DNA from: Sulfuritalea sp.
GTDB lineage: Bacteria; Pseudomonadota; Gammaproteobacteria; Burkholderiales; Rhodocyclaceae
Length of the DNA stretch: 64,000 bases
Reading direction: 5' to 3'
Assembly: GCF_017302275.1 (NCBI RefSeq)
Contig: NZ_JAFLDR010000015.1
Location: 39,507 to 103,506, forward strand
The notes under the pieces are model-generated. The model did not search any database. It was given only the letters and a program-made list of their open reading frames with translations, and was not told the origin of the DNA. Shown piece by piece: positions 1 to 64,000 of this stretch. A program made the translations under genes and the position numbers. The number at the start of each line of letters is the position of its first letter. Within the stretch, counting starts at the first letter, position 1.

Positions 1-1603
<1,603 letters not shown>

Positions 1604-1607
1604 GGTG

Positions 1608-2399
1608 TCAGCCCTGGGCGATCCAGTTGGGTTTGCGTTTCTCCAGAAACGCGCTCATGCCTTCACGGCCTTCCTCGCTGGCGCGCAGTCGCGTGATGCG
1701 CTGCGCGGTGTCCTCGACGACCTCGTCGGACAGCGGCTTCCAGGCCACGGCGGCAATCAGCTGCTTGCATTCGGCGATCGCGCGCGGCCCGTTCTTCAGC
1801 AGGGCGTCGATGATCTCGCCCAGCGCCTCGTCGAGCGATTCCTCGTCGGCGACCATCTCGTGCAGCAGGCCGATGCGATAGGCTTCGGCGGCGGAAAAGC
1901 GTTCCGCGGTGAGCATGTAGCGGCGCGCGTAACGCTCGCCGATGGCGGCGATAACGTGCGGACTGATCACGGCGGGGATGATGCCGAGCTTGACCTCGGT
2001 CAGCGAGAACTGCACGTCGAAGGTGGCGATGGCGATGTCGCAACAGGCCACCAGGCCGACGCCGCCGCCGTAGGCCGGGCCCTGGATGCGGGCGATGGTC
2101 GGCTTCGGGCATTGCGCCAGGCGCCGCAGCATGTCGGCCAGCGCGCGCGAATCGCGCAGGTTCTCCTCGCTCGAATAGCCGGCGGCGCGCCTCATCCAGT
2201 TGAGGTCGGCACCGGCGCAGAAGCTCTTGCCGGTGCTGGAGATCACCAGCACGCGCACCACCGGATCGGCCGCCATGCGGTCGATGGCGTCGGAAAGCTC
2301 CGCGATCAGGCTGTCATCGAAGGCGTTGTGCCGTTCGGGTCGATTGAGGGTGATGATGCCGACGCCGAGGTCGATTTCGGTAACGATATTGGTGTACAT
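1608..2399 (-). CDS. liuC: Methylglutaconyl-CoA hydratase (crotonase family)
   Basis: A 263-residue crotonase-fold protein, the usual length. The CoA/oxyanion-hole segments are visible as GKSFCAGADLNWM near residue 60 and GPAYGGGVGL near residue 107. In the liu pathway this enzyme hydrates 3-methylglutaconyl-CoA to HMG-CoA. The assignment rests on its position between the two MCC subunits, which is the classic liuB-liuC-liuD order. The start at 2399 gives MYTNIVTEIDLGVGIITLNRP, the normal crotonase N-terminus. The gene ends 4 bases before the liuD start, implying co-transcription. Sequence alone cannot exclude another enoyl-CoA hydratase specificity. Confidence 0.9.
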   Translation of the reverse strand: MYTNIVTEIDLGVGIITLNRPERHNAFDDSLIAELSDAIDRMAADPVVRVLVISSTGKSFCAGADLNWMRRAAGYSSEENLRDSRALADMLRRLAQCPKPTIARIQGPAYGGGVGLVACCDIAIATFDVQFSLTEVKLGIIPAVISPHVIAAIGERYARRYMLTAERFSAAEAYRIGLLHEMVADEESLDEALGEIIDALLKNGPRAIAECKQLIAAVAWKPLSDEVVEDTAQRITRLRASEEGREGMSAFLEKRKPNWIAQG

Positions 2400-2421
2400 G
2401 GGAAACCCTTTCGGCACTGGC

Positions 2422-4029
<1,608 letters not shown>

Positions 4030-4113
4030 TCGGAATCCTCCGTCTTCAAGCACCGCGATGCGTTGTCGCACCGCCGTTGCGAGGGGCTTGCGGGCCCCTC
4101 CCTGTATTCGAAA

Positions 4114-4422
4114 CTATCGTGCTTCCGGCGCAATCGCCCTGATCGACTCGGCGAAGCGCGCATGCGCCTGCGCATCCACCGGCCGGTGTTTGACCACCGT
4201 GCTCGCCGGGTCCTTGCCCAGGAAATTGTCGCTCTTCCAGTTGTTCGCCGGCCTCACCGGCCGTGGCACGAAGCCGCCACCGCAGTTGGGGCAGACATTG
4301 CCGAGGATCGTGTCCACGCATTCGGCGCAGAAGGTGCATTCGTAGGAGCAGATGCGCGCGTCCTGCGCTGCCGGCGGCAGCGGCTTGTTGCAGTGTTCGC
4401 AGTTCGGCCTGAGTTCGAGCAT
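4114..4422 (-). CDS. DUF1272 zinc-ribbon-like protein
   Basis: A 102-residue protein with three cysteine clusters in its N-terminal half: CEHCNKPLP, CSYECTFCAECV and CPNCGGGF. These match the DUF1272 family and probably bind zinc. The C-terminal part is polar and unremarkable. Its biochemical role is unknown. It sits between liuB and a DsbA-like oxidoreductase gene on the same strand, so it is probably part of the same transcript. The start at 4422 has a purine-rich GGGAGG upstream. Confidence 0.8.
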   Translation of the reverse strand: MLELRPNCEHCNKPLPPAAQDARICSYECTFCAECVDTILGNVCPNCGGGFVPRPVRPANNWKSDNFLGKDPASTVVKHRPVDAQAHARFAESIRAIAPEAR

Positions 4423-4445
4423 GACGATATCCTCCCGGCGCGGCG

Positions 4446-5048
4446 TCAGAAACCGCCGGTCTCCAGCCACTTGTCGATCTGCGGCAGGCGGTCGGCACCC
4501 CAGAAGGGCTCGCTGTCCACCATGAAATAGGGCGCACCGAACATGCCCTGGGCAATCGCGGCGTCGGTTTCCTGCTTGACGCGATCCTTGATCTCCGGCG
4601 TGGCGATCGCGGCGGCGAAGGCATCGCGGTCGATGCCGAGCTGGCCGGCGATGTCTAGCACCACCGGGGTTTCGCCGATGTCGCGGCTGTCGACCCAGTA
4701 GGCGCGGAACACCGCATGGGCGAATTCGCGCGCCTTGCCGCAGTCCTGACCGTGCAGCCAGTAGTAGCCGCGCGCCGCGGCCAGCGTGGCGATAGGGAAC
4801 TTCGGCGGGAACTTGTAGGGAATGCCGAGAAAGCGCGCCGAGCGGTCGAAATCGCGCTTGCTGTAGTCGCCCTTGAGCGGAATCGTGACCAGCAGCGGCA
4901 TGCCCGAGGCCTTGAAGGCCGCGCCCAGCATCATCGGCCGCCATTTCACTTTGCGTCCGTGCTTCGCGGCGAGGTCGTCGATGCGTTCGCTGGCGAGGTA
5001 AGAATAGGGCGAGGAAAAATCGAAGTAGAACGTAATCGGTTCGCTCAT
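4446..5048 (-). CDS. DsbA-family 2-hydroxychromene-2-carboxylate isomerase-like protein
   Basis: A 200-residue thioredoxin-fold protein beginning MSEPITFYFDFSSPYSYLAS. The FDFxSPYSYL start and the later GMFGAPYFMVDSEPFWGADR motif define the HCCA isomerase / GST-kappa group. The CxxC of true DsbA is replaced by SPYS, as expected for these glutathione-dependent isomerases. Its ATG overlaps the stop codon of the upstream GST gene (ATGA at 5045-5048), so the two are translationally coupled. The substrate is unknown. The neighbourhood suggests a CoA-ester or glutathione-linked detoxification role rather than naphthalene breakdown. Confidence 0.85.
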   Translation of the reverse strand: MSEPITFYFDFSSPYSYLASERIDDLAAKHGRKVKWRPMMLGAAFKASGMPLLVTIPLKGDYSKRDFDRSARFLGIPYKFPPKFPIATLAAARGYYWLHGQDCGKAREFAHAVFRAYWVDSRDIGETPVVLDIAGQLGIDRDAFAAAIATPEIKDRVKQETDAAIAQGMFGAPYFMVDSEPFWGADRLPQIDKWLETGGF

Positions 5049-5695
5049 GACTGCTCCTTGCGCCCCCAGCCTTCCATCGGATGGCCGGGCATCAGTTGGT
5101 AGGGATGCCGCCAGCCCGGCAGCGCCGCGATGCGCGCCGCCCAGTCGCGCAGGTTCGGGTAGTCGTTCCAATCCACGCCGATTTCCTCGGGCCAGAACAC
5201 ATATCCGGCCAATGAAAAGTCGGCGATGGTGGTACGGCGGCCGACAACCCATTCGCGCCCGGCGAGGTGCGCGTCGAGTACTTTCCATGCAGTTTCGGCG
5301 CGGGCGCGGAACATGGCGATGATCCCGGGGTCGGTGGCCGGTCCGAAATTGCGCAGGTAGCGCAGCGTCGCCGCGTAGCTGGTGAACTTGTGGTTGTCGA
5401 ACAGGGTCCAGCGCAGGATCTCGCGCCTTTCTTCGTTGTCCTGCGGGCCGAACCTGCCAAGTGTTTCGGCAAGGTAGTCGAGGATCACGCCCGACTGCGA
5501 CAGGATGCGGCCGCGGTGTTCCAGCAGCGGCACTTCGCCCATCACGTTCAGCGCGCGGTACTCGGGCGTCTTGGTCGCGCCATGGAAGAAGTCCACGAAA
5601 CGCGGCTCCCAGTCGGCGCTCGACACGGCCAGCATCAGCGCCGCCTTGTAGGCGTTGCCGGACTGGGCGAAGCAATGCAGGGTGTATTCGGCCAT
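5045..5695 (-). CDS. Glutathione S-transferase family protein
   Basis: A 216-residue protein with an N-terminal thioredoxin-like GST domain (MAEYTLHCFAQSGNAYKAAL, then the GEVPLLEHRGRILSQSGVIL glutathione-site segment around residues 53-72). The helical C-terminal GST domain ends near GWRHPYQLMPGHPM. The S in LSQSG at the end of the first domain is the usual contact for the glutathione gamma-glutamyl group. The gene overlaps the downstream isomerase by 4 bases. VapC lies 31 bases upstream in transcription order, so the pair may be read from the main liu transcript through vapBC or from a local promoter. Confidence 0.88.
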   Translation of the reverse strand: MAEYTLHCFAQSGNAYKAALMLAVSSADWEPRFVDFFHGATKTPEYRALNVMGEVPLLEHRGRILSQSGVILDYLAETLGRFGPQDNEERREILRWTLFDNHKFTSYAATLRYLRNFGPATDPGIIAMFRARAETAWKVLDAHLAGREWVVGRRTTIADFSLAGYVFWPEEIGVDWNDYPNLRDWAARIAALPGWRHPYQLMPGHPMEGWGRKEQS

Positions 5696-5725
5696 GGATT
5701 TTCCTTTGGTGTGCTCAGCGCAATC

Positions 5726-6088
5726 TCAGTGAACCGCCAGACCGCAGCCGAATTCATTTGCCACCTGTTGCAGGGCCTTGTCCAGCGTCCACAACTTCAG
5801 GCGATCGATCAGCGCTGCAGCGAGCAGATGGCTGTCGACGTAACCGAGGCCGCGGCCGGCCAGATGGCGCTCGGCGATCAGATGCATCACTTCGTCGTGG
5901 CTGGCGCAGCGGCAGCGACGCATCTGGCTGAACATCGCGAGTTTGACCTGGCTGAGGCCACCCAGTGCCATTTCCCCGATCACGTAGTCGTGCATCACGA
6001 CGTCGCCCAGATTCAGGGGATCGAGGATGGGTGCATTCTTGTGGCGCAGATAGTCCACCCATACCGACGTATCGGCAAGGACTCTCAC
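5726..6088 (-). CDS. vapC: VapC-type PIN-domain toxin
   Basis: A 120-residue PIN-domain ribonuclease. The acidic metal-binding residues are visible: D6 in VLADTSVWVDYLR, a glutamate in DYVIGEMALGG near residue 39, and aspartates in GYVDSHLLAAA and LWTLDKALQQ near residues 82-100. The family cleaves RNA and is held inactive by the VapB partner. The start overlaps the end of the upstream antitoxin gene by 4 bases, the normal vapBC arrangement. The pair is embedded between the acyl-CoA dehydrogenase and the GST gene of the catabolic cluster. Confidence 0.9.
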   Translation of the reverse strand: MRVLADTSVWVDYLRHKNAPILDPLNLGDVVMHDYVIGEMALGGLSQVKLAMFSQMRRCRCASHDEVMHLIAERHLAGRGLGYVDSHLLAAALIDRLKLWTLDKALQQVANEFGCGLAVH

Positions 6089-6339
6089 GGGTTCGCCTTC
6101 GAGCGCTTTTTGGCCCGATAGGGTGTCGCCTCCGGCTCCGATACGAAATGAGGCGGTCGGCGACGTGGCGATGCAACGACATCGGGCTCGGTACCGGCGA
6201 GCAACGCCAGCCGCTGGGAGGCGAGACGATGCCGCATTTCCAGCAAGGCTTCGCGCAGCAGCCGGGAGCGGTCGCGAATGCCGCTCAACTGTTCGACGTC
6301 AGCCAGCAGATCGTCATCCAAGGTGACTGTGGTTCTCAT
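6085..6339 (-). CDS. vapB: VapB-type antitoxin
   Basis: An 84-residue protein starting MRTTVTLDDDLLADVEQLSG, the pattern of a ribbon-helix-helix antitoxin (DUF2191-like VapB). The N-terminal beta strand and two helices should bind the operator. The basic, proline-rich C-terminus (from about residue 57) should wrap the VapC toxin. It is the first gene of the vapBC pair. The 50 bases upstream contain TGATG/CATCA-type partial dyads between 6361 and 6405 that may be the autoregulatory operator, although they run into the end of the acyl-CoA dehydrogenase gene. Confidence 0.86.
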   Translation of the reverse strand: MRTTVTLDDDLLADVEQLSGIRDRSRLLREALLEMRHRLASQRLALLAGTEPDVVASPRRRPPHFVSEPEATPYRAKKRSKANP

Positions 6340-6392
6340 CGGATTCTCCAGGGCGTTACGGATGCATCAAATATAGCACCAAATGATGTCGA

Positions 6393-7532
6393 TCATGATG
6401 CACCATCCAGCGACCTTCCGATCACCAGCCGCTGGATGTCCGACGCGCCTTCGTAGATCTGGCAGACGCGCACGTCACGGTAGATGCGCTCGACCGGAAA
6501 ATCGCTGACGTAGCCGTAGCCGCCATGGATCTGGATCGCGTCCGAGCAGACCTTTTCGGCCATCTCGGAGGCGAACAGCTTGGCCATCGAGGCTTCCTTG
6601 AGGCAGGGCCGGCCAGCGTCGCGCAAGCTCGCGGCGTGGTGCACCATCTGCCGCGCGACTTCGATCTGCGTCGCCATGTCGGCCAGCCGGAAATTCACGG
6701 CCTGGTGCTCGAAGATCGGCTTACCGAAGCTCTCGCGTTCATGCGAATAGTGCAACGCGGCTTCGAAGGCGGCGCGCGCCATGCCCACGGCCTGCGCCGA
6801 GATGCCGATGCGGCCGCCCTCAAGATTCGACAGGGCGATTCGGTAGCCCTGCCCTTCCGCGCCGAGCAGGTTCGCGGCGGGAATGCGGCAGTCCTCGAAC
6901 AGGATCTGTGCCGTGTCGGACGCGTGCTGGCCAAGCTTTTCCTCGACGCGGGCGACAACGTAGCCGGGCGTGTCGGCGGGCACGATGAAGGCCGAGATGC
7001 CCTTCTTGCCGGCGCCCGGATCGGTCACGGCGAAGACCACGGCGACCTGCGCGTTCTTGCCGGTGGTGATGAACTGCTTGACGCCGTTCAGCACCCAGTG
7101 GTCGCCGTCGCGTACTGCTTTGGTCCGGATCGCCGCGGCGTCGGAGCCGACGTGCGGCTCGGTCAGGCAGAAGCAGCCCAGCCATTCGCCGGTCGCCAGC
7201 TTCTTCAGGTATTGCTCTTTCTGCGCATCCGTGCCGAAGGCATTGATCGGGCCACAGACCACCGAGTTCTGCACGCTGATGATGGTCGATGTCGCGCCGT
7301 CGCCGGCGGCGATTTCCTCCAGCGCCAGCGCCAGCGAAACATAGTCGAGTCCCGCGCCGCCCCATTCTTCCGGAACCACCATGCCGCAGACGCCGAGATC
7401 GCCCAGCGCGCGCAGTTCCTCGCGCGGGAAGTGGGAAGACCTATCCCACTCGGCGGCCTTCGGCGCCAGTTGCTCGCGCGCGAAATCGCGCAGCATGTCG
7501 CGGATCTGTTCCTGTTCTTCCGTGAGAACCAT
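6393..7532 (-). CDS. Short/branched-chain acyl-CoA dehydrogenase
   Basis: A 379-residue flavoprotein oxidising an acyl-CoA to the 2-enoyl-CoA, with electrons passed to ETF. Family signatures are [18 protein letters not shown] near residue 130 and the C-terminal [20 protein letters not shown]. The catalytic glutamate is in [11 protein letters not shown] near residue 364, the MCAD/SCAD position, which separates it from the isovaleryl-CoA dehydrogenase further upstream in this cluster. 2-Methylbutyryl-CoA or butyryl-CoA are plausible substrates. The start codon lies immediately next to the stop of the upstream crotonase, so the two are tightly coupled. Confidence 0.92.
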
Positions 7533-8390
7533 TCAAAACCCCTTGTAGGTCTTCGAGCCGGGAATCGGCTCACCGGAATCGCGCAGGCGCACGGCTTCCT
7601 TGTAGCCCTTTTCTTCCGCGTAATGCTTGAACCACTGGCCTTCGGGCGAATGACGGGTGATGCCGTCGAACAGCGTGGCGATCATCTGGGTATTGGCGAG
7701 GCCCATGTTGTCGTAGGCCTGGTTGATCATCAGCTTCTGCATCATCAACTGGTTTTTCGGCACGCCCGCCATCCGATTGGCCAGCTTCATCACGGCGGCT
7801 TCGAGTTCCGCCTCGGGCACGGCGTCGATCACTAGGCCCCAGTCTTTCGCGGTCTTGCCGTCGATGGTGTCGCCGGTCAGCAGCATGCGCTTGGCCTTTT
7901 CGGCGCCGAGGCGATAGACCCACATCGCCGTGGTCGGGCAGCCCCAGACGCGCGCCGGCATGTAGCCGATCTGCGCATCCTCGGCCATCACCACGAGGTC
8001 GCAGCACAGCGCGATGTCGCTGCCACCGGCGACGGCGAAACCCTGCACCTTGCAGATGGTGGGCTTGTGACTGCGCCAGAGGCTGAAGAAATCGTCGGTG
8101 AACCCTTTCATGGCGCGGTAATCGACCATCGGGTCCCAGGGCATGGACTGGGTACAGGGCGTGTCGACATCGGCCTCGGCAAAATCCTTGAGGTCGTAGC
8201 CGGAACAAAAGGCGCGCCCGGCGCCCTGCAGGATGATGACGTGGATGTCGTCATCCGCATTCGCCCGCTCCACCGCCAGCCGGATCTCGCGCGGCATCGC
8301 CGGCACGATGGCATTGAGCCGCTCGGGGCGGTTCAGCGTGATGCGCGCGATGCGCCCCTCTGTCGTATAGGTGAGGGTCTGCAGGCTCAT
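7533..8390 (-). CDS. Enoyl-CoA hydratase/isomerase family protein
   Basis: A 285-residue crotonase-family protein. It has the [12 protein letters not shown] start, [15 protein letters not shown] near residue 60 and [20 protein letters not shown] near residue 120. The typical second catalytic glutamate is not obvious: the helix reads [14 protein letters not shown]. This hints at a specialised crotonase rather than a standard hydratase. It is somewhat longer than the 260-residue norm, with an insertion around residues 75-90. It lies between thiolase and acyl-CoA dehydrogenase, so a beta-oxidation step on a branched acyl-CoA is the likely role. Confidence 0.87.
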
Positions 8391-8397
8391 GCCGGAC

Positions 8398-9579
8398 TCA
8401 GGCGAGTTCGATGCCTACTGCGGTCGCCTCGCCGCCGCCGATGCACAGGCTGGCGACGCCGCGCTTCTTGCCGCGCTTCCTCAGGGCGCCGATCAGCGTG
8501 ACCATGACACGCGCGCCGGAGGCGCCGATCGGGTGGCCAAGGGCGCAGGCGCCGCCATGCACGTTGACCTTGTCATGCGGCAGCTTGAGGTCGTGCATCG
8601 CCGCCATGGTAACCACGGCGAAGGCCTCGTTGATTTCCCAGAGGTCAACGCTGCCAACGCTCCAGTTGTTCCTCGCCAGCAGCTTCTTCATGGCGCCGAC
8701 CGGCGCGGTGGTGAACAGGCCCGGCTCTAGCGCGAAGGTGCTGTGGCCAATCATCGTCGCCACCGGCTTGAGGCCGAGCTTCGCGGCGGTCGAGGCACGC
8801 ATCATGACCAGCGCCGCGGCGCCGTCGGAGATCGACGACGAGTTGGCGGCGGTGACCGTGCCGTCCTTGCGGAACGCCGGCTTCAGGCCGGGGATCTTGT
8901 CGAGCTGCGCCTTGAAGGGTTGCTCGTCCTTGTCGATGATCGTGTCGCCTTTCCTGCCGGGCACGGTGACCGACGCGATTTCCCAGGTGAAGCTGCCATC
9001 GGTGTTGGCCTGCTTGGCGCGCGTGGTGGAGGCGATGGCGTAGGCGTCCTGCGCCTCGCGGGTGAATTTGTAGGTGCCGGCGCAATCCTCGGCGAAGGTA
9101 CCCATCAGGCGACCCTTGTCGTAGGCGTCTTCGAGCCCGTCGAGGAACATGTGGTCCTTGACCTCGCCGTGGCCGAGACGGAAGCCGCCGCGCGCCTTGG
9201 GCAACAGATAGGGCGCGTTGGTCATCGACTCCATGCCACCGGCAACCATCACGTCCACGCTGCCGGCCAGCAGCATGTCGTGCGCGTACATCGCCGCGCG
9301 CATGCCGGAACCGCACATCTTGTTCACCGTGGTGCAGCCGGCCGCCAGCGGCAGCCCGGCACCCAGACTGGCCTGGCGCGCCGGAGCCTGGCCCTGGCCG
9401 GCGGGCAACACGCAGCCCATGATGACCTCGTCGACCTGCTCGGGCTTGAGGCCGGCGCGCTCGACGGCGGCCTTGATGGCGACGCTGCCCAGCTGGGCGC
9501 AGGTCAGGGACGCGAAGTCGCCCTGAAAGCCGCCCATGGGAGTGCGGGTGGCGGAGACGATGACGATGGGGTCGGACAT
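8398..9579 (-). CDS. Acetyl-CoA acetyltransferase (thiolase)
   Basis: A 393-residue thiolase, the standard length. The nucleophilic cysteine is in [11 protein letters not shown] near residue 88. The catalytic histidine is in [16 protein letters not shown] near residue 350, and the second cysteine in [11 protein letters not shown] near residue 380. It reversibly cleaves acetoacetyl-CoA or 2-methylacetoacetyl-CoA. That fits either the end of leucine degradation (acetoacetate activation) or isoleucine degradation. An AAGGAA ribosome-binding site precedes the ATG at 9579. It lies 10 bases after the GNAT-carbonic anhydrase gene and 7 bases before the crotonase gene. Confidence 0.94.
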
Positions 9580-9589
9580 GGCGGTTCCT

Positions 9590-10759
9590 TCAATTCAAGG
9601 TTGAAAGCGCAACGGTATAGCGGCCGGGAAGCTGGTCGGCGGCGTTGACGGTGATGTCGAGATCGCGCATCAGGCCATCCTTGAGGCCGTAGATCCAGCC
9701 GTGGATGGTCAGGGGCTGGCCGCGCTGCCAGGCATCCTGTACGACATAGGTCTGGCAGACGTTGGCGACCTGTTCCAGCACATTGAGTTCGCACAGCCTG
9801 TCGTGCCTTGCCTCCGGCGGCAGCCTGTCGATTTCGGCCAGATGCTTGGCGCGCACGTCGCGCACGTGGCGCAGCCAGATGTCGACCAGGCCGACGCGCG
9901 CACCGTCGAGTGCAGCCTTGACGCCGCCGCAACCGTAGTGGCCGACCACCATGATGTGCTTGACCTTGAGCACGTCGACGGCGAACTGGATCACCGACAG
10001 GCAGTTGAGGTCGGTATGCACCACGACGTTGGCGACATTGCGATGGACGAAAACCTCGCCCGGCAGCAGGCCGACGATTTCGTTGGCCGGTACCCGCGAA
10101 TCCGAGCAGCCGATCCACAGCAGTTCGGGCGTCTGCAGGTGGGAGAGCTTCTCGAAATAGCCCGGATCGACCTCGCGCATCTTGTTCGACCAGGCGCGAT
10201 TGAAGTCGAACAGGTGGTGCAGGCTGCGATTATTGATCTCGTCCTCGGACCAGTTTTCGAGATCAAGGGCGAGGAACTGCGTACCCTCGACCGGCGTCTG
10301 GTAATAGGCCGGGGCCTCGTCGAAGCCCAGTTCGCGGTACAGCTTGACGGCGATGCGCATCGCCGGCAGCGTGTCGAGCATGATCCTGCGGTAGCCGATC
10401 TGGCGGGCCGCGCGGATCCCAGCCAGGGCCAGGTCGCGACCGACGCCGAGGCCACGAAAGGCGGGGTCGACATAGAGGCGCTTGAGTTCGCAGACGCCTT
10501 CCGAATACGGCCGGATGCCGACGCAACCGGCCCCCCTGCCGTCGACCGTGGCGTAGAACAGGCGGCCTTCCGGCGCCGAGTAGCGTCCGGGCAGGCTGGC
10601 CATTTCCTCGTCGAAATTCTGGAAACAGAGATCGACGCCGAGCCAGGCCGCGTAGTTGCGGAAGAACTGGCGCACCTGTTCCAGTTCCGCGGGGTGCTCG
10701 GCGCCGATCACGCGGATCGCCGTCCTGCCAGCGCCGACTTTCGTCCTTGCTTCAGCCAT
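9590..10759 (-). CDS. GNAT acetyltransferase-beta carbonic anhydrase fusion
   Basis: A 389-residue two-domain protein. Residues about 15-165 form a GNAT acetyltransferase with the acetyl-CoA loop LYVDPAFRGLGVGRDL near residue 100. Residues about 175-389 are a complete beta-class carbonic anhydrase with zinc ligands in WIGCSDSRVPA near residue 218 and VVGHYGCGGVKAA near residue 270. The anhydrase probably supplies bicarbonate to methylcrotonyl-CoA carboxylase in the same cluster. The GNAT role is unknown; regulation by lysine acetylation is one possibility. Codons 6-14 (KVGAGRTAI) are encoded by a copy of the dispersed repeat at 10718-10743. The reading frame is continuous, so the fusion is not an obvious assembly artefact. 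Confidence 0.9.
   Translation of the reverse strand: MAEARTKVGAGRTAIRVIGAEHPAELEQVRQFFRNYAAWLGVDLCFQNFDEEMASLPGRYSAPEGRLFYATVDGRGAGCVGIRPYSEGVCELKRLYVDPAFRGLGVGRDLALAGIRAARQIGYRRIMLDTLPAMRIAVKLYRELGFDEAPAYYQTPVEGTQFLALDLENWSEDEINNRSLHHLFDFNRAWSNKMREVDPGYFEKLSHLQTPELLWIGCSDSRVPANEIVGLLPGEVFVHRNVANVVVHTDLNCLSVIQFAVDVLKVKHIMVVGHYGCGGVKAALDGARVGLVDIWLRHVRDVRAKHLAEIDRLPPEARHDRLCELNVLEQVANVCQTYVVQDAWQRGQPLTIHGWIYGLKDGLMRDLDITVNAADQLPGRYTVALSTLN
10718..10743 (+). repeat. Dispersed repeat copy 1 (short form, in GNAT-CA gene)
   Basis: Short form of the window-wide repeat, beginning CGCCGTCCTGCC and ending GCGCCGACTTTCG. It lies in frame at codons 6-14 of the GNAT-carbonic anhydrase gene, on the opposite strand to it. 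Confidence 0.7.
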
Positions 10760-10791
10760 GAACCGGTTCCCTCAGGGTCAAGCCATGCAAA

Positions 10792-11232
10792 TCAGGACGA
10801 CCACGGCAGAACGTAGTCCGCCATGAGTTCCCGGGCCAGATCGCGCACGCCTTCCGGCAAGGGGCAGGCCTTGCGGATCTGGGTATCCATGTGGACGCCT
10901 GTCAGCAGGGTGACCGCAGAGACCTCATCGGTGTCGGCGTTGCGCATTTCGTGGAAAAAGATGACCTTCTTTTCGCCGACGGAAACGATGCCGGTGCGAA
11001 TCGCCACCGTGTTGCCGGCGTGCAGTTCGCGCTGGTAGCTGATCCGCTGGTCGACCGCCGCCATGCCGCGATGGTGTTTGCGCAGGAAGGCCGCATTCAT
11101 GCCGATGTGCGACATCAGGTTCCACGTCGCCTCGTCGAACTTGCCGACGTAGAACATCACGTTCATGTGGTTCATGTGGTCGCAGTGCCACGGATAGACC
11201 GTGCCGCGATAGGTGTCGAGGAGTGTCGTCAT
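10792..11232 (-). CDS. Acyl-CoA thioesterase, 4HBT hotdog family
   Basis: A 146-residue hotdog-fold thioesterase. The N-terminal VYPWHCDHMNHMNVMFYVGK matches the 4-hydroxybenzoyl-CoA thioesterase motif, in which an acidic residue around this loop activates water. It presumably releases free acids from acyl-CoA esters and so protects the CoA pool. Seven bases separate it from the thioesterase upstream, so it belongs to the same transcript. Three different hotdog proteins in one cluster is notable; each may serve a different chain length. Confidence 0.88.
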   Translation of the reverse strand: MTTLLDTYRGTVYPWHCDHMNHMNVMFYVGKFDEATWNLMSHIGMNAAFLRKHHRGMAAVDQRISYQRELHAGNTVAIRTGIVSVGEKKVIFFHEMRNADTDEVSAVTLLTGVHMDTQIRKACPLPEGVRDLARELMADYVLPWSS

Positions 11233-11238
11233 GGCGGT

Positions 11239-11757
11239 CTAGAGCGGGAACACCAGGCAGGTGGTGGAGGCGTGCGCGTAGAGGCGGCCCTGCACATCGA
11301 CGATGCGCCCCTCGGCGGTCGCCACCTGCTTGCCGACGTGGATCACCCTGCCTTCGGCACGCACCGGGCCGACGCGATCGGTCAGGGCGCGCACGTAATT
11401 CACCTTGAGTTCCAGCGTGGTGTAGCCCTGTCCGGCTTCAAGGGTGGTGTGTACCGCGCAGCCGACGCAGGAGTCGAGGAGCGTGGCGTGGAAGCCGCCA
11501 TGCACCGAGCCGATCGGGTTGTAGTGGCGATGCTCGGGCGTGCCCTGGAACACCACGTGGCCCTTGTCGGCGCTGATCAGCATGAAGCCCAGGGTGTCGG
11601 CGATCGGTGGATAGGGCAACTCACCGGCGATCATCTTGCGGAAGATTTCCAGCCCGGAGTACTCGCGCAGGGTTTCCAGCGCCAGCGTGCCGATGCTGCC
11701 GGCACTGGCGCGCACGGCGGCTTCCTGTTCGTGCCAGATCTGTAGGTTGCCGCTCAT
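11239..11757 (-). CDS. PaaI-family thioesterase
   Basis: A 172-residue hotdog protein of the PaaI group. The N-terminal 45 residues are a family-variable helix. The motif NPIGSVHGGFHATLLDSCVG near residues 95-115 carries the HGG and downstream aspartate used in catalysis. The start at 11757 lies 5 bases after the isovaleryl-CoA dehydrogenase stop, with only GAGCGCC as a weak ribosome-binding site, which suggests coupling to that gene. The substrate is unknown; the context suggests isovaleryl-CoA or a related branched acyl-CoA. Confidence 0.85.
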   Translation of the reverse strand: MSGNLQIWHEQEAAVRASAGSIGTLALETLREYSGLEIFRKMIAGELPYPPIADTLGFMLISADKGHVVFQGTPEHRHYNPIGSVHGGFHATLLDSCVGCAVHTTLEAGQGYTTLELKVNYVRALTDRVGPVRAEGRVIHVGKQVATAEGRIVDVQGRLYAHASTTCLVFPL

Positions 11758-11762
11758 GGCGC

Positions 11763-12932
11763 TCACATGGTCTCGTTGTAGAGTTCGCGCCCGATCAGCA
11801 TGCGGCGGATCTCGCTGGTTCCGGCGCCGATTTCGTACAGCTTGGCGTCGCGCCAGAGGCGGCCCGCGGGATATTCGTTGGTGTAACCGACGCCGCCCAG
11901 GGCCTGTATCGTCTCTCCGGCCATCCAGGTGGCCTTTTCCGCCGAGTAGAGAATGGCGCCGGCGGCGTCCTTGCGCAGGGTTCTTGCATGGTCGCCGCGA
12001 TCGCAGGCCTTGCCCAGCGCATAGACATAGGCACGCGTGGCCTGCCAGGTCGAGTACATGTCGGCCAGCTTGCCCTGCATCAACTGGAACTCGCCGATGC
12101 TCTGGCCGAACTGCTTGCGCTCGTGGATGAAGGGCAGCACCACGTCCATGCAGGCGGCCATGATGCCCAGCGGTCCGCCGGAAAGCACGGCGCGCTCGTA
12201 ATCGAGGCCCGACATCAGCACGCGCGTGCCGTTGCCTTCGCCGCCCAGGACGTTTTCCACCGGCACTTCGCAGTCGTCGAAGAACAGCGGATAGGTGTTG
12301 GAACCGCGCATGCCGAGCTTGTCGAGGTGCTGGCCCTTGGAGAAGCCCTTGCAGCCCTTCTCGACGATGAAGGCAGTCATGCCCTTGGCGCCGCCCTCGG
12401 GATTGGTCTTGGCGTACACCACCAGCGTGTCGGCATCGCCGCCGTTGGTGATCCACATCTTCGATCCGTTGAGGACGTAGCGGTCGCCTTTCAGGTCGGC
12501 GCGCAGCTTCATCGACACCACGTCGGAACCGGCGCCCGGCTCGGACATCGCCAACGCCCCAACATGCTCGCCGGAAATCAGCCTGGGCAGGTATTTCCGC
12601 TTCTGCGCCTCGCTTCCGTTGCGGCGGATCTGGTTCACGCAGAGGTTGGAATGGGCGCCGTAGGACAGGCCGACCGAGGCCGAGGCGCGCGAGATTTCCT
12701 CCATCGCGACAATGTGCGCGAGGTAGCCCATCTTGGTGCCGCCGTATTCCTCGTCGGCCGTCATGCCGAGCAAACCCATGTCGCCGAACTTCTTCCACAG
12801 GTCAGCGGGGAAGAGGTTGTCGCGATCGATCTCGGCGGCGCGCGGCAGGATTTCCTTCTGCGCGAAGGCCCAGATGGCGTCGCGCAGCATGTCGATGTCT
12901 TCACCTAGGTCGAAATTGAGTCCGAGCATCAT
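11763..12932 (-). CDS. liuA: Isovaleryl-CoA dehydrogenase
   Basis: An acyl-CoA dehydrogenase of 389 residues starting [20 protein letters not shown]. Two features identify isovaleryl-CoA dehydrogenase. The catalytic glutamate sits in [17 protein letters not shown] near residue 250, and the usual C-terminal catalytic position is replaced ([18 protein letters not shown]). It converts isovaleryl-CoA to 3-methylcrotonyl-CoA, the substrate of the carboxylase encoded downstream. The ATGATG start overlaps the stop of the upstream thioesterase, so the second ATG at 12929 is also possible. Confidence 0.95.
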
Positions 12933-13402
12933 TTTTCCTTTTTGGCATGCATGGTCATGAGGGTCTGCTGCATCGTGGCGCAGTGGGTGGCGTGGCCGTT
13001 CCTGATCGCGTAGACCTCGCCGCGCGATATCACGAGATTGCGCCCGGTTTTCAGCACCTGCCCCTCGGCGACGAGGTAGTCGCCGTCGGCGGGAGCCAGC
13101 AGGTTGAGCTTGAATTCCACGGTCAGCACGTCGGACCCGGCCGGCATGAGCGTCAGGCCGGAGTAGCCGCCGGCGCTGTCGACGATGGTGGCGGTGATGC
13201 CGGCGTGGAAGTAGCCGTTCTGCTGGGTGAGGTCGGCGCGGAAAGGCAGGCGGATCTCGCAATGCCCGGGGGCCAGGGCGCCCATTTCGGCTCCGATCAG
13301 TGTCATTACCGTCTGCCGGGCAAAGCTGCCGCGCACGGTGGCTTCCCAGTCGGGATTGCGCGGCTCGAAGCTTTTCTGGGCGGGACGTGCGGTGTGGGGC
13401 AT
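12929..13402 (-). CDS. PaaI-family thioesterase
   Basis: A hotdog thioesterase of 157 residues beginning [20 protein letters not shown]. The motif [20 protein letters not shown] near residue 70 is the PaaI active-site region, here HAG rather than the more common HGG. I placed the start at 13402 because GGAGGAAAC lies directly upstream; a longer reading from 13474 would pass through the palindromic operator. It is the first structural gene after the merR-like regulator and overlaps the isovaleryl-CoA dehydrogenase start, so the operator at 13434-13473 probably controls the whole cluster through this gene. Confidence 0.85.
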
Positions 13403-13433
13403 GTTTCCTCCGGCCGGGGAAGCGGATGTCGAA

Positions 13434-13473
13434 TGGTAGTTGACGTTGACGTTGACGTCAACGTCAACTACCA
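13434..13473. promoter_or_regulatory. Palindromic operator, probable MerR/LiuR site
   Basis: A perfect inverted repeat with 18-base arms (TGGTAGTTGACGTTGACG and its complement) around a TTGA spacer. It is built from TTGACG units repeated three times and then inverted. It overlaps the last codons of the merR-like gene and lies 32 bases upstream of the first thioesterase gene. LiuR-type MerR regulators are known to bind TTGACGT-N-ACGTCAA-like dyads, so autoregulated control of the liu cluster is likely. Confidence 0.75.
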
Positions 13474-13880
13474 CGGACTTTCTTGCGCGGTGCCTTGGCG
13501 GCTGCCCGATCGGCCTCGAGCATGTCGCGGCACTGCCTTTCGAAACGGGTGATTTCCTTGAGCACGGCCTCGATGTCGTCGCGCTGCTGCTCCAGCGCGG
13601 CGCGACGCTGTTCCAGAGCGCCGAGGAAGGACAAGAGCTGCGTGGACTCGTCCTCTGCCGTGTCGTACATGTCGATCAGGTCCTTGATCTCGGCCAGGCT
13701 GAGGCCCAGGCGCTTGCCACGCAGGGCAAGCTTGAGGCGTGTCTGATCGCGCTTGCTATAGATGCGATTGCCACCTTCGCGTGCCGGCGAAACCAGGCCG
13801 TGGGATTCCCAATAGCGGATGGCGCGCGTCGTGACGCCAAAATCGCGGGCCAGCTCGGTGATGGTTTGAGTATCGTTCAT
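13464..13880 (-). CDS. liuR: MerR-family regulator, LiuR-like
   Basis: A 138-residue MerR-family protein. The N-terminal winged helix reads ITELARDFGVTTRAIRYWES near residues 6-25, followed by GLVSPAREGGNRIYSKRD. The C-terminal half is a dimerisation coiled coil ending in a basic tail (KAPRKKVRGS). No metal-binding cysteines are present, which fits the LiuR group that senses acyl-CoA intermediates rather than metals. It starts the minus-strand cluster and its 3' end lies inside the 40-bp palindrome. The start at 13878-13880 follows AGCATAAACC without a strong Shine-Dalgarno. Confidence 0.85.
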   Translation of the reverse strand: MNDTQTITELARDFGVTTRAIRYWESHGLVSPAREGGNRIYSKRDQTRLKLALRGKRLGLSLAEIKDLIDMYDTAEDESTQLLSFLGALEQRRAALEQQRDDIEAVLKEITRFERQCRDMLEADRAAAKAPRKKVRGS

Positions 13881-14003
13881 GGTGAACCGACCGGCACGCG
13901 GTTTATGCTGCACCGCACATAAAATCCCGAAAATTGGATATGATGACAGACCTACTGCCGACAAGTTAAGCAGAATTCCGATCACGATGCAAAGAACCGC
14001 GGC

Positions 14004-15023
14004 TTGAACGCCCCCATCGCCTATCCCCACGAAACCTCGCCGGCTCCGGGCGTGGCGGTTACGCTCGTACCCGGCGTGGAATGGCTGTGCATGCCGCTGC
14101 CTTTCGCGCTGAACCATATCAACCTTTGGCTGCTGGCCGACGGTGACGGCTACGCGGCGGTCGATACCGGTTTTGCCCAGGATCCGATCAAGGACGCATG
14201 GAAGTCGGCGCTGACGGAACGGCTTTTGACACGCGTCATCGTCACCCACTGCCATCCCGACCACCTGGGCCTGGCGGCCTGGCTGGAGCAGGAAACCGGC
14301 GCCGGGCTGTGGATCGCCCAGGGCGAATACCTCGCGGCGCACATGATGGTGGAGCAGGTGGCCGGCTACCGCATCAGTGCCATGGTCGAATTCTTTCGCC
14401 GGCACGGGCTCGATGCGGCACGCATGGACGGCCTGGTCCAGCGCGGCAACGGCTACAAGCGCGGCGTGCCGGAGATACCCGCCACCTACCGGCGCCTGTT
14501 CCCCGACCAGCGCCTGCGCATCGGCGAGCACGAATGGCGCACCATCGTCGGCCATGGCCACGCGCCGGAACATATGAGCCTGTATTGCGCCGAACTCGGC
14601 GTGCTGATTTCCGGCGACATGCTGTTGCCGCGCATTTCGACCAATATTTCGGTGATGGCCAGCACGCCGCTGGCGGACCCGCTGGGACTGTTCCTCGCCT
14701 CGATCGACGAATACCTCGCCCTGCCCGTCGACACGCTGGTGCTGCCTTCGCACGGTCGCCCCTTCCGCGGCCTCCACGCCCGCGTCGAGCAACTGCATGC
14801 GCACCACGCGCAACGCTGCGCCTTGCTGCTGGACGCCTGCCGCGGCACGCCCAAGTCGGCGGCCGACCTGATTCCGGTACTGTTCGACCGCGAAATCCCG
14901 GACCCGCACCAGACCATGTTTGCCATGGGCGAATCCATCGCCCACCTGAACTACCTGGAACACGCAGGAAAATTGCAGCGCATCGAAGAAACCGGTTTGA
15001 TCCGTTTCGTCAGCCAACCCTAG
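14004..15023 (+). CDS. MBL-fold metallo-hydrolase
   Basis: A 339-residue metallo-beta-lactamase-fold hydrolase. The di-zinc motif is VTHCHPDHLGLA near residue 78. Further ligands appear in HGHAPEHMSLY near residue 183, LISGDMLLP near residue 202 and LPSHGRPF near residue 248. It diverges from the liuR-like gene across a 123-base spacer and is followed 8 bases later by phaC. The start is uncertain: TTG at 14004 gives a good family-like N-terminus but lacks a clear ribosome-binding site. Homologues beside liu and PHA genes suggest an acyl-CoA or lactone substrate, but this is inference. Confidence 0.85.
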   Translation: MNAPIAYPHETSPAPGVAVTLVPGVEWLCMPLPFALNHINLWLLADGDGYAAVDTGFAQDPIKDAWKSALTERLLTRVIVTHCHPDHLGLAAWLEQETGAGLWIAQGEYLAAHMMVEQVAGYRISAMVEFFRRHGLDAARMDGLVQRGNGYKRGVPEIPATYRRLFPDQRLRIGEHEWRTIVGHGHAPEHMSLYCAELGVLISGDMLLPRISTNISVMASTPLADPLGLFLASIDEYLALPVDTLVLPSHGRPFRGLHARVEQLHAHHAQRCALLLDACRGTPKSAADLIPVLFDREIPDPHQTMFAMGESIAHLNYLEHAGKLQRIEETGLIRFVSQP

Positions 15024-15031
15024 GAGCCCCC

Positions 15032-16840
15032 ATGTCCGCCAAAGAAGCCCATGCCTTGCCCGATCCCAAGGAAATCGCCAAGACGTATGCCGAGGTAGCC
15101 GAGCGCGCCTCGCACCTGATCACCGACCACATGAAGCGGCAGATGAAAAAGGGCATTTCCGCGCCTTCCGACGACCTCGGCATTGCCCAGGCCTTCATGG
15201 ACATGATGGCCAAGATGCTGGCCAATCCCTACAAGCTGGCACAGTCCCAGATGAACCTCGTGTGGGACTACTTCTCGCTGTGGCAGCACTCGACCATGCG
15301 CATGATGGGCATGCAGGGCGCACCCGTGGCGGAACCGAAGAGGGGCGACAAGCGCTTCGCCGACGCCGAATGGGAAGAGCATTTCCTGTTCGATTTCGTC
15401 AAGCAGTCCTACCTGATCACCGCCCGCCACATCCATGACTCGGTGGGCAATGTCGAGGGCCTCGACGACATTTCGAAAAAGAAGGTCAACTTCTTCACCC
15501 GCCAGTTCATCGATGCGCTGGCGCCGTCCAATTTCGCCATGACCAACCCCGAAGTGCTGCGCGAGACGGTCAAGAGCCACGGCCAGAACCTGCTCAAGGG
15601 CTTCAACAACCTGTTGCGTGACATCGAGGAAGGCGACGGCCAGCTGCGCGTCAAGATGACCGACCCCTCGGCCTTCGAGATGGGCAAGAACGTCGCCTCG
15701 ACGCCGGGCAAGGTGATCTTCCAGAACGAGATGATCCAGTTGATCCAGTTCAGCCCGACCACCAGGGAGCAGTACAAGCGGCCGCTCTTGATCATCCCGC
15801 CCTGGATCAACAAGTACTACATCCTCGACCTGCGCGAAAGCAATTCCTGGATCAAGTGGTGCACCGACCAGGGCCACACCGTGTTCGTCATTTCCTGGGT
15901 GAACCCCGATGCCAAGCTGGCCAAGAAGGGCTTCGACGACTACATGACCGAAGGCGCGCTGACCGCCATCGACGTGGTCTGCCAGCAGACCGGCGAAAAG
16001 GAAGTCAACCTGATCGGCTACTGCCTCGGCGGCACGCTGCTCGGCTCGACCATGGGCTACATGGCGGCAAAGAAGGACAAGCGCATCGTCTCCGCCACCT
16101 TCTTCGTCGCCCTGCTCGACTTCTCCATTCCCGGCGAACTCGGCGTCTTCATCGACGAAGGCCAGATCGCCAGCCTGGAAAAGAAGATGGAGGAACGCGG
16201 CTACCTCGAAGGCTCGGAGATGGGCACCACCTTCAACATGCTGCGCTCCAACGACCTGATCTGGACCTTCGTGGTCAACAACTACCTGATGGGCAAGGAA
16301 CCCTTCCCCTTCGACCTCCTCTACTGGAATTCCGACTCGACACGCATGCCGTACAAGATGCACAGCTACTACCTGCGCAACATGTACCTGAACAACAAGC
16401 TGCGCGAACCGGGCGGCATCACCCTGCTGGAAACGCCGATCGACATCTCCAAGGTCAAGACCCCGTGCTATTTCATCTCCACCATCGAGGATCACATCGC
16501 CCCCTGGCGCAGCGTGTATCTCGGCTCCACGGTGCTCGGCGGCCCGGTGCGCTTCGTCCTCGGCGGCTCCGGCCACATCGCCGGCATCGTCAATCCGCCG
16601 TCGGCCAACAAGTACGGCTTCTGGACCAACGACGAGCGCCCCGAGACGCCGGACGAGTGGTTTGCCGGCGCGAAGCAGCACGAGGGTTCCTGGTGGACCG
16701 ACTGGCAGAAGTGGATTACCCGGCTCAACGACGAGAAAGTGCCGGCGCGCGACCCCGCCAAGGGCAAGTTCAAGGCGCTGGAAGATGCGCCCGGCTCCTT
16801 CGTCAAGTTCCGCCTCGACGCACCGAAGAAGAAGAAGTGA
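15032..16840 (+). CDS. phaC: Class I poly(3-hydroxyalkanoate) synthase
   Basis: A 602-residue PHA synthase polymerising (R)-3-hydroxyacyl-CoA into storage granules. The nucleophilic cysteine lies in the lipase-like box LIGYCLGGTLLGS at about residue 331. The other catalytic residues fall in FISTIEDHIAPW and GGSGHIAGIVNPP. The length and the N-terminal region before YKRPLLIIPPWINKYYILDL match class I enzymes. TAGGAG sits just before the ATG and overlaps the stop of the upstream hydrolase. The C-terminus ends in a lysine tract, and its stop codon overlaps a GTG of the following PIN gene. Confidence 0.97.
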   Translation: MSAKEAHALPDPKEIAKTYAEVAERASHLITDHMKRQMKKGISAPSDDLGIAQAFMDMMAKMLANPYKLAQSQMNLVWDYFSLWQHSTMRMMGMQGAPVAEPKRGDKRFADAEWEEHFLFDFVKQSYLITARHIHDSVGNVEGLDDISKKKVNFFTRQFIDALAPSNFAMTNPEVLRETVKSHGQNLLKGFNNLLRDIEEGDGQLRVKMTDPSAFEMGKNVASTPGKVIFQNEMIQLIQFSPTTREQYKRPLLIIPPWINKYYILDLRESNSWIKWCTDQGHTVFVISWVNPDAKLAKKGFDDYMTEGALTAIDVVCQQTGEKEVNLIGYCLGGTLLGSTMGYMAAKKDKRIVSATFFVALLDFSIPGELGVFIDEGQIASLEKKMEERGYLEGSEMGTTFNMLRSNDLIWTFVVNNYLMGKEPFPFDLLYWNSDSTRMPYKMHSYYLRNMYLNNKLREPGGITLLETPIDISKVKTPCYFISTIEDHIAPWRSVYLGSTVLGGPVRFVLGGSGHIAGIVNPPSANKYGFWTNDERPETPDEWFAGAKQHEGSWWTDWQKWITRLNDEKVPARDPAKGKFKALEDAPGSFVKFRLDAPKKKK

Positions 16841-17367
16841 GCACGAAGCCGCAGGGCGTCCCGTCGCGGGACGGCCCTCCGGATCACACCACGGGCTTGG
16901 GATCGATCGACCCCAAGCCCGTATGCTTTCAGGGGCCGCAGCGCAAGGTGGTACTCGATACCAACGTGCTGGTGTCGCTCTACGTGTTCGCCGACAGCCG
17001 CTTTGCTCCGCTACGGGCAAGGATCGAATGCGGCGAATGGCAGGCATACAGCGACGCGCCCTGCCTCGACGAATTTCGCCGGGTATTGGGTTATCCGCTC
17101 TTCGCACTGACCGAAGAGCGGCAGGAAGCGGCCCGCGCTGCCTATGAGTCGAAGGTCATACCGCTTGACGGGGCGCGCCCGGGGCCGCTCGTCAGCCTGC
17201 CGCGCTGCAGGGACCGCGACGACCAGAAATTCCTCGAACTGGCCCGTGATGCCGGCGCCGACTATCTGGTCACGGCAGACAAGGATTTGCTGCGCCTGGC
17301 CCGTCGCGACCGCTTGCGCGGGATTTTTCGCATCCTCACGCCGGAAGCGGCGCTGACGGCCGCCTGA
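16837..17367 (+). CDS. PIN-domain toxin-like protein (COG1569 type)
   Basis: A PIN-family protein with VVLDTNVLVSLYVF and the C-terminal CRDRDDQKFLELARDAGADYLVTADKDLL, the acidic-residue pattern of the COG1569 putative-toxin group. If translation starts at GTG 16837, overlapping the phaC stop, the product has 176 residues with a roughly 37-residue leader of no recognisable domain. A GTG near 16948, directly before VLDTN, would give the usual 139-residue protein. A strong hairpin at 16891-16922 lies between these two starts and favours the shorter form. No antitoxin gene is recognisable beside it. Confidence 0.7.
   Translation: MSTKPQGVPSRDGPPDHTTGLGSIDPKPVCFQGPQRKVVLDTNVLVSLYVFADSRFAPLRARIECGEWQAYSDAPCLDEFRRVLGYPLFALTEERQEAARAAYESKVIPLDGARPGPLVSLPRCRDRDDQKFLELARDAGADYLVTADKDLLRLARRDRLRGIFRILTPEAALTAA
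16891..16922 (+). terminator. Hairpin after phaC
   Basis: An 11-bp perfect stem (ACGGGCTTGGG / CCCAAGCCCGT) around a 10-base loop, 51 bases after phaC. It is followed by ATGCTTTC rather than a T run. It could be a weak terminator or a processing site controlling the PIN gene. Confidence 0.5.
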
Positions 17368-17535
17368 GACCGACCATGTCACCGGCGGGCCGCAGGCGCG
17401 CCGATCAAGGAGGGTCGAATCCGGATGGAAATCACTCCAGCAGCTGGCTCGATTGTGGACGGTCGTCTACGGAGTACGCCCGCCAGCACAGCTTTTCGCA
17501 TAACATCGCCACAAGACAGACATGACTTCGTCAAT

Positions 17536-18744
17536 ATGTCGTTACTTTCTGATTTCAAGCAGTATTGCCCCGTTCCGGCCTGTCTGTTGCTGTCGTTTGC
17601 AATTGGCATACTGATGCCCGGCGAGGCCTGCGCACAGACCACGGAGCGCAAGCTTGCCGCGCCGGCTGCCAAGCAGAAATCCAAGGTATCCAGACCGCGC
17701 AAGACGACGGCACAGGCGTCGAAGAGCAAATCCAAAGCCAGGGCAGCGGCATCGAAATCGCGCGCAGCCAAGGCGCTGAAGCACTCCAAGCCCAAAGTGG
17801 CGCTTCTGCCGCAACTCGATCCGGTAGCCGAAATGGAACTCATCGGTGAAGAAGCACTCGGCTTGAGTAACCTACTCGGTAGCCGTCCCGATGACGGACA
17901 GTCGCAGCAGAAGCTTGCCGAGCTTGCACTGCGCGCGGCGCGCGGCGCCGAACGCGCCCTTTCCCGCGGTGACGACAATCTTTTCGGCGCCTACCGGGAA
18001 TTGATCCGAACGCGAATGACAGGCACCCGACCGGGACTGGAGGCCATGGCGGCACGCGGTATCGGGGCTGCCGAGTTCGCCTTGGGAACCTTCGAACTGC
18101 ACGGCCTCTTCGACGAGCGCAGCATCGAGCGCGCCTGCCCGCGCTTTGCCGCGGCGCTCGAAAAGGGATTCGGCGGCGCGAAGTTCCGCCATGCCCAATG
18201 CATTGAGGCCGGCGACCCGGCGCGCGCGCTGACGCTGTTCCGCGACGCGGCAAACGCCGGGCATGCCGCCGCCATCGAGCGCCTTGGCCGAATCTGCCTC
18301 GATGCGGAGCCGCCCGATGCCACCTGCGCCTTCGAACAGCTCGAACGGGCTGCGCGCGAAGGCAGGGCCAGCGCGCGATCCCTGCTCGGCTGGATGCATG
18401 CCGAAGGCATCGGCGGCAAGGTCGACCTGGAGCGCGCCGGGCAGTACTACCGGGATGCCGCCGGGCGAGGCGAACCGTCGGCGCGCAACAACCTCGGCGA
18501 ATTCCACGAGCGCGGGCGCGGTGTCGCCCAGGATGAAAAAGCCGCCTTCGAACACTACCTGGCAGCCGCGCGGGCGGGGTTCCCGCCGGCGCAGTTCAAC
18601 GTCGGCCGGCTTTATGTCGCCGGCCGCGGCACCGCCGAGAACCCGGACGAAGCGCGGCGCTGGCTGAATCTTGCGGCCAAGGCCGGCATCGCCCCGGCGC
18701 AGGGCATCCTCGACATGCTGGACCGGCAAGGCGGCAAGCCGTAA
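17536..18744 (+). CDS. Exported SEL1-repeat protein
   Basis: The chosen start (MSLLSDFKQYCPVPACLLLS) gives 402 residues with a signal peptide ending near GEACAQ. A lysine/alanine-rich linker of about 60 residues follows (KQKSKVSRPRKTT and similar). The C-terminal half contains tandem SEL1/TPR-like repeats, for example ARSLLGWMHAEGIGGKVDLE, ARNNLGEFHERGRGVAQDEK and AQFNVGRLYVAGRGTAENPD. Such repeats mediate protein-protein contacts in the periplasm. An in-frame ATG at 17425 would put the hydrophobic segment 40 residues in, so I prefer 17536. The function is unknown. Confidence 0.78.
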   Translation: MSLLSDFKQYCPVPACLLLSFAIGILMPGEACAQTTERKLAAPAAKQKSKVSRPRKTTAQASKSKSKARAAASKSRAAKALKHSKPKVALLPQLDPVAEMELIGEEALGLSNLLGSRPDDGQSQQKLAELALRAARGAERALSRGDDNLFGAYRELIRTRMTGTRPGLEAMAARGIGAAEFALGTFELHGLFDERSIERACPRFAAALEKGFGGAKFRHAQCIEAGDPARALTLFRDAANAGHAAAIERLGRICLDAEPPDATCAFEQLERAAREGRASARSLLGWMHAEGIGGKVDLERAGQYYRDAAGRGEPSARNNLGEFHERGRGVAQDEKAAFEHYLAAARAGFPPAQFNVGRLYVAGRGTAENPDEARRWLNLAAKAGIAPAQGILDMLDRQGGKP

Positions 18745-18811
18745 CCCAGAGGACGGATCGGCGCCACGCCCTGCCAACGGGGAAAACCACGCCGCTTGCT
18801 ATGATCGGCGG

Positions 18812-19747
18812 ATGAAACCCGCGACAATTCCCGCACGGCGCGGCACGCTGATGAGTGGCCTGGTGGCGCTTCTGCTGGCGAGTTGCGCGACCATCGTCCC
18901 TGGCACGCTGCGCGATACCGACCATCCGCTGGCCGGCAGGCTATGGGACACCTCCGTGCAAGGCTTCATCGACGACGCCGAACTGCTGCGTCGCGCCGCT
19001 GGCGCCGACGCCGTGCTGTTGGGCGAGATCCACGACAACCCGGAACACCATCGTTTGCAGGCCAGGCTGCTGCAGGCCCGCATCGATGCCGGCGCCCGCC
19101 CGGCGCTGCTGATGGAGCAGTTCGACATCGACCAGCAATCCGCGCTGGAGGAAGCGCGTCGCAGCAGCCGCGACCTGGCACCGCTGATGCACGGCTGGGA
19201 GTGGCCGCAGTACCAGCCGCTGGTGGCGCTGGCCGCTACCGCGGGACTGACCCTGCAGGCGGCCAACCTGCCGTGGGCGTCCGCCCGACCGGTGGTACGC
19301 GAGGGCTTTGCATCCATGGCCGCCGGCGAACTGCGACGACTCGCGCTCGAAACCACCTGGAACGATGATAGGCAAAGCTACATGACCGAAGTGATCGGGG
19401 CCTCGCATTGCGGCATGGTCACCCCGCAACTGCGCGACGGACTGGTGCGCGCACAGCGCTTGCGCGATGCGACGCTGGCCGATGCGGCACTGGACAGAAT
19501 CGACCAGGGCGTGGTCTTCATCCTCGGTCGCGGCCATGCGCGACGGGATGTCGGTGTGCCGCTCTACCTGGCGGCGCGCCGCCCCGGCACGCGCGTGCTC
19601 TCGATCGGCTTCGTGGAAGTCGGCGCTGGCAAGACGGCGCCGGCACAGTACGAGACCGAGCGCGTCGGCAACATCGCGCCCTACGACATCATCTGGTTCA
19701 CTCCGCGCGCGGAACGCGCCGATCCCTGCCTGGCGTTTCGCAAGTAA
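18812..19747 (+). CDS. ChaN-family lipoprotein
   Basis: A 311-residue predicted lipoprotein: the signal LMSGLVALLLASCATIVPG carries a lipobox cysteine at about residue 25. The mature part has the ChaN/DUF399 pattern, AVLLGEIHDNPEHHRLQ near residue 68 and the later ALLMEQFDIDQQ and VFILGRGHARRDVG. ChaN-like proteins bind haem or iron at the outer membrane. A segment near the C-terminus (VGAGKTAP, 19617-19640) resembles the peptide encoded by the dispersed repeat. It may be a diverged copy or chance. Confidence 0.82.
   Translation: MKPATIPARRGTLMSGLVALLLASCATIVPGTLRDTDHPLAGRLWDTSVQGFIDDAELLRRAAGADAVLLGEIHDNPEHHRLQARLLQARIDAGARPALLMEQFDIDQQSALEEARRSSRDLAPLMHGWEWPQYQPLVALAATAGLTLQAANLPWASARPVVREGFASMAAGELRRLALETTWNDDRQSYMTEVIGASHCGMVTPQLRDGLVRAQRLRDATLADAALDRIDQGVVFILGRGHARRDVGVPLYLAARRPGTRVLSIGFVEVGAGKTAPAQYETERVGNIAPYDIIWFTPRAERADPCLAFRK
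19617..19640 (-). repeat. Possible diverged dispersed repeat in the ChaN gene
   Basis: The minus strand reads CGCCGTCTTGCC then AGCGCCGACTTC, close to copy 1 at 10718. The match lies inside a conserved gene, so convergence cannot be excluded. Confidence 0.35.
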
Positions 19748-19749
19748 AA

Positions 19750-19771
19750 CGGGCGCCGCGAAGGGCGCCCG
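19750..19771 (-). terminator. Hairpin terminator for amtB (possibly shared with chaN)
   Basis: An 8-bp perfect stem CGGGCGCC / GGCGCCCG with a 6-base loop. It is followed on the minus strand by TTTTACTT. It lies 76 bases beyond the amtB stop and 3 bases after the convergent ChaN-like gene. Two further hairpins (CCGCAGC and CCCCTTCC stems) lie between it and amtB. Confidence 0.65.
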
Positions 19772-19846
19772 ATGAAAACCGCAGCAGGGAGAGCGCTGCG
19801 GGCACCCCTTCCTTGCGGAAGGGGCCAGGGAGAAGCTCAGCTCATT

Positions 19847-21340
19847 TCAGTTGTGGTAGGCCGATTCGCCGTGCGAGGTGATGTCCAGGCCCTCGCGCTC
19901 TTCGTCTTCCGGCACGCGCAGGCCGACGACGATATCCACGATCTTGTAGCAGATGAAAGCCACGGTGCCCGACCAGATCAGGGTCACGCCGACGCCGGTG
20001 GCCTGGATGATGACCTGGCCCATGATGTCGTAGTTGTCCGCGACCTTGTTCGCCACGTAGTCGTAGATGCCGCTGCCGCCCAGGCTGGGCGCCGCGAACA
20101 CGCCGGTCAGCAGCGCGCCGAGGATGCCGCCGACGCCATGCACGCCGAACACGTCGAGCGAGTCATCGGCGCCGAGCAGCTTCTTCAGGCCATTGACACC
20201 CCACAGGCAGACCACGCCGGCGGCGAGGCCGATCATCAGGGCGCCGACCACGCCGACGAAACCGGCCGCCGGAGTGATCGCCACCAGGCCGGCAACAGCA
20301 CCGGAGGCCGCACCGAGCATCGAGGGCTTGCCCTTGACCAGCCACTCCGTCACCATCCAGGAGGTCGCCGCCATGGCGGTCGCCAGCCAGGTGTTGACGA
20401 AGGCCAGGGCCGCCGTGCCGTTGGCTTCCAGCGCCGAACCGGCGTTGAAGCCGAACCAACCGAACCACAGCAGCGAGGCGCCGATCATGGTCATGGTCAG
20501 CGAGTGCGGGGCCATCGAGTCCTTGCGGTAGCCGACGCGCTTGCCGACCAGGTAGGCGCCGACCAGGCCGGCGACCGCGGCATTGATATGCACCACGGTA
20601 CCGCCGGCGAAGTCGAGCGCGCCCTCCTGGAACAGGTAGCCGGCGGTAGCGGTGGCCTGCTTCGCGGCTTCCGCCGTGGTGTAGGCATCCGGACCGGTCC
20701 AGTACCAGACCATGTGCGTCATCGGCAGGTAGCTGAAGCTGAACCACAGCACCATGAACAGCAGCACCGCGGAGAACTTGATGCGCTCGGCGAAGGCGCC
20801 GACGATCAGGCCGCAGGTGATGGCCGCGAAGGCGCCCTGGAAGGCGACGAAGATGAACTCGGAGACAACCACGCCCTTGCTGAAGGTGGCGGCCACCGAA
20901 TCCGGCGTGATGCCCTTGAGGAACAGCTTGTCGAGGCTGCCGAAGAAGCGGTTGCCCTCGGTGAAGGCCACGCTGTAGCCATACACGGCCCACAGCACGC
21001 TGATCACCGAGAAGATGATGAACACCTGCATCAAGACCGAGAGCATGTTCTTGCTGCGCACCAGGCCGCCATAGAACAGCGCGAGGCCGGGAATGCTCAT
21101 CAGGATGACGAAGGCCGTGGCCACCATCAGCCAGGCATTGTCGCCGCGGTTGGGCACGGGTGCTGCCGCAGCGGCAGGAGCTGCAGCGGGAGCGGCGGCC
21201 GGACCAGCGGCCTCCATGCCGGCCATGCCGCTCGTTCCGGACATTCCCGACATCCCGGCCGGCTTTTCGTCGGCAGCCAATGCGCCACCGGCAAAGCCGA
21301 CGGCGAGCACCGTCAGCAGGGTTGCAAATAGCTTTCTCAT
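19847..21340 (-). CDS. amtB: Ammonium transporter AmtB
   Basis: A 497-residue ammonium channel with a cleavable signal peptide (ending GGALAADEK) and an unusual Ala/Pro/Met/Gly-rich periplasmic linker of about 40 residues before the first membrane helix (DNAWLMVATAFVILMSIPGL). Amt hallmarks include LFYGGLVRSKN, DFAGGTVVHINAAVAGLVGA with a pore histidine, and FGVHGVGGILGALLTG with the second. The gene lies 12 bases after glnK, the standard amtB-glnK pair, in which GlnK blocks the channel when nitrogen is sufficient. Expression is probably driven by the sigma-54 promoter at 22684-22699. Confidence 0.96.
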   Translation of the reverse strand: MRKLFATLLTVLAVGFAGGALAADEKPAGMSGMSGTSGMAGMEAAGPAAAPAAAPAAAAAPVPNRGDNAWLMVATAFVILMSIPGLALFYGGLVRSKNMLSVLMQVFIIFSVISVLWAVYGYSVAFTEGNRFFGSLDKLFLKGITPDSVAATFSKGVVVSEFIFVAFQGAFAAITCGLIVGAFAERIKFSAVLLFMVLWFSFSYLPMTHMVWYWTGPDAYTTAEAAKQATATAGYLFQEGALDFAGGTVVHINAAVAGLVGAYLVGKRVGYRKDSMAPHSLTMTMIGASLLWFGWFGFNAGSALEANGTAALAFVNTWLATAMAATSWMVTEWLVKGKPSMLGAASGAVAGLVAITPAAGFVGVVGALMIGLAAGVVCLWGVNGLKKLLGADDSLDVFGVHGVGGILGALLTGVFAAPSLGGSGIYDYVANKVADNYDIMGQVIIQATGVGVTLIWSGTVAFICYKIVDIVVGLRVPEDEEREGLDITSHGESAYHN

Positions 21341-21352
21341 TTCGACTCTCCC

Positions 21353-21775
<423 letters not shown>

Positions 21776-21784
21776 TCAAACCTG

Positions 21785-22642
21785 TCAGAACGTCTTGTTG
21801 AAAGTCAGGACCGCCGTGCTCTTGCCGGCGCTGTAATTGACGGCTCCGGCCACACCACCACCCCAGCAGTAAGGATTCTGGGCTGCGGCACCGGCGGCGG
21901 CGGCGCCGCAGTCGTCCTTGGCATTGGTCGTCGACGCGGCGAGACCCACCACACCGAAGCCGAGGTCCTTGGTGACGCCAACCTTGTAATCAGTGTAGGA
22001 AGCGTCGCCATAGCCCTTGACCTTCTGGTGGCCGACATGACCCGAGATGCCCCAGCCGCTGCCCAGATCGTAGGCGGCGTTGAGTTCGAGGTAGCCGCTA
22101 CCCGACGTCTTCTGGTTGGCGGTGGCGGACGGGGTCTTGGCCCAGCCGAACAGCGCGCCAAGCGAATGCGAATACTTGACGGTAAGCCACTTCCAGCTCA
22201 ATGCGCCGTAGATTTCCTGGGTGTCCTGCTTCAGGATGCCGCCGGGCGTCTTGTTCTTGCCCGGATAGTTGTAGGTCAGGACGCCGACGTCGAAGCCGAG
22301 GTCGCCCGTAACCGTGCCCTTGTAGCCGCCATAGACATCGATTTCGAGGCCGGCGCTGGTGGTCTGCGTCGCGCCCGGAACGTTCAAGCCATCCTGAATC
22401 CAACTGACATTGGATGCCCAGGTGCCGGCATAGAGGCCGCTCGAATGGGCATAGTCGAAACCGCCCTGCAAGGCCGGCTTGCCGGACGTCTGCGAAATGC
22501 CGCGATACAGGTAATCGGTGGCGAAACCTACGTTGCCGGTGAAGGTGTGCGGGCTGGACGGCGCGACGGCGGCCTGGGCCAGGACGACGGTGGGAACGGA
22601 AAACAGGCCGGCGATGGCGACGGCGATCAGGGATTTGCGCAT
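21785..22642 (-). CDS. TorF-family (TIGR02001) outer-membrane protein
   Basis: A 285-residue protein with a signal peptide (MRKSLIAVAIAGLFSVPTVV, cleavage near VLAQA). Alternating hydrophobic beta strands follow, with the motif GFATDYLYRGISQTSGKPAL near residue 40 typical of the TIGR02001 group, and the protein ends in phenylalanine (FNKTF) as outer-membrane barrels do. It is the first gene of a unit with glnK and amtB behind the sigma-54 promoter. This suggests a nitrogen-regulated porin-like protein, possibly for ammonium or amines. GGAG upstream supports the start at 22642 over the alternative at 22654. Confidence 0.85.
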   Translation of the reverse strand: MRKSLIAVAIAGLFSVPTVVLAQAAVAPSSPHTFTGNVGFATDYLYRGISQTSGKPALQGGFDYAHSSGLYAGTWASNVSWIQDGLNVPGATQTTSAGLEIDVYGGYKGTVTGDLGFDVGVLTYNYPGKNKTPGGILKQDTQEIYGALSWKWLTVKYSHSLGALFGWAKTPSATANQKTSGSGYLELNAAYDLGSGWGISGHVGHQKVKGYGDASYTDYKVGVTKDLGFGVVGLAASTTNAKDDCGAAAAGAAAQNPYCWGGGVAGAVNYSAGKSTAVLTFNKTF

Positions 22643-22683
22643 GGTGGGCTCCAATAAAGAATTGAAAATTACAGGCCCATCAA

Positions 22684-22699
22684 TGCAGAGACCGTGCCA
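22684..22699 (-). promoter_or_regulatory. Sigma-54 promoter of the OMP-glnK-amtB unit
   Basis: On the minus strand the sequence TGGCACGGTCTCTGCA matches the -24/-12 consensus TGGCACG-N4-TTGCW in all but one position. It lies 42 bases upstream of the outer-membrane protein start. NtrC-activated expression under nitrogen limitation is the likely mode. The AT-rich stretch upstream (22700-22740) could hold the enhancer. Confidence 0.8.
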
Positions 22700-22986
22700 A
22701 TTAAATTAGCGTTTAATATTCAATAAGGTACAAACATTTCTGCGGTGCGATGTCGACAACTCGCACCAAGCCGGGTTGCGAACGCCGACCAATTGCACCA
22801 TTGCGGTGCGTGATGGCCGTCGCGGACGGTCGCGCCTGACGCTGTGCTAGACTTTTGCCGTGATCGCTTCGCGTCTGCCCGATCGATCCGGAGCGGGTTT
22901 TTCGCGCAGCCAATGACACCGTTTCCGACTCGACGCCAGCATCCGCCACCCCTAAACCCGTATTGCCCGTCATTGCGAATCCGCCC

Positions 22987-23238
22987 ATGCTGAATCCAAA
23001 ACTGCTCGACGAAATGTCCACCCGCGTCTCCTCGCTGCTGGCCGCGACCCCTGCCGGCGAGGTGGAAAAAAACCTGCGCGCGGCCTTGGCCGGACTGTTC
23101 GCCAAGCTCGATCTGGTGACCCGCGAGGAATTCGACGTGCAGCGCGAAGTGCTGGCGCGCACCCGGGCCAAGCTCGATGCGCTGGAAGCCCGGGTCGCCG
23201 AACTGGAAGCACGCCGACAGCCCGCTGTCCCAAGCTAG
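22987..23238 (+). CDS. ubiK: Ubiquinone biosynthesis accessory factor UbiK
   Basis: An 83-residue protein beginning MLNPKLLDEMSTRVSSLLAA with a C-terminal coiled coil (LARTRAKLDALEARVAELEA). This is the UbiK/BMFP (YqiC) pattern of a small trimeric membrane-fusogenic protein that assists the Ubi complex. I preferred ATG 22987 over TTG 22963 because the family starts with M-x-NP. The gene ends 7 bases before comM. Confidence 0.88.
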   Translation: MLNPKLLDEMSTRVSSLLAATPAGEVEKNLRAALAGLFAKLDLVTREEFDVQREVLARTRAKLDALEARVAELEARRQPAVPS

Positions 23239-23245
23239 GATTTCG

Positions 23246-24763
23246 ATGTCGCTCGCAGTCCTCCGCTCGCGAGCGTTGGCGGGCCTCGCGGCCCCGGAAG
23301 TCACGGTCGAAGTCCATCTCGCCGCTGGGCTACCGTCATTTACCCTGGTCGGACTGCCCGATACCGAAGTCAAGGAGGCGCGTGACCGTGTGCGCGCCGC
23401 GATCCAGAACTGCGGCTTCGAGTTTCCGCAACGCCGCATCACCGTGAACCTCGCCCCGGCCGATTTGCCCAAGGAATCCGGCCGCTTCGACCTGCCGATC
23501 GCACTGGGCATCCTGGTCGCCTCGGGGCAGGTCAAGGCGGCGAACCTGGACGAACACGAATTCGCCGGCGAACTGGCGCTGTCGGGCGACCTGCGCGCGG
23601 TGCGCGGCACGCTGGCCATGTGCGCTGCGATCCATTGCCAGGCCGGCAGCGGCGGCGCGCGCGCCTTCGTCCTGCCGCTGGAAAGTGCGCCGGAAGCGGC
23701 CCTGATCGAGGGCATGAACATCCTGCCGGCGCGCACCCTGCTGCAGGTCTGCGCCCACCTCGTCGGCCGTGAGATCCTGGCTCCGTTCGCCGTATCGCCA
23801 GCGCCGACTCTTGCATGGTATCCGGATCTCGCCGAGGTCAAGGGCCAGGCGCAGGCCAAGCGCGCGCTGGAAGTCGCCGCTGCCGGCGGCCACAGCCTGC
23901 TCATGAGCGGGCCGCCCGGCGCCGGCAAGTCGATGCTGGCACAACGCCTGCCCGGCCTGATGCCGCCGATGACCGACGCCGAAGCGCTGGAGTCCGCCGC
24001 AGTGCATTCGCTGGCTGGAAGCTTCACGCTCGCGCAGTGGAAGCAGCGTCCGTTTCGCGCGCCGCACCATTCCGCATCGAGTGCCGCCTTGGTCGGGGGC
24101 GGTGGTACGCCGCGACCGGGCGAGATCTCGCTGGCACATCACGGCACGCTGTTCCTCGACGAATTGCCGGAGTTCCAGCGCGGCGTGCTCGAAGCCCTGC
24201 GCGAACCGCTGGAAAGCGGACTGATCCACATCGCCCGCGCCGCGCGCCGCGCTGAATTCCCCGCGCGCTTCCAACTCGTCGCGGCGATGAACCCCTGCCC
24301 CTGTGGCTGGCTCGGACATGCCTCCGGCAAATGCCGCTGCACCCCGGACCAGGTTGCACGCTATCGCGGCAAGCTGTCGGGACCCTTGCTCGATCGCATC
24401 GACCTGATGCTCGACGTGCCTGCAGTGGCCGAAGCCGACCTCGCCGCGCGCGGCGACGGTGAATCCTCGGCCATCGTGCGCGCTCGCGTGGGTGCCGCGC
24501 GGCAGCGCCAGCAGCGACGCCAGGGCAAGCCCAATGCGCTGCTCGCGCCCGACGAAATCGACATGCATTGCCTGCCCGACCGCGACGGCGCGGCCCTGCT
24601 CAAGCGCGCCATGCGGCAGCTTGGCCTGACCGCGCGGGCCTATCATCGCATCCTCAAGGTGGCGCGCACGATTGCGGACCTGGCCGACCTCGCCGAAGGC
24701 CTGCCGCTGTCCGCCGCGCATGTCGCCGAAGCCGTGCATTACCGCCGCGGCCTCGCCAACTGA
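23246..24763 (+). CDS. comM: YifB/ComM-type AAA+ ATPase
   Basis: A 505-residue Mg-chelatase-like AAA+ protein; ComM homologues are hexameric helicases promoting branch migration during natural transformation. The N-terminal Lon-like fold (LVGLPDTEVKEARDRVRAAI) is followed by Walker A GPPGAGKS near residue 222 and Walker B LFLDELPEF near residue 303. A zinc-binding segment, NPCPCGWLGHASGKCRC, lies near residue 350. Between the two domains, codons 181-189 (AVSPAPTLA) are encoded by a copy of the dispersed repeat at 23788-23813, replacing or extending the natural linker. The reading frame stays open. Confidence 0.94.
   Translation: MSLAVLRSRALAGLAAPEVTVEVHLAAGLPSFTLVGLPDTEVKEARDRVRAAIQNCGFEFPQRRITVNLAPADLPKESGRFDLPIALGILVASGQVKAANLDEHEFAGELALSGDLRAVRGTLAMCAAIHCQAGSGGARAFVLPLESAPEAALIEGMNILPARTLLQVCAHLVGREILAPFAVSPAPTLAWYPDLAEVKGQAQAKRALEVAAAGGHSLLMSGPPGAGKSMLAQRLPGLMPPMTDAEALESAAVHSLAGSFTLAQWKQRPFRAPHHSASSAALVGGGGTPRPGEISLAHHGTLFLDELPEFQRGVLEALREPLESGLIHIARAARRAEFPARFQLVAAMNPCPCGWLGHASGKCRCTPDQVARYRGKLSGPLLDRIDLMLDVPAVAEADLAARGDGESSAIVRARVGAARQRQQRRQGKPNALLAPDEIDMHCLPDRDGAALLKRAMRQLGLTARAYHRILKVARTIADLADLAEGLPLSAAHVAEAVHYRRGLAN
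23788..23813 (+). repeat. Dispersed repeat copy 2 (short form, in comM)
   Basis: Short form CGCCGTATCGCC to GCGCCGACTCTTG. It is in frame on the coding strand of comM, encoding AVSPAPTLA in the interdomain linker. Confidence 0.85.
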
Positions 24764-24795
24764 GCAGAAGCCCCGTTTCACCGCGCCTTCCGTGA

Positions 24796-24840
24796 TGCAT
24801 GACGGATGTTTGCATGACGGACGTCTGTTCTGATAGTATT
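24796..24840 (+). promoter_or_regulatory. Direct repeats and -10 element before the patatin gene
   Basis: Two copies of TGCATGACGGA start 15 bases apart (24796 and 24811). An extended -10-like TGATAGTATT follows at 24831. The arrangement suggests a transcription-factor site over the promoter of the lipoprotein gene that begins at 24937. Confidence 0.4.
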
Positions 24841-24936
24841 TGCGCATAAACCGACGGAGCGGCCACCAGGTAAGCGGCCGCCAGCCAGCCTGTTCGGTGA
24901 CCTGCCTTTGTCAATTGCGCCAGGGAGGAACACGGA

Positions 24937-27279
24937 ATGCCAACCGACTCTTCGCGCTGCATCGGTCGGCCCATGTGCCCCGCCTTCTCGTGGGTGACGC
25001 TCGTCGCGCTGTCCGTGCTCAACGCCGCCTGCTCAGGGCTGGTCCTTAACGGCAACAACACCGCACTGCCATCCAATTTCATGCTTGGAGCACCTTATCC
25101 CGCGGACTCGCCGACCGTCGTCAAGGCGGGAGCACAGGCAATCAAACATTGGCGAAGCAAGGTTGCCGAACCAGAAAATCAACCTTCCGAATCACTCGTA
25201 TCCGTTGAAAAAGCGCTCCATCCGCGGCACGAGATCGCTTTGCTGATGGTGGATCCCGGCGTCAAGACCGATTGCGGAAACAAGACCGGAGAATCCAAGC
25301 ATCCGTTCGAATGTGATTACGGACACGAGCTGGATGTCCTCGGCCTCGCAACATCGGCGGTCATGTCGGACAATGGTTCCAAAACACTCGGCGTCGCGCT
25401 GTCGGGCGGCGGTTCGCGAGCCGGTTTTTTCGCGGTCGGCGCCTTGAAGGCGCTCTACAACAAAGGCGTCCTGAAGCACGTCCACTACCTTTCGACCGTC
25501 TCCGGAGGCGGTTACGCCGCGTACTGGTACTACACCCAGCTATCCCGATCCGACGCTTGGAAGACCCCCAAACAAACTCCATTCGATGACTGCTTTCCGG
25601 GGAGGAACGGGGGGCTCTACGAATCGTTCGACAAACTAAAGCCGATCGGCGATGCGATTGACTGCCAGTCTGACGGTGGCGCGGCCAACGGCAAGGACAG
25701 GGCAAGCCTGTTCCCAGCCCAAACCTACCTTTCGTCGCATACGGACCTGTTGGCCGAAGCCGATAACCAGTTGCTCGACAATCTGCCCGAGTACCTGGTA
25801 AAGATGTATCCCTTCGCAGGAGCGATCGCCTACCCACTGCTGCCGTCACACCCCAGCCCTTGGGCGCCAGGTTTCCTATCCGCGATTCCGCACCACGTGG
25901 CAAACACGATTTTCGACTGGTCGTGGAATGGATCGTTTTACGGCACCTACTACCGCAGTTCGCTTCACCGGGTGTGGGGTTCCGACGCCTCAGGCCAGCC
26001 CGACTGCAACCAGGAAATGGGTAGCCTCGGGAAGCCGCTGGAAGACAAGCAAGGCAACGTCCCCAAGTCCTGCCTCTACTATTCGCAATCAAATAAGTCG
26101 GAGAGTCTGAATAAGCCGGAGAGTCTGACCGAGCGAACACTCCAATACTGGAAGGACAAACAATCGGCGAATGCCAAGGAAGCAGAAAGGCGGCCATATC
26201 CGATCTGGATCATCAACACCATGGGCCTGCCGATCAACAGCCTCTGGACCGCATGCACAGGCAACGAAGTGCCGCCCGAGCACCGGCTGCATGTTTTCGA
26301 ATTCACTCCATTCGGTTACGGCTCTGGGCTGTTCGGCTATTTCCACAGAACGGATCACGTTGTGAAAGGTCCGAAGGGGCTGGCTCCCACCCTGATGTAC
26401 CCGCGCGACCTGGACCCGCTCCAGGCCGTGCACGCCTCGGGCGCGGCCTTCGATTCCGCGGCGGTCAAGAATCAACTGGCAAGATGCTCCTTCCGGCTCG
26501 CGGAGCAGCTCGGCAATTTCGCGCTCGGATTGCGTATCTCCAATCCGGTGTTCGACGGTGCTGAGCGCGTTTTTCACCGCGCCCTTCCTTGGCCGCTCTA
26601 TTACCTGCATGGCGAACGGAACACGGCGCGCAACTCCGAGATATATCTGACGGACGGCGGCCACATCGACAACTTGGGAATTTATTCCCTGATCCGTCGA
26701 CGCGTCGGCATCATCCTGGCTTTCGACGCGACGGAGGATGGCGATGGCGACTTTGACGACTTGCAGAAGACCAGTGCGCGGCTGGCGAAGGAAGGGATAG
26801 GAATCTCGCTGGACGGGCTTTGCACCAGGACCGACCATCACCGGTCGCCATGCGCGGACGGCCGGAACTACCAGTCAAAGTTCGATCCCCTGGAGGCAAA
26901 GCAGCGCATCTTCAATCCACTGAACGCAACGCATAGCGTCTTCTTTGGCAAGTACTACCGTCTTGACGACAAGGAAAGACACTCGATCGGGCAGCTTGTG
27001 TATGTCAAGTCCAGCCTACCCGAAGAATTTAAGGAAGGTCCTGTTTGCGACAAGGAGGCAAATAAAGCCATGCCCTGCACGACAATGGCCTTGCTGAAAC
27101 AAAAAGGAAAGGACGGGGGAGGCTGGCTGAGCGGAAAGTTTCCGAACAACACGACGTTAGGAATCGTGCTCGACTCCAAAAAGCAGACCTATTGGGCATA
27201 CCGCGACCTGGCGCATTTTCTATCGACCTTGGCCCTGGAAAAGGCACCTGGCGCCAACATCGAAATTCCGTCGAAATGA
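24937..27279 (+). CDS. Patatin-like phospholipase, predicted lipoprotein
   Basis: A 780-residue protein with an N-terminal signal and lipobox (LSVLNAAC, cysteine near residue 33). Patatin/cPLA2 elements are present: the oxyanion hole VALSGGGSRAGFFAVGALKA near residue 157, the nucleophile serine in TVSGGGYAAYW near residue 190 and the catalytic aspartate in LTDGGHIDNLGIYSLIRRR near residue 572. The 380-residue spacing between nucleophile and aspartate is long for bacterial patatins and resembles large cPLA2-like forms. It probably hydrolyses lipids at the outer membrane or periplasm. A small lipoprotein gene follows 46 bases downstream. Confidence 0.85.
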   Translation: MPTDSSRCIGRPMCPAFSWVTLVALSVLNAACSGLVLNGNNTALPSNFMLGAPYPADSPTVVKAGAQAIKHWRSKVAEPENQPSESLVSVEKALHPRHEIALLMVDPGVKTDCGNKTGESKHPFECDYGHELDVLGLATSAVMSDNGSKTLGVALSGGGSRAGFFAVGALKALYNKGVLKHVHYLSTVSGGGYAAYWYYTQLSRSDAWKTPKQTPFDDCFPGRNGGLYESFDKLKPIGDAIDCQSDGGAANGKDRASLFPAQTYLSSHTDLLAEADNQLLDNLPEYLVKMYPFAGAIAYPLLPSHPSPWAPGFLSAIPHHVANTIFDWSWNGSFYGTYYRSSLHRVWGSDASGQPDCNQEMGSLGKPLEDKQGNVPKSCLYYSQSNKSESLNKPESLTERTLQYWKDKQSANAKEAERRPYPIWIINTMGLPINSLWTACTGNEVPPEHRLHVFEFTPFGYGSGLFGYFHRTDHVVKGPKGLAPTLMYPRDLDPLQAVHASGAAFDSAAVKNQLARCSFRLAEQLGNFALGLRISNPVFDGAERVFHRALPWPLYYLHGERNTARNSEIYLTDGGHIDNLGIYSLIRRRVGIILAFDATEDGDGDFDDLQKTSARLAKEGIGISLDGLCTRTDHHRSPCADGRNYQSKFDPLEAKQRIFNPLNATHSVFFGKYYRLDDKERHSIGQLVYVKSSLPEEFKEGPVCDKEANKAMPCTTMALLKQKGKDGGGWLSGKFPNNTTLGIVLDSKKQTYWAYRDLAHFLSTLALEKAPGANIEIPSK

Positions 27280-27325
27280 AGGCACTCAAAGCTCGGCGAC
27301 GTGCGCCGCGCTGAGGATACGCTCG

Positions 27326-27853
27326 ATGAATCCTTGGGCTCATCTGCCCGTCGTTTGCTTCCTCTCGGCGTGCGCGACCTGCACCGAAAGACTGGTGCCG
27401 CCGGGTTGCCCGAAGGAATACATTCAACGGCAGCAAGCCGCACAGCCGCTGGAACCTGGCACCTGCCGGCGCTTCCATGTAGATGCGACACAGGAATGGA
27501 CAGGCAGCGGCGTGGACACGGCCCAGGGGCAACGCTATCGGCTACGCGTGCTGGAAGTGGTAACGCCATGGATCGACTCATGGGTGCAATCCACGCCCGA
27601 GGGAGGCTGGGGCGGAATCTGGAAGCTTGGCAGCCCGTTCGCGACATGGAAGGCGCGCGCTCCCTCGGCGCCAATGTATGGCTTGGTCTGCTCCTTCGAA
27701 CGCAGCGACGAATCGGCCTGGCCCCTGTCGGAGGATTCAAGGCGCGAGGTTGCGGGCCGCGGCGGCGAATTGTCCTGCTTCGCCAACGACTGGCCGGGTC
27801 GCTACTCAAATAACTGCGGATGCGCCCTGGTCGAGGCCTGCCGCGAAAAGTAG
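27326..27853 (+). CDS. Small predicted lipoprotein
   Basis: A 175-residue protein with a short signal and lipobox (VVCFLSACATC; cysteine near residue 15). The mature part is cysteine-rich, with about seven further cysteines such as CPKEYIQ, GTCRRF, LVCSFER, ELSCFAND and NNCGCALVEAC, suggesting disulfides. I recognise no family. It follows the patatin-like lipoprotein gene in the same direction, so it may be its partner or chaperone. There is no Shine-Dalgarno stronger than GAGGATACG well upstream. Confidence 0.6.
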   Translation: MNPWAHLPVVCFLSACATCTERLVPPGCPKEYIQRQQAAQPLEPGTCRRFHVDATQEWTGSGVDTAQGQRYRLRVLEVVTPWIDSWVQSTPEGGWGGIWKLGSPFATWKARAPSAPMYGLVCSFERSDESAWPLSEDSRREVAGRGGELSCFANDWPGRYSNNCGCALVEACREK

Positions 27854-28559
27854 CGACCGTGGCTCGCGCGCGGGTATTTCGCTCGTCGCGAATCAACCTG
27901 CGCAGCAACGCTAATCCGCCAGCGAGCGGCAATCCTTGAGTATCATCCACACGACGCCGTCGCGCATGCCCATGCGGCACGAAAGCGTGACAAGTTCGTC
28001 AGGACCGATCACTCAATGCCATTGCCAGAAATAGCCCTGACACCTGAGCAAGACCGCAAGGCATATCGGCATAGCCGATCGCAACCGTGACCTGACCTAT
28101 CGAAGATCGCACACGTGTCCGACCCCAAGCTCACCGAGGACCTCACCGCCGCCCGGATGCCGGGACTGCCTGGCATCGCCCATGACGCGGGCGTCGAGGC
28201 GCGCTGCGGACGCCGACACGCCACGCCATTTCGGAGTCCTGGCCGAGGCCATGCGCGACGGCGACACGGAACGCATGGCCATTGCCGCGCAGCGCCATTT
28301 GTCCGGCATCGAAAACCTCGGCGCACGACGCATGCGTACCTGCTGCATGGCTCGACAATGCCCCGGCCGCGCCGGCACGATTGCCGGCGCCGAAGCCGGC
28401 CTGGGGCAAAGCGGCTGGAATTCGCGCAGGCGCGGGCAGCACTGGCGGAAATCACCGCAAAGCCGGCATAGAATCCCACGTCCCGTCCGCAATGCCGTTG
28501 CCGCCGCCGAAGCACCCCGCCCCCTTCCAGAATGGGTCCTCACACCCAGGAGCGTCACC
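27854..28559. other. Gene-poor stretch with a decayed ORF
   Basis: About 700 bases with no convincing intact gene. The only coding-like trace is a short FCD-like segment on the plus strand at 28182-28340, described separately. Readings on the minus strand here lack domain similarity. Confidence 0.5.
28182..28340 (+). pseudogene. Possible remnant of a GntR/FCD regulator
   Basis: One frame reads PRHFGVLAEAMRDGDTERMA followed by AAQRHLSGIENLGARR. This resembles the last helices of an FCD ligand-binding domain, as in GntR-family regulators. No DNA-binding domain is readable upstream in any frame and the frame degenerates downstream, so this looks like a decayed C-terminus. The call rests on a short pattern only. 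Confidence 0.3.
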
Positions 28560-29198
28560 ATGAAGTACCTCGTCATTCCCGTAACCCCCTTTGAACAGAA
28601 CTGCACCCTGATCTGGTGCACCGAGACCATGCAGGGCGCCTTCGTCGATCCCGGTGGTGACCTGGAACGCCTGACCGATGCCGCGTCTCGCCAGGGCGTC
28701 GCGATCGAGAAAATCCTCCTCACCCACGGCCACATCGACCATGCCGGCGGCGCCGGCGAACTCGCCGCACGGCTCGACGTGCCGATCGAGGGCCCGCAGC
28801 GCGAGGAGAGCTTCTGGATCGACCAGTTGGTCGCGCAAAGCCGCAGCTTCGGCTTCCCGCCGGCGCGGCCCTTTATCCCCGACCGCTGGCTGGAGGACGG
28901 CGATACCGTGACAGTGGGCAAGGAAATCCTCTCCGTGCTCCACACACCGGGCCACACGCCGGGCCACGTGGTGTTCTTCCACGCGGCGTCGAAGCTGGCC
29001 CTGGTCGGCGACGTGCTGTTCGCCGGTTCGATCGGGCGCACCGATTTCCCGCGCGGCAGCCACCAGGCGCTGATCGACTCGATCCGCCAAAAGCTCTGGC
29101 CGCTGGGAAACGACGTCCAGTTCATTTCCGGCCACGGGCCGATGTCCACCTTCGGCACCGAACGCCGCAGCAATCCATTCGTCGGCGACAACGCCTGA
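28560..29198 (+). CDS. Glyoxalase II-like MBL hydrolase
   Basis: A 212-residue metallo-beta-lactamase-fold protein. The THGHIDHAGGA motif near residue 57 is the di-metal site. Further ligands are in HTPGHTPGHVVFF near residue 138 and LVGDVLFAGSIGRTDFPRG near residue 155, and ISGHGPMSTFGTER ends the site. The length and the SIGRTDFPRG motif match the short glyoxalase II type (YcbL/GloC) that hydrolyses S-lactoylglutathione-like thioesters. AGGAG lies 7 bases before the ATG. Confidence 0.9.
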   Translation: MKYLVIPVTPFEQNCTLIWCTETMQGAFVDPGGDLERLTDAASRQGVAIEKILLTHGHIDHAGGAGELAARLDVPIEGPQREESFWIDQLVAQSRSFGFPPARPFIPDRWLEDGDTVTVGKEILSVLHTPGHTPGHVVFFHAASKLALVGDVLFAGSIGRTDFPRGSHQALIDSIRQKLWPLGNDVQFISGHGPMSTFGTERRSNPFVGDNA

Positions 29199-29232
29199 CA
29201 TAAACCGAAGCATTCGATAAAAGGGAGACGAT

Positions 29233-31062
29233 ATGAGCCATCAATGGAAGTTCTTCCGCGCCGGCGGTTTCGACCAGGTGCGGATCGACACCGCCGCCGA
29301 CCTGCTGAACCTTAAGGAACTCGACCAGAAACTTTGGGTCGCCCTGTCCTGCCCGACCAAGGGCATCGAGTTCGACGCGCGCACGCTTGAATTGCTCGAC
29401 AGCGACGCCGACGGCCACATCCGGGCGCCGGAACTGCTGGCCGCCATCGACTGGGCGGCAGCACGCCTGACCGACAGCGCGGTGCTCGAGCAAAAGCTGA
29501 ACGGCGTGCCCCTGGCCGCGATCAAGGACGAGGCCATCCTCGCCGCCGCGAAGGGCCTGCTGCCCGACGGCGGCGCGATGATCAGCGTCGACGCCGCGAG
29601 CGCCGCCGAGGCCGAATACACCGCGCGCGCGCTGGCCGCCTGGGAAGCCTCCGGCAGCGCGGCGCGGCCGCTGGGCGATGCCACCGAAACGGCGTGCGCA
29701 GCGCTGGCCGCGGTCAAGGACAAGCTCGACGACTTCTTCGTGCGCTGCCGGCTGGCCGCCTTCGACGAACGCGCCGGCCAGGCCATGAATGCCTCGGACG
29801 ACAGCTTCAAGGCCCTCGGCGGCGCGACGCTGAGCAACGGCCATGCCGACATCGCCGCACTGCCGCTGGCAAGAGTCGGCGCTGGCGCCACGGTGCCGCT
29901 CGGCGCGGGGATCGATTCCGGCATCAACCCGGCCTGGGCAGAGCGCATCGGCGCCCTGCGCGAAGCCGTGGTGGTGCCACTGCTCGGTGCGCGGCCCGGC
30001 CTTTCGGAAAGCGATTGGCTCGCGGTGCAGGACCAGCTCGCCGTGTACAACGCGTGGCAGGCCGCCAAGCCGGCCGGGTTGCCGCCCGAAGCCGAGGCGG
30101 TGCGCGACCTGGAACGCCTGGCGCGCTATGTGCGCGACCTGCTGCCGCTGGCCAACAACTTTGTCGCCTTCCGTGACTTCTACACGCGCCAGGGCAAGGC
30201 GACGTTCCAGATCGGCACCCTCTACCTCGACGGGCGCTCCGCCGAACTTTGCGTCGCCGTCGCCGACGCCGGCAAGCACGCGGCGCTGGCCGGGCTGTCG
30301 CGCATCTGCCTGGTGTATTGCGACTGCGTGCGCAACGGAGAAAAGCTCTCGATCGCCGCCGCCTTCACCGCCGGCGATTCCGACCAGTTGATGGCGCTGC
30401 GCAACGGCGTGTTCTACGACCGCCAGGGACGCGACTGGGACGCCACCATCACCAAGATCGTCGACCACCCCATCAGCCTGCGCCAGGCCTTCTGGTCGCC
30501 CTACAAGAAGCTCGCGCGCATGGTCGGCGAACAACTGCAGAAGCTCGCCGCGAGCAAGGCCGCCGGGGTAGAGGGCAAGCTCGCCGAAACCGCTGCCGCC
30601 ACGGCGAAGAAGGCCGACGCGGCACCCAAGCCCGCGCCGGCTCAGCAGGCGTTCGACGTCGGCAAATTCGCCGGCATCTTCGCCGCCATCGGCCTGGCGG
30701 TCGGCGCCATTGGCACCGCCGTGGCCTCCATGCTCACCGGCCTGCTCGGCCTGCACTGGTGGCAGGTTCCGATCGCGCTGGCCGGCCTGATGCTGCTGAT
30801 ATCCGGACCCGCCGTGATCATGGCCTGGTTCAAGCTCAGGAGCCGCAACCTCGGCCCGGTGCTCGACGCCAACGGCTGGGCGGTGAATGCGCGCGCGCGC
30901 ATCAACATCCCCTTCGGCACCTCGCTGACGCAGATGGCCCAGCTGCCCGAAGGCGCGCAACGCGCGCTGTCCGATCCCTACGCGGAGAAGGAACGGCCGT
31001 GGAAAACCTACGCCGCGTTCGCGATCATCGCCTTCGTCGCGGCGGTTTATTGGACGCGATGA
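29233..31062 (+). CDS. EF-hand-containing membrane protein of unknown function
   Basis: A 609-residue protein starting MSHQWKFFRAGGFDQVRIDT. An EF-hand-like loop, DSDADGHIRAPE, lies at residues 56-67. The large central region has no domain I can name. An Ala/Lys/Pro linker (KKADAAPKPAPAQQ) precedes two or three hydrophobic segments near residues 478-535, and a final helix (TYAAFAIIAFVAAVYWTR) ends the protein. Residues 212-221 (ARVGAGATVP) are encoded by an inverted copy of the dispersed repeat. A GGGAGACGAT ribosome-binding site precedes the start. Its proximity to the hydrolase gene gives no firm functional clue. Confidence 0.75.
   Translation: MSHQWKFFRAGGFDQVRIDTAADLLNLKELDQKLWVALSCPTKGIEFDARTLELLDSDADGHIRAPELLAAIDWAAARLTDSAVLEQKLNGVPLAAIKDEAILAAAKGLLPDGGAMISVDAASAAEAEYTARALAAWEASGSAARPLGDATETACAALAAVKDKLDDFFVRCRLAAFDERAGQAMNASDDSFKALGGATLSNGHADIAALPLARVGAGATVPLGAGIDSGINPAWAERIGALREAVVVPLLGARPGLSESDWLAVQDQLAVYNAWQAAKPAGLPPEAEAVRDLERLARYVRDLLPLANNFVAFRDFYTRQGKATFQIGTLYLDGRSAELCVAVADAGKHAALAGLSRICLVYCDCVRNGEKLSIAAAFTAGDSDQLMALRNGVFYDRQGRDWDATITKIVDHPISLRQAFWSPYKKLARMVGEQLQKLAASKAAGVEGKLAETAAATAKKADAAPKPAPAQQAFDVGKFAGIFAAIGLAVGAIGTAVASMLTGLLGLHWWQVPIALAGLMLLISGPAVIMAWFKLRSRNLGPVLDANGWAVNARARINIPFGTSLTQMAQLPEGAQRALSDPYAEKERPWKTYAAFAIIAFVAAVYWTR
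29870..29895 (-). repeat. Dispersed repeat copy 3 (short form, inverted)
   Basis: Read on the minus strand it begins CACCGTGGCGCC and ends GCGCCGACTCTTG. It lies in frame within the EF-hand protein gene, encoding ARVGAGATV on the plus strand. Confidence 0.75.
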
Positions 31063-31083
31063 ACACACACTGACGCGGCGGCG

Positions 31084-32052
31084 TCAGCGATAGCTGGCCG
31101 CCACGTCCGCCAGCTCGCGCGCCACCAGTTTGCGCAGCGCGGCCGGCGCCTCGACCACCACGTGCGAGCCGTGGCGCAGGATGTCCATCAACAGTTCGCG
31201 TTCGTCGGCATACGGCACCGTCAGCCGGTAGCTGCCGTCGGCCAGTAGTTCGCCCCGTTGCTCGCGGTGCCAGCGCTCGGCGCGCACCCAGCGCGCGCGT
31301 TCCGGGGTGAAGCGCAGGACCGCTCTGGCCTTCGGCGCGCCGCCAAAGATGCCGTAGGACGTGCCGTAATGCGCGTCGAGTTTCGCCGCCGCCACCTCGC
31401 GCGCCTTCTCCTTGCGCGGCGCCACGCGCTGGATCGCATCCACCGAAAAGCTGCGCAGCGCGCCGCGCAAGTGGCACCACGCATCGAGGTACCAGTTGTC
31501 GCGGTAATGCACCAGGCGCTGCGGCGAGACGACGCGCGTGTCCAGCGTATCGCGGCCGCGATTCCAGGCATCGATCTCGACCCGGCGCCGTTCCAGCAGC
31601 GCCAGAGCCAGCTCGCTGAAAAAGCGCGGCTCGACGCTGCGCCGGTTCATCGCGATCAGGCGCACGCGCTCCGCGATTTGCGCGGACGAATGCCCCGAGG
31701 CTTCGAGCAGGGCCGCGAGCCGCGATTGCAGCGGCGCCAGTTGCGCGGCAAGGATGCCCGGCTCGATGTCGGCCAGCAGTTGCTGCGCCGCCAGCAGCGC
31801 GTACAACTCGCCCGCTGTGAACCACAGCCCCGGCAATTCGTAGGCGGGCCCGGCGGCCGCGCTCTCGAAGCGATAGCCGCCCGCGAAACGGTCCCAGACG
31901 ATGGGCGCGTGCAAGCGGTCGCGCAGGTATTCCACGTCGCGCTTGAAGGTCGCACGCGAGATGTCGAGCTCTTCGAGGAATACCTCGATCGGCACCAGAT
32001 GGCGCTCGTGCAGCATCTGGTCGATGCGGTAGAAACGTTCGGTGCGGTTCAT
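31084..32052 (-). CDS. WYL-domain transcriptional regulator (YafY-like)
   Basis: A 322-residue regulator. The N-terminal winged helix reads RTERFYRIDQMLHERHLVPI with the recognition region ELDISRATFKRDVEYLRDRL. The WYL core is RLVHYRDNWYLDAWCHLRGA near residue 185, followed by a WCX-type C-terminus (RRELLMDIL-like segment ELLMDILRHG). WYL proteins sense small ligands or nucleic acids and often lie beside defence genes; here the gene marks the left border of the accessory region. The next repeat copy (32064-32113) begins 11 bases upstream of its start codon. Confidence 0.9.
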   Translation of the reverse strand: MNRTERFYRIDQMLHERHLVPIEVFLEELDISRATFKRDVEYLRDRLHAPIVWDRFAGGYRFESAAAGPAYELPGLWFTAGELYALLAAQQLLADIEPGILAAQLAPLQSRLAALLEASGHSSAQIAERVRLIAMNRRSVEPRFFSELALALLERRRVEIDAWNRGRDTLDTRVVSPQRLVHYRDNWYLDAWCHLRGALRSFSVDAIQRVAPRKEKAREVAAAKLDAHYGTSYGIFGGAPKARAVLRFTPERARWVRAERWHREQRGELLADGSYRLTVPYADERELLMDILRHGSHVVVEAPAALRKLVARELADVAASYR

Positions 32053-32063
32053 CCCATCCTCCT

Positions 32064-32113
32064 CGCCGTGTCGCCAGCGACCGCAGGAAGTCCCCGTGGG
32101 GCGCCGACTCTTG
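32064..32113 (+). repeat. Dispersed repeat copy 4 (long form)
   Basis: Long 50-base form: CGCCGTGTCGCCAGCG, an internal 24-base block containing GGAAGTCCCCGTGGGG, then CCGACTCTTG. The internal block contains a CCCC-GT-GGGG mini-palindrome and is flanked by GCG. The copy is intergenic, just upstream of the WYL regulator. Confidence 0.85.
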
Positions 32114-32196
32114 ATCCCGCATGATATGCCGTTGGTGGCTCCGTATTTGAGCCACCGGCGCGATACGCTGATGTCGAACCGGCACAGGGAGGCATC

Positions 32197-32586
32197 ATGG
32201 ACAGACGATCATTCATCGAACGCATCGCCGCGCTGATCGGGATCGGCGTCGCGGCGCCGGACGCGCGGGCCGAAACCACGCCGCCGATCGAATTGCAGCG
32301 CTCGCCGGTGGCGGGCTTCCAGTACCACCAAGGCGAGGCGGTGTGGCCCCTGCTCGCGGTCGGCGCCGCGCTGGACCTGGTACGCGAACCGGAAAACGCC
32401 TACGACGAACGCGCCGTGCGCATCGACTGGCAAGGCCGCAAGCTCGGCTACGTGCCGCGCATCGACAATGCCGCCGTCAGCCACCTGCTCGACAGCGGCC
32501 ACGCCGTGAGCGCCGGGATCATCGCCCTGCACGAATCGCACAATCCTTGGGACCGCATCGAGTTCGCACTGCTTCTGACGCCTTGA
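32197..32586 (+). CDS. Exported HIRAN-domain protein
   Basis: A 129-residue protein with an N-terminal Tat-like or Sec signal (MDRRSFIERIAALIGIGVAA, then APDARAE). The HIRAN domain follows: SPVAGFQYHQGEAVWPLLAV then LVREPENAYDERAVRIDWQG and KLGYVPRIDNAAVSHLL. HIRAN domains bind DNA ends in nuclear helicases; a secreted stand-alone HIRAN protein has no established role. The RRSF motif is only a partial twin-arginine. The next open frame encodes a small membrane protein 23 bases downstream. Confidence 0.8.
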   Translation: MDRRSFIERIAALIGIGVAAPDARAETTPPIELQRSPVAGFQYHQGEAVWPLLAVGAALDLVREPENAYDERAVRIDWQGRKLGYVPRIDNAAVSHLLDSGHAVSAGIIALHESHNPWDRIEFALLLTP

Positions 32587-32609
32587 GCTTGCGCCGCGAC
32601 GAGCCCGAT

Positions 32610-32720
32610 ATGTGCCTCTTTCGCGCCTTGCTGCCGTTCGTGGAGGCCGTCGTCGCCACACTGGTCGCAATGGCGGTCCTGGCTGTCGTCGTCGGCCTGG
32701 CGATCGGCGCACTTCAATAG
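32610..32720 (+). CDS. Putative 36-residue membrane peptide
   Basis: The sequence MCLFRALLPFVEAVVATLVA continues as a single hydrophobic helix and ends in GLAIGALQ. The ATG follows GACGAGCCC rather than a good Shine-Dalgarno. The frame stops 10 bases before a repeat copy. It may be a small membrane protein or chance; only the helix supports it. Confidence 0.35.
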   Translation: MCLFRALLPFVEAVVATLVAMAVLAVVVGLAIGALQ

Positions 32721-32730
32721 CCGGCGTTTC

Positions 32731-32753
32731 CGTATCGCCGGCGCCGACTCTTG
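32731..32753 (+). repeat. Dispersed repeat copy 5 (short form)
   Basis: CGTATCGCCGGCG followed by CCGACTCTTG, intergenic, 10 bases after the stop of the small membrane peptide. Confidence 0.75.
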
Positions 32754-32781
32754 TCCGATGCGCATTGCGCTGCACCGCCCG

Positions 32782-33318
32782 CTAAGGCAACGGCGTCTTG
32801 CGGAGAAACGAAGGAATCTCATATCCCCCCGCGGGCTCGTTCGCCTTTGGCTTTTCTCCGATCACCCTGCCGCGCTCGACGAGCAGCACGACTTCGCACT
32901 CGGACAACCATTCGTAGCCCAATAGAACATCGCGGAGAAATTTGCGTGGCCACAGGCCCAGCTCACCCGAGAACCACTCGGCGAATACCGGGGCGGTTGC
33001 GCCGGGGAATATCGCGGACAACGATCGCTGGAAAAGTTCTTCGGACTCGGCCTTCGTTGCTGCCGCGGAACCACGCCCGGGCCAAGGCCAAGGCGAAATC
33101 CAATCCAGGTAGAGCCTGCCGTGCCGGATCGCCCAGATTGCCCGGTAGCCGCGCCAGCACGCGGTACAACTGGTGGCAAACATTTCAGGTTTGAGTCGCC
33201 GCTCGCTGAAATAGGCTTCGAGCGGTTCCGAACACAAGTTATGGAAACGCCGCTTGTATCGAATCGAGTCCGGGTATTGGGCAGTCATCGCAATTGGATC
33301 GCGCAAGGAATACCCCAA
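32782..33318 (-). CDS. Hypothetical protein
   Basis: A 178-residue soluble protein from a TTG at 33318; an ATG at 33288 (MTAQYPDSIRYKRRFHNLCS) is an alternative start. Visible features are SIRYKRRFHNLCSEPLEAYF, SCTACWRGYRAIWAIRHGRL with two cysteines, and the C-terminal VVLLVERGRVIGEKPK. I recognise no domain. Its N-terminal pattern resembles small conserved hypothetical proteins of accessory regions, which is not proof of a role in defence. Confidence 0.6.
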   Translation of the reverse strand: MGYSLRDPIAMTAQYPDSIRYKRRFHNLCSEPLEAYFSERRLKPEMFATSCTACWRGYRAIWAIRHGRLYLDWISPWPWPGRGSAAATKAESEELFQRSLSAIFPGATAPVFAEWFSGELGLWPRKFLRDVLLGYEWLSECEVVLLVERGRVIGEKPKANEPAGGYEIPSFLRKTPLP

Positions 33319-33365
33319 TTGTCGGGTATGACTGGCTCAAAAACCGCGCCACCCGCGGCTCATGT

Positions 33366-33391
33366 CGCCGTGTCGCCAGCGCCGACTTTTG
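33366..33391 (+). repeat. Dispersed repeat copy 6 (short form)
   Basis: A near-consensus copy, CGCCGTGTCGCC to GCGCCGACTTTTG, intergenic between two minus-strand genes. CGGCTCATG precedes it and resembles the upstream flank of copies 10 and 11. Confidence 0.9.
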
Positions 33392-33432
33392 CAGCCGAGT
33401 CATGGCACCCGGTTGGCGCCGGGCGTGCCGAT

Positions 33433-33636
33433 TCAGTACGGAATGGTGGGCACTGGTTCGCTTTGGACGCATGCGGGCGCGAGCAGGCTCGCCACGCGCG
33501 CACCGCCCTGCTTGGCCAGCGCCGGATTCTGCAGCCACATCTGGATGAAGAACTCGCGCATCTGATCGGATTGAGCCAGGCGCGCGAGCATGAGCTCCTG
33601 CGGGATCGTGACCGGCGGGCGAATGGTGTCAGGCAT
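33433..33636 (-). CDS. Small hypothetical protein coupled to the nucleotidyltransferase
   Basis: A 67-residue protein (MPDTIRPPVTIPQELMLARL, ending QSEPVPTIPY) whose start overlaps the end of the upstream nucleotidyltransferase gene by 8 bases. It has a helical centre (SDQMREFFIQMWLQNPALAK) and proline-rich ends. No family is recognised. The tight coupling suggests it works with the nucleotidyltransferase, as a toxin or antitoxin partner would. Confidence 0.55.
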   Translation of the reverse strand: MPDTIRPPVTIPQELMLARLAQSDQMREFFIQMWLQNPALAKQGGARVASLLAPACVQSEPVPTIPY

Positions 33637-34129
33637 TCGGGTCCTCCCCGCGCTTGATCCTTTCCAGCGCCTCGATGTCCAGCCGGTCCTTGGGTCGGTT
33701 CGCGGCGCGCTTCATCACCAGCAGATCGTCGATCGACGCGATAGGCACATGCCGTCCGAACAGGTCGCCGGCAACCGCGTTGGCCATCAGCGTCTCGAAG
33801 GAAACTTCCGGCCGCACGATCACATCGACCACGCCGCCGCCCGCCTGCGGCTCGCGCAGCGAGAACGCCAGCATGCCTTTTTCGCGATGCCACCGTGCGA
33901 TCTGGTCCGCATTGCGCAACGATTCGATGGGCACCGGGATTCCCGGTGTCAGACCGTGCCGCTTCGCGACATCGATGAAGCGCGCCAGGTTCTCATCGTT
34001 CATCGCCAGCACCAGGTCGATATCGAAGGTGCTGCGCATATAGCCGTGCAACTGGACGGCCAGGCCGCCCACCAGCACGTAGTCGACCCGTGCGTCGGTC
34101 AGTAACTGAAGTAGTTCAACGGTCTTCAT
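33629..34129 (-). CDS. Nucleotidyltransferase, AbiEii/MNT-like
   Basis: A 166-residue protein with the nucleotidyltransferase signature VGGLAVQLHGYMRSTFDIDL at residues about 20-39. The GG, and the aspartates of DIDLV, supply substrate and metal binding. The C-terminal IASIDDLLVMKRAANRPKDR matches the AbiEii-type antitoxin/toxin family (nucleotidyltransferase fold). These proteins form toxin-antitoxin or abortive-infection pairs. The partner here would be the overlapping 67-residue protein, although that is not a known family. Confidence 0.8.
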   Translation of the reverse strand: MKTVELLQLLTDARVDYVLVGGLAVQLHGYMRSTFDIDLVLAMNDENLARFIDVAKRHGLTPGIPVPIESLRNADQIARWHREKGMLAFSLREPQAGGGVVDVIVRPEVSFETLMANAVAGDLFGRHVPIASIDDLLVMKRAANRPKDRLDIEALERIKRGEDPNA

Positions 34130-34184
34130 GCACCGATGATCGCATGGATAAGCCGTCGCGACTATTGGTCAAGAACAACCCGGT

Positions 34185-34210
34185 CGCCGTATCGCCAGCG
34201 CCGACTTTCG
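34185..34210 (+). repeat. Dispersed repeat copy 7 (short form)
   Basis: CGCCGTATCGCC to GCGCCGACTTTCG, intergenic between the nucleotidyltransferase gene and the DUF2283 gene. Confidence 0.9.
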
Positions 34211-34238
34211 AACTTGCTTGCAGGCCGCCGTTCGCGGA

Positions 34239-34436
34239 CTACGCCGCGACCTGCTCGAAAGTGAAATGTGGAATGTCAGCGCGATCACGCGCATGCTCGA
34301 CGGTAATCGCAACGATGTTGCCCTTCGCGTCGAGATCGAGCAGGGTGTTCTCGTCCAAGTCCTTGGTTTCCGCGACCTCGTCCTTGCGGAACTCGATGTA
34401 CAAGGTGTCGGTGTCCTGAAAGTACTTGATGTTCAT
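34239..34436 (-). CDS. DUF2283 protein
   Basis: A 65-residue protein, MNIKYFQDTDTLYIEFRKDE, with ENTLLDLDAKGNIVAITVEH. This is the DUF2283 pattern of a short beta-rich fold often paired with a DUF4258-like partner. Its start overlaps the upstream gene by 4 bases. The function is unestablished; an antitoxin-like role is suggested by pairing and size. Confidence 0.8.
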   Translation of the reverse strand: MNIKYFQDTDTLYIEFRKDEVAETKDLDENTLLDLDAKGNIVAITVEHARDRADIPHFTFEQVAA

Positions 34437-34669
34437 TTCTCTGCCCCTCGATCCAAGAATGCATTGTGCACCGTTTCGCCGTCGTCAAGCAGGACGACGC
34501 GCAGCCAACGATCTCCCGCCTCCGGAATACGCGCCCAGCGCCGAATGCGGCCGTCTTGCTGAATTACCTCTCTTTCCGGAGCGGTAACCACGCGCTTGAT
34601 CCAGTCGAGCTGGATCGACGACCGATCCGGCCGCCGGCGTGTCGTCAGGAAGTATTGGGTAAATTTCAT
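34433..34669 (-). CDS. DUF4258-like small protein
   Basis: A 78-residue protein with RRRPDRSSIQLDWIKRVVTA, REVIQQDGRIRRWARIPEAG and LRVVLLDDGETVHNAFLDRG. The fold resembles RelE/DUF4258-type small toxins. It overlaps both neighbours by 4 bases, so three small genes form one translationally coupled unit. Family naming is by pattern, not search. Confidence 0.7.
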   Translation of the reverse strand: MKFTQYFLTTRRRPDRSSIQLDWIKRVVTAPEREVIQQDGRIRRWARIPEAGDRWLRVVLLDDGETVHNAFLDRGAEK

Positions 34670-34857
34670 TCGCTGTTTTCGGCGAAGAACCGGGCGACTT
34701 CGGTTGCGCTGGCGAACTCGCCCCGGTCCGCCGCAGAGACCCGTGCCGCAAGCATCTTCGTGTAGCTTGGCTCATCAACTGAATATGATTTCAGCGCCTC
34801 GGTGATTCCAGATTCGCCGCACGGGGTTCCTTTGGGGACAATGACGTTCCGTTTCAT
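34666..34857 (-). CDS. Small antitoxin-like protein
   Basis: A 63-residue protein beginning MKRNVIVPKGTPCGESGITE and ending RGEFASATEVARFFAENSE. The C-terminal ADRGEFxSxxEVxxFF pattern resembles ParD/RelB-type antitoxins. It starts the three-gene overlapping unit 34857-34239. No DNA-binding motif is certain. Confidence 0.55.
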   Translation of the reverse strand: MKRNVIVPKGTPCGESGITEALKSYSVDEPSYTKMLAARVSAADRGEFASATEVARFFAENSE

Positions 34858-34936
34858 CGAATCCTCCAAAACTTGGTGTCGCCACCACACGCCGCCCTGG
34901 GGGTTGCCAATGACGTCTGTTATCGCGAAAAAGCGT

Positions 34937-35884
34937 CTATGCGCTACCGCCTTCATATGCTTCCGCACAATCACAAATTTCAGTCAGCACATCTGGCACC
35001 GGGCGCCCGGTGATCATGAAACGGCTACCGTTTCGCCAGATGCCCAGGTTGAATGCGCCAGCATTCGTTTGCTGCAAAGGATAGTACTGATTTTCAGGCT
35101 CATGATGCATGTCGTCCATGACCAGCAGGCGCCTCGGTCCAAGCGGAAATGAAACAATCCCATCGGGCGTGCCAAAACCAGCGGTTTCGCGCGACAGATG
35201 CTGGATTGCAACGGGCCTATCCGAAGTAACGAAGGTGTCCGTCTCGGCAAACACTACTGACCAGCGCTTCTTCATCAGCATTTCCGCAATCGAAATCGCT
35301 TCAGAACGAACAATGTCCACAAACAATTTGTCGTGCTCATTCTTTCCCCACGAATGGAATTCACGCCAGCCCTGCGCATCCACGGGAAATGTCCTTCCCC
35401 ACATTTCGAAAGAATCCAAGCGCGGCGTTCCATCGGGCCAACGTGGCATGCCCGCAAAGAATGCGACGAGCTGCTGATGGATAGCCTCGACCATCTTTCG
35501 GGTTTCGGGATTTCGCAGATGCATGACCGCAACAAACAGCGCAACGCCGTTCCGTATTACCACGTCATCTAGCTGCGCAAACCCTTCAGCCAACTCCTTC
35601 CAAATCCTCCCAAGCGTCGCTTCAATTTTCTCCAACTGATCTTCCAAACTCCAATCACGGCTTCCGTCTGGCTCAAGTGGCGCGTAGAGATAGCGTTTGC
35701 CGCAAACATTCCGAATCCACGTCAGGGATTCGTCTTGATCCGAGGCGTCCTTCGAGAATATCCAGACTTGGGGTCGCTTTGCGCTACGAGTTTCAGGTGT
35801 TGCGAAGTATCGGAGGTAGAACTCAGGCACCCAATGCAAATGCTTTCTCTTGGGTCTCACGCGATGCTTCGGATTGCGGATCAC
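34937..35884 (-). CDS. DUF4238 protein
   Basis: A 315-residue protein with the N-terminal RKHLHWVPEFYLRYFATPET that defines DUF4238. The centre carries WIRNVCGKRYLYAP and the end VVFAETDTFVTSDRPVAIQH followed by FPLGPRRLLVMDD. Base composition is visibly lower in GC than the neighbouring genes, consistent with recent transfer. DUF4238 proteins are of unknown function and occur in accessory islands. It lies 9 bases after the start of the downstream reading unit, next to the restriction-modification gene. Confidence 0.85.
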   Translation of the reverse strand: MIRNPKHRVRPKRKHLHWVPEFYLRYFATPETRSAKRPQVWIFSKDASDQDESLTWIRNVCGKRYLYAPLEPDGSRDWSLEDQLEKIEATLGRIWKELAEGFAQLDDVVIRNGVALFVAVMHLRNPETRKMVEAIHQQLVAFFAGMPRWPDGTPRLDSFEMWGRTFPVDAQGWREFHSWGKNEHDKLFVDIVRSEAISIAEMLMKKRWSVVFAETDTFVTSDRPVAIQHLSRETAGFGTPDGIVSFPLGPRRLLVMDDMHHEPENQYYPLQQTNAGAFNLGIWRNGSRFMITGRPVPDVLTEICDCAEAYEGGSA

Positions 35885-35893
35885 GGAATAAAC

Positions 35894-39315
<3,422 letters not shown>

Positions 39316-39319
<4 letters not shown>

Positions 39320-39717
39320 CGGGTCGGGCAAAGGGCGACCGGAGGGAAGGCTTCGGCACGCTTCGCCTTGCTCACGAAATCCTTGTCGAAAGTCATCAGC
39401 GTGGCGGTGGCGGGTGACAGGCCCAGATGCAGCGCGTCGGCGAAGTCCAGCCCCTGCTCGAACCACTGTACGGCGCGATACAGCGCGCTTTCATTGGGCA
39501 AGCGCATGTTGGGCAGGCCCAGCACATGGCGCAGCGCGACGGCGATCTCGGCGCGGGAACAATCGCTGCATTCCAGCACCCAGACCAGTTCGAGGACGAT
39601 GGTGTGGGTGACGGTGACCTGCGGCGCGGAGTCGAGCAGGCGCGCGACGCGCCTGCCTTGGGCGGCGTCGTCGTTGAGCAGGTAGCGCAGCAGCAGATTG
39701 GTGTCGAGAACGATCAT
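39316..39717 (-). CDS. vapC: VapC-type PIN-domain toxin
   Basis: A 133-residue PIN ribonuclease with VLDTNLLLRYLLNDD at residues 3-17, a conserved glutamate in THTIVLELVWVLE near residue 43, and the acidic LDFADALHLGLSPA plus LMTFDKDFVSKA in the second half. It pairs with the AbrB-type antitoxin gene upstream (7-base gap). Its stop codon overlaps the start codon of the type IIG restriction-modification gene, an unusual translational coupling. Confidence 0.9.
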
Positions 39718-39724
39718 CGTCGCC

Positions 39725-39991
39725 TCACCGCGCCGCGTTCTTGCGCTTCAACATCTCGCCGACGCCGCGCTTGATGTCTTCCGCGGCCGGCGCCTTGCGC
39801 CCAGGCCTGGCAAGCAAGCCAAGGCCCGGCGCGACCTCGGTGCGGGGAAAGCGCTGCTCCGCCTGGCGCAGGCGCAACTCGTCGCCCTCTGCCGTGATCG
39901 ACAACTCGCTGCCGGCCTCGATGTGGAACGCAGCGCGCAATTGACGCGGAATCACTATCTGGCCCTTGCTCGACACCCGTACCGTGGTCAT
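39725..39991 (-). CDS. AbrB/MazE-type antitoxin
   Basis: An 88-residue SpoVT/AbrB-fold protein: TTVRVSSKGQIVIPRQLRAA at the N-terminus is the diagnostic swapped-hairpin DNA-binding motif, followed by a toxin-binding tail (PGRKAPAAEDIKRGVGEML). It should neutralise the VapC encoded next and autoregulate the unit. Because VapC overlaps the RM gene, this regulator may also control restriction-modification expression. Confidence 0.9.
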   Translation of the reverse strand: MTTVRVSSKGQIVIPRQLRAAFHIEAGSELSITAEGDELRLRQAEQRFPRTEVAPGLGLLARPGRKAPAAEDIKRGVGEMLKRKNAAR

Positions 39992-40082
39992 GGCAACTCC
40001 ATAAGTAAGACTGGGTAAGACGGATCATAGCAGAGGCGACGCGAGCCCTGAATAGGCATGCCGCTTGATATCCGCGCTCGCT

Positions 40083-40266
40083 CTATCGCCCGCTCTTTGT
40101 CGCGCTGACAAAGAACCAGATCACGGCACGGACGATGATGATTCCCGTCAGCGCGTAACCGAGGGACCACAAGCCGATTCCGAATCGCGACCACTAAAAG
40201 CAAGACCAGGACGATGAATGCCTCCACCAACCAGGCGAACAAGCGAAACAATTGGTCCAAAAACAT
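40083..40266 (-). pseudogene. Frameshifted two-helix membrane protein
   Basis: The frame from ATG 40266 reads MFLDQLFRLFAWLVEAFIVL and continues hydrophobic to VAIR. It then loses sense. A one-base shift near 40170 recovers WSLGYALTGIIIVRAVIWFF ending SATKSGR with a stop at 40083. The two pieces together make a small two-helix membrane protein. Either a real frameshift or a base-call error in the CGATTCGGAATCGG stretch explains it. Confidence 0.5.
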
Positions 40267-40343
40267 GGCGCGGCCCTTTTTTATGTGGGATTGGAACAAA
40301 CCTACACAGCGGGTGGCTCACCAAATGCGCCTGTTGCTACCGT

Positions 40344-40369
40344 TGCCGTGCAGCCAGCGCCGACTTTTG
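40344..40369 (+). repeat. Dispersed repeat copy 10 (short form)
   Basis: TGCCGTGCAGCC then AGCGCCGACTTTTG. The upstream flank GTGGCTCACCAAATGCGCC (40313 onward) resembles the flank of copy 11, so these two copies share a longer unit. Confidence 0.75.
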
Positions 40370-40437
40370 ACGAGCCGCGCGTCGCCGGCCCGAGGCCGGA
40401 TACGGCAACGATGCCGTGGCGGCTTGCGCCTGGGTTT

Positions 40438-41733
40438 TCAAGGCGCCGACGAATGCCCCCGGTGGTCTGAGCATGGGCGATAGCACACGGTGACCCCCGG
40501 TGCCGTGCTGCCTTCGGCGAAACAGCGGCGCAATACGGCGGCAAACGCCTCGCCGGCCTGGTCGCAGCGGGCGCGCCGGCACACTTCGAGTTCGCGGCCA
40601 GGGAGAAAGCCATCCGCCCAGCGGTCGAATGCCGCCGACGCCGCCCACCGCGTGAATAGTCGCGGCGCGTAAATGCGCGATGGCCTGCGATCGAACAACA
40701 TGAAGTCTTGCTGCGCGACGCGAAACTCCACTGCCACCCCCGGGCGCAGCAGCGGCAAGCGCGACCACTGGTTTTTCGCGGCAAGGTCCTGCAGGCTTTC
40801 GAAGGTGCAGCCACCTCGGCCCGGCTCGTATTCATCGATCGGCAGCTCGGGCGTACCCGCGTTCACCACCGCGTCCAGCATGGCGCGGATGTCTGCCTCG
40901 TAATCGGCGCGGCGGAACACCAGGCGCAGAAAGCCGCTGGCGTCGCGCCAGCGCGGATGTAGCGCGGGACGGTGGCCGGGGATGTCGATTTCCCAAACCA
41001 CGGTATCGTCGTCGGGATGGGCGACAAATGCCAGGGACATCAAGCCCGAATGGTCGGCAAGGCCACAAGTGCAGTTGACGACATCGTAGCCGCCCGGCCG
41101 CCGGACGGATTCGCAGAGCTGTGGCAGGTCCCAGACGATTTCGGTTGTCACGCCAATATCGGGCCTGACCTCGGGAAACACCGGGATGAGGCGGACATCT
41201 CGCGCGGGCGGGTCGACCTCCACCTGACTGAACGCAAGCCGATAGCCAAGACGCACGTCGCGAATCTCGGCGCGCGGACCGCGCCAGAGCGCTTGCGGCC
41301 CGATTCGCGGCTGCGAGGCCTCCAGCCAGTCGACGCCCTCAGGCTGGAAGGGCGCCGGAAAGCGCAGTGCCGCAGTTGCCGCGCCGTCCTGCGCGACCAG
41401 AAAGCGGATGGCGGATGGCAGCGGCCAGTGCCTGCCGTTCGCGGCGGCCAGCGATCGGCTACGCTCCAGCGCGCTCAGCAGCCGATGACGCAGGCGGTTG
41501 AAGAAGTCACGCGTGCCGGCACGGGGACACGCGGCTTCATCCAGCGGCGCGGAAACGTCGATGATCGCCCGTCCGGCATCGTCCATCGGCCAGCCGGCGC
41601 GCAGGCTTGCGCCGAGGGCGTGATGCAACCACGCCAGGCCGATGGCGGCATCGCGCAACAGGTGGCGCACGCGCTTGAACGGTGGCACGTCGCCCGACAC
41701 GGCGCGCCGCCGCCGAGTGGCATCAATCATCAC
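40438..41733 (-). CDS. Hypothetical protein
   Basis: A 431-residue protein without a recognised domain. Visible elements are the PERSRSLAAANGRHW-like linker region, YDVVNCTCGLADHSGLMSLA near residue 227 with two cysteines, VAHPDDDTVVWEIDIPGHRP after it, and a C-terminal segment with several cysteines (CRRARCDQAG, RRCFAEGS). The NCxCG...H....V.W pattern recurs in uncharacterised proteins of accessory regions. It overlaps the membrane-protein gene upstream by 11 bases, so the two are coupled. Confidence 0.6.
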   Translation of the reverse strand: MMIDATRRRRAVSGDVPPFKRVRHLLRDAAIGLAWLHHALGASLRAGWPMDDAGRAIIDVSAPLDEAACPRAGTRDFFNRLRHRLLSALERSRSLAAANGRHWPLPSAIRFLVAQDGAATAALRFPAPFQPEGVDWLEASQPRIGPQALWRGPRAEIRDVRLGYRLAFSQVEVDPPARDVRLIPVFPEVRPDIGVTTEIVWDLPQLCESVRRPGGYDVVNCTCGLADHSGLMSLAFVAHPDDDTVVWEIDIPGHRPALHPRWRDASGFLRLVFRRADYEADIRAMLDAVVNAGTPELPIDEYEPGRGGCTFESLQDLAAKNQWSRLPLLRPGVAVEFRVAQQDFMLFDRRPSRIYAPRLFTRWAASAAFDRWADGFLPGRELEVCRRARCDQAGEAFAAVLRRCFAEGSTAPGVTVCYRPCSDHRGHSSAP

Positions 41734-42145
41734 CGCCCCAACTGGCGCCGATCCATATCCCGATCAGCAACGGCAACAAGTCGCTTGCGCTTCTCCGCGC
41801 GACGGGAGCCGGGAGCGCCAGCGGAGACGGTACATAGGGCCGGCGGTGGCGAATGCGCCAGCGCGCTTCTAGCCGGATCGACAGCCGAGCCAACAGCAGC
41901 AGCAGCAGCAGCGGGATCAGGACGATGCAGCTCAGTCCGTAAAGGACAAAAGTCGCCACCGCGCCGATGAAGCCGATCGTCAGGCGAACGTCGAGCGAGG
42001 TCTCGTCAACGCCGAAGCAGAAGGCGATCCAGAGGCCGAAGAATCCGAGCGCGAGCCACGCCACGAGATGCGCGCCCAATCGCTCCATGAAGAAGCCCCC
42101 GAAATCCATGCCCAGCCCGTTCGCATCCATTGCGATTCCTATCAT
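41723..42145 (-). CDS. Small membrane protein, partner of the downstream orphan
   Basis: A 140-residue protein with two or three hydrophobic helices (AHLVAWLALGFFGLWIAFCF, FIGAVATFVLYGLSCIVLIP with a following leucine tract) and a basic linker before the C-terminal LLPLLIGIWIGASWGGDD. ATG 42130 (MDANGLG) is an alternative start. It overlaps the 431-residue orphan gene, suggesting a membrane partner. No family is recognised. Confidence 0.55.
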   Translation of the reverse strand: MIGIAMDANGLGMDFGGFFMERLGAHLVAWLALGFFGLWIAFCFGVDETSLDVRLTIGFIGAVATFVLYGLSCIVLIPLLLLLLLARLSIRLEARWRIRHRRPYVPSPLALPAPVARRSASDLLPLLIGIWIGASWGGDD

Positions 42146-42196
42146 GTGCCCAAGGCGATCAGGCTACCCGCTCAGTGGCTCACAGGATGCGCCTGC

Positions 42197-42222
42197 CGCC
42201 GTGTCGCCGGCGCCGACTTTTC
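42197..42222 (+). repeat. Dispersed repeat copy 11 (short form)
   Basis: CGCCGTGTCGCC to GGCGCCGACTTTTC, preceded by GTGGCTCACAGGATGCGCC, the flank shared with copy 10. It lies in the promoter region of the acetyltransferase gene. Confidence 0.85.
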
Positions 42223-42300
42223 ACATCCGGCCCCGCGCCCGGCTGTGGCACAATCGGTCACGTCCGGCCGCGCGCCGCCGCGTACGGAACCAAAAACAAC

Positions 42301-44964
42301 ATGACTGTCCGCAACCTTGAATTCCTCTTCCACCCGCGCTCGGTGGCGGTCGTCGCCGAGACCGACGAGCAGGGCTGCTATGCCGACGTGGTATTGCGCA
42401 ATTTGCAGGCCGGCGGATTCGCGGGGCCGATCCTTGCAGCGACCGCAAAAAAGCGTTCGCTGTTCGGCATCGGCGCCCGCATGCACATCGACGAAATCGA
42501 CCCGGTGCCCGACCTGGCGATCGTCTGCGCGCCGTTGTGCGACGTGGCGCAGATCGTGGCCCAGCTCGGCTCGCGCGGCACCAAGGCGGTGATCGTCGGG
42601 CCGTCATTGCACGAGCGGATGACGGCGGGCCAGGTTCAGGCGGCGCACACGGCCATCCTCGAAGCGGCACGGCCCTACCTGATGCGGGTGCTGGGGCCGG
42701 GCAGCGGCGGCATCGCGGTGCCGGCACTGGGCCTCGCCGCCAGCGTGGCGCCCGTCGGCGTGGCAGCTGGCAAGATCGGGCTGGTCACCCAGTCGGCCGC
42801 GGTGGCGGCGGCGGTGCTGGATCGCGCGCACAGCAAGGGCATCGGCTTTTCGACGGCGCTGCACCTGGGCGTCGGCATCGACGTGGACCTGGCCGACGCG
42901 ATCGACTGGCTGGCGAACGACCCGGACACGGAAGCCATCCTGGTGCAGTTCGATACCGTCGCGGCCGGACGCAAGTTCATGTCGGCGGCGCGCGCGGCGG
43001 CGCGCAACCGGCCGATCGTGGTGATTCGCGGCAAGCGGGTTGCCGCGCCGGCGTCGGCGACGGCGCCGTTCAGCACCGACGACGTCTATGCCGCCGCGCT
43101 GCGGCGCGCCGGCTGGGTCCGCATCGACACTCTGGAAGACATGTTCGATGCCGCCGAGGCCATGGCGCGGGTGCGCCCGATGGCTGGCGAGCGCCTGTGC
43201 ATCATGGGCAACGGCCGCGGCATGGGCCGCATCGCGGCCGAGGCGCTGCTGGCGGCGGGCGGGCGGCTGGCGAGCCTCGAGGCAAGCACGGTGAAGCAAC
43301 TCGGCGAGCTGCTGCGGACCGAAGGAGTGGGCAATCCGCTGGCCCTGCCGGCCAACATCTCGCCCGCTGCCTGGGCCGCGGCGCTGGAGCTGGTGCTCGC
43401 CGACCGCAACACGGACGCCGTGCTGACGGTCTGCTCGCCCTCGCCGTTCGCGCCGGGCAGCGCCGTGGCCGAGGCCATCTGCGATGTGGCGCAAAAGGCC
43501 ACGCGCAACGTGTTTACCTGCTGGGTCGGCGGCAGTTCCATGCAGGCGGCGCAACGCATCGCCGCCGAACATGGCGTGCTGAGCCAGGATTCGCCGGAGA
43601 AGGCCATCGCGATTTTTGTCGGCATCGTCAATTACGAGCGCAATCGGCAACTGCTGGTGGAAATGCCTCCCTCGCAGGCCGAGGATTTCAGTCCGGACCT
43701 GGACCGCGCCCGCGACGCGGTGGCCGAGGCCATCGCCGCCGGGGTTGAAGTGCTCACATCGCGGCAGGCGCGCCAGTTGTTGCAGGCCTACGGCATCGAT
43801 GCGGCCGAGCGGCCTCTGGCCGGCAGCATCGACGAGGCGATCCGCGCCGCCGACGAGATCGGCTACCCGGTGGATCTCGGCCTGGTGCTGGCCAATGCGC
43901 CCGACTACCGTTCGATGGCACGCTCGCTGCGCTCGCCGGAAGAAATTCGCCTCGCCGTGCGCGGGCTGCGCAACCGCCTGCGCAACCAACGCCCGGGCAG
44001 CCGCGTCAGCGGCTACCGGCTGCGGCCCGGCGCGGCACGCAGCGGCATCGCCGCCTTGCGCCTCGGCGTGGGCAGCGACCCGGTGTTCGGGCCGGTGATC
44101 TTCATCGCCCCCGCCGCGGCCGAAAATGGCCACGACGGCGATTATGCCGTCGCGCTGCCGCCGCTCAACCGCGCCCTGGCGCAAGACCTGGTTGCTCGCT
44201 GCGGCTTCGCGCGGGAGGCTCCCGAGGACGAGCGTGACGCCCTGGAAGCGGCACTGGGCACGGCGCTGGTGCGCCTGTCGCAGATGCTCACCGACATCGA
44301 CGAGATTGCCGGCATCGAGCTCGACCCGATGCACGTCGAAGCGACCGGGGCGGTGACGCACGAGGCCCGCATCCGCATCGAAAAGCGCGGGCGCAAGCTC
44401 GGCTACCGCCGCTTCGCGATCCGCCCCTATCCGCGCGAACTGGAGCAGCGCGTCGATTGGCAGGGTCGCCAGTTGCTGATCCGGCCGATCCGGCCGGAGG
44501 ACGAAACGACCCTGGGCGACCTGATCGCATCGCTCGACCCCGAGGATTCGCGCATGCGCTTCTTCGGCACCATGCGCCGCTTGCCGCGCTCCAAGCTGGC
44601 GCGCTTCACCCAGATCGACTATGACCGCGAAATGGCGCTGGTGGCGATCGAGCGCGATTCGCGGGGCACTGAACGCTCGCTGGGCGAAGTGCGCGCGATG
44701 GCCGATCCGGACAACGCCTTCGCCGAGTTCGCCATCGTCGTCAGCTCGCAGGTGAAGGGCCTGGGCCTGGGTCGCCTGCTGCTGCAACGGATCATCGATT
44801 ACTGTCGCAATCGCGGTACCGGCGAATTGCACGGGGAAACCCTCGCCGGCAACCTGCGCATGCAACACCTGGCGCGCGACCTCGGCTTCGAACTCAAGAC
44901 CGGCGCCGATCCCGGCACCATCGACTTGCGCCTGCCGCTGCGCGCTCCGACGGCAGCGAATTAG
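42301..44964 (+). CDS. pat: Pat-type protein acetyltransferase (ACD-like plus GNAT)
   Basis: An 887-residue protein. Residues 1-700 resemble an ADP-forming acyl-CoA synthetase: a CoA-binding start (NLEFLFHPRSVAVVAETDEQ), a ligase-like domain and an ATP-grasp-like part. Residues about 720-887 are a GNAT domain (LLIRPIRPEDETTLGDLIAS, VSSQVKGLGLGRLLLQRIID). The synthetase part looks catalytically dead: the HTG-type phosphohistidine loop is replaced by ASATAPFSTDD, and the ATP-grasp lysine segment reads GYPVDLGLVL. This fits Pat/PatZ lysine acetyltransferases that modify acyl-CoA synthetases, where the dead domain senses ligands. Confidence 0.88.
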   Translation: MTVRNLEFLFHPRSVAVVAETDEQGCYADVVLRNLQAGGFAGPILAATAKKRSLFGIGARMHIDEIDPVPDLAIVCAPLCDVAQIVAQLGSRGTKAVIVGPSLHERMTAGQVQAAHTAILEAARPYLMRVLGPGSGGIAVPALGLAASVAPVGVAAGKIGLVTQSAAVAAAVLDRAHSKGIGFSTALHLGVGIDVDLADAIDWLANDPDTEAILVQFDTVAAGRKFMSAARAAARNRPIVVIRGKRVAAPASATAPFSTDDVYAAALRRAGWVRIDTLEDMFDAAEAMARVRPMAGERLCIMGNGRGMGRIAAEALLAAGGRLASLEASTVKQLGELLRTEGVGNPLALPANISPAAWAAALELVLADRNTDAVLTVCSPSPFAPGSAVAEAICDVAQKATRNVFTCWVGGSSMQAAQRIAAEHGVLSQDSPEKAIAIFVGIVNYERNRQLLVEMPPSQAEDFSPDLDRARDAVAEAIAAGVEVLTSRQARQLLQAYGIDAAERPLAGSIDEAIRAADEIGYPVDLGLVLANAPDYRSMARSLRSPEEIRLAVRGLRNRLRNQRPGSRVSGYRLRPGAARSGIAALRLGVGSDPVFGPVIFIAPAAAENGHDGDYAVALPPLNRALAQDLVARCGFAREAPEDERDALEAALGTALVRLSQMLTDIDEIAGIELDPMHVEATGAVTHEARIRIEKRGRKLGYRRFAIRPYPRELEQRVDWQGRQLLIRPIRPEDETTLGDLIASLDPEDSRMRFFGTMRRLPRSKLARFTQIDYDREMALVAIERDSRGTERSLGEVRAMADPDNAFAEFAIVVSSQVKGLGLGRLLLQRIIDYCRNRGTGELHGETLAGNLRMQHLARDLGFELKTGADPGTIDLRLPLRAPTAAN

Positions 44965-45129
44965 CGCAAAATGCAGCCGACCACGAAGTCCCAGGCGGCT
45001 ATCGAGCGAAGCGAGCTGACGGGTAGCCCCGCCCTGGGGCGGGGATGGGGGTGGGGGGCCTTCAATTCGCCTTTCGCGTGTTTCATCTTCTGTGGGTGGC
45101 GCTTGGTGCCATAAGCGTTAGACCCGCCA

Positions 45130-45155
45130 CGAAAGTCGGCGCCCACGGCACGGCG
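45130..45155 (-). repeat. Dispersed repeat, third variant
   Basis: On the minus strand, CGCCGTGCCGTGGG then CGCCGACTTTCG. It looks like the long form with a different internal deletion (CGCCGTG joined to CCGTGGGCGCC). It lies inside a frameshifted reading frame. Confidence 0.5.
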
Positions 45156-45177
45156 TGGAGGCGGCCTGCTACCGAGG

Positions 45178-45473
45178 ATTTCAAGGAACGTCGGATCGGC
45201 CTCGGCCCAGGCCATTTCTTTGGAGTCGCGATAGCGCGCGAGCATGCGGGGACTCTTCCAGGCGCAGCTCGCGCACGCCGGCAAAGCCGCCTTCGTGGAT
45301 CCCCGGCAACAAGTAGCGCGCCCAAGGGGAATCAGCTCGCCGATCGCGCCATCAGCGCAGCGCCCGCAGGCCATGGTGATGTCGGGCTCGCGCAGCCAGT
45401 CTTCCAGCGCGCCGTGAAAAAAGCGGGATTGCTCCGAGAGGCCGTCAGCGTCGAATGCGGGTTTCCTGATCAT
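45178..45473 (-). pseudogene. Frameshifted ORF, unidentified
   Basis: From ATG 45473 the frame reads MIRKPAFDADGLSEQSRFFH then GALEDWLREPDITMACGRCA and ELIPLGR. A shift then gives RYLLPGIHEGGFAGVRELRL, and a second shift returns to RYRDSKEMAWAEADPTFLEI. The three pieces read as one sensible protein split by two compensating frameshifts. No family is recognised. It is on the same strand and just downstream of the thiocyanate operon. Confidence 0.4.
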
Positions 45474-45553
45474 CGCGCGTCCTCCTTGCCGTGGCAGCTG
45501 CGCCTGGCCGCGGCGCGCGCGATGGGGTGTTGTCGCGCGATTCCGGACGCGGA

Positions 45554-45979
45554 TCAGAGTCCGCGCCGATGCACCTCGCGCAGGCTCTTGCTCATGCGGG
45601 CGCCGACGAAGGCCAGCAGGCGCAGGCCCTCCTGCGTGCCCGGATCGCTCATCAGTTTCAGCAGGCCGCCGATGCCTCCGCTGGCCGGCGGCGCTGTCGC
45701 CAACTCGCGGCTGGCCTCCGTGAAGGCATTCGACATGCAGATCAGGAAACGCTGGTTCTCGGCGCGGTCGAGTTCCCGCAACAGGTGGGTGAAGCCCTCG
45801 TTGCGCGTCAGGCGATCGAGCAGCGTAATGCCCTCGGACAGGGCCGACGCCAGCCGGTTGACCATGTCGTCAGACAGCGCATCCTGTGCCGAGGTGACGA
45901 GTTGGGCGAACTCGACCAGTCGCTGCAGGTCGCCCTCGTTGATCGACGGTGCGGAAGTTGTTTCGGTCTGGGTGTTCAT
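45554..45979 (-). CDS. DUF1641 protein
   Basis: A 141-residue helical protein with SAQDALSDDMVNRLASALSE and LLKLMSDPGTQEGLRLLAFV, the DUF1641 pattern. Proteins of this family are regularly encoded beside SQR-like flavoproteins and formate-dehydrogenase-type genes; they may act as redox partners or anchors. It is the last intact gene of the thiocyanate operon, 12 bases after the flavoprotein gene. Confidence 0.85.
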   Translation of the reverse strand: MNTQTETTSAPSINEGDLQRLVEFAQLVTSAQDALSDDMVNRLASALSEGITLLDRLTRNEGFTHLLRELDRAENQRFLICMSNAFTEASRELATAPPASGGIGGLLKLMSDPGTQEGLRLLAFVGARMSKSLREVHRRGL

Positions 45980-45991
45980 GGTGTGATCTCT

Positions 45992-47125
45992 TCAGAGTAG
46001 TCCGCGCACGCTGGTCCAGTACATCTGGTTGTAGGAAAGCTTGAACCAGTGCATGGGTTTCGACGGCGGCTTCAGGTCGGGTGGATTCTGGTAGTTGAAC
46101 ATGGCATAGGTCGCGCGGTCGTGGCCCGCTTCGATGAAGCAGTATACTTTGCCGTCATAGTCGCGCACCGGCGCCCCGATCTTGACGATGGAGGCGATGT
46201 TCTCGGCCAGCGTCTCGGCCTGGAAGTGCGCTGCCGATCCGGTCTTGCTGACCGGCAGGTTGGTCGTATCGCCCACCACATAGACGTTGTCGCGGCCCTT
46301 CATGGCCAGGCTGAAGCGGTCGGTCGGGATCCAGCCGCCCTCGCCCAGGTTGTCGGTTTCCAGTACCTCCATGCCGCGATGCTGGGGAATGACGATGAGC
46401 AGGTCGTAGGCAACCTCGGTATCCTCCTCGCTTTTCAGCAGATTGTTCTTGACGTCCACTTCCTTGATGTTGAACAGGGTCTCGGTCTCGACGCCGATGC
46501 GCTCGAATTCCGGCTTGGCCCAGATGGCGACGTTCTCGATGGTGTGGATGCGGCCGATCGGGTAGTGGTACTTGAGCTGGACCTTGTCGCGGATGCCGCG
46601 CGCCTTGAAGTAGTCGTGCAGCATGAACATGACTTCTACCGGCGCGATCGGGCACTTGTGCGGCACGCCGACGGCGACCACCACCTTGCCGCCCTGGAAT
46701 TCCCGCAGGCGCTTGAACATCTTTACCGCCGATGCCTCGGTGTAGAAGAACTCGGCGCCCTCGGTGAGGCCCGGGGTCTCTTCCGGCACCATGCGCGAGC
46801 CGGTGGCGATCACCAGGATGTCATAGTCGTGGGTCTTGCCGCCCGCCGTCAGCACCTGGTTCTTGTCGAGGTTGAACTTGGTGACCGGGTCGACGTGGAA
46901 ATCGATGTTCGGTTCGAGCAGGCTGGCCTGGTCGCGATACAACTGGTCCGGGGTCATGTGCCCGAAAGCGACGTAGAGCAGGCCCGGCTGGTACATGTGC
47001 CGGTCCGAGGCCGACAGCAAAGTGATGCGCACCTTGCCGGCGCGGGTTTCCGCGCCAAGCCGGCGCGCGAGGTTGTTGGCCACGATGGTTCCGGCCGTGC
47101 CACCACCGACTATCAAGATTCTCAT
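45992..47125 (-). CDS. Sulfide:quinone oxidoreductase-like flavoprotein
   Basis: A 377-residue FAD protein. The dinucleotide site MRILIVGGGTAGTIVANNLA opens the chain, and YDILVIATGSRMVPEETPGL and GRDNVYVVGDTTNLPVSKTG are typical of SQR/FCC flavoproteins. Two cysteines are visible: VPHKCPIAPVEVMFMLHDYF near residue 163 (a conserved SQR position) and KVYCFIEAGH near residue 330. The C-terminus ends in an amphipathic segment (FKLSYNQMYWTSVRGLL) suited to membrane association. It probably oxidises sulfide or a persulfide formed from carbonyl sulfide, with quinone as acceptor. Confidence 0.87.
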   Translation of the reverse strand: MRILIVGGGTAGTIVANNLARRLGAETRAGKVRITLLSASDRHMYQPGLLYVAFGHMTPDQLYRDQASLLEPNIDFHVDPVTKFNLDKNQVLTAGGKTHDYDILVIATGSRMVPEETPGLTEGAEFFYTEASAVKMFKRLREFQGGKVVVAVGVPHKCPIAPVEVMFMLHDYFKARGIRDKVQLKYHYPIGRIHTIENVAIWAKPEFERIGVETETLFNIKEVDVKNNLLKSEEDTEVAYDLLIVIPQHRGMEVLETDNLGEGGWIPTDRFSLAMKGRDNVYVVGDTTNLPVSKTGSAAHFQAETLAENIASIVKIGAPVRDYDGKVYCFIEAGHDRATYAMFNYQNPPDLKPPSKPMHWFKLSYNQMYWTSVRGLL

Positions 47126-47210
47126 TGCGTTCTCCTATCCAGAATCCCCGCGGTTCCGGGGTCTTTTTCGGCCGGTCGGGATTGCGCCTTCCGGCCGACG
47201 TCCGTTTCGA

Positions 47211-47441
47211 CTATTTCGCCTTGCGTACCTTGATGTGCCAGACTCCTTCCACCTGCTCGCTGCCGAGCATTTCGTGCCCGACCTTCTTGATCCATTCCGG
47301 GATGTCGTTGACCGAGCCCTTGTCGGTGGAAAGCAGCTCGAACTCGTCGCCGACGCTGGCGCGCTTCATGTAGCTGATGAGTTCCATCAGCGGGCCGGGG
47401 CAGAACGTGTCGCGCGCGTCTATGATCCTCATTTCACTCAT
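47211..47441 (-). CDS. tusA: TusA-family sulfur carrier
   Basis: A 76-residue protein with the TusA motif DTFCPGPLMELISYMKRASV, in which the CPxP cysteine (residue about 14) carries persulfide sulfur. The start at 47441 follows GAGGACACAGGCA. It lies between dsrE-like and SQR-like genes, a combination used in sulfur relay and sulfur-oxidation clusters. Confidence 0.9.
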   Translation of the reverse strand: MSEMRIIDARDTFCPGPLMELISYMKRASVGDEFELLSTDKGSVNDIPEWIKKVGHEMLGSEQVEGVWHIKVRKAK

Positions 47442-47485
47442 TGCCTGTGTCCTCCAGTTGATTCGGGGTCCGTGCGGCGAGCCGC

Positions 47486-47878
47486 TCAGAATGTGAAAAG
47501 TTGCGCGCCTTCGGCGTCGCTCAAAAAGCGCGTCAGCCCTGTCGGCGGACCGAGCACTGGATCGAGGTCTTCCGCCGACGCCTTGAGCAGGTCGACCGCC
47601 ATCGAACAGGGCAGCAGCTTGGCGTCGCCAAGATCGGCGGCATAGGCGAACAACTGCTTGAACGAGGGCACGCCCTTGTCGGCCGCCATGAGCCGGCCGA
47701 ACTCGCCTTCCGCCGCGGCCTCCGTGGCGCGGCCCTTGACGAAATGCAGCATGGCGTTCATCGAAAAGAATACCGTGACCTCGTCACCCGATGCGGCGGC
47801 AACCGAGGCGACCATCGCCGCCATCTGCAGCTTTTCGCGGGAATCCGATATGCACAAAACAAAAATTTTCCTCGACAT
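47486..47878 (-). CDS. DsrE-family protein
   Basis: A 130-residue DsrE/DsrF-like protein beginning MSRKIFVLCISDSREKLQMA. The candidate persulfide cysteine is in DAKLLPCSMAVDLLKASAED near residue 90. I chose ATG 47878 because GGAGAAG precedes it; a longer frame to 47920 adds only a basic stretch. With TusA directly downstream it forms a typical sulfur-transfer pair. Confidence 0.85.
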   Translation of the reverse strand: MSRKIFVLCISDSREKLQMAAMVASVAAASGDEVTVFFSMNAMLHFVKGRATEAAAEGEFGRLMAADKGVPSFKQLFAYAADLGDAKLLPCSMAVDLLKASAEDLDPVLGPPTGLTRFLSDAEGAQLFTF

Positions 47879-47959
47879 TGTTTTCGCTTCTCCATCAGGG
47901 CCGCGTCCGCGACGCGGCATGAATCTTCGAATCCGTCACGCTCCGGACGGTGCCCGGAG

Positions 47960-48169
47960 CTACCATTTCTTTCCCACCACGAGCTTCAACGCCTGGTTGC
48001 GCAGGGTCAGGTCGGCGACGGCCATCTTCAGCCGCCGGTTCTCTTCCTCCAGCTGCTGCAGGTAGCTTTCGTCCACCTTCTTCGGCGCGTCCCGCTCCTG
48101 GTCCGCTTCGGGTTTTTCATTGCCGATTTCGGCTACGGCCGGTGGCGTGGTGAGCGGTGGCTTCTTCAT
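47960..48169 (-). CDS. Small coiled-coil protein resembling an IS3 OrfA leucine zipper
   Basis: A 69-residue protein. The first half is charged and disordered (MKKPPLTTPPAVAEIGNEKP). The second half, YLQQLEEENRRLKMAVADLT then LRNQALKLVVGKKW, matches the leucine zipper at the C-terminus of IS3-family OrfA proteins. No helix-turn-helix, no OrfB and no inverted repeats are present around it. It sits inside the thiocyanate operon between the second permease and the DsrE gene. It could be a domesticated fragment, a real small subunit with a chance zipper, or residue from a lost insertion sequence. Confidence 0.6.
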   Translation of the reverse strand: MKKPPLTTPPAVAEIGNEKPEADQERDAPKKVDESYLQQLEEENRRLKMAVADLTLRNQALKLVVGKKW

Positions 48170-48248
48170 GGCCCGGTCCCAAGGCCCGCGTTGTCGCGAC
48201 CCACCGCGAGGCTAGATCCGGATTGCGGAAACACCGGGGTCGCCATGA

Positions 48249-49091
48249 TCAGCCGCGATGCCAACTGTAGCGCTTGATCAAGGCCAGGCAGATGCTGTCG
48301 AGCACATAGCCGACGGCACCGATGACCAGCAGCATGGCCATGAGCTTCTCGTACTCCAGCGACTCGCGCGCATCCTGGATGGTGTAACCGAATCCGGACG
48401 TCACGCCGAGGAACTCCGACGGCACCAGCACGATCCAGCCAACCCCGAGGGCGAGCCGGATGCCCGTCAGAACATCGAAGGCGATTGCAGGCACGATGAT
48501 CTGCGTCACGACATGCCAGGGTTTGGCGCCGAGGTTGCGCGCTACCTTGAACCAGGCCGGGTCGACCTTGGACAATCCCGCCGCGGTGGAAAACATCACG
48601 GGCCAAACCGCGCCGACGGCGATCAGAAAAATGATCGCCTGATTCCAGCCGGCAAAAACGATGACGGCGATCGGTTCCCAGGAAAGCGGGCTGATCATGC
48701 GCATCAACTGGAAGGGCGAGTTGCTCAGTTCGCGAAAACGCCTGCTAAGGCCGATCAGGATGCCGATCGGCACGCCAATTGCGATGGCGATGCCCAGGCC
48801 GGCACCCAGGCGAGCGCCGCTGGTCTGCAAGGCCTTGGGGATCAGGCCGTTGCTCCAAAGATTACCGATTTCCTTGAACGCGGGGCCGGGTCCGAAACTG
48901 GCAAAGTGCGACAGCGCCGGATTCAGCGTGGCCACATGGATGGCCAGCCACCACAGGGCAAACAGGATTGCCAGGCCGCCAAAAAAATTCCACGCCCAAT
49001 AAACGGTGCCGCTGAAGGCAATGGAGGAACGCGACTGCGTCACGGCGGTAGTTGCCACGTTCCCCTCGACAGTTGCAGTGCTATTACTCAT
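48249..49091 (-). CDS. ABC transporter permease (nitrate/taurine/cyanate type), second copy
   Basis: A 280-residue inner-membrane permease with about six helices (YWAWNFFGGLAILFALWWLA at the start). The EAA loop is conserved in NLGAKPWHVVTQIIVPAIAF, and VLVPSEFLGVTSGFGYTIQD follows. It is closely related to the permease gene directly upstream (similar loops NLGAKPW and NLGATPV), so the pair arose by tandem duplication and probably forms a heterodimeric channel. The likely substrate, from context, is thiocyanate or cyanate. Confidence 0.9.
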   Translation of the reverse strand: MSNSTATVEGNVATTAVTQSRSSIAFSGTVYWAWNFFGGLAILFALWWLAIHVATLNPALSHFASFGPGPAFKEIGNLWSNGLIPKALQTSGARLGAGLGIAIAIGVPIGILIGLSRRFRELSNSPFQLMRMISPLSWEPIAVIVFAGWNQAIIFLIAVGAVWPVMFSTAAGLSKVDPAWFKVARNLGAKPWHVVTQIIVPAIAFDVLTGIRLALGVGWIVLVPSEFLGVTSGFGYTIQDARESLEYEKLMAMLLVIGAVGYVLDSICLALIKRYSWHRG

Positions 49092-49094
49092 CGC

Positions 49095-49940
49095 TCAGGC
49101 GTCCCCGCGATGCCAGCTGAAGCGCTTGATCAGCAACGCGCAGAGGGTGTCAAGCGTGTAGCCGATGATGCCGATGGTGAGCACCATGGCCGTGAGATGG
49201 TCGTAAGACAGTGTCTCCCGCGCATCCTTGATGGCGTAGCCGAGCCCGGAGGTCACGCCCAGCAGTTCGGCCGGTACCAGCACGACCCAGGCCACGCCGA
49301 GGGCGAGGCGGATGCCGGTGAAGATGTCGAAACTGATCGCCGGCAGGATGATTTGCGTCAGCATCTGCACCGGCGTGGCGCCGAGGTTGCGCGCCACCTT
49401 GAACCAGGCCGGGTCGACCTTGGCCAGGCCGGCGGCGGTGGAAAACATCACCGGCCAGACCGATGCGATGGCGATCAGGAAGATGATCGAATCATCCCAG
49501 GCCGCGAACACGAATACCGCGATCGGCATCCAGGACAGCGGGCTGATCATGCGCAGGAACTGGAACGCCGAGTTGCTCAAGTCGCGGAAGCGCTTGCTGC
49601 GCCCCATGATGATGCCGATCGGGATGCCGATGGCGATTGCGATGCCAAGACCGCCGCCCAGACGATACATGCTCGCGGCAATGGCCTTTTGCAATTTGCC
49701 CTGGTTCCACAACTCGGGGAAGCTCTGCAGCGTTTGCACCAGGCCGAAGCCGGAAAAACTCTGGGTCTCCGGGTTCCTCGCGATCAGGTATCCGCCCAGC
49801 CACCAAAGCACGGCAAGGATAAGCAGACCCAGCGAAAAGTTGAAAAACCCCCGCCCCGCCGCCTCGGCGGCGCGGGAGGTTCGGGTGCCGGTCAGACCGG
49901 CAGCCGCAGCGGCTGCACCGGGTGCGGCGTCATTGCTCAC
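49095..49940 (-). CDS. ABC transporter permease (nitrate/taurine/cyanate type), first copy
   Basis: A 281-residue inner-membrane permease with an alanine-rich cytoplasmic N-terminus (GAAAAAAGLTGTRTSRAAEA). The EAA loop is NLGATPVQMLTQIILPAISF. Its start overlaps the stop of the substrate-binding protein gene (ATGA), and the second permease follows after 3 bases. The family imports small oxyanions and related anions (nitrate, cyanate, bicarbonate, sulfonates); thiocyanate or cyanate is inferred here. Confidence 0.9.
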   Translation of the reverse strand: MSNDAAPGAAAAAAGLTGTRTSRAAEAAGRGFFNFSLGLLILAVLWWLGGYLIARNPETQSFSGFGLVQTLQSFPELWNQGKLQKAIAASMYRLGGGLGIAIAIGIPIGIIMGRSKRFRDLSNSAFQFLRMISPLSWMPIAVFVFAAWDDSIIFLIAIASVWPVMFSTAAGLAKVDPAWFKVARNLGATPVQMLTQIILPAISFDIFTGIRLALGVAWVVLVPAELLGVTSGLGYAIKDARETLSYDHLTAMVLTIGIIGYTLDTLCALLIKRFSWHRGDA

Positions 49941-51274
49941 AGGGAGACAACTTCCGTACGAACGAAGGGGTCGCCAGTCTTCGGCACACTATGGTCGTTC
50001 TTCCACTTCGGATTGGCGTCGAGCGCCTTCTTGATGAAGGTGTAATTGACCAGGTCGTTGGCGACGAATTTCGGATCCAGCTTTTCGAGAAATGCCGAAT
50101 CGCCGGTAATGACGGTCTTCTTCATGTCGTTGACGACAAGCTCGGTGGCGGAGCGGTAGGGCCAGCCCTGGAAGTTGATGCGGTCCATGCCCCAGTCCTT
50201 GTGCTTGATCGCTGCCGCGTTGCCGGGATAGGGAATGTCGTAAAGCATCATGGCGCGCTTGACCACTTCCTTGGGGAAGGGCAGGTAGCCCTTGCCGTCC
50301 TTGGACAGCATCTCGGCCATGGCTTCGCGGTTTTCGACGAGGTGGATCTGCGCGGCGACGATGGCGTTATGCACGCCTTGCGCCCAGGCAGCGCGCGCCG
50401 GGTCCATGGTGTCGGCTTCGTGCATCACCACCACGCAGCAGGGGTGGCCCTTCCAGACGTCGCCGGTCATGCGCAGCATTTTGGCGCCCGCACGGATTTC
50501 GCCGAGGGCATTGAAGGGTTCGGCCACGCAATAGCCGTCGATCGACTTGGCCGCCAGCGCGGGCGGCATGTCGGGCGGATTCAACACGATGAAGTTGCAC
50601 TCGTTGGGGGCGAGCTTCGCATCCTGCGGTCGGATCACGGGCGTGATCCCGGCATCCTTCATGATCTTCTGCGAAATGATGTTGTGGATCGAATACCAGA
50701 AGGGGACGGCAAACTGCTTGCCGCCGAAGTCCTTGGGAGAGTTGATGCCGGAGTCCTTGCCGACGACCATGCCGGAACCATTGGTATGGTTCCAGGCCGT
50801 GATCTTGATCGGGAACTTGTTGTTGTAGCGCATCCAGATCGGCACCGGAATCAGCAGGTGGGCGAGGTTGAGCTTGTGCGAGGAGAAGGCCTCGACCAGC
50901 GGCGACCAGCCGCGGATCAGCGTCGGCGGCGCCGAATCCAGCCCCTCCTTCTTGAAGAAGCCCATCTCGTGGGCAACCAGCAACGCAGAGGCATCGGTGA
51001 TCGGCAGGAAGCCGATGCGCACCGTCGGATCCCACTTCTTCTCCTGGGCGAAGGTCGCGGAGGTCGGGATCAGGCTGCTCAGGGCACCAAGGCCACCCCA
51101 CTTGAGCAATTCGCGGCGATTGACGCCGGTGCCAAGCACGCTGCTGAACAGCGGGTCGTATTCGATCGCCAGCCCGTGGTCCTCGATGCCGTCACCGTGC
51201 TTCTTGTAGTCGAGATGCGGCTGTTCCGACGGATGATGATTGCCGACGATCTTAAGGTCGCAAAGTATGCACAT
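49937..51274 (-). CDS. ABC transporter substrate-binding protein (NrtA/CmpA type)
   Basis: A 445-residue periplasmic protein. A twin-arginine signal, NRRELLKWGGLGALSSLIPT, sits at residues 52-71, after an unusual 50-residue N-terminal extension (MCILCDLKIVGNHHPSEQPH) containing a CxxC pair. The mature part has the NrtA-like IGFLPITDASALLVAHEMGF, GINSPKDFGGKQFAVPFWYS and YCVAEPFNALGEIR elements. It should deliver thiocyanate, cyanate or a similar anion to the permeases encoded next. An alternative start within the extension would be needed for a normal Tat signal, and none is obvious. Confidence 0.88.
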   Translation of the reverse strand: MCILCDLKIVGNHHPSEQPHLDYKKHGDGIEDHGLAIEYDPLFSSVLGTGVNRRELLKWGGLGALSSLIPTSATFAQEKKWDPTVRIGFLPITDASALLVAHEMGFFKKEGLDSAPPTLIRGWSPLVEAFSSHKLNLAHLLIPVPIWMRYNNKFPIKITAWNHTNGSGMVVGKDSGINSPKDFGGKQFAVPFWYSIHNIISQKIMKDAGITPVIRPQDAKLAPNECNFIVLNPPDMPPALAAKSIDGYCVAEPFNALGEIRAGAKMLRMTGDVWKGHPCCVVVMHEADTMDPARAAWAQGVHNAIVAAQIHLVENREAMAEMLSKDGKGYLPFPKEVVKRAMMLYDIPYPGNAAAIKHKDWGMDRINFQGWPYRSATELVVNDMKKTVITGDSAFLEKLDPKFVANDLVNYTFIKKALDANPKWKNDHSVPKTGDPFVRTEVVSL

Positions 51275-51320
51275 GCTCGGTCTCCTCCTGTGGGGTGGTG
51301 GTGTCCTGGCCTAATCGAGG

Positions 51321-52151
51321 TCAGGCATGCTGCGAAACACTGCTTGATTCGGCACCTGCTTCTTCCGCGACTTCCTCTGCCGGAGCACCCGCCACTTGCG
51401 CCGCCGTGTGAAAGGCATCCATGAGACGGGCGCGCATGCTTTGTACTGCCGGATCCTGGCGCTGCCGCGGATCGGTCAGGTTGACTGCGAATTCATGGAC
51501 GATCTTGCCGGGTGCGCCGGCCATGATCAGTGCGCGATCGGCCATCAACACGGCTTCGTCGATGTCGTGGGTGACGATGATCAGGTTGAAACCGAGGCGC
51601 TTGGCGATCGAGCGGACGTCGCGTTGCAACGAGGCGCGGGTGAATGCGTCGAGCGCCGAGAACGGTTCGTCGAGCAGCAGCAATTCGGGCTCCATCACCA
51701 GCGAGCGGGCCAGTGCGACGCGCTGCTGCTGCCCGCCGGAAAGGTCCTGCACATTCGTATCGGCATAGTCGGACAACTCGACCAGTTTCAGCGCCTCGGC
51801 GACGCGTTCGGCCTTTTCCTTTTCCGGCCAACCGGCGAAGCCCAGGCCGACACCGACGTTCTGCGACACCTTCATCCAGGGAAACAGGTGTGGCGCCTGG
51901 AACATCATGACCCAGCGCGACGACGGTCCCTCGATCTTCTTGTCGTCGAAATGCATCGTGCCCTCGGTGGGACGATTCAGGCCGGCGATGATGTGCAGCA
52001 GGGTGGATTTGCCGCAACCGGAGCGGCCGATGATGGCCAGCGCCTCGCCGCGCGGCGATTCCAGCATGAGATTGCTGAAGGTCGGATTGCCGCGGGAACT
52101 GTAGCGGTAACCCAGTCCCTTGATGCTGATGTTCACTCCGCGTATTGACAC
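51321..52151 (-). CDS. ABC transporter ATP-binding protein (nitrate/taurine type)
   Basis: An ATPase of 276 residues from GTG 52151 (V-S-I-R-G-V-N-I-S-I). Walker A is IIGRSGCGKSTLL near residue 43, the signature is LSGGQQQRVALARSLV near residue 138 and Walker B is ELLLLDEPFSALDAFTRASL. The H-loop is VTHDIDEAVLMADR. A long alternative frame to 52247 lacks family similarity at its start. It precedes the substrate-binding and permease genes and follows the P15K-like gene after a 213-base spacer. Confidence 0.92.
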   Translation of the reverse strand: MSIRGVNISIKGLGYRYSSRGNPTFSNLMLESPRGEALAIIGRSGCGKSTLLHIIAGLNRPTEGTMHFDDKKIEGPSSRWVMMFQAPHLFPWMKVSQNVGVGLGFAGWPEKEKAERVAEALKLVELSDYADTNVQDLSGGQQQRVALARSLVMEPELLLLDEPFSALDAFTRASLQRDVRSIAKRLGFNLIIVTHDIDEAVLMADRALIMAGAPGKIVHEFAVNLTDPRQRQDPAVQSMRARLMDAFHTAAQVAGAPAEEVAEEAGAESSSVSQHA

Positions 52152-52364
52152 CGATCGTCTCTCCGTAGGCCAGGTTCCGCGACAAACTCCGATCGCGAGT
52201 GCATCAGTTTTCTGCAGCACCCTTCCCTGCGCACCCACTGGGTGCACATTGATGAATGCCGAAATTCATGGCGCGACGATGACGGTGTCCTGCTTTGCGC
52301 TCCCGCAAACAGGCCGGAAGTCTTTTCCGCATCGCCCTGCGCCGGTCACGCCGACCGCATTCGC
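52152..52364. other. Intergenic spacer with GCACCCA/TGGGTGC palindrome
   Basis: Between the P15K-like gene and the transporter ATPase gene. A compact dyad GCACCC-ACT-GGGTGC lies near 52231-52246. The spacer is long for this operon, so a secondary promoter or a partial terminator separating hydrolase from transporter genes is plausible. Confidence 0.35.
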
Positions 52365-52820
52365 TCAGGTCGCGGTCAGCCGCTCATGAACCGCTTTCAT
52401 GCGCGTGGCGAGCTCGTCCGGATCGACGAGTCCACGCTTTATCAGGGAATGGGCCAGGCAGAGCAGTTGCCGCTCGGGAAAGGGAACGTCCTGGTACAAC
52501 GTCTCCGAGAGCTCGTCCTCTTCCCAGCGCCGCTCCAGCAGGGGCAGCGGTGAATCCAGGCTGGCGCGGTCGACCTTGCCATCCAGCCAGCGTTTTTCGG
52601 CCGCAGCCACGGAAGAACAGGAGCCAGCCGCCAATGCCTCGCAAATTCCGTCGAGGCTGGTTTTCCACGGCGGATCCGGATTCGTCACACCATACTGGCT
52701 GGCAAGGTCTTCCCAGACCCGGCCATGCTCCTTGATCTCTTCCAGCAAGGGAACGGGAGTCCAGCTCGCCGGCCCGTCCGCCGCGCCGGCGGAAGCATTC
52801 ATGTTCCCTGAGTCAGCCAT
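52365..52820 (-). CDS. Thiocyanate hydrolase activator-like protein (P15K type)
   Basis: A 151-residue protein related to nitrile hydratase beta-type accessory factors. Visible segments are HGRVWEDLASQYGVTNPDPP and WKTSLDGICEALAAGSCSS, and a C-terminal helix PERQLLCLAHSLIKRGLVDP. In thiocyanate-hydrolase systems a 15-kDa protein (P15K) encoded after the hydrolase inserts cobalt, and size and position match. GAGGAG precedes the ATG at 52820. It lies 16 bases after scnC. Confidence 0.8.
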   Translation of the reverse strand: MADSGNMNASAGAADGPASWTPVPLLEEIKEHGRVWEDLASQYGVTNPDPPWKTSLDGICEALAAGSCSSVAAAEKRWLDGKVDRASLDSPLPLLERRWEEDELSETLYQDVPFPERQLLCLAHSLIKRGLVDPDELATRMKAVHERLTAT

Positions 52821-52836
52821 GGCTTGCTCCTCGCAC

Positions 52837-53559
52837 TTAGTGGTGGCCCGGCTTGGCCGGTTTGTGGACCGGTAGCGGAATGTTGGTGGTCATGCCCGGC
52901 CTGGGCAGGGCGACGCCGATCAGGCAGTCGCGGGTCACGATTTCGGTCAATTGATCCTCGGTCCAGCCTTCCGTACCGGCGGGGCGCACCGGCATCACGA
53001 TGAAGCGGCATTTCTGGTTGGAGTCCTCGACGCGGATCTCGACTTCCGGCGGCAGCTGCAGGCCGAACTCGGCGAGCACGGGACGCGGCCAGCGAACCAG
53101 GCGACGGCGGTAATTCGGAGTGCGATACCACTCGGGCTGGAAGCCAAGGATGGGGCGCGGGTAGCAGGAACACAGGGTGCAGACGACTACGTGATGCAGG
53201 GTCGGCGTATCCTCGAGCACGCGCAGGTCGGTATAGTCGCTCGGCGTGCCGAAGCCGGTCGGGTTCAGCCAGTCCACGCCGACAGCAAGGCTTGCCTTGA
53301 TCGCATCGGTCAGGCACTGCTTCTTGTATTCGGGGTCGAGCCAGGCCTTCGCCACCATGCGTGCGGCCGGCGTGGGGCCGATGTGCTCGGCGAACTCCGT
53401 GAAGCGCCGGTGGTCCTCGGCAGTAAACAGACCCTTCTCGATGGCCAGTTCGCGGACGGCGATTTCCAGTGCCTCGAAGTCGCTGACTTCCTCGACCATC
53501 GGACCCGGAGGATTGTGCTGGTGTCCGTGCCCGTGGCTGTGATCGTGATCATTTGACAT
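52837..53559 (-). CDS. scnC: Thiocyanate hydrolase gamma subunit (cobalt-binding)
   Basis: A 240-residue protein homologous to nitrile hydratase alpha. The cobalt site is HVVVCTLCSCYPRPILGFQP near residue 127, with the three cysteines of the CxxCSC motif that are oxidised post-translationally in this family. The N-terminus is histidine-rich (HDHSHGHGHQH), as in characterised ScnC, and may help capture metal. The hydrolase converts thiocyanate to carbonyl sulfide and ammonia. It lies 41 bases after scnA and is followed by the activator gene. Confidence 0.94.
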   Translation of the reverse strand: MSNDHDHSHGHGHQHNPPGPMVEEVSDFEALEIAVRELAIEKGLFTAEDHRRFTEFAEHIGPTPAARMVAKAWLDPEYKKQCLTDAIKASLAVGVDWLNPTGFGTPSDYTDLRVLEDTPTLHHVVVCTLCSCYPRPILGFQPEWYRTPNYRRRLVRWPRPVLAEFGLQLPPEVEIRVEDSNQKCRFIVMPVRPAGTEGWTEDQLTEIVTRDCLIGVALPRPGMTTNIPLPVHKPAKPGHH

Positions 53560-53600
53560 TTACGTTACCTTTCTGTGCTGTGTCTCGGGTTGACTGCAAA

Positions 53601-53963
53601 CTACACGGCTTCCAGCCAACGCTCGGAAAACTCGGTTTGCAGCGTATCGTTCGCGAATGCGGCGGGATATTCCGGCCACAGGTCCTTTTGCTTGAAGCGG
53701 ACGATGTAGAACCACTCGGAATGATCGACATGTCCCCAGGCCTCATCCTCCGGTGCCGGGCTTTCGTGCGTAACGACTGCCACCTGACCGACGGCGCCGC
53801 GTGTGTACACCTGGCAACGGGTATAGAAAACATCGGGCAGATCCTTGATGCGCACGGTCTGGCCAACCTTGAATTTGGCGGGACCCGCCGTTCCCTTGAA
53901 ACACTGGGGATCGCCCTTGCCGGTGGCGATCTTGGCGTGATGGGTTCTATCGTGCTGGCTCAT
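53601..53963 (-). CDS. scnA: Thiocyanate hydrolase alpha subunit
   Basis: A 120-residue protein corresponding to the C-terminal half of nitrile hydratase beta. The SH3-like barrel region FKVGQTVRIKDLPDVFYTRC and the HSEWFYIVRFKQKDLWPEYP segment are visible. The gene overlaps the end of scnB by 17 bases, so the two are translationally coupled. The split of the beta chain into ScnB and ScnA distinguishes thiocyanate hydrolase from ordinary nitrile hydratase. Confidence 0.92.
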   Translation of the reverse strand: MSQHDRTHHAKIATGKGDPQCFKGTAGPAKFKVGQTVRIKDLPDVFYTRCQVYTRGAVGQVAVVTHESPAPEDEAWGHVDHSEWFYIVRFKQKDLWPEYPAAFANDTLQTEFSERWLEAV

Positions 53964-54387
53964 GGCGCTTTTTCACCTCGTCTATCTTGTTGATCAGTTC
54001 CGTCAGGGTGACGTGATGTCCGTCCACCAGGATGCGCGCGGCCGACAGCAGCCACCGCCCGTAGTAGGGCAAGCCCAGATATTGCGTCGTGCCCAGATCG
54101 ACGTTCTGCATGCGGCGTCGCTCCTCCGCGCACCAGGCGCCACGCCAGGCCAGACACTCGGTAGTCACATAGGCCCGGTGCCCCCACGCCTCGTGTTCCT
54201 CCTCGGTCCATTCGCAGGGAACGTCGAACTCGCCACCGACGTCATGTGGCGACCGCGTATAGGCCCGGAACAGCTCGGAAGTAATCTCGGTGGGATATGG
54301 CGCCTTGCCCGTCTTCTGCACCGGTGGCTGCAAATCGGCGACCGCGGTCAAATGCCGCAATACCCTTTCCCTGGTAGTCGATGACAT
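53947..54387 (-). CDS. scnB: Thiocyanate hydrolase beta subunit
   Basis: A 146-residue protein corresponding to the N-terminal half of nitrile hydratase beta, with TEEEHEAWGHRAYVTTECLA then WRGAWCAEERRRMQNVDLGT and YLGLPYYGRWLLSAARILVD. It is the first gene of the operon. GGAGAAG lies 10 bases before ATG 54387. The promoter region contains the 36-bp shared element at 54615-54650, about 228 bases upstream of the start. Confidence 0.93.
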   Translation of the reverse strand: MSSTTRERVLRHLTAVADLQPPVQKTGKAPYPTEITSELFRAYTRSPHDVGGEFDVPCEWTEEEHEAWGHRAYVTTECLAWRGAWCAEERRRMQNVDLGTTQYLGLPYYGRWLLSAARILVDGHHVTLTELINKIDEVKKRHEPAR

Positions 54388-54603
54388 TGTGGACTTCTCC
54401 TTTGATGTATGACTTGCGGATTCACTGGCACGCAAACCTTGCTTCACAACAGACCGGGGGATACCCGCGAAAGCGTTTTCCGGCGCCCTCGATTTCCGCT
54501 GCCGATCAACCGAAGCCGCCTGCCCTGTCCCCTCCGATATTCACGAGGGTTTTGCGGATACATCGGCATTTAGTTGACGTTTAAATTTTGTATGCCTTAA
54601 GTG

Positions 54604-54650
54604 AAATTGTCCAAGACTATTTTCCGATCCGACCTATAGGCTTCCGCTAT
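54604..54650 (+). promoter_or_regulatory. Shared regulatory element, copy A (upstream of scnB)
   Basis: A 36-bp unit at 54615-54650 runs from GACTATTTTCCGATCC to ATAGGCTTCCGCTAT; the end is a LysR-type ATAG-N7-CTAT dyad. The 27 bases 54604-54630 are identical to 58272-58298 (copy C). It lies 228 bases upstream of scnB. Confidence 0.8.
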
Positions 54651-54767
54651 AAAGAATCCCCTGATATCTGCAGGGCTAGCGGTCGTGCGGAATCATCCGC
54701 GCGGAGGGCGAACGCCCCGAATTCACGCGATCGCGAATCGCTGTTTTTTTGGGCTAGAATCAGTCAG

Positions 54768-54803
54768 GACTATGCTTCGATTCAATCTATAGGAATCGGC
54801 TAT
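54768..54803 (+). promoter_or_regulatory. Shared regulatory element, copy B (over the lysR start)
   Basis: The 36-bp unit begins GACTATGCTTCGATTC and ends ATAGGAATCGGCTAT. The dyad contains the AGGAA Shine-Dalgarno and overlaps the first two bases of the lysR start codon, so regulator binding should block its own translation initiation region or transcription. Confidence 0.8.
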
Positions 54804-55830
54804 GGAATCAAAACTGGTGTTCCCGCGCTCGATCCGCTACCTGTTCGCCGTCGCGGAACATCACAGCTTTACACGCGCCGCCGAAGCGCTGCACGTGTCG
54901 CAGCCGACGCTTTCGCAGCAGATCCGGCTCCTGGAAGAAGTGCTGCACGTACAGTTGCTCGACCGCTCCGGGCGCAACGTTCGCCTGACCGATGCCGGCG
55001 AGGTCTATCTGCACCACGCCCGGCGCGCGCTCGGCGAGCTGGAAGCCGGAACACGAGCGATCCACGAGGTACAGGACCTCAGCCGCGGCACGCTGCGCCT
55101 GGGCATGAATCCCATCACGGAGTACATCACCACGCCGCTGCTGGAAGATTTCGTCGCCCGCCATCCGGGAATCGCAATGAGCGCCGTGGAGATGTCGCAG
55201 GACGAAATCGAGGCCGGTGTCGCCGAGGACAGGATCGACATCGGCATCGTGTTTTCCGAGACGTTTTCATCGGAGGGCCGCTCTGCGGAGATCGACAAGC
55301 ACACGCTGTTCGTGGAAACCCTAAACCTTGCCGTGGGCAAGGGCCATCACCTGGCCGGTCGCCAAACCGCGCTGAGTGCGTCCGAACTGGAAAAGGAATC
55401 ACTGGTCCTGCTCAATACCCAGTTTGCATTGCGGCGCCATTTCGACCTTTATTGCCTCGAATACCGCATCACGCCGCACATCGCCATCGAGACCAACTCG
55501 CTCAACATGCTGGTTCAGTCCGCCAGCCTCGGCCGCCTTGTCACCATCCTTCCCAGTTCGATTTCCGAGGCGCAGTCCGGGCTCCATTCGGTGCCCCTGC
55601 TGCCGCAGTTGCCGCACCACGCGATTGCCCTGATCTGCCACAAGGGCACCTACAAGAGTGCCGCCTGCCATGCTTTCGGGGAAATGGCCAGGCAATGGAG
55701 CGCCGCCCGGTATCACGCACTGCAACAGCGGCTGGATGAAGCGAGCGGACAGGCCACCCTGGACGAGAGACGGGACACCGGCAGCGCGAGGCGCCCGGTG
55801 GAAGGGACGGCGGGCGCGATCGCGCGCTGA
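54802..55830 (+). CDS. LysR-family regulator of thiocyanate/cyanate genes
   Basis: A 342-residue LTTR. The winged helix reads SIRYLFAVAEHHSFTRAAEA then LHVSQPTLSQQIRLLEEVLH near residues 10-50. A CynR-like ligand-binding domain follows (LRLGMNPITEYITTPLLEDF, with NLAVGKGHHLAG in the second subdomain). The last 40 residues are a polar tail of no clear family value. It is divergent from the scn operon, the classical LTTR arrangement, and the 36-bp elements contain the expected T-N11-A dyads. The effector may be thiocyanate or cyanate. Confidence 0.88.
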   Translation: MESKLVFPRSIRYLFAVAEHHSFTRAAEALHVSQPTLSQQIRLLEEVLHVQLLDRSGRNVRLTDAGEVYLHHARRALGELEAGTRAIHEVQDLSRGTLRLGMNPITEYITTPLLEDFVARHPGIAMSAVEMSQDEIEAGVAEDRIDIGIVFSETFSSEGRSAEIDKHTLFVETLNLAVGKGHHLAGRQTALSASELEKESLVLLNTQFALRRHFDLYCLEYRITPHIAIETNSLNMLVQSASLGRLVTILPSSISEAQSGLHSVPLLPQLPHHAIALICHKGTYKSAACHAFGEMARQWSAARYHALQQRLDEASGQATLDERRDTGSARRPVEGTAGAIAR

Positions 55831-55837
55831 TCGCGCC
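55813..55837 (+). terminator. Hairpin at the lysR stop
   Basis: A perfect 9-bp stem GGCGCGATC / GATCGCGCC with a 7-base loop overlapping the lysR stop codon. There is no T run on either side, so it may act as a weak bidirectional terminator between convergent lysR and the methyltransferase gene. Confidence 0.5.
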
Positions 55838-55886
55838 GGCTCGACCCGGGCTTCGCGGCAAGACCGGCGCTCTCCAGCGCAAGACC

Positions 55887-56708
55887 TCAGACGCGGGTTG
55901 CTAGGTAGGTGTAGTAGTTGCAGGCGGCGAAGAAGCTGCCGTCCGCCATCGCCTGGTTCTGCGCCGCAAGCCAGGCGTCGACCGCCTCGGCGGAAAACAT
56001 TCCGGACTTGACGATGTAGGGCGCATAGGTCTCGGCGAAGGACTTGAAATAGCTGGCCTTGCCGATCTCGACCACGGCGTCGCCCCAGGCCTGCTGCAAT
56101 TGCAGCCCGAGTTGGGGCATCAGGCGCGGCAGGTCACGCATGATGTGCGGATTATTGAAGGCGGCCGTGGTCAGGGCCACGTCCATGCGATGCCCCAGAT
56201 CGTGGTCGGGCATGGCGTAGGTCATCGAGGAATAATCGCCATCGAAGATCGCCACGATGCCGCCGGGGCGCACGACGCGGACCATTTCGCGCAAGACGGC
56301 CTGCGGGTCGGCAACGTGGCTGATCAGGGTATGGGCGAACGCGGCGTCGAAAGTCGCCTCCGGAAAATCGAGGTCATGCGCGTCGCCGACGCGGAAATCG
56401 ACGCGATCGCCGACGCCGTGTTCTGCGGCAAAGCGACGAGCGGCCTCGATGAAGGGGTGGCTCTGGTCGACGCCGACGGCCTTGCCGGAAAAGTCGTCGC
56501 GGCCGGCCAGCGAGCGGGTCATGGCCCCGGTGCCGCAGCCTACCTCCAGCACATGCGCCGACGCGCCGGGGGACAGGTGTCCGGCATACTTGTCGAACAG
56601 CCGGGTGAACACGACGTCCTTGGCGCGGCCTTCGAGGCGGGCGATCAACCGCTCGATGGCCGCTTCGTCGAGCTCATTGACAAAACGGTGCGGATCACGT
56701 GCCGGCAT
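55887..56708 (-). CDS. SAM-dependent methyltransferase
   Basis: A 273-residue class I methyltransferase: motif I is HVLEVGCGTGAMTRSLAG near residue 53, followed by AVGVDQSHPFIEAARRFAAE and DFRVGDAHDLDFPEATFDAA, and VRPGGIVAIFDGDYSSMTYA. I chose ATG 56708, preceded by GAGGTGG, over ATG 56726. It is the last gene after cbiM and cynS. A thiocyanate- or sulfide-methylating detoxification role is possible from the context but nothing in the sequence fixes the substrate. Confidence 0.8.
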   Translation of the reverse strand: MPARDPHRFVNELDEAAIERLIARLEGRAKDVVFTRLFDKYAGHLSPGASAHVLEVGCGTGAMTRSLAGRDDFSGKAVGVDQSHPFIEAARRFAAEHGVGDRVDFRVGDAHDLDFPEATFDAAFAHTLISHVADPQAVLREMVRVVRPGGIVAIFDGDYSSMTYAMPDHDLGHRMDVALTTAAFNNPHIMRDLPRLMPQLGLQLQQAWGDAVVEIGKASYFKSFAETYAPYIVKSGMFSAEAVDAWLAAQNQAMADGSFFAACNYYTYLATRV

Positions 56709-56775
56709 CGTCCACCTCTGTTTCATGGTTCGCGGCGGGCGGCGGCCCACTGCGCGCCACCCGGACCCGCGCAGG

Positions 56776-57216
56776 CTACCAGGACTTGTAGGGCAGGAAC
56801 TTTCCGCTCATGGTCACCAGCACGCGATCGCCCTTGGGATCCTCCTGCTTGTCGATCTTCATCGTGAAGTCGATCGCGCTCATGATGCCGTCACCGAACT
56901 TCTCGTTGACCAGTTCCTTGATGGTCTCGCCATAGACGTTGATCATCTCGTACCAGCGATAGATCAGCGGGTCGGTGGGTACCACCTGGGTCCACGTCTT
57001 GAGCGGGAATGCCTGCAGGGCGGCCGATCCATCCTTGCCCAGGCCGAGCAACTTGGCCACCGCATCGGCGGGCTTCCTGTCGAGGTGATTCATGCCCAGG
57101 CAGGCGGAACAGGTGAACTCGGGAGACAGCCCGGCGGCTTTGGCAATATCGTTCCAGCTCAGGCCCTTCTTTTGCTTGGCGTCGAGAATCGCATCCTTCA
57201 TTTCGGCTTTGTTCAT
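56776..57216 (-). CDS. cynS: Cyanate hydratase (cyanase)
   Basis: A 146-residue cyanase, which converts cyanate and bicarbonate to ammonia and CO2. The N-terminal helix-turn-helix-like domain (KKGLSWNDIAKAAGLSPEFT) is followed by the catalytic core IYRWYEMINVYGETIKELVN (Arg and Glu) and FGDGIMSAIDFTMKI (Ser). AAAGGA precedes the ATG at 57216. It lies 155 bases after cbiM, across a hairpin. Cyanate may be a minor product or a co-contaminant of thiocyanate, so it complements the hydrolase. Confidence 0.96.
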   Translation of the reverse strand: MNKAEMKDAILDAKQKKGLSWNDIAKAAGLSPEFTCSACLGMNHLDRKPADAVAKLLGLGKDGSAALQAFPLKTWTQVVPTDPLIYRWYEMINVYGETIKELVNEKFGDGIMSAIDFTMKIDKQEDPKGDRVLVTMSGKFLPYKSW

Positions 57217-57302
57217 GGCAATTGTCCTTTATCAGTAGCCGGCAGGGCGCACCAACGCGGCAGGCAACGTAGCCCGTCGTGGCCTATCCGGATCAATCGA
57301 AA

Positions 57303-57324
57303 GCGGGGAACAACAGTTCCCCGC
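57303..57324 (-). terminator. Hairpin between cbiM and cynS
   Basis: A perfect 9-bp stem GCGGGGAAC / GTTCCCCGC around a 4-base loop; the minus-strand reading continues TTTCGATT. A second weaker hairpin (ACTCCG / CGGAGT) lies just upstream. This could attenuate transcription from cbiM into cynS. Confidence 0.55.
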
Positions 57325-57371
57325 GAAGCGACTCCGACCGTGGCCGGAGTCCAGGCACCAGCGCAGGCGGT

Positions 57372-58052
57372 TCAGGCGGCGGCGCTGTACAGGCGCGGGT
57401 TGAACACACCGCTGGTTTCCAGGCGATGCAGCGCCTTGGCGGCTGCCAGAACACCCAGGTCCAGCGCCGGCTCGACAAGGATCACGCCCATGTAGGCGAC
57501 GCTGAAGGTGGCGATCTCGGCAAGGTTCTCGGCGCCTGCGCCGGCACCATACACGGCCCAGAAACCAACCCAGGCCACGACGCCGCCCTGGTAGGCGGTG
57601 GACAGCTTCAGCGCCTGTCCATAGGTGACATCCTTGTAGGCCGTATGGGCGGGGATCACGCGTTGCGCCAGGGCATTGATGGCCAGCAGCGGTACCAGCA
57701 GGCTGGTCACGTTCATGCCGTATTGCGGCAGGTCGGCTGGTGCGACCAACAGACCTTGCGCCAGCAGGCCGATAGCCAGGCCGAGCGCCGCGGGCGCGGC
57801 GCCGAACATCAGGAACAGGGTGGAGCCAAGGATGAAATGGACCTCCGACACGCCCACCGGATAGTGCGGCAGCACCTCGAAGAAGCCCAGGACCAGCAGC
57901 GCGGCAAGGACAATGCGGATCGCGAGCGGCGCGACACCGTCACGCTTGGCCATGTCCTTCGCCAGCTTGAGCGAATACCCGAGCGCGCCTGTCGCCGTGA
58001 TAAAGCCAAGTGCCAGTTTGGCGCCAACAACGATACCTGGTTCGATGTGCAT
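57372..58052 (-). CDS. cbiM: CbiM-type cobalt uptake membrane protein
   Basis: A 226-residue inner-membrane protein starting MHIEPGIVVGAKLALGFITA. The N-terminal Met-His is the metal-binding feature of CbiM/NikM core proteins. Later segments include YPVGVSEVHFILGSTLFLMF near residue 70 and AHTAYKDVTYGQALKLSTAY. AAGGAGG lies before the ATG. No CbiN, CbiQ or CbiO is adjacent, so it may use ATPase components encoded elsewhere. It is the first gene before cynS and shares the regulatory element with scnB, consistent with supplying cobalt to thiocyanate hydrolase. Confidence 0.85.
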   Translation of the reverse strand: MHIEPGIVVGAKLALGFITATGALGYSLKLAKDMAKRDGVAPLAIRIVLAALLVLGFFEVLPHYPVGVSEVHFILGSTLFLMFGAAPAALGLAIGLLAQGLLVAPADLPQYGMNVTSLLVPLLAINALAQRVIPAHTAYKDVTYGQALKLSTAYQGGVVAWVGFWAVYGAGAGAENLAEIATFSVAYMGVILVEPALDLGVLAAAKALHRLETSGVFNPRLYSAAA

Positions 58053-58271
58053 GCTTGAATCCTCCTTATCCACGCTACCCAAGATGGAATCGATCGGCCG
58101 AAACCGGCGATTCCTGCAAAAAAATCGGACAGACCCCTTTCGATACCGGCGGCGCCTGCCAAGCTCCCGCTCGAATTCGAGCCCGACAAGAAGCCTGGGG
58201 CAACAACTGCGACTCAATGCTGCACAGCCGCCCGAAAGCAATTGACGATTAAATTGTGTTTGATTGAAATA

Positions 58272-58318
58272 AAATTGTCCAAGACTATTTTCCGATCCAT
58301 TGCATAGGAATCGGCTAT
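58272..58318 (+). promoter_or_regulatory. Shared regulatory element, copy C (upstream of cbiM-cynS)
   Basis: The 36-bp unit at 58283-58318 begins GACTATTTTCCGATCC and ends ATAGGAATCGGCTAT. It is identical to copy A over 27 bases at the left and to copy B over the right dyad. It lies 231 bases upstream of cbiM, nearly the same distance as copy A from scnB. It is followed by ATG and a short open frame without domain content, as if derived from a lysR start. Confidence 0.8.
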
Positions 58319-58411
58319 GCATCGACGGGGGGTAGTTCCGGGCTTGCCTGCCGCCCGACCCACCGCGGAAATGGCTGCCCGCAACGCAGTGCGGGACTTT
58401 TGCCGACGGCG

Positions 58412-59653
58412 TCAGACAGGTCGCGCGGGCGCCCCGGTATGCAGTTCGATGCGGCCCACGAAAATCATCGCAACCATCGTGGCCCCCACCGCGAGCCAGC
58501 CGACCTGGTTGTAGCCGACGATGCGGCCCGAGGCATCGGCCGCGATCATCGTGCCGCCGAGCCAGGCGGCGGTACCCGAGGACAACTGCTGCACGGCGCC
58601 GTTCATCGACAGGAAGGTGCCGCGCAGGCGCGGCTGCACCGCCGAGGTGACGATGGCCATGGCCGGCACCATGCGCCCCGGCACGAAAATGAAGAACACG
58701 GTCGACCAGAAGATCATGACCCACAGCGGTACCGGCCACAGGTGCGTCTGCACCAGCAGGGGCACCATCGAGCACAGCGCCATCGCCCGGTACACCCGGA
58801 TCTTGCCGTAGGCATCGGCGAGGCGGCCGACCAGGCGCGAGGTGAAGAAGGTCGCGCAGCCGCCGAAGAGGTAGATCAGGGGAATGTCTTCCTGGCGGAT
58901 AAGGACGTTCGCGGTGACGTAGATGGTGATGTAGGGGATCACCGAGAAGCCCGACACCATGATCAGTGCCATGAACAGCAGGGCCTTCAGGTGGTTGCGG
59001 TCGCGCAGCACGGCGGCCATCGCCGCCAGCGGATGGGCGCGTTCTGCTTCCGACACGGTGGCGTTGGGCAGGTGCCCGCGCAAGGCGGGCAGCATCTTCC
59101 AGCCCAGCAGCAGGAAACCAGCGGAAAGTGCAGCGATGAAAATGAAGGGAAAGCGCCAGCCGAAGTGGTTGGCGAGATACAGGGACAGCGGAACCCCGGC
59201 CACGGTCGAAATCGAAAACGCCGACATGATGGTGCCGCTGGCGCGACCGCGGCGCTCGAACGGAATCAGGTCGCCGACCATGGTCTGCACCATCGAACCG
59301 AGCACGCCGCCGAAAGCGCCGGCCGTGCCGCGTGCCACCAGCAACGTGAGGTAGCCCGGCGCCAGGCCGCAGGCCAGCGTGGCCAGCGCGAACAGGCCGA
59401 ACATGGCGAGCAGCAGGCGCTTGCGCTCGAAGCGATCGACGAAGGTCGCCGCCAGCACTCCGGCAAACGCCGCGGTGAAACTATAGGCCGAGACCAGCAG
59501 GCCGAACTCGTGGGTGCCGACTCCGAGCTCGCGCATCAGGATCGGACCCAGCGGCATCATGATCATGAAGTCGAGGATGTGGGCGAACTGTATCCCGGCC
59601 AGGGTCAGCAGCAGCGCGCGTTCGCGCGCGGGATCGAGGGTCTGCGATGTCAT
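58412..59653 (-). CDS. MFS transporter (drug-efflux type)
   Basis: A 413-residue major-facilitator protein with about 12 membrane helices. The N-terminal half shows FAHILDFMIMMPLGPILMRE and FVDRFERKRLLLAMFGLFAL (the D-R-x-x-R-K loop between helices 2 and 3). The C-terminal half has LVGRLADAYGKIRVYRAMAL. This resembles the AraJ/DHA1 exporter group. A repeat copy lies directly upstream of its start at 59662-59687. Confidence 0.88.
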   Translation of the reverse strand: MTSQTLDPARERALLLTLAGIQFAHILDFMIMMPLGPILMRELGVGTHEFGLLVSAYSFTAAFAGVLAATFVDRFERKRLLLAMFGLFALATLACGLAPGYLTLLVARGTAGAFGGVLGSMVQTMVGDLIPFERRGRASGTIMSAFSISTVAGVPLSLYLANHFGWRFPFIFIAALSAGFLLLGWKMLPALRGHLPNATVSEAERAHPLAAMAAVLRDRNHLKALLFMALIMVSGFSVIPYITIYVTANVLIRQEDIPLIYLFGGCATFFTSRLVGRLADAYGKIRVYRAMALCSMVPLLVQTHLWPVPLWVMIFWSTVFFIFVPGRMVPAMAIVTSAVQPRLRGTFLSMNGAVQQLSSGTAAWLGGTMIAADASGRIVGYNQVGWLAVGATMVAMIFVGRIELHTGAPARPV

Positions 59654-59661
59654 TGGGCGAG

Positions 59662-59687
59662 CAAGAGTCGGCGCTGGCGGTACGGCG
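59662..59687 (-). repeat. Dispersed repeat copy 12 (short form, inverted)
   Basis: On the minus strand, CGCCGTACCGCC to GCGCCGACTCTTG, in the 38-base gap between the LysR stop and the MFS start. It is read in the same strand direction as both genes. Confidence 0.85.
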
Positions 59688-59691
59688 CGAT

Positions 59692-60588
59692 TCAGCCGCG
59701 AACCAATGCGTCGGAGGATCGCAAGCGCTGCCGCCACCATTTCCGCGCCTCGCCTTCCGCGTCGCGCTTCCAGGCGAGCCACAGCGGTTCGCTGGCACGC
59801 GCCTCGGCGACCTCGCGCGCCACCAGTTCGCGCCGCGTCAGGGCGCCGTCGATGCGACAGCGCGGCAGGAAGCCGTAACCGAGGCCGGCGATCTGCAACG
59901 CGATCTTGGCCTCGATGTTTGACACCGTGATACGCGACTGTCCGGACAGCACTCCGATGCTGCGCGCCGGCAGCAGGCGCGCGCTGTCGGCGACCACGAT
60001 CGCCGTATGCGCGAGGAAATCCTCCGCCGTCAGCGGGCGGTCGATGCGCGCCAGAGGGTGCTTTGGCGCAACGCAGAACACGAACTCGATGTCGCGCAGG
60101 CGCGCGGCCTGCTGCGCGAAACCGGAGGGCGGATCGCCGACCGCCAGCACCAGGTCGGCGCGGCCTTCGCGCAGCGCTTCCCAACTGCCGGTCATGACTT
60201 CGGTGCTGATGCGCAGGCGCGTGCCGCAGCCCAGCGCCTCGAAAGCGCGGATGTCCTCGACCAGCGCCACGGTCGGCAACAGCGAATCGTGCACCAGCCT
60301 CAACTCGGCTTCGTAGCCGGTGGCGATGCGGCGCAGGCGCGATTCAAGGTCGCCGGCGGAACGCAACAGCCAGCGCCCTTCGCTGAGCAGTTCGCTGCCG
60401 GCCGGCGTCAGCGTCACACGCGGGCCGCGCCGCAGGAACAGCGGAAAGCCGAGTTGCTCTTCGAGCTTGGCCACGGTGTAGGAAATCGTCGACGGCACCT
60501 TGTGCAAAGTATCCGCCGCCGCCGCAAAGGAACCGCCACGGTCTATGGCGTCGATGATTTCAATCGCGTCGAGGGTCAGCTTGAGCAT
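59692..60588 (-). CDS. LysR-family regulator, YhaJ-like
   Basis: A 298-residue LTTR. I chose ATG 60588 (MLKLTLDAIEIIDAIDRGGS) because the segment IDRGGSFAAAADTLHKVPST closely resembles the E. coli YhaJ N-terminus; a longer frame extends to 60627. It diverges from a flavodoxin-like gene and a pirin gene, as YhaJ neighbours YhaK (a pirin). The family senses aromatic or oxidative compounds. The MFS gene follows 38 bases downstream, so export of the inducing compound may be linked. Confidence 0.85.
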   Translation of the reverse strand: MLKLTLDAIEIIDAIDRGGSFAAAADTLHKVPSTISYTVAKLEEQLGFPLFLRRGPRVTLTPAGSELLSEGRWLLRSAGDLESRLRRIATGYEAELRLVHDSLLPTVALVEDIRAFEALGCGTRLRISTEVMTGSWEALREGRADLVLAVGDPPSGFAQQAARLRDIEFVFCVAPKHPLARIDRPLTAEDFLAHTAIVVADSARLLPARSIGVLSGQSRITVSNIEAKIALQIAGLGYGFLPRCRIDGALTRRELVAREVAEARASEPLWLAWKRDAEGEARKWWRQRLRSSDALVRG

Positions 60589-60773
60589 GTGAAGCGATTC
60601 AACTTCGATGTTTTCGATGATAGACAATGAAAAGTGTCAACACTCAATACCTTGCTATCTCGGATACTCACCCTTACTTGAGAAATTAGCTCGGCGTTGT
60701 CTCAGGCCATGACGGCAGACATTCTAGCAACCATCATCAACGATATCGAAGCTTTCAACCCGGAGGAAACACC

Positions 60774-61349
60774 ATGTCCCACACCATCGTCGTCTACCAG
60801 AGTGGCTATGGCCATACCCGCAAACAGGCCGAGGCATTGCAGCAAGGCGCGGCCGGAGTCCCCGGTGCCAGCGCCGAACTGGTCGAAATCAACGCCGAAG
60901 GGCAACTGCCCGACGGCGCCTGGGACAAGCTGGACGCCGCCGACGCCATCGTCTTCGGCACGCCGACTTACATGGGCGGCCCGTCCTGGCAATTCAAGCG
61001 CTTTGCCGATGCCAGTTCCAAGGCCTGGTTTTCCTCCAAGTGGCGCAACAAGATCGCTGCCGGCTTCACCAACTCCGCCTCGATCAACGGTGACAAGGTG
61101 CAGACCCTGAACTACCTGTTTGCGCTGTCGATGCAGCAGGGGATGGTCTGGGTCGGCACCGGCATGATGCCGGCCAACAGCAAGGCGGCGCAACGCGACG
61201 ACGTAAACTGGCTGGGCGCGTTTTCCGGCGCAATGGCGCAATCGCCGTCCGATTCCAGCCCCGAGGAAGGCCCGCCGCCCGGCGATCTGGAAACCGCCCG
61301 GCTGTTCGGCGCCCGCGTCGCCGAGACCGCCGCGCGCTGGAACCGCTAG
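60774..61349 (+). CDS. Flavodoxin/NADPH-dependent FMN reductase-like protein
   Basis: A 191-residue protein with the flavodoxin-type FMN loop VYQSGYGHTRKQAEALQQGA at residues 6-25, AIVFGTPTYMGGPSWQFKRF near residue 60, and GFTNSASINGDKVQTLNYLF near residue 100. This is the WrbA/NQO-like layout. It opens the plus-strand unit with pirin. Quinone reduction or defence against electrophiles is likely. Confidence 0.87.
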   Translation: MSHTIVVYQSGYGHTRKQAEALQQGAAGVPGASAELVEINAEGQLPDGAWDKLDAADAIVFGTPTYMGGPSWQFKRFADASSKAWFSSKWRNKIAAGFTNSASINGDKVQTLNYLFALSMQQGMVWVGTGMMPANSKAAQRDDVNWLGAFSGAMAQSPSDSSPEEGPPPGDLETARLFGARVAETAARWNR

Positions 61350-61370
61350 ATCGACACCTGAGGAAATACC

Positions 61371-61969
61371 ATGATCGAGCTGCGCAGGGCCGCCGAGCGC
61401 GGCGCGGCAAACTTCGGCTGGCTCGATTCGCGCCACACGTTTTCCTTTGGCCACTATTACGATCCGAGGCAGGTCGGCTTTTCCGACCTGCTGGTGATCA
61501 ACGACGATTGTGTCGAGCCGGGCATGGGTTTCGGCACACATTCGCACCGCGACATGGAGATCTTCTCCTACGTGCTGGAAGGTGCGCTGGAACACAAGGA
61601 CTCGATGGGCACCGGCTCGCTGATCCGCCCCGGCGACGTGCAGATGATGAGCGCCGGCAGCGGCATCACCCACAGCGAGTTCAACCCCTCGCGCCAGGAA
61701 GACGTGCACTTCCTGCAGATCTGGATCGTGCCCGACCGCCTGCGCGTGGCGCCGCGCTACCAGCAGAAGAATTTTTCCGCCGTCGAAAAACGCGGCCGCC
61801 TGCGCCTGATCATTTCCCCGGACGCCACGGACGGCGCGCTCGGCGTGTATCAGGACGCGCGGGCGTATGCGGGCCTGTTCGACGGCGCCGAGCATGCCGA
61901 GTTCGATATGGCGGCGCGGCTGCCGAAGTGCTGCTGTTCGACCTGCGACCGCAGGAACTGCCGAGCTAG
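61371..61969 (+). pseudogene. Pirin-family protein with internal deletion and frameshift
   Basis: The N-terminal cupin is intact: FGWLDSRHTFSFGHYYDPRQ, GFGTHSHRDMEIFSYVLEGA with metal ligands, and MMSAGSGITHSEFNPSRQED. After RAYAGLFDGAEHAEFDMAAR the frame breaks; another frame supplies EVLLFDLRPQELPS and a stop at 61969. About 40 residues of the second cupin expected between these pieces are missing. This suggests a deletion that also shifted the frame. The first frame continues to 62048 with no sense. Confidence 0.75.
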
Positions 61970-62011
61970 CGTCGCGAAAAGTCGGCTACGGCGTCAAGGC
62001 GCCGCGGTCTC

Positions 62012-62809
62012 TCAGGTGGCCGGTTGCCGACGCAGTCCGCCCAGATAGCGCAATCCGGCTATGGCCCGGCTGCCGTACCAGGAAACCATTTCACCGTCGA
62101 CGCGGGTCACCGGGCGGCGCACCTGCGCGGCGACCTCTACCGCATCGCGCCCGGTGAAGGCATAAGGCTCCGAGGGCAGCAGCACGCGCTGCACCTGCTC
62201 CAGCCAGGGGGCATTCCAGTCAAAGGCCGGATAGCGGCTCCCAGCCTCGGCCGGCAAGCTGTCCCAGCCGGCGGCGGCGAGCATCGCGGCGATATAGGTG
62301 TCGCCGCTCACCGTCATCCATGGATCGCGCCAGATCGGATACAGCACGGCCTCGCGCGGCAGGCTCCGCGCCAGGGCGTCCAGTTCCGCGCGGGCGGCAG
62401 CGAATGCAGCGGCCAGCTGCGCGGCGACCGGCTCGCGGCGAAAGACGTGGCCGAGCAGGGCATAGAGGCCGAGGTTGTCGTCCACCGCGCGCGGATGCAC
62501 GACGATGACATGGGGCACGAAACCCATGATCTCCTCGACCACCTCGCGCCGGTTTTCGTCCTTGTCGGCAATCACATGGGTCGGCGCAAGCTGCCGCAGC
62601 AGTTCGAGCTTGACGTCCTTGGTGCCGCCGACCTTGGGCACGCCGCGCAGAATTCCCTTCGGGTGTACGCAGAAGCCGGTGCGGCCGACCAACCGGTCGG
62701 CGAGATTCAGGTCGCACACGAGTTCGGTCAGGCTCGGCACCAGGCTGACGATGCGCGGCGCGTCCGCACCAGGCGAATGTTCGCGCCCCAGCGCGTCGCG
62801 CATGGTCAT
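62012..62809 (-). CDS. Helical-backbone metal receptor (BtuF-like) protein
   Basis: A 265-residue protein with PRIVSLVPSLTELVCDLNLA at the N-terminus, the start of the BtuF/FhuD-type metal-receptor fold. VGRTGFCVHPKGILRGVPKV follows, then KLELLRQLAPTHVIADKDEN. No signal peptide is visible, so it is cytoplasmic. These stand-alone receptors lack a transporter and have an unknown ligand. Its start overlaps the stop of the upstream SDR gene (ATGA), so the pair is coupled. Confidence 0.8.
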   Translation of the reverse strand: MTMRDALGREHSPGADAPRIVSLVPSLTELVCDLNLADRLVGRTGFCVHPKGILRGVPKVGGTKDVKLELLRQLAPTHVIADKDENRREVVEEIMGFVPHVIVVHPRAVDDNLGLYALLGHVFRREPVAAQLAAAFAAARAELDALARSLPREAVLYPIWRDPWMTVSGDTYIAAMLAAAGWDSLPAEAGSRYPAFDWNAPWLEQVQRVLLPSEPYAFTGRDAVEVAAQVRRPVTRVDGEMVSWYGSRAIAGLRYLGGLRRQPAT

Positions 62810-63606
62810 CAGAGATCGAGGCCGCGCGGCTTCCTGCCGGCGCGGGCAAACAGCCGGTCGAATACCGGGTTGGGCAGCAGGCGCATCAGCTTGGCGACGA
62901 CGCCCATCTGCCACGGGATCACGGTGTAGCTGCTGCCGCGTTCGATGGCGCGCGCGAAGCGGCGCGCCGCCTCGTCGGCCGGCATCAGGAAAGGCATCGG
63001 ATAGCGGTTGACGGCCGTCATCGGCGTCGCGATGTAGCCGGGCGCGATGGTCACCACCCGGATCCCGCTGCAGCGCAATTCGACGCGCAGGGCCTCGAGG
63101 TAGGCGATGGTCGCCGCCTTCGATGCCGAATAGGCGCCGGCACCCGGCAGGCCGCGGATGCCGGCGACTGAGGCGATGCCCACCAGGCGGCCGCTGCCGC
63201 GCGCCTTCATCGCGGCAATGAAGGGCTGGAAGGTCTGCGCCATGCCGGCCACGTTGGTCTCGAACACGCGGCGCAGGGCCGCCATGTCGTCGGCTTCGTG
63301 GGCCAGGGTTCCCACCGAAATACCGGCATTGGCGATGACGATGTCGGGTACGCCGCCGGCCATGAAGTCCGCCGCCGCCGCGCGCATCGCTCCCGAGTCG
63401 GCCACGTCGAGCGGATAACAGGCGTGGCTGCCCGGAAGATCCGCGGCAAGCGCCTCCAGCTTCGGCCGGCGCCGCGCGGCGAGGCCGAGCGTGGCACCCG
63501 TCGCCGCATAGTGGCGCGCCAGCGCCTCGCCGATGCCGCTCGATGCGCCGGTCAGGAAACAGCGAGTCGGTGTGGAGACCGAGGCCGGGCAGGCGGGGTC
63601 AGGCAC
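62809..63606 (-). CDS. Short-chain dehydrogenase/reductase
   Basis: A 265-residue SDR. The cofactor motif is TRCFLTGASSGIGEALARHY at residues 14-33. NAGIS near residue 92, the catalytic serine in GIASVAGIRGLPGAG and the YSASK motif (Tyr-x-x-x-Lys) near residue 157 are all present. The C-terminal segment (FDRLFARAGRKPRGLDL) is basic. The substrate is unknown. It is the first gene of a coupled pair with the BtuF-like gene. Confidence 0.9.
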   Translation of the reverse strand: MPDPACPASVSTPTRCFLTGASSGIGEALARHYAATGATLGLAARRRPKLEALAADLPGSHACYPLDVADSGAMRAAAADFMAGGVPDIVIANAGISVGTLAHEADDMAALRRVFETNVAGMAQTFQPFIAAMKARGSGRLVGIASVAGIRGLPGAGAYSASKAATIAYLEALRVELRCSGIRVVTIAPGYIATPMTAVNRYPMPFLMPADEAARRFARAIERGSSYTVIPWQMGVVAKLMRLLPNPVFDRLFARAGRKPRGLDL

Positions 63607-63697
63607 GGCGGCCGGACCAAGCCCGAAGGCGACAACCGCCGCCAGCGTGCCGGGCCGCGGAACAGGAAGCTCCTGGGCGCTTGGTCAACGCCACCAC

Positions 63698-64000
63698 CTA
63701 TTCCTTCTGCTTGATGACCGTGCCTTGCACGCCGCTTTGGGTCAGCAATCCGCGCGCCCGGTTCATTTCTTCGGTATCGCGGAAGGGACCGACGCGCACG
63801 CGATGCATGGTGCCCTTGTCCGGAATGCTGACCTCCTGCACGCTGGCGTATAGGCCGGTCAGCGCCAGCTTGGCCTTGAGGTTGTCGGCATCGGCTGCCT
63901 TCTGGAAGGAACCAACCTGCAGGAAAAATATGTCCGTCGGTGACGGCTTGGCATCGGCCACCGGCGCGGCGGCTGATGCTGCGGTCGCGGACGCCACGGC
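63698..64000 (-). CDS. SPOR-domain protein, partial
   Basis: The visible 100 residues contain a C-terminal SPOR domain: IFFLQVGSFQKAADADNLKA, LALTGLYASVQEV and MHRVRVGPFRDTEEMNRARG, ending VIKQKE. An Ala/Pro-rich linker precedes it. SPOR domains bind denuded septal peptidoglycan; FtsN- or DedD-like proteins are likely. The N-terminus lies beyond the right edge. Confidence 0.85.
   Translation of the reverse strand, partial: AVASATAASAAAPVADAKPSPTDIFFLQVGSFQKAADADNLKAKLALTGLYASVQEVSIPDKGTMHRVRVGPFRDTEEMNRARGLLTQSGVQGTVIKQKE

Follow-up and report, generated by a model that had tools for sequence, protein, structure and literature searches.

A 26-bp motif, CGCCGTRTCGCCAGCGCCGACTYTYG, recurs throughout the genome of a Sulfuritalea sp., and its most likely identity, one that we consider probable, is a putative DNA uptake sequence of Sulfuritalea-type bacteria. 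The traits that resemble those of uptake sequences are its copy number, sharply bounded edges, clade restriction, change in place, synonymous constraint, dialects, and terminator-shaped pairs.

The analysis began with the window, i.e., the whole 64,000-nucleotide stretch of DNA, and was extended to the rest of the genome and to relatives. The window holds 13 motif copies at ≤4 mismatches (0 in the reversed sequence), 15 at ≤6 mismatches (1 in the reversed sequence), and 26 at ≤8 mismatches (14 in the reversed sequence); since the consensus was partly built from these copies, these counts are not independent, and the independent test is provided by other sequence. Across the whole genome, a 17-bp core matched at ≤2 mismatches 631 times (322 + 309), compared to 13 times (5 + 8) for the backwards pattern, which places the copies well above chance expectation. 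In 464 kb of genome G002 plus the window, 84 sites were found at 0 to 5 mismatches and none in the reversed control. The mismatch histogram was bimodal, and the columns flanking the motif were near background in the profile from G002 and the window, in which the columns within the motif derive from sites picked by consensus similarity and only the flanks are unselected. The motif is GC rich, with near-uniform strength across its 26 bp. Among viral contigs, 64 stretches matched a slightly looser motif pattern, 63 of them once only.

A sequence-only reading of the window had listed 14 places for a short repeat with at least 12 copies. All 14 are real and comprise 12 short copies and 2 long forms (32064 and 36437). 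The positions stood as well, except that 32731 becomes 32728, 19617 becomes 19614 on the minus strand, and one minus-strand copy at the same threshold, at 5214, had been missed (Table 1).

Table 1. Motif copies in the window
Feature	Position	Strand	Mismatches	Placement and remarks
Short motif	5214..5239	-	4	Intragenic; absent from the earlier list
Short motif	10718..10743	+	3	Intergenic by gene calls, yet within the longest ORF (9590-10759, minus strand, GNAT and carbonic anhydrase domains), near the ORF 5′ end
Short motif	19614..19639	-	4	Intragenic; six loci of other genomes align across it without gaps
Short motif	23788..23813	+	Exact	Inside YifB-family Mg-chelatase-like ATPase gene (23177-24763)
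Short motif	29870..29895	-	2	Intragenic; G005 orthologue has a 21-bp insert within the motif
Long form, motif split by 24-bp insert	32064..32113	+		Intergenic; no orthologue alignable across the site
Short motif	32728..32753	+	3	Intergenic by gene calls
Short motif	33366..33391	+	Exact	Intergenic by gene calls
Short motif	34185..34210	+	Exact	Intergenic by gene calls
Long form, 24-bp in-frame insert	36437..36486	+		Within MmeI-like restriction-modification gene; G002 orthologue has the short-form motif
Short motif	37181..37206	+	4	Same MmeI-like restriction-modification gene as the 36437 copy
Short motif	40344..40369	+	3	Intergenic by gene calls
Short motif	42197..42222	+	2	Intergenic by gene calls; shared with the G002 orthologue
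Short motif	45130..45155	-	4	Intergenic by gene calls; adjoins a different dispersed repeat of ~120 bp
Short motif	59662..59687	-	1	Intergenic by gene calls

Density figures were taken only from the window and stretches L140-L159 and L270-L289 (864 kb, 154 copies); L001-L030 and L032-L111 had been chosen for holding the motif and L320-L327 for holding the long form. With genes called by a simple codon-usage script, so that their borders are approximate, 90 of the 154 copies were intragenic and 64 intergenic, and 76 lay on the plus strand and 78 on the minus strand, in agreement with the earlier description of copies between and inside genes in both orientations. Intergenic density was ~5 times the coding density and peaked between convergent genes. 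Two inverted motif pairs form stems of 23 and 25 bp between convergent genes; their anatomy is terminator-like and their frequency low (2 pairs in 864 kb, or 4 of the 154 copies). Only 2 copies fell in the 14 low-GC 5-kb bins (70 kb), compared to 152 in the 158 others (790 kb), low GC being only a proxy for foreign DNA. Spacing was not significantly even (coefficient of variation [CV] of 0.79 versus 0.89 simulated; P = 0.06). Chi and KOPS are strand-biased motifs, and a replichore polarity of this kind was hinted at among the matches listed; it was rejected on even sampling of G002, where, of 17 stretches containing two or more copies, 13 had copies on both strands. A Chi- or KOPS-like strand bias was thus absent from both the stretch-wise counts in G002 and the overall strand tally.

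Comparison of orthologous loci showed that the motif arises by substitution in place and not by insertion, mainly at intragenic sites. In 362 orthologue pairs, the motif was present in 289, substituted in place in 40 (the 22 of these that were listed all concern one site, 23788), and replaced by a gap of ≥18 bp in none. In a second, larger set of 68 site groups and 253 genome-sites, 119 genome-sites had the motif, 68 (in 26 groups) were substituted in place, and 1 showed a motif-sized gap; here a genome with several alignments was given its least gapped class, which favors the in-place reading, and of the 16 cases classed as inserts, some reflect poor alignment. Of the 68 groups, 62 are intragenic, so the test is almost wholly confined to positions at which selection would act against large insertions anyway; most intergenic flanks had diverged too far for alignment, and a motif-sized gap occurs in one of the six intergenic groups. 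The exact copy at 23788, in a gene that we take to be the comM of competence work, was kept in 15 of the 17 other aligned genomes of the genus; the remaining two, G017 and G021, have in-place substitutions. Synonymous positions of the motif are conserved at the DNA level: third codon positions that coincide with invariant columns of the motif were identical at a rate of 0.869, compared to 0.653 in the flanks, an effect seen in 34 of 38 site groups. This constraint holds base by base and mostly vanishes in comparisons with motif-poor genomes.

The motif is abundant in the genus of the window and in two neighboring genera and is rare in the other sampled genomes of the order, although other families contain a few near-exact copies. 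All 24 same-genus relatives compared exceeded their own controls (49 to 684 matches versus 5 to 12), G005 being the richest with 684. Genome-wide dialects, a trait of the DUS/USS type, distinguish the genera, as compared across three genera with one or two genomes each. Base 1 is mostly T in G174 (34 of 36 copies) and mostly C in G002 (73 of 74) and G000 (70 of 90); at positions 8 and 23, both G174 and G272 prefer C and T, respectively. G017 seems to have lost the motif, likely a secondary loss, and G021 likely represents decay. A de novo search for a substitute motif in 200 kb each of two motif-less genomes (G242 and G412) returned none comparable, a weak null because in G272, where the motif is known to occur, the script missed it as well.

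We propose that the motif would serve as a self-tag that the competence machinery of the type IV pilus would recognize through a putative receptor. Fragments with a good match would be preferentially taken up and recombined, and because of this preference, matches would accumulate and be kept at permissive sites in and between genes, in both orientations. Under such a drive the motif would spread without itself moving. Among the 37 genomes, ComEC was found in 37, a ComP_DUS-type pilin in 36, and dprA in 34 (no match in G005 [99% complete], G001 [83%], or G014 [80%]). All three were equally common in motif-less genomes, G017 included; none of them therefore explains the presence or absence of the motif, and they were set aside as its predictors.

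This failure of competence genes to separate motif-bearing from motif-less genomes fits another explanation, in which the motif is the site of an intracellular DNA-binding protein for chromosome architecture, recombination, or replication control, kept by selection at hundreds of sites; the motif would then shift with its protein and so yield the genus dialects. In-place evolution, clade restriction, and dialects would suit any sequence-specific binder. Still, we regard this explanation as rather unlikely. There is no strand bias, unlike with Chi or KOPS; the sites of regulatory proteins would not usually show so long and strict a consensus at hundreds of places, most of them intragenic; and pairing in inverted orientation between convergent genes is a typical trait of uptake sequences. 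A contrast between uptake sequences and the sites of regulatory proteins is also drawn in an excerpt of PMC1626085.

The sequence-only reading had taken the repeat for a REP-like or Rickettsia palindromic element-like mobile sequence of a family it could not name. A large, unnamed, clade-specific dispersed repeat it is, and the strong consensus, the hundreds of copies, the few near-exact copies in other families of the order, and the motif-sized gaps that two sites (L279:19045 and L191:2596) each show in one or more pairwise alignments of diverged sequence would all agree with a small unit copied from place to place. What is mobile-like, however, is a 24-bp insert found within some copies, 32064 and 36437 among them, and not the 26-bp motif. 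Where a relative lacks a copy, the site has usually changed by base substitution instead of showing a gap of motif size; such gaps are rare (0 of 362 pairs and 1 of 253 genome-sites) against 68 genome-sites substituted in place. In addition, dialects shift genome-wide. Hairpin folding, which had been suggested as a check, was not seen: the short form gave folding z scores of 0.35 and −0.70, with no stable hairpin in a single unit, and neither it nor any inserted form gave a z score below −1.3 against shuffles. With no Rfam match in the window and no folding excess, a hairpin or RNA element, hairpin mini-inserts included, was rejected. The search for a REP-associated tyrosine transposase turned up a single Y1/RAYT-type gene (PF01797) in the genome; it lies on contig C63 and the window on C7, so the earlier statement that no transposase is nearby holds for the Y1 family. 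Both flanks of this gene carry GGGGACAGACCACG (identified by eye) and not the motif, one copy of which lies within ~100 bp of the gene's 3′ end, and it was dismissed as a cognate RAYT on account of this different flanking sequence. REP/BIME sequences with RAYT are short, dispersed, clade-specific repeats that are denser between genes, and the motif shares these features; their single units form hairpins and are almost wholly intergenic, whereas the motif has no single-copy hairpin, no cognate RAYT that we could find, 90 of 154 copies within genes, and an origin other than insertion. A REP-like identity was rejected on the lack of folding, the intragenic position of more than half the copies, and the substituted rather than gapped state of most relatives lacking a copy, and we consider it very unlikely that the 26 bp form a mobile repeat in their own right.

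Lineage-specific inserts that enter the motif and multiply form a layer separate from the motif. Inserts of 21, 24, 27, and ~36 bp were found, in frame where they lie within genes, and the insert found in this one motif differs between species. The long form with one 24-bp insert gave 69 matches in the genome of the window, all of which contain motif pieces by design of the pattern; this form was present in 7 of 37 genomes, abundant in 2 of those, and absent from the other 30. In the unbiased stretches (the window and L270-L289), all 9 occurrences of the 24-bp insert at 0 to 2 mismatches were within the motif; at 3 to 4 mismatches there were two more, one in a degenerate motif and one elsewhere. 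Relatives were alignable at four of the six 24-bp-insert loci tried, and at all four some had the uninterrupted motif. The 24-bp insert, unlike the 26-bp motif, thus shows in-frame placement in genes together with an empty site in relatives. Sharing of sites between G014 and G000 was compared for 21 of 34 G014 matches and 55 of about 69 G000 sites, at a looser threshold. A search of the open PMC literature for short-patch double illegitimate recombination gave nothing. That the long forms (~50 bp), which have both ends in common with the short ones, are the original element and the short copies internal deletions is largely refuted and scarcely credible, given that the short form is abundant in three genera and present in relatives at all four alignable loci, that the 24-bp long form is confined to 7 of 37 genomes, and that inserts in the same motif differ by species. 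Rickettsia palindromic elements lie in frame inside proteins, as does the 24-bp insert; unlike them, the present inserts are 21 to 36 bp long and fold no better than shuffles, and the 24-bp insert occurs only within the 26-bp motif in unbiased stretches (9 of 9).

DNA uptake sequences are known only from the Neisseriaceae and Pasteurellaceae, according to a passage of PMC12616744. Neisseriaceae DUS, as summarized in part of PMC3630211, number hundreds to thousands of copies, intra- and intergenic, with inverted pairs tied to terminators and dialects that track phylogeny. The motif resembles them in its many copies inside and between genes, its inverted pairs, and its dialects; it differs in coming from another order, in its few inverted pairs, in its lineage-specific inserts, and in that its uptake role and receptor are putative. 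Neisseriaceae DUS measure up to about 13 bp, compared to 26 bp for the motif, and the sequences are unrelated save for a shared GCCGT. For Pasteurellaceae USS, an extended motif of up to 32 nt (an excerpt of PMC12616744) and an origin by substitution and not by insertion (an excerpt of PMC1626085) are described, and the motif is likewise long and arises by substitution; USS consist of a 9-nt core plus weaker AT-rich tracts, whereas the motif is GC rich and nearly uniform. Known uptake sequences have cores of 9 to 13 nt, and the motif is near uniform over all 26 bp. The open PMC literature gave no prior account of it; by title, the matches listed concerned Neisseriaceae or Pasteurellaceae or were unrelated work.

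A bolder and more tentative proposal is that this is a third, independently evolved DNA uptake sequence, unusually long and uniform at 26 bp, in the Sterolibacteriaceae, exploited by inserts of 21 to 36 bp that entered it repeatedly and multiplied to dozens of copies in single species, perhaps because single strands with the tag are preferentially taken up or annealed. If an uptake role is true, this third uptake-sequence case would come from environmental organisms (lake and groundwater, by MAG titles), and the evolutionary reasons for uptake specificity could be studied apart from mucosal commensals and pathogens. The dialects in g18 and g22, the likely loss in G017, and the decay in G021 would offer natural experiments, and the question of selfish drive versus safe sex would become testable in an organism that is harmless. 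The inserts would rank among the smallest mobile-like sequences, the 24-bp one occupying the motif at 69 sites of a single genome.

All 14 places at which the sequence-only reading had put the 26-bp repeat CGCCGTRTCGCCAGCGCCGACTYTYG (the motif) hold genuine copies, and one short copy had been overlooked (see table). At ≤4 mismatches, the window has 13 copies versus 0 in the reversed sequence; at two further sites, 24 bp split the motif (long form). Copies in the 4.4-Mb genome (G000) are far over chance, with 631 matches to the 17-bp core at ≤2 mismatches versus 13 for the backward-read pattern. A motif profile was built on 84 sites, taken from the window together with 400 kb of the same-genus relative G002 sampled as evenly spaced stretches. 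Information rises abruptly at position 1, after a weak T, and is at background level beyond position 25; positions 7, 8, 23, 25, and 26 are degenerate and position 13 takes either A or G. Mismatch counts had a bimodal distribution, with 84 sites at 0 to 5 mismatches versus 0 in the reversed control.

Coordinates of motif copies and neighboring features (L, fetched genome stretch)
Location	Strand	Feature	Observation
Window 5214	minus	Short motif copy	Additional to those previously named
Window 23788		Motif copy	Within YifB-family Mg-chelatase-like ATPase gene (TIGR00368; Pfam ChlI + Mg_chelatase)
Window 32064		Long form	Not alignable across site
Window 36437		Long form	Short form in G002
L287:5646		Long form	Not alignable across site
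L287:6252		Long form	Short form in at least nine genomes
L283:9283		Long form	Short form in seven genomes
L283:9536		Long form	Short form in G002 and G005, weaker alignments
L426 (G000:C45, near 35374)		Single motif	Apparently 24-bp type and 21-bp type inserts in tandem
Window 35894-39466		MmeI-like restriction-modification gene	Contains a short and a long copy of the motif
Window 45002-45121		Separate GC-rich dispersed repeat, ~120 bp	Intergenic by our own gene calls
Window 54574-54804, 58242-58319		Three direct repeats, 63-77 bp	Close to genes of LysR-type regulator and CbiM type; may be copies of an operator or promoter
L031 ~1110-1925 (G000 contig 63)		Y1-transposase gene (PF01797)	GGGGACAGACCACG-type sequence on both sides (by eye)
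L256:4387-4460; L257; L066		REP-like unit (CCTGCCCGCGAAGCGG...CCAGG..GCAAAGC and variants)	Short tandem runs

Of 154 copies counted across 864 kb from G000 and G002 (87% coding), 90 were intragenic and 64 intergenic. Gaps between convergent genes were the densest (22 copies in 12.0 kb), with 29 copies in 58.1 kb of tandem gaps and 11 in 19.9 kb of divergent gaps. The same DNA held two inverted motif pairs (start-to-start distances of 31 and 32 bp; stems of 25 and 23 bp), each directly past one gene's stop and just ahead of a convergent gene's end. Among intragenic copies in the window-plus-G002 sample, one frame took 19 of 23 on the opposite strand, and two frames took 14 and 9 on the same strand, the third having 0.

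The motif exceeded its own control in all 24 same-genus relatives, with 322 to 684 matches in each of 22; the motif-poor pair comprised G017 (49 versus 11 in the control) and G021 (165 versus 6). Sixteen genomes of other families gave 0 to 19 matches versus 0 to 14. In an order-wide survey with a 25-bp pattern (≤3 mismatches; 399 evenly sampled genomes), G000 gave 573 matches and two neighboring genera of the same family were also rich (G044, 137; G174, 235; G272, 126); nine other family members gave 0 to 2 and the remainder 0 to 5. Isolated near-exact copies, 1 to 5 per genome, occur outside the family (G107, G059, G204, and others) and are possibly transferred DNA or bin contamination. Among the matches listed in an exact scan of named genomes, labels were chiefly Sulfuritalea and unclassified Rhodocyclaceae/Rhodocyclales MAGs, some being Rugosibacter, Sulfurisoma, Sulfurimicrobium, or Burkholderiaceae and one each Thiobacillus and Planctomycetota; in the NCBI taxonomy, Sulfuritalea and Rugosibacter belong to the Sterolibacteriaceae. 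Motif scarcity in G017 and G021 looks secondary, because G017 clusters with motif-rich G007 inside the genus (ComEC tree, support of 0.886) and G021 with G005 (tree of another gene, support of 0.878), each placement resting on one gene. The separate ~120-bp repeat also has many copies in genus genomes, above all G021, at roughly 76 to 93% identity.

The motif varies by lineage. Position 1 is T in 34 of 36 copies in G174 versus C in 73 of 74 in G002; G000 has C in 70 of 90 and T in 13. Position 8 = C and position 23 = T are favored by G174 and G272. In 200 kb each of G242 and G412 there was no motif excess, and a de novo search found no comparable substitute, with a script that likewise missed the known G272 motif.

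The unit had been proposed to be a REP-like or Rickettsia-palindromic-element-like mobile sequence, and orthologous loci do not support this. Among 362 orthologue pairs, the motif was present in 289, substituted in place in 40 (the 22 printed are all the YifB-family site), and affected by small gaps in 26 and internal insertions in 7; none had a gap of ≥18 at the motif. That site, in a gene known as ComM in work on competence, is kept in 15 of 17 other genus genomes, and G017 and G021 have equal length with many substitutions. An enlarged comparison (68 site groups, 62 intragenic; 253 genome-sites) found the motif present at 119, substituted in place at 68 (26 groups), and with small gaps at 49; ≥18 bp lay within the motif at 16, some being poor alignments, versus a single, intergenic, motif-sized gap. 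Such gaps also appeared pairwise at a second site, in diverged alignments. Nor did a single copy show the folding expected of a REP-like hairpin, and the flanks of the PF01797 gene are apparently that gene's own repeat, with no relation to the motif.

The constraint acts on the DNA sequence itself. At third codon positions (655 orthologue pairs, 100 query sites), identity was 0.869 in invariant motif columns, 0.653 in flanks, and 0.570 in degenerate motif columns, and the excess at invariant columns was seen in 34 of 38 site groups. It held for each base (motif/flank: C, 0.888/0.730; G, 0.898/0.686; A, 0.798/0.439; T, 0.745/0.329). In comparisons with motif-poor genomes (70 pairs) the excess shrank (motif, 0.724; flank, 0.650); A, T, and G were at about flank level and C was still high (0.893).

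In the long form, the 24-bp insert ACCRMAGGAAGTCCCYGTGGGGCG separates motif position 16 from position 17. A search for it with adjoining motif pieces (≤3 mismatches, 37 genomes) gave 69 matches in G000, 34 in G014, 3 each in G006 and G008, 1 each in G015, G018, and G020, and none in the remaining 30, with backward controls at 0 throughout. Searched alone (0 to 2 mismatches) in unbiased G000 stretches, it was found nine times, always within the motif. At 55 G000 sites examined (35 intergenic, 20 intragenic), the insert was nearly invariant and the motif halves varied at degenerate positions; within genes it adds 8 codons, e.g., in VGAPQGLPSVAGDTA. Of six long-form loci checked against relatives, four were alignable, and at these the relatives show the short, uninterrupted form with a 24-bp gap; three further G000 insert loci came from a listing confined to insert cases. 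Position 8 is G in 21 of 90 copies in G000 and 3 of 74 in G002; at L287:6252 both G000 and G424, which has the short form, carry this G, so no replacement of the flank has to be assumed there. Of 21 G014 long-form sites examined, only 2 were orthologous to G000 ones examined, and the insert is absent from G014 both at L287:6252 and at the comEC-locus site. This pattern suggests that the spread was recent and separate. Our guess is that copying would proceed by tag-bearing single strands annealing to other tags.

Different inserts occupy the motif in other species. A 21-bp type lay in the motif in 9 of 13 pattern matches by script, and in one more, L426, by eye; a second 24-bp type did so in 6 of 7, the seventh lying in a degenerate motif by eye and one being in G272. 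A 27-bp type was also found in the motif, and an ~36-bp REP-like type was there in 7 of 24 cases (script) and present elsewhere too. For no type was folding stronger than in shuffled sequences (z, -1.2 to 0.9). The REP-like unit seen in tandem runs also occurs singly inside the motif in other species.

In its abundance, mostly nonmobile behavior, DNA-level conservation, genus dialects, and terminator-like pairs, the motif matches descriptions of the DNA uptake sequences (DUS) of Neisseriaceae and the uptake signal sequences of Pasteurellaceae (PMC3630211, PMC12616744, PMC13020248, PMC2397512, PMC1626085). According to PMC2397512, recombination, not point mutation, is the source of many new DUS, and on that account in-place change alone cannot separate drive from selection. 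Competence genes are encoded widely (ComEC in 37 of 37 genomes, ComP_DUS-type pilin in 36, DprA in 34). DprA had no match in G005, the most motif-rich relative (684 matches; 99% complete), which may reflect either an assembly gap or real loss. These competence genes are encoded equally in motif-less genomes. Uptake specificity is the best-supported mechanism, and one that we infer. On balance, we favor the view that the motif is a new, long uptake-sequence-like motif, with an extra layer of homing-like inserts.
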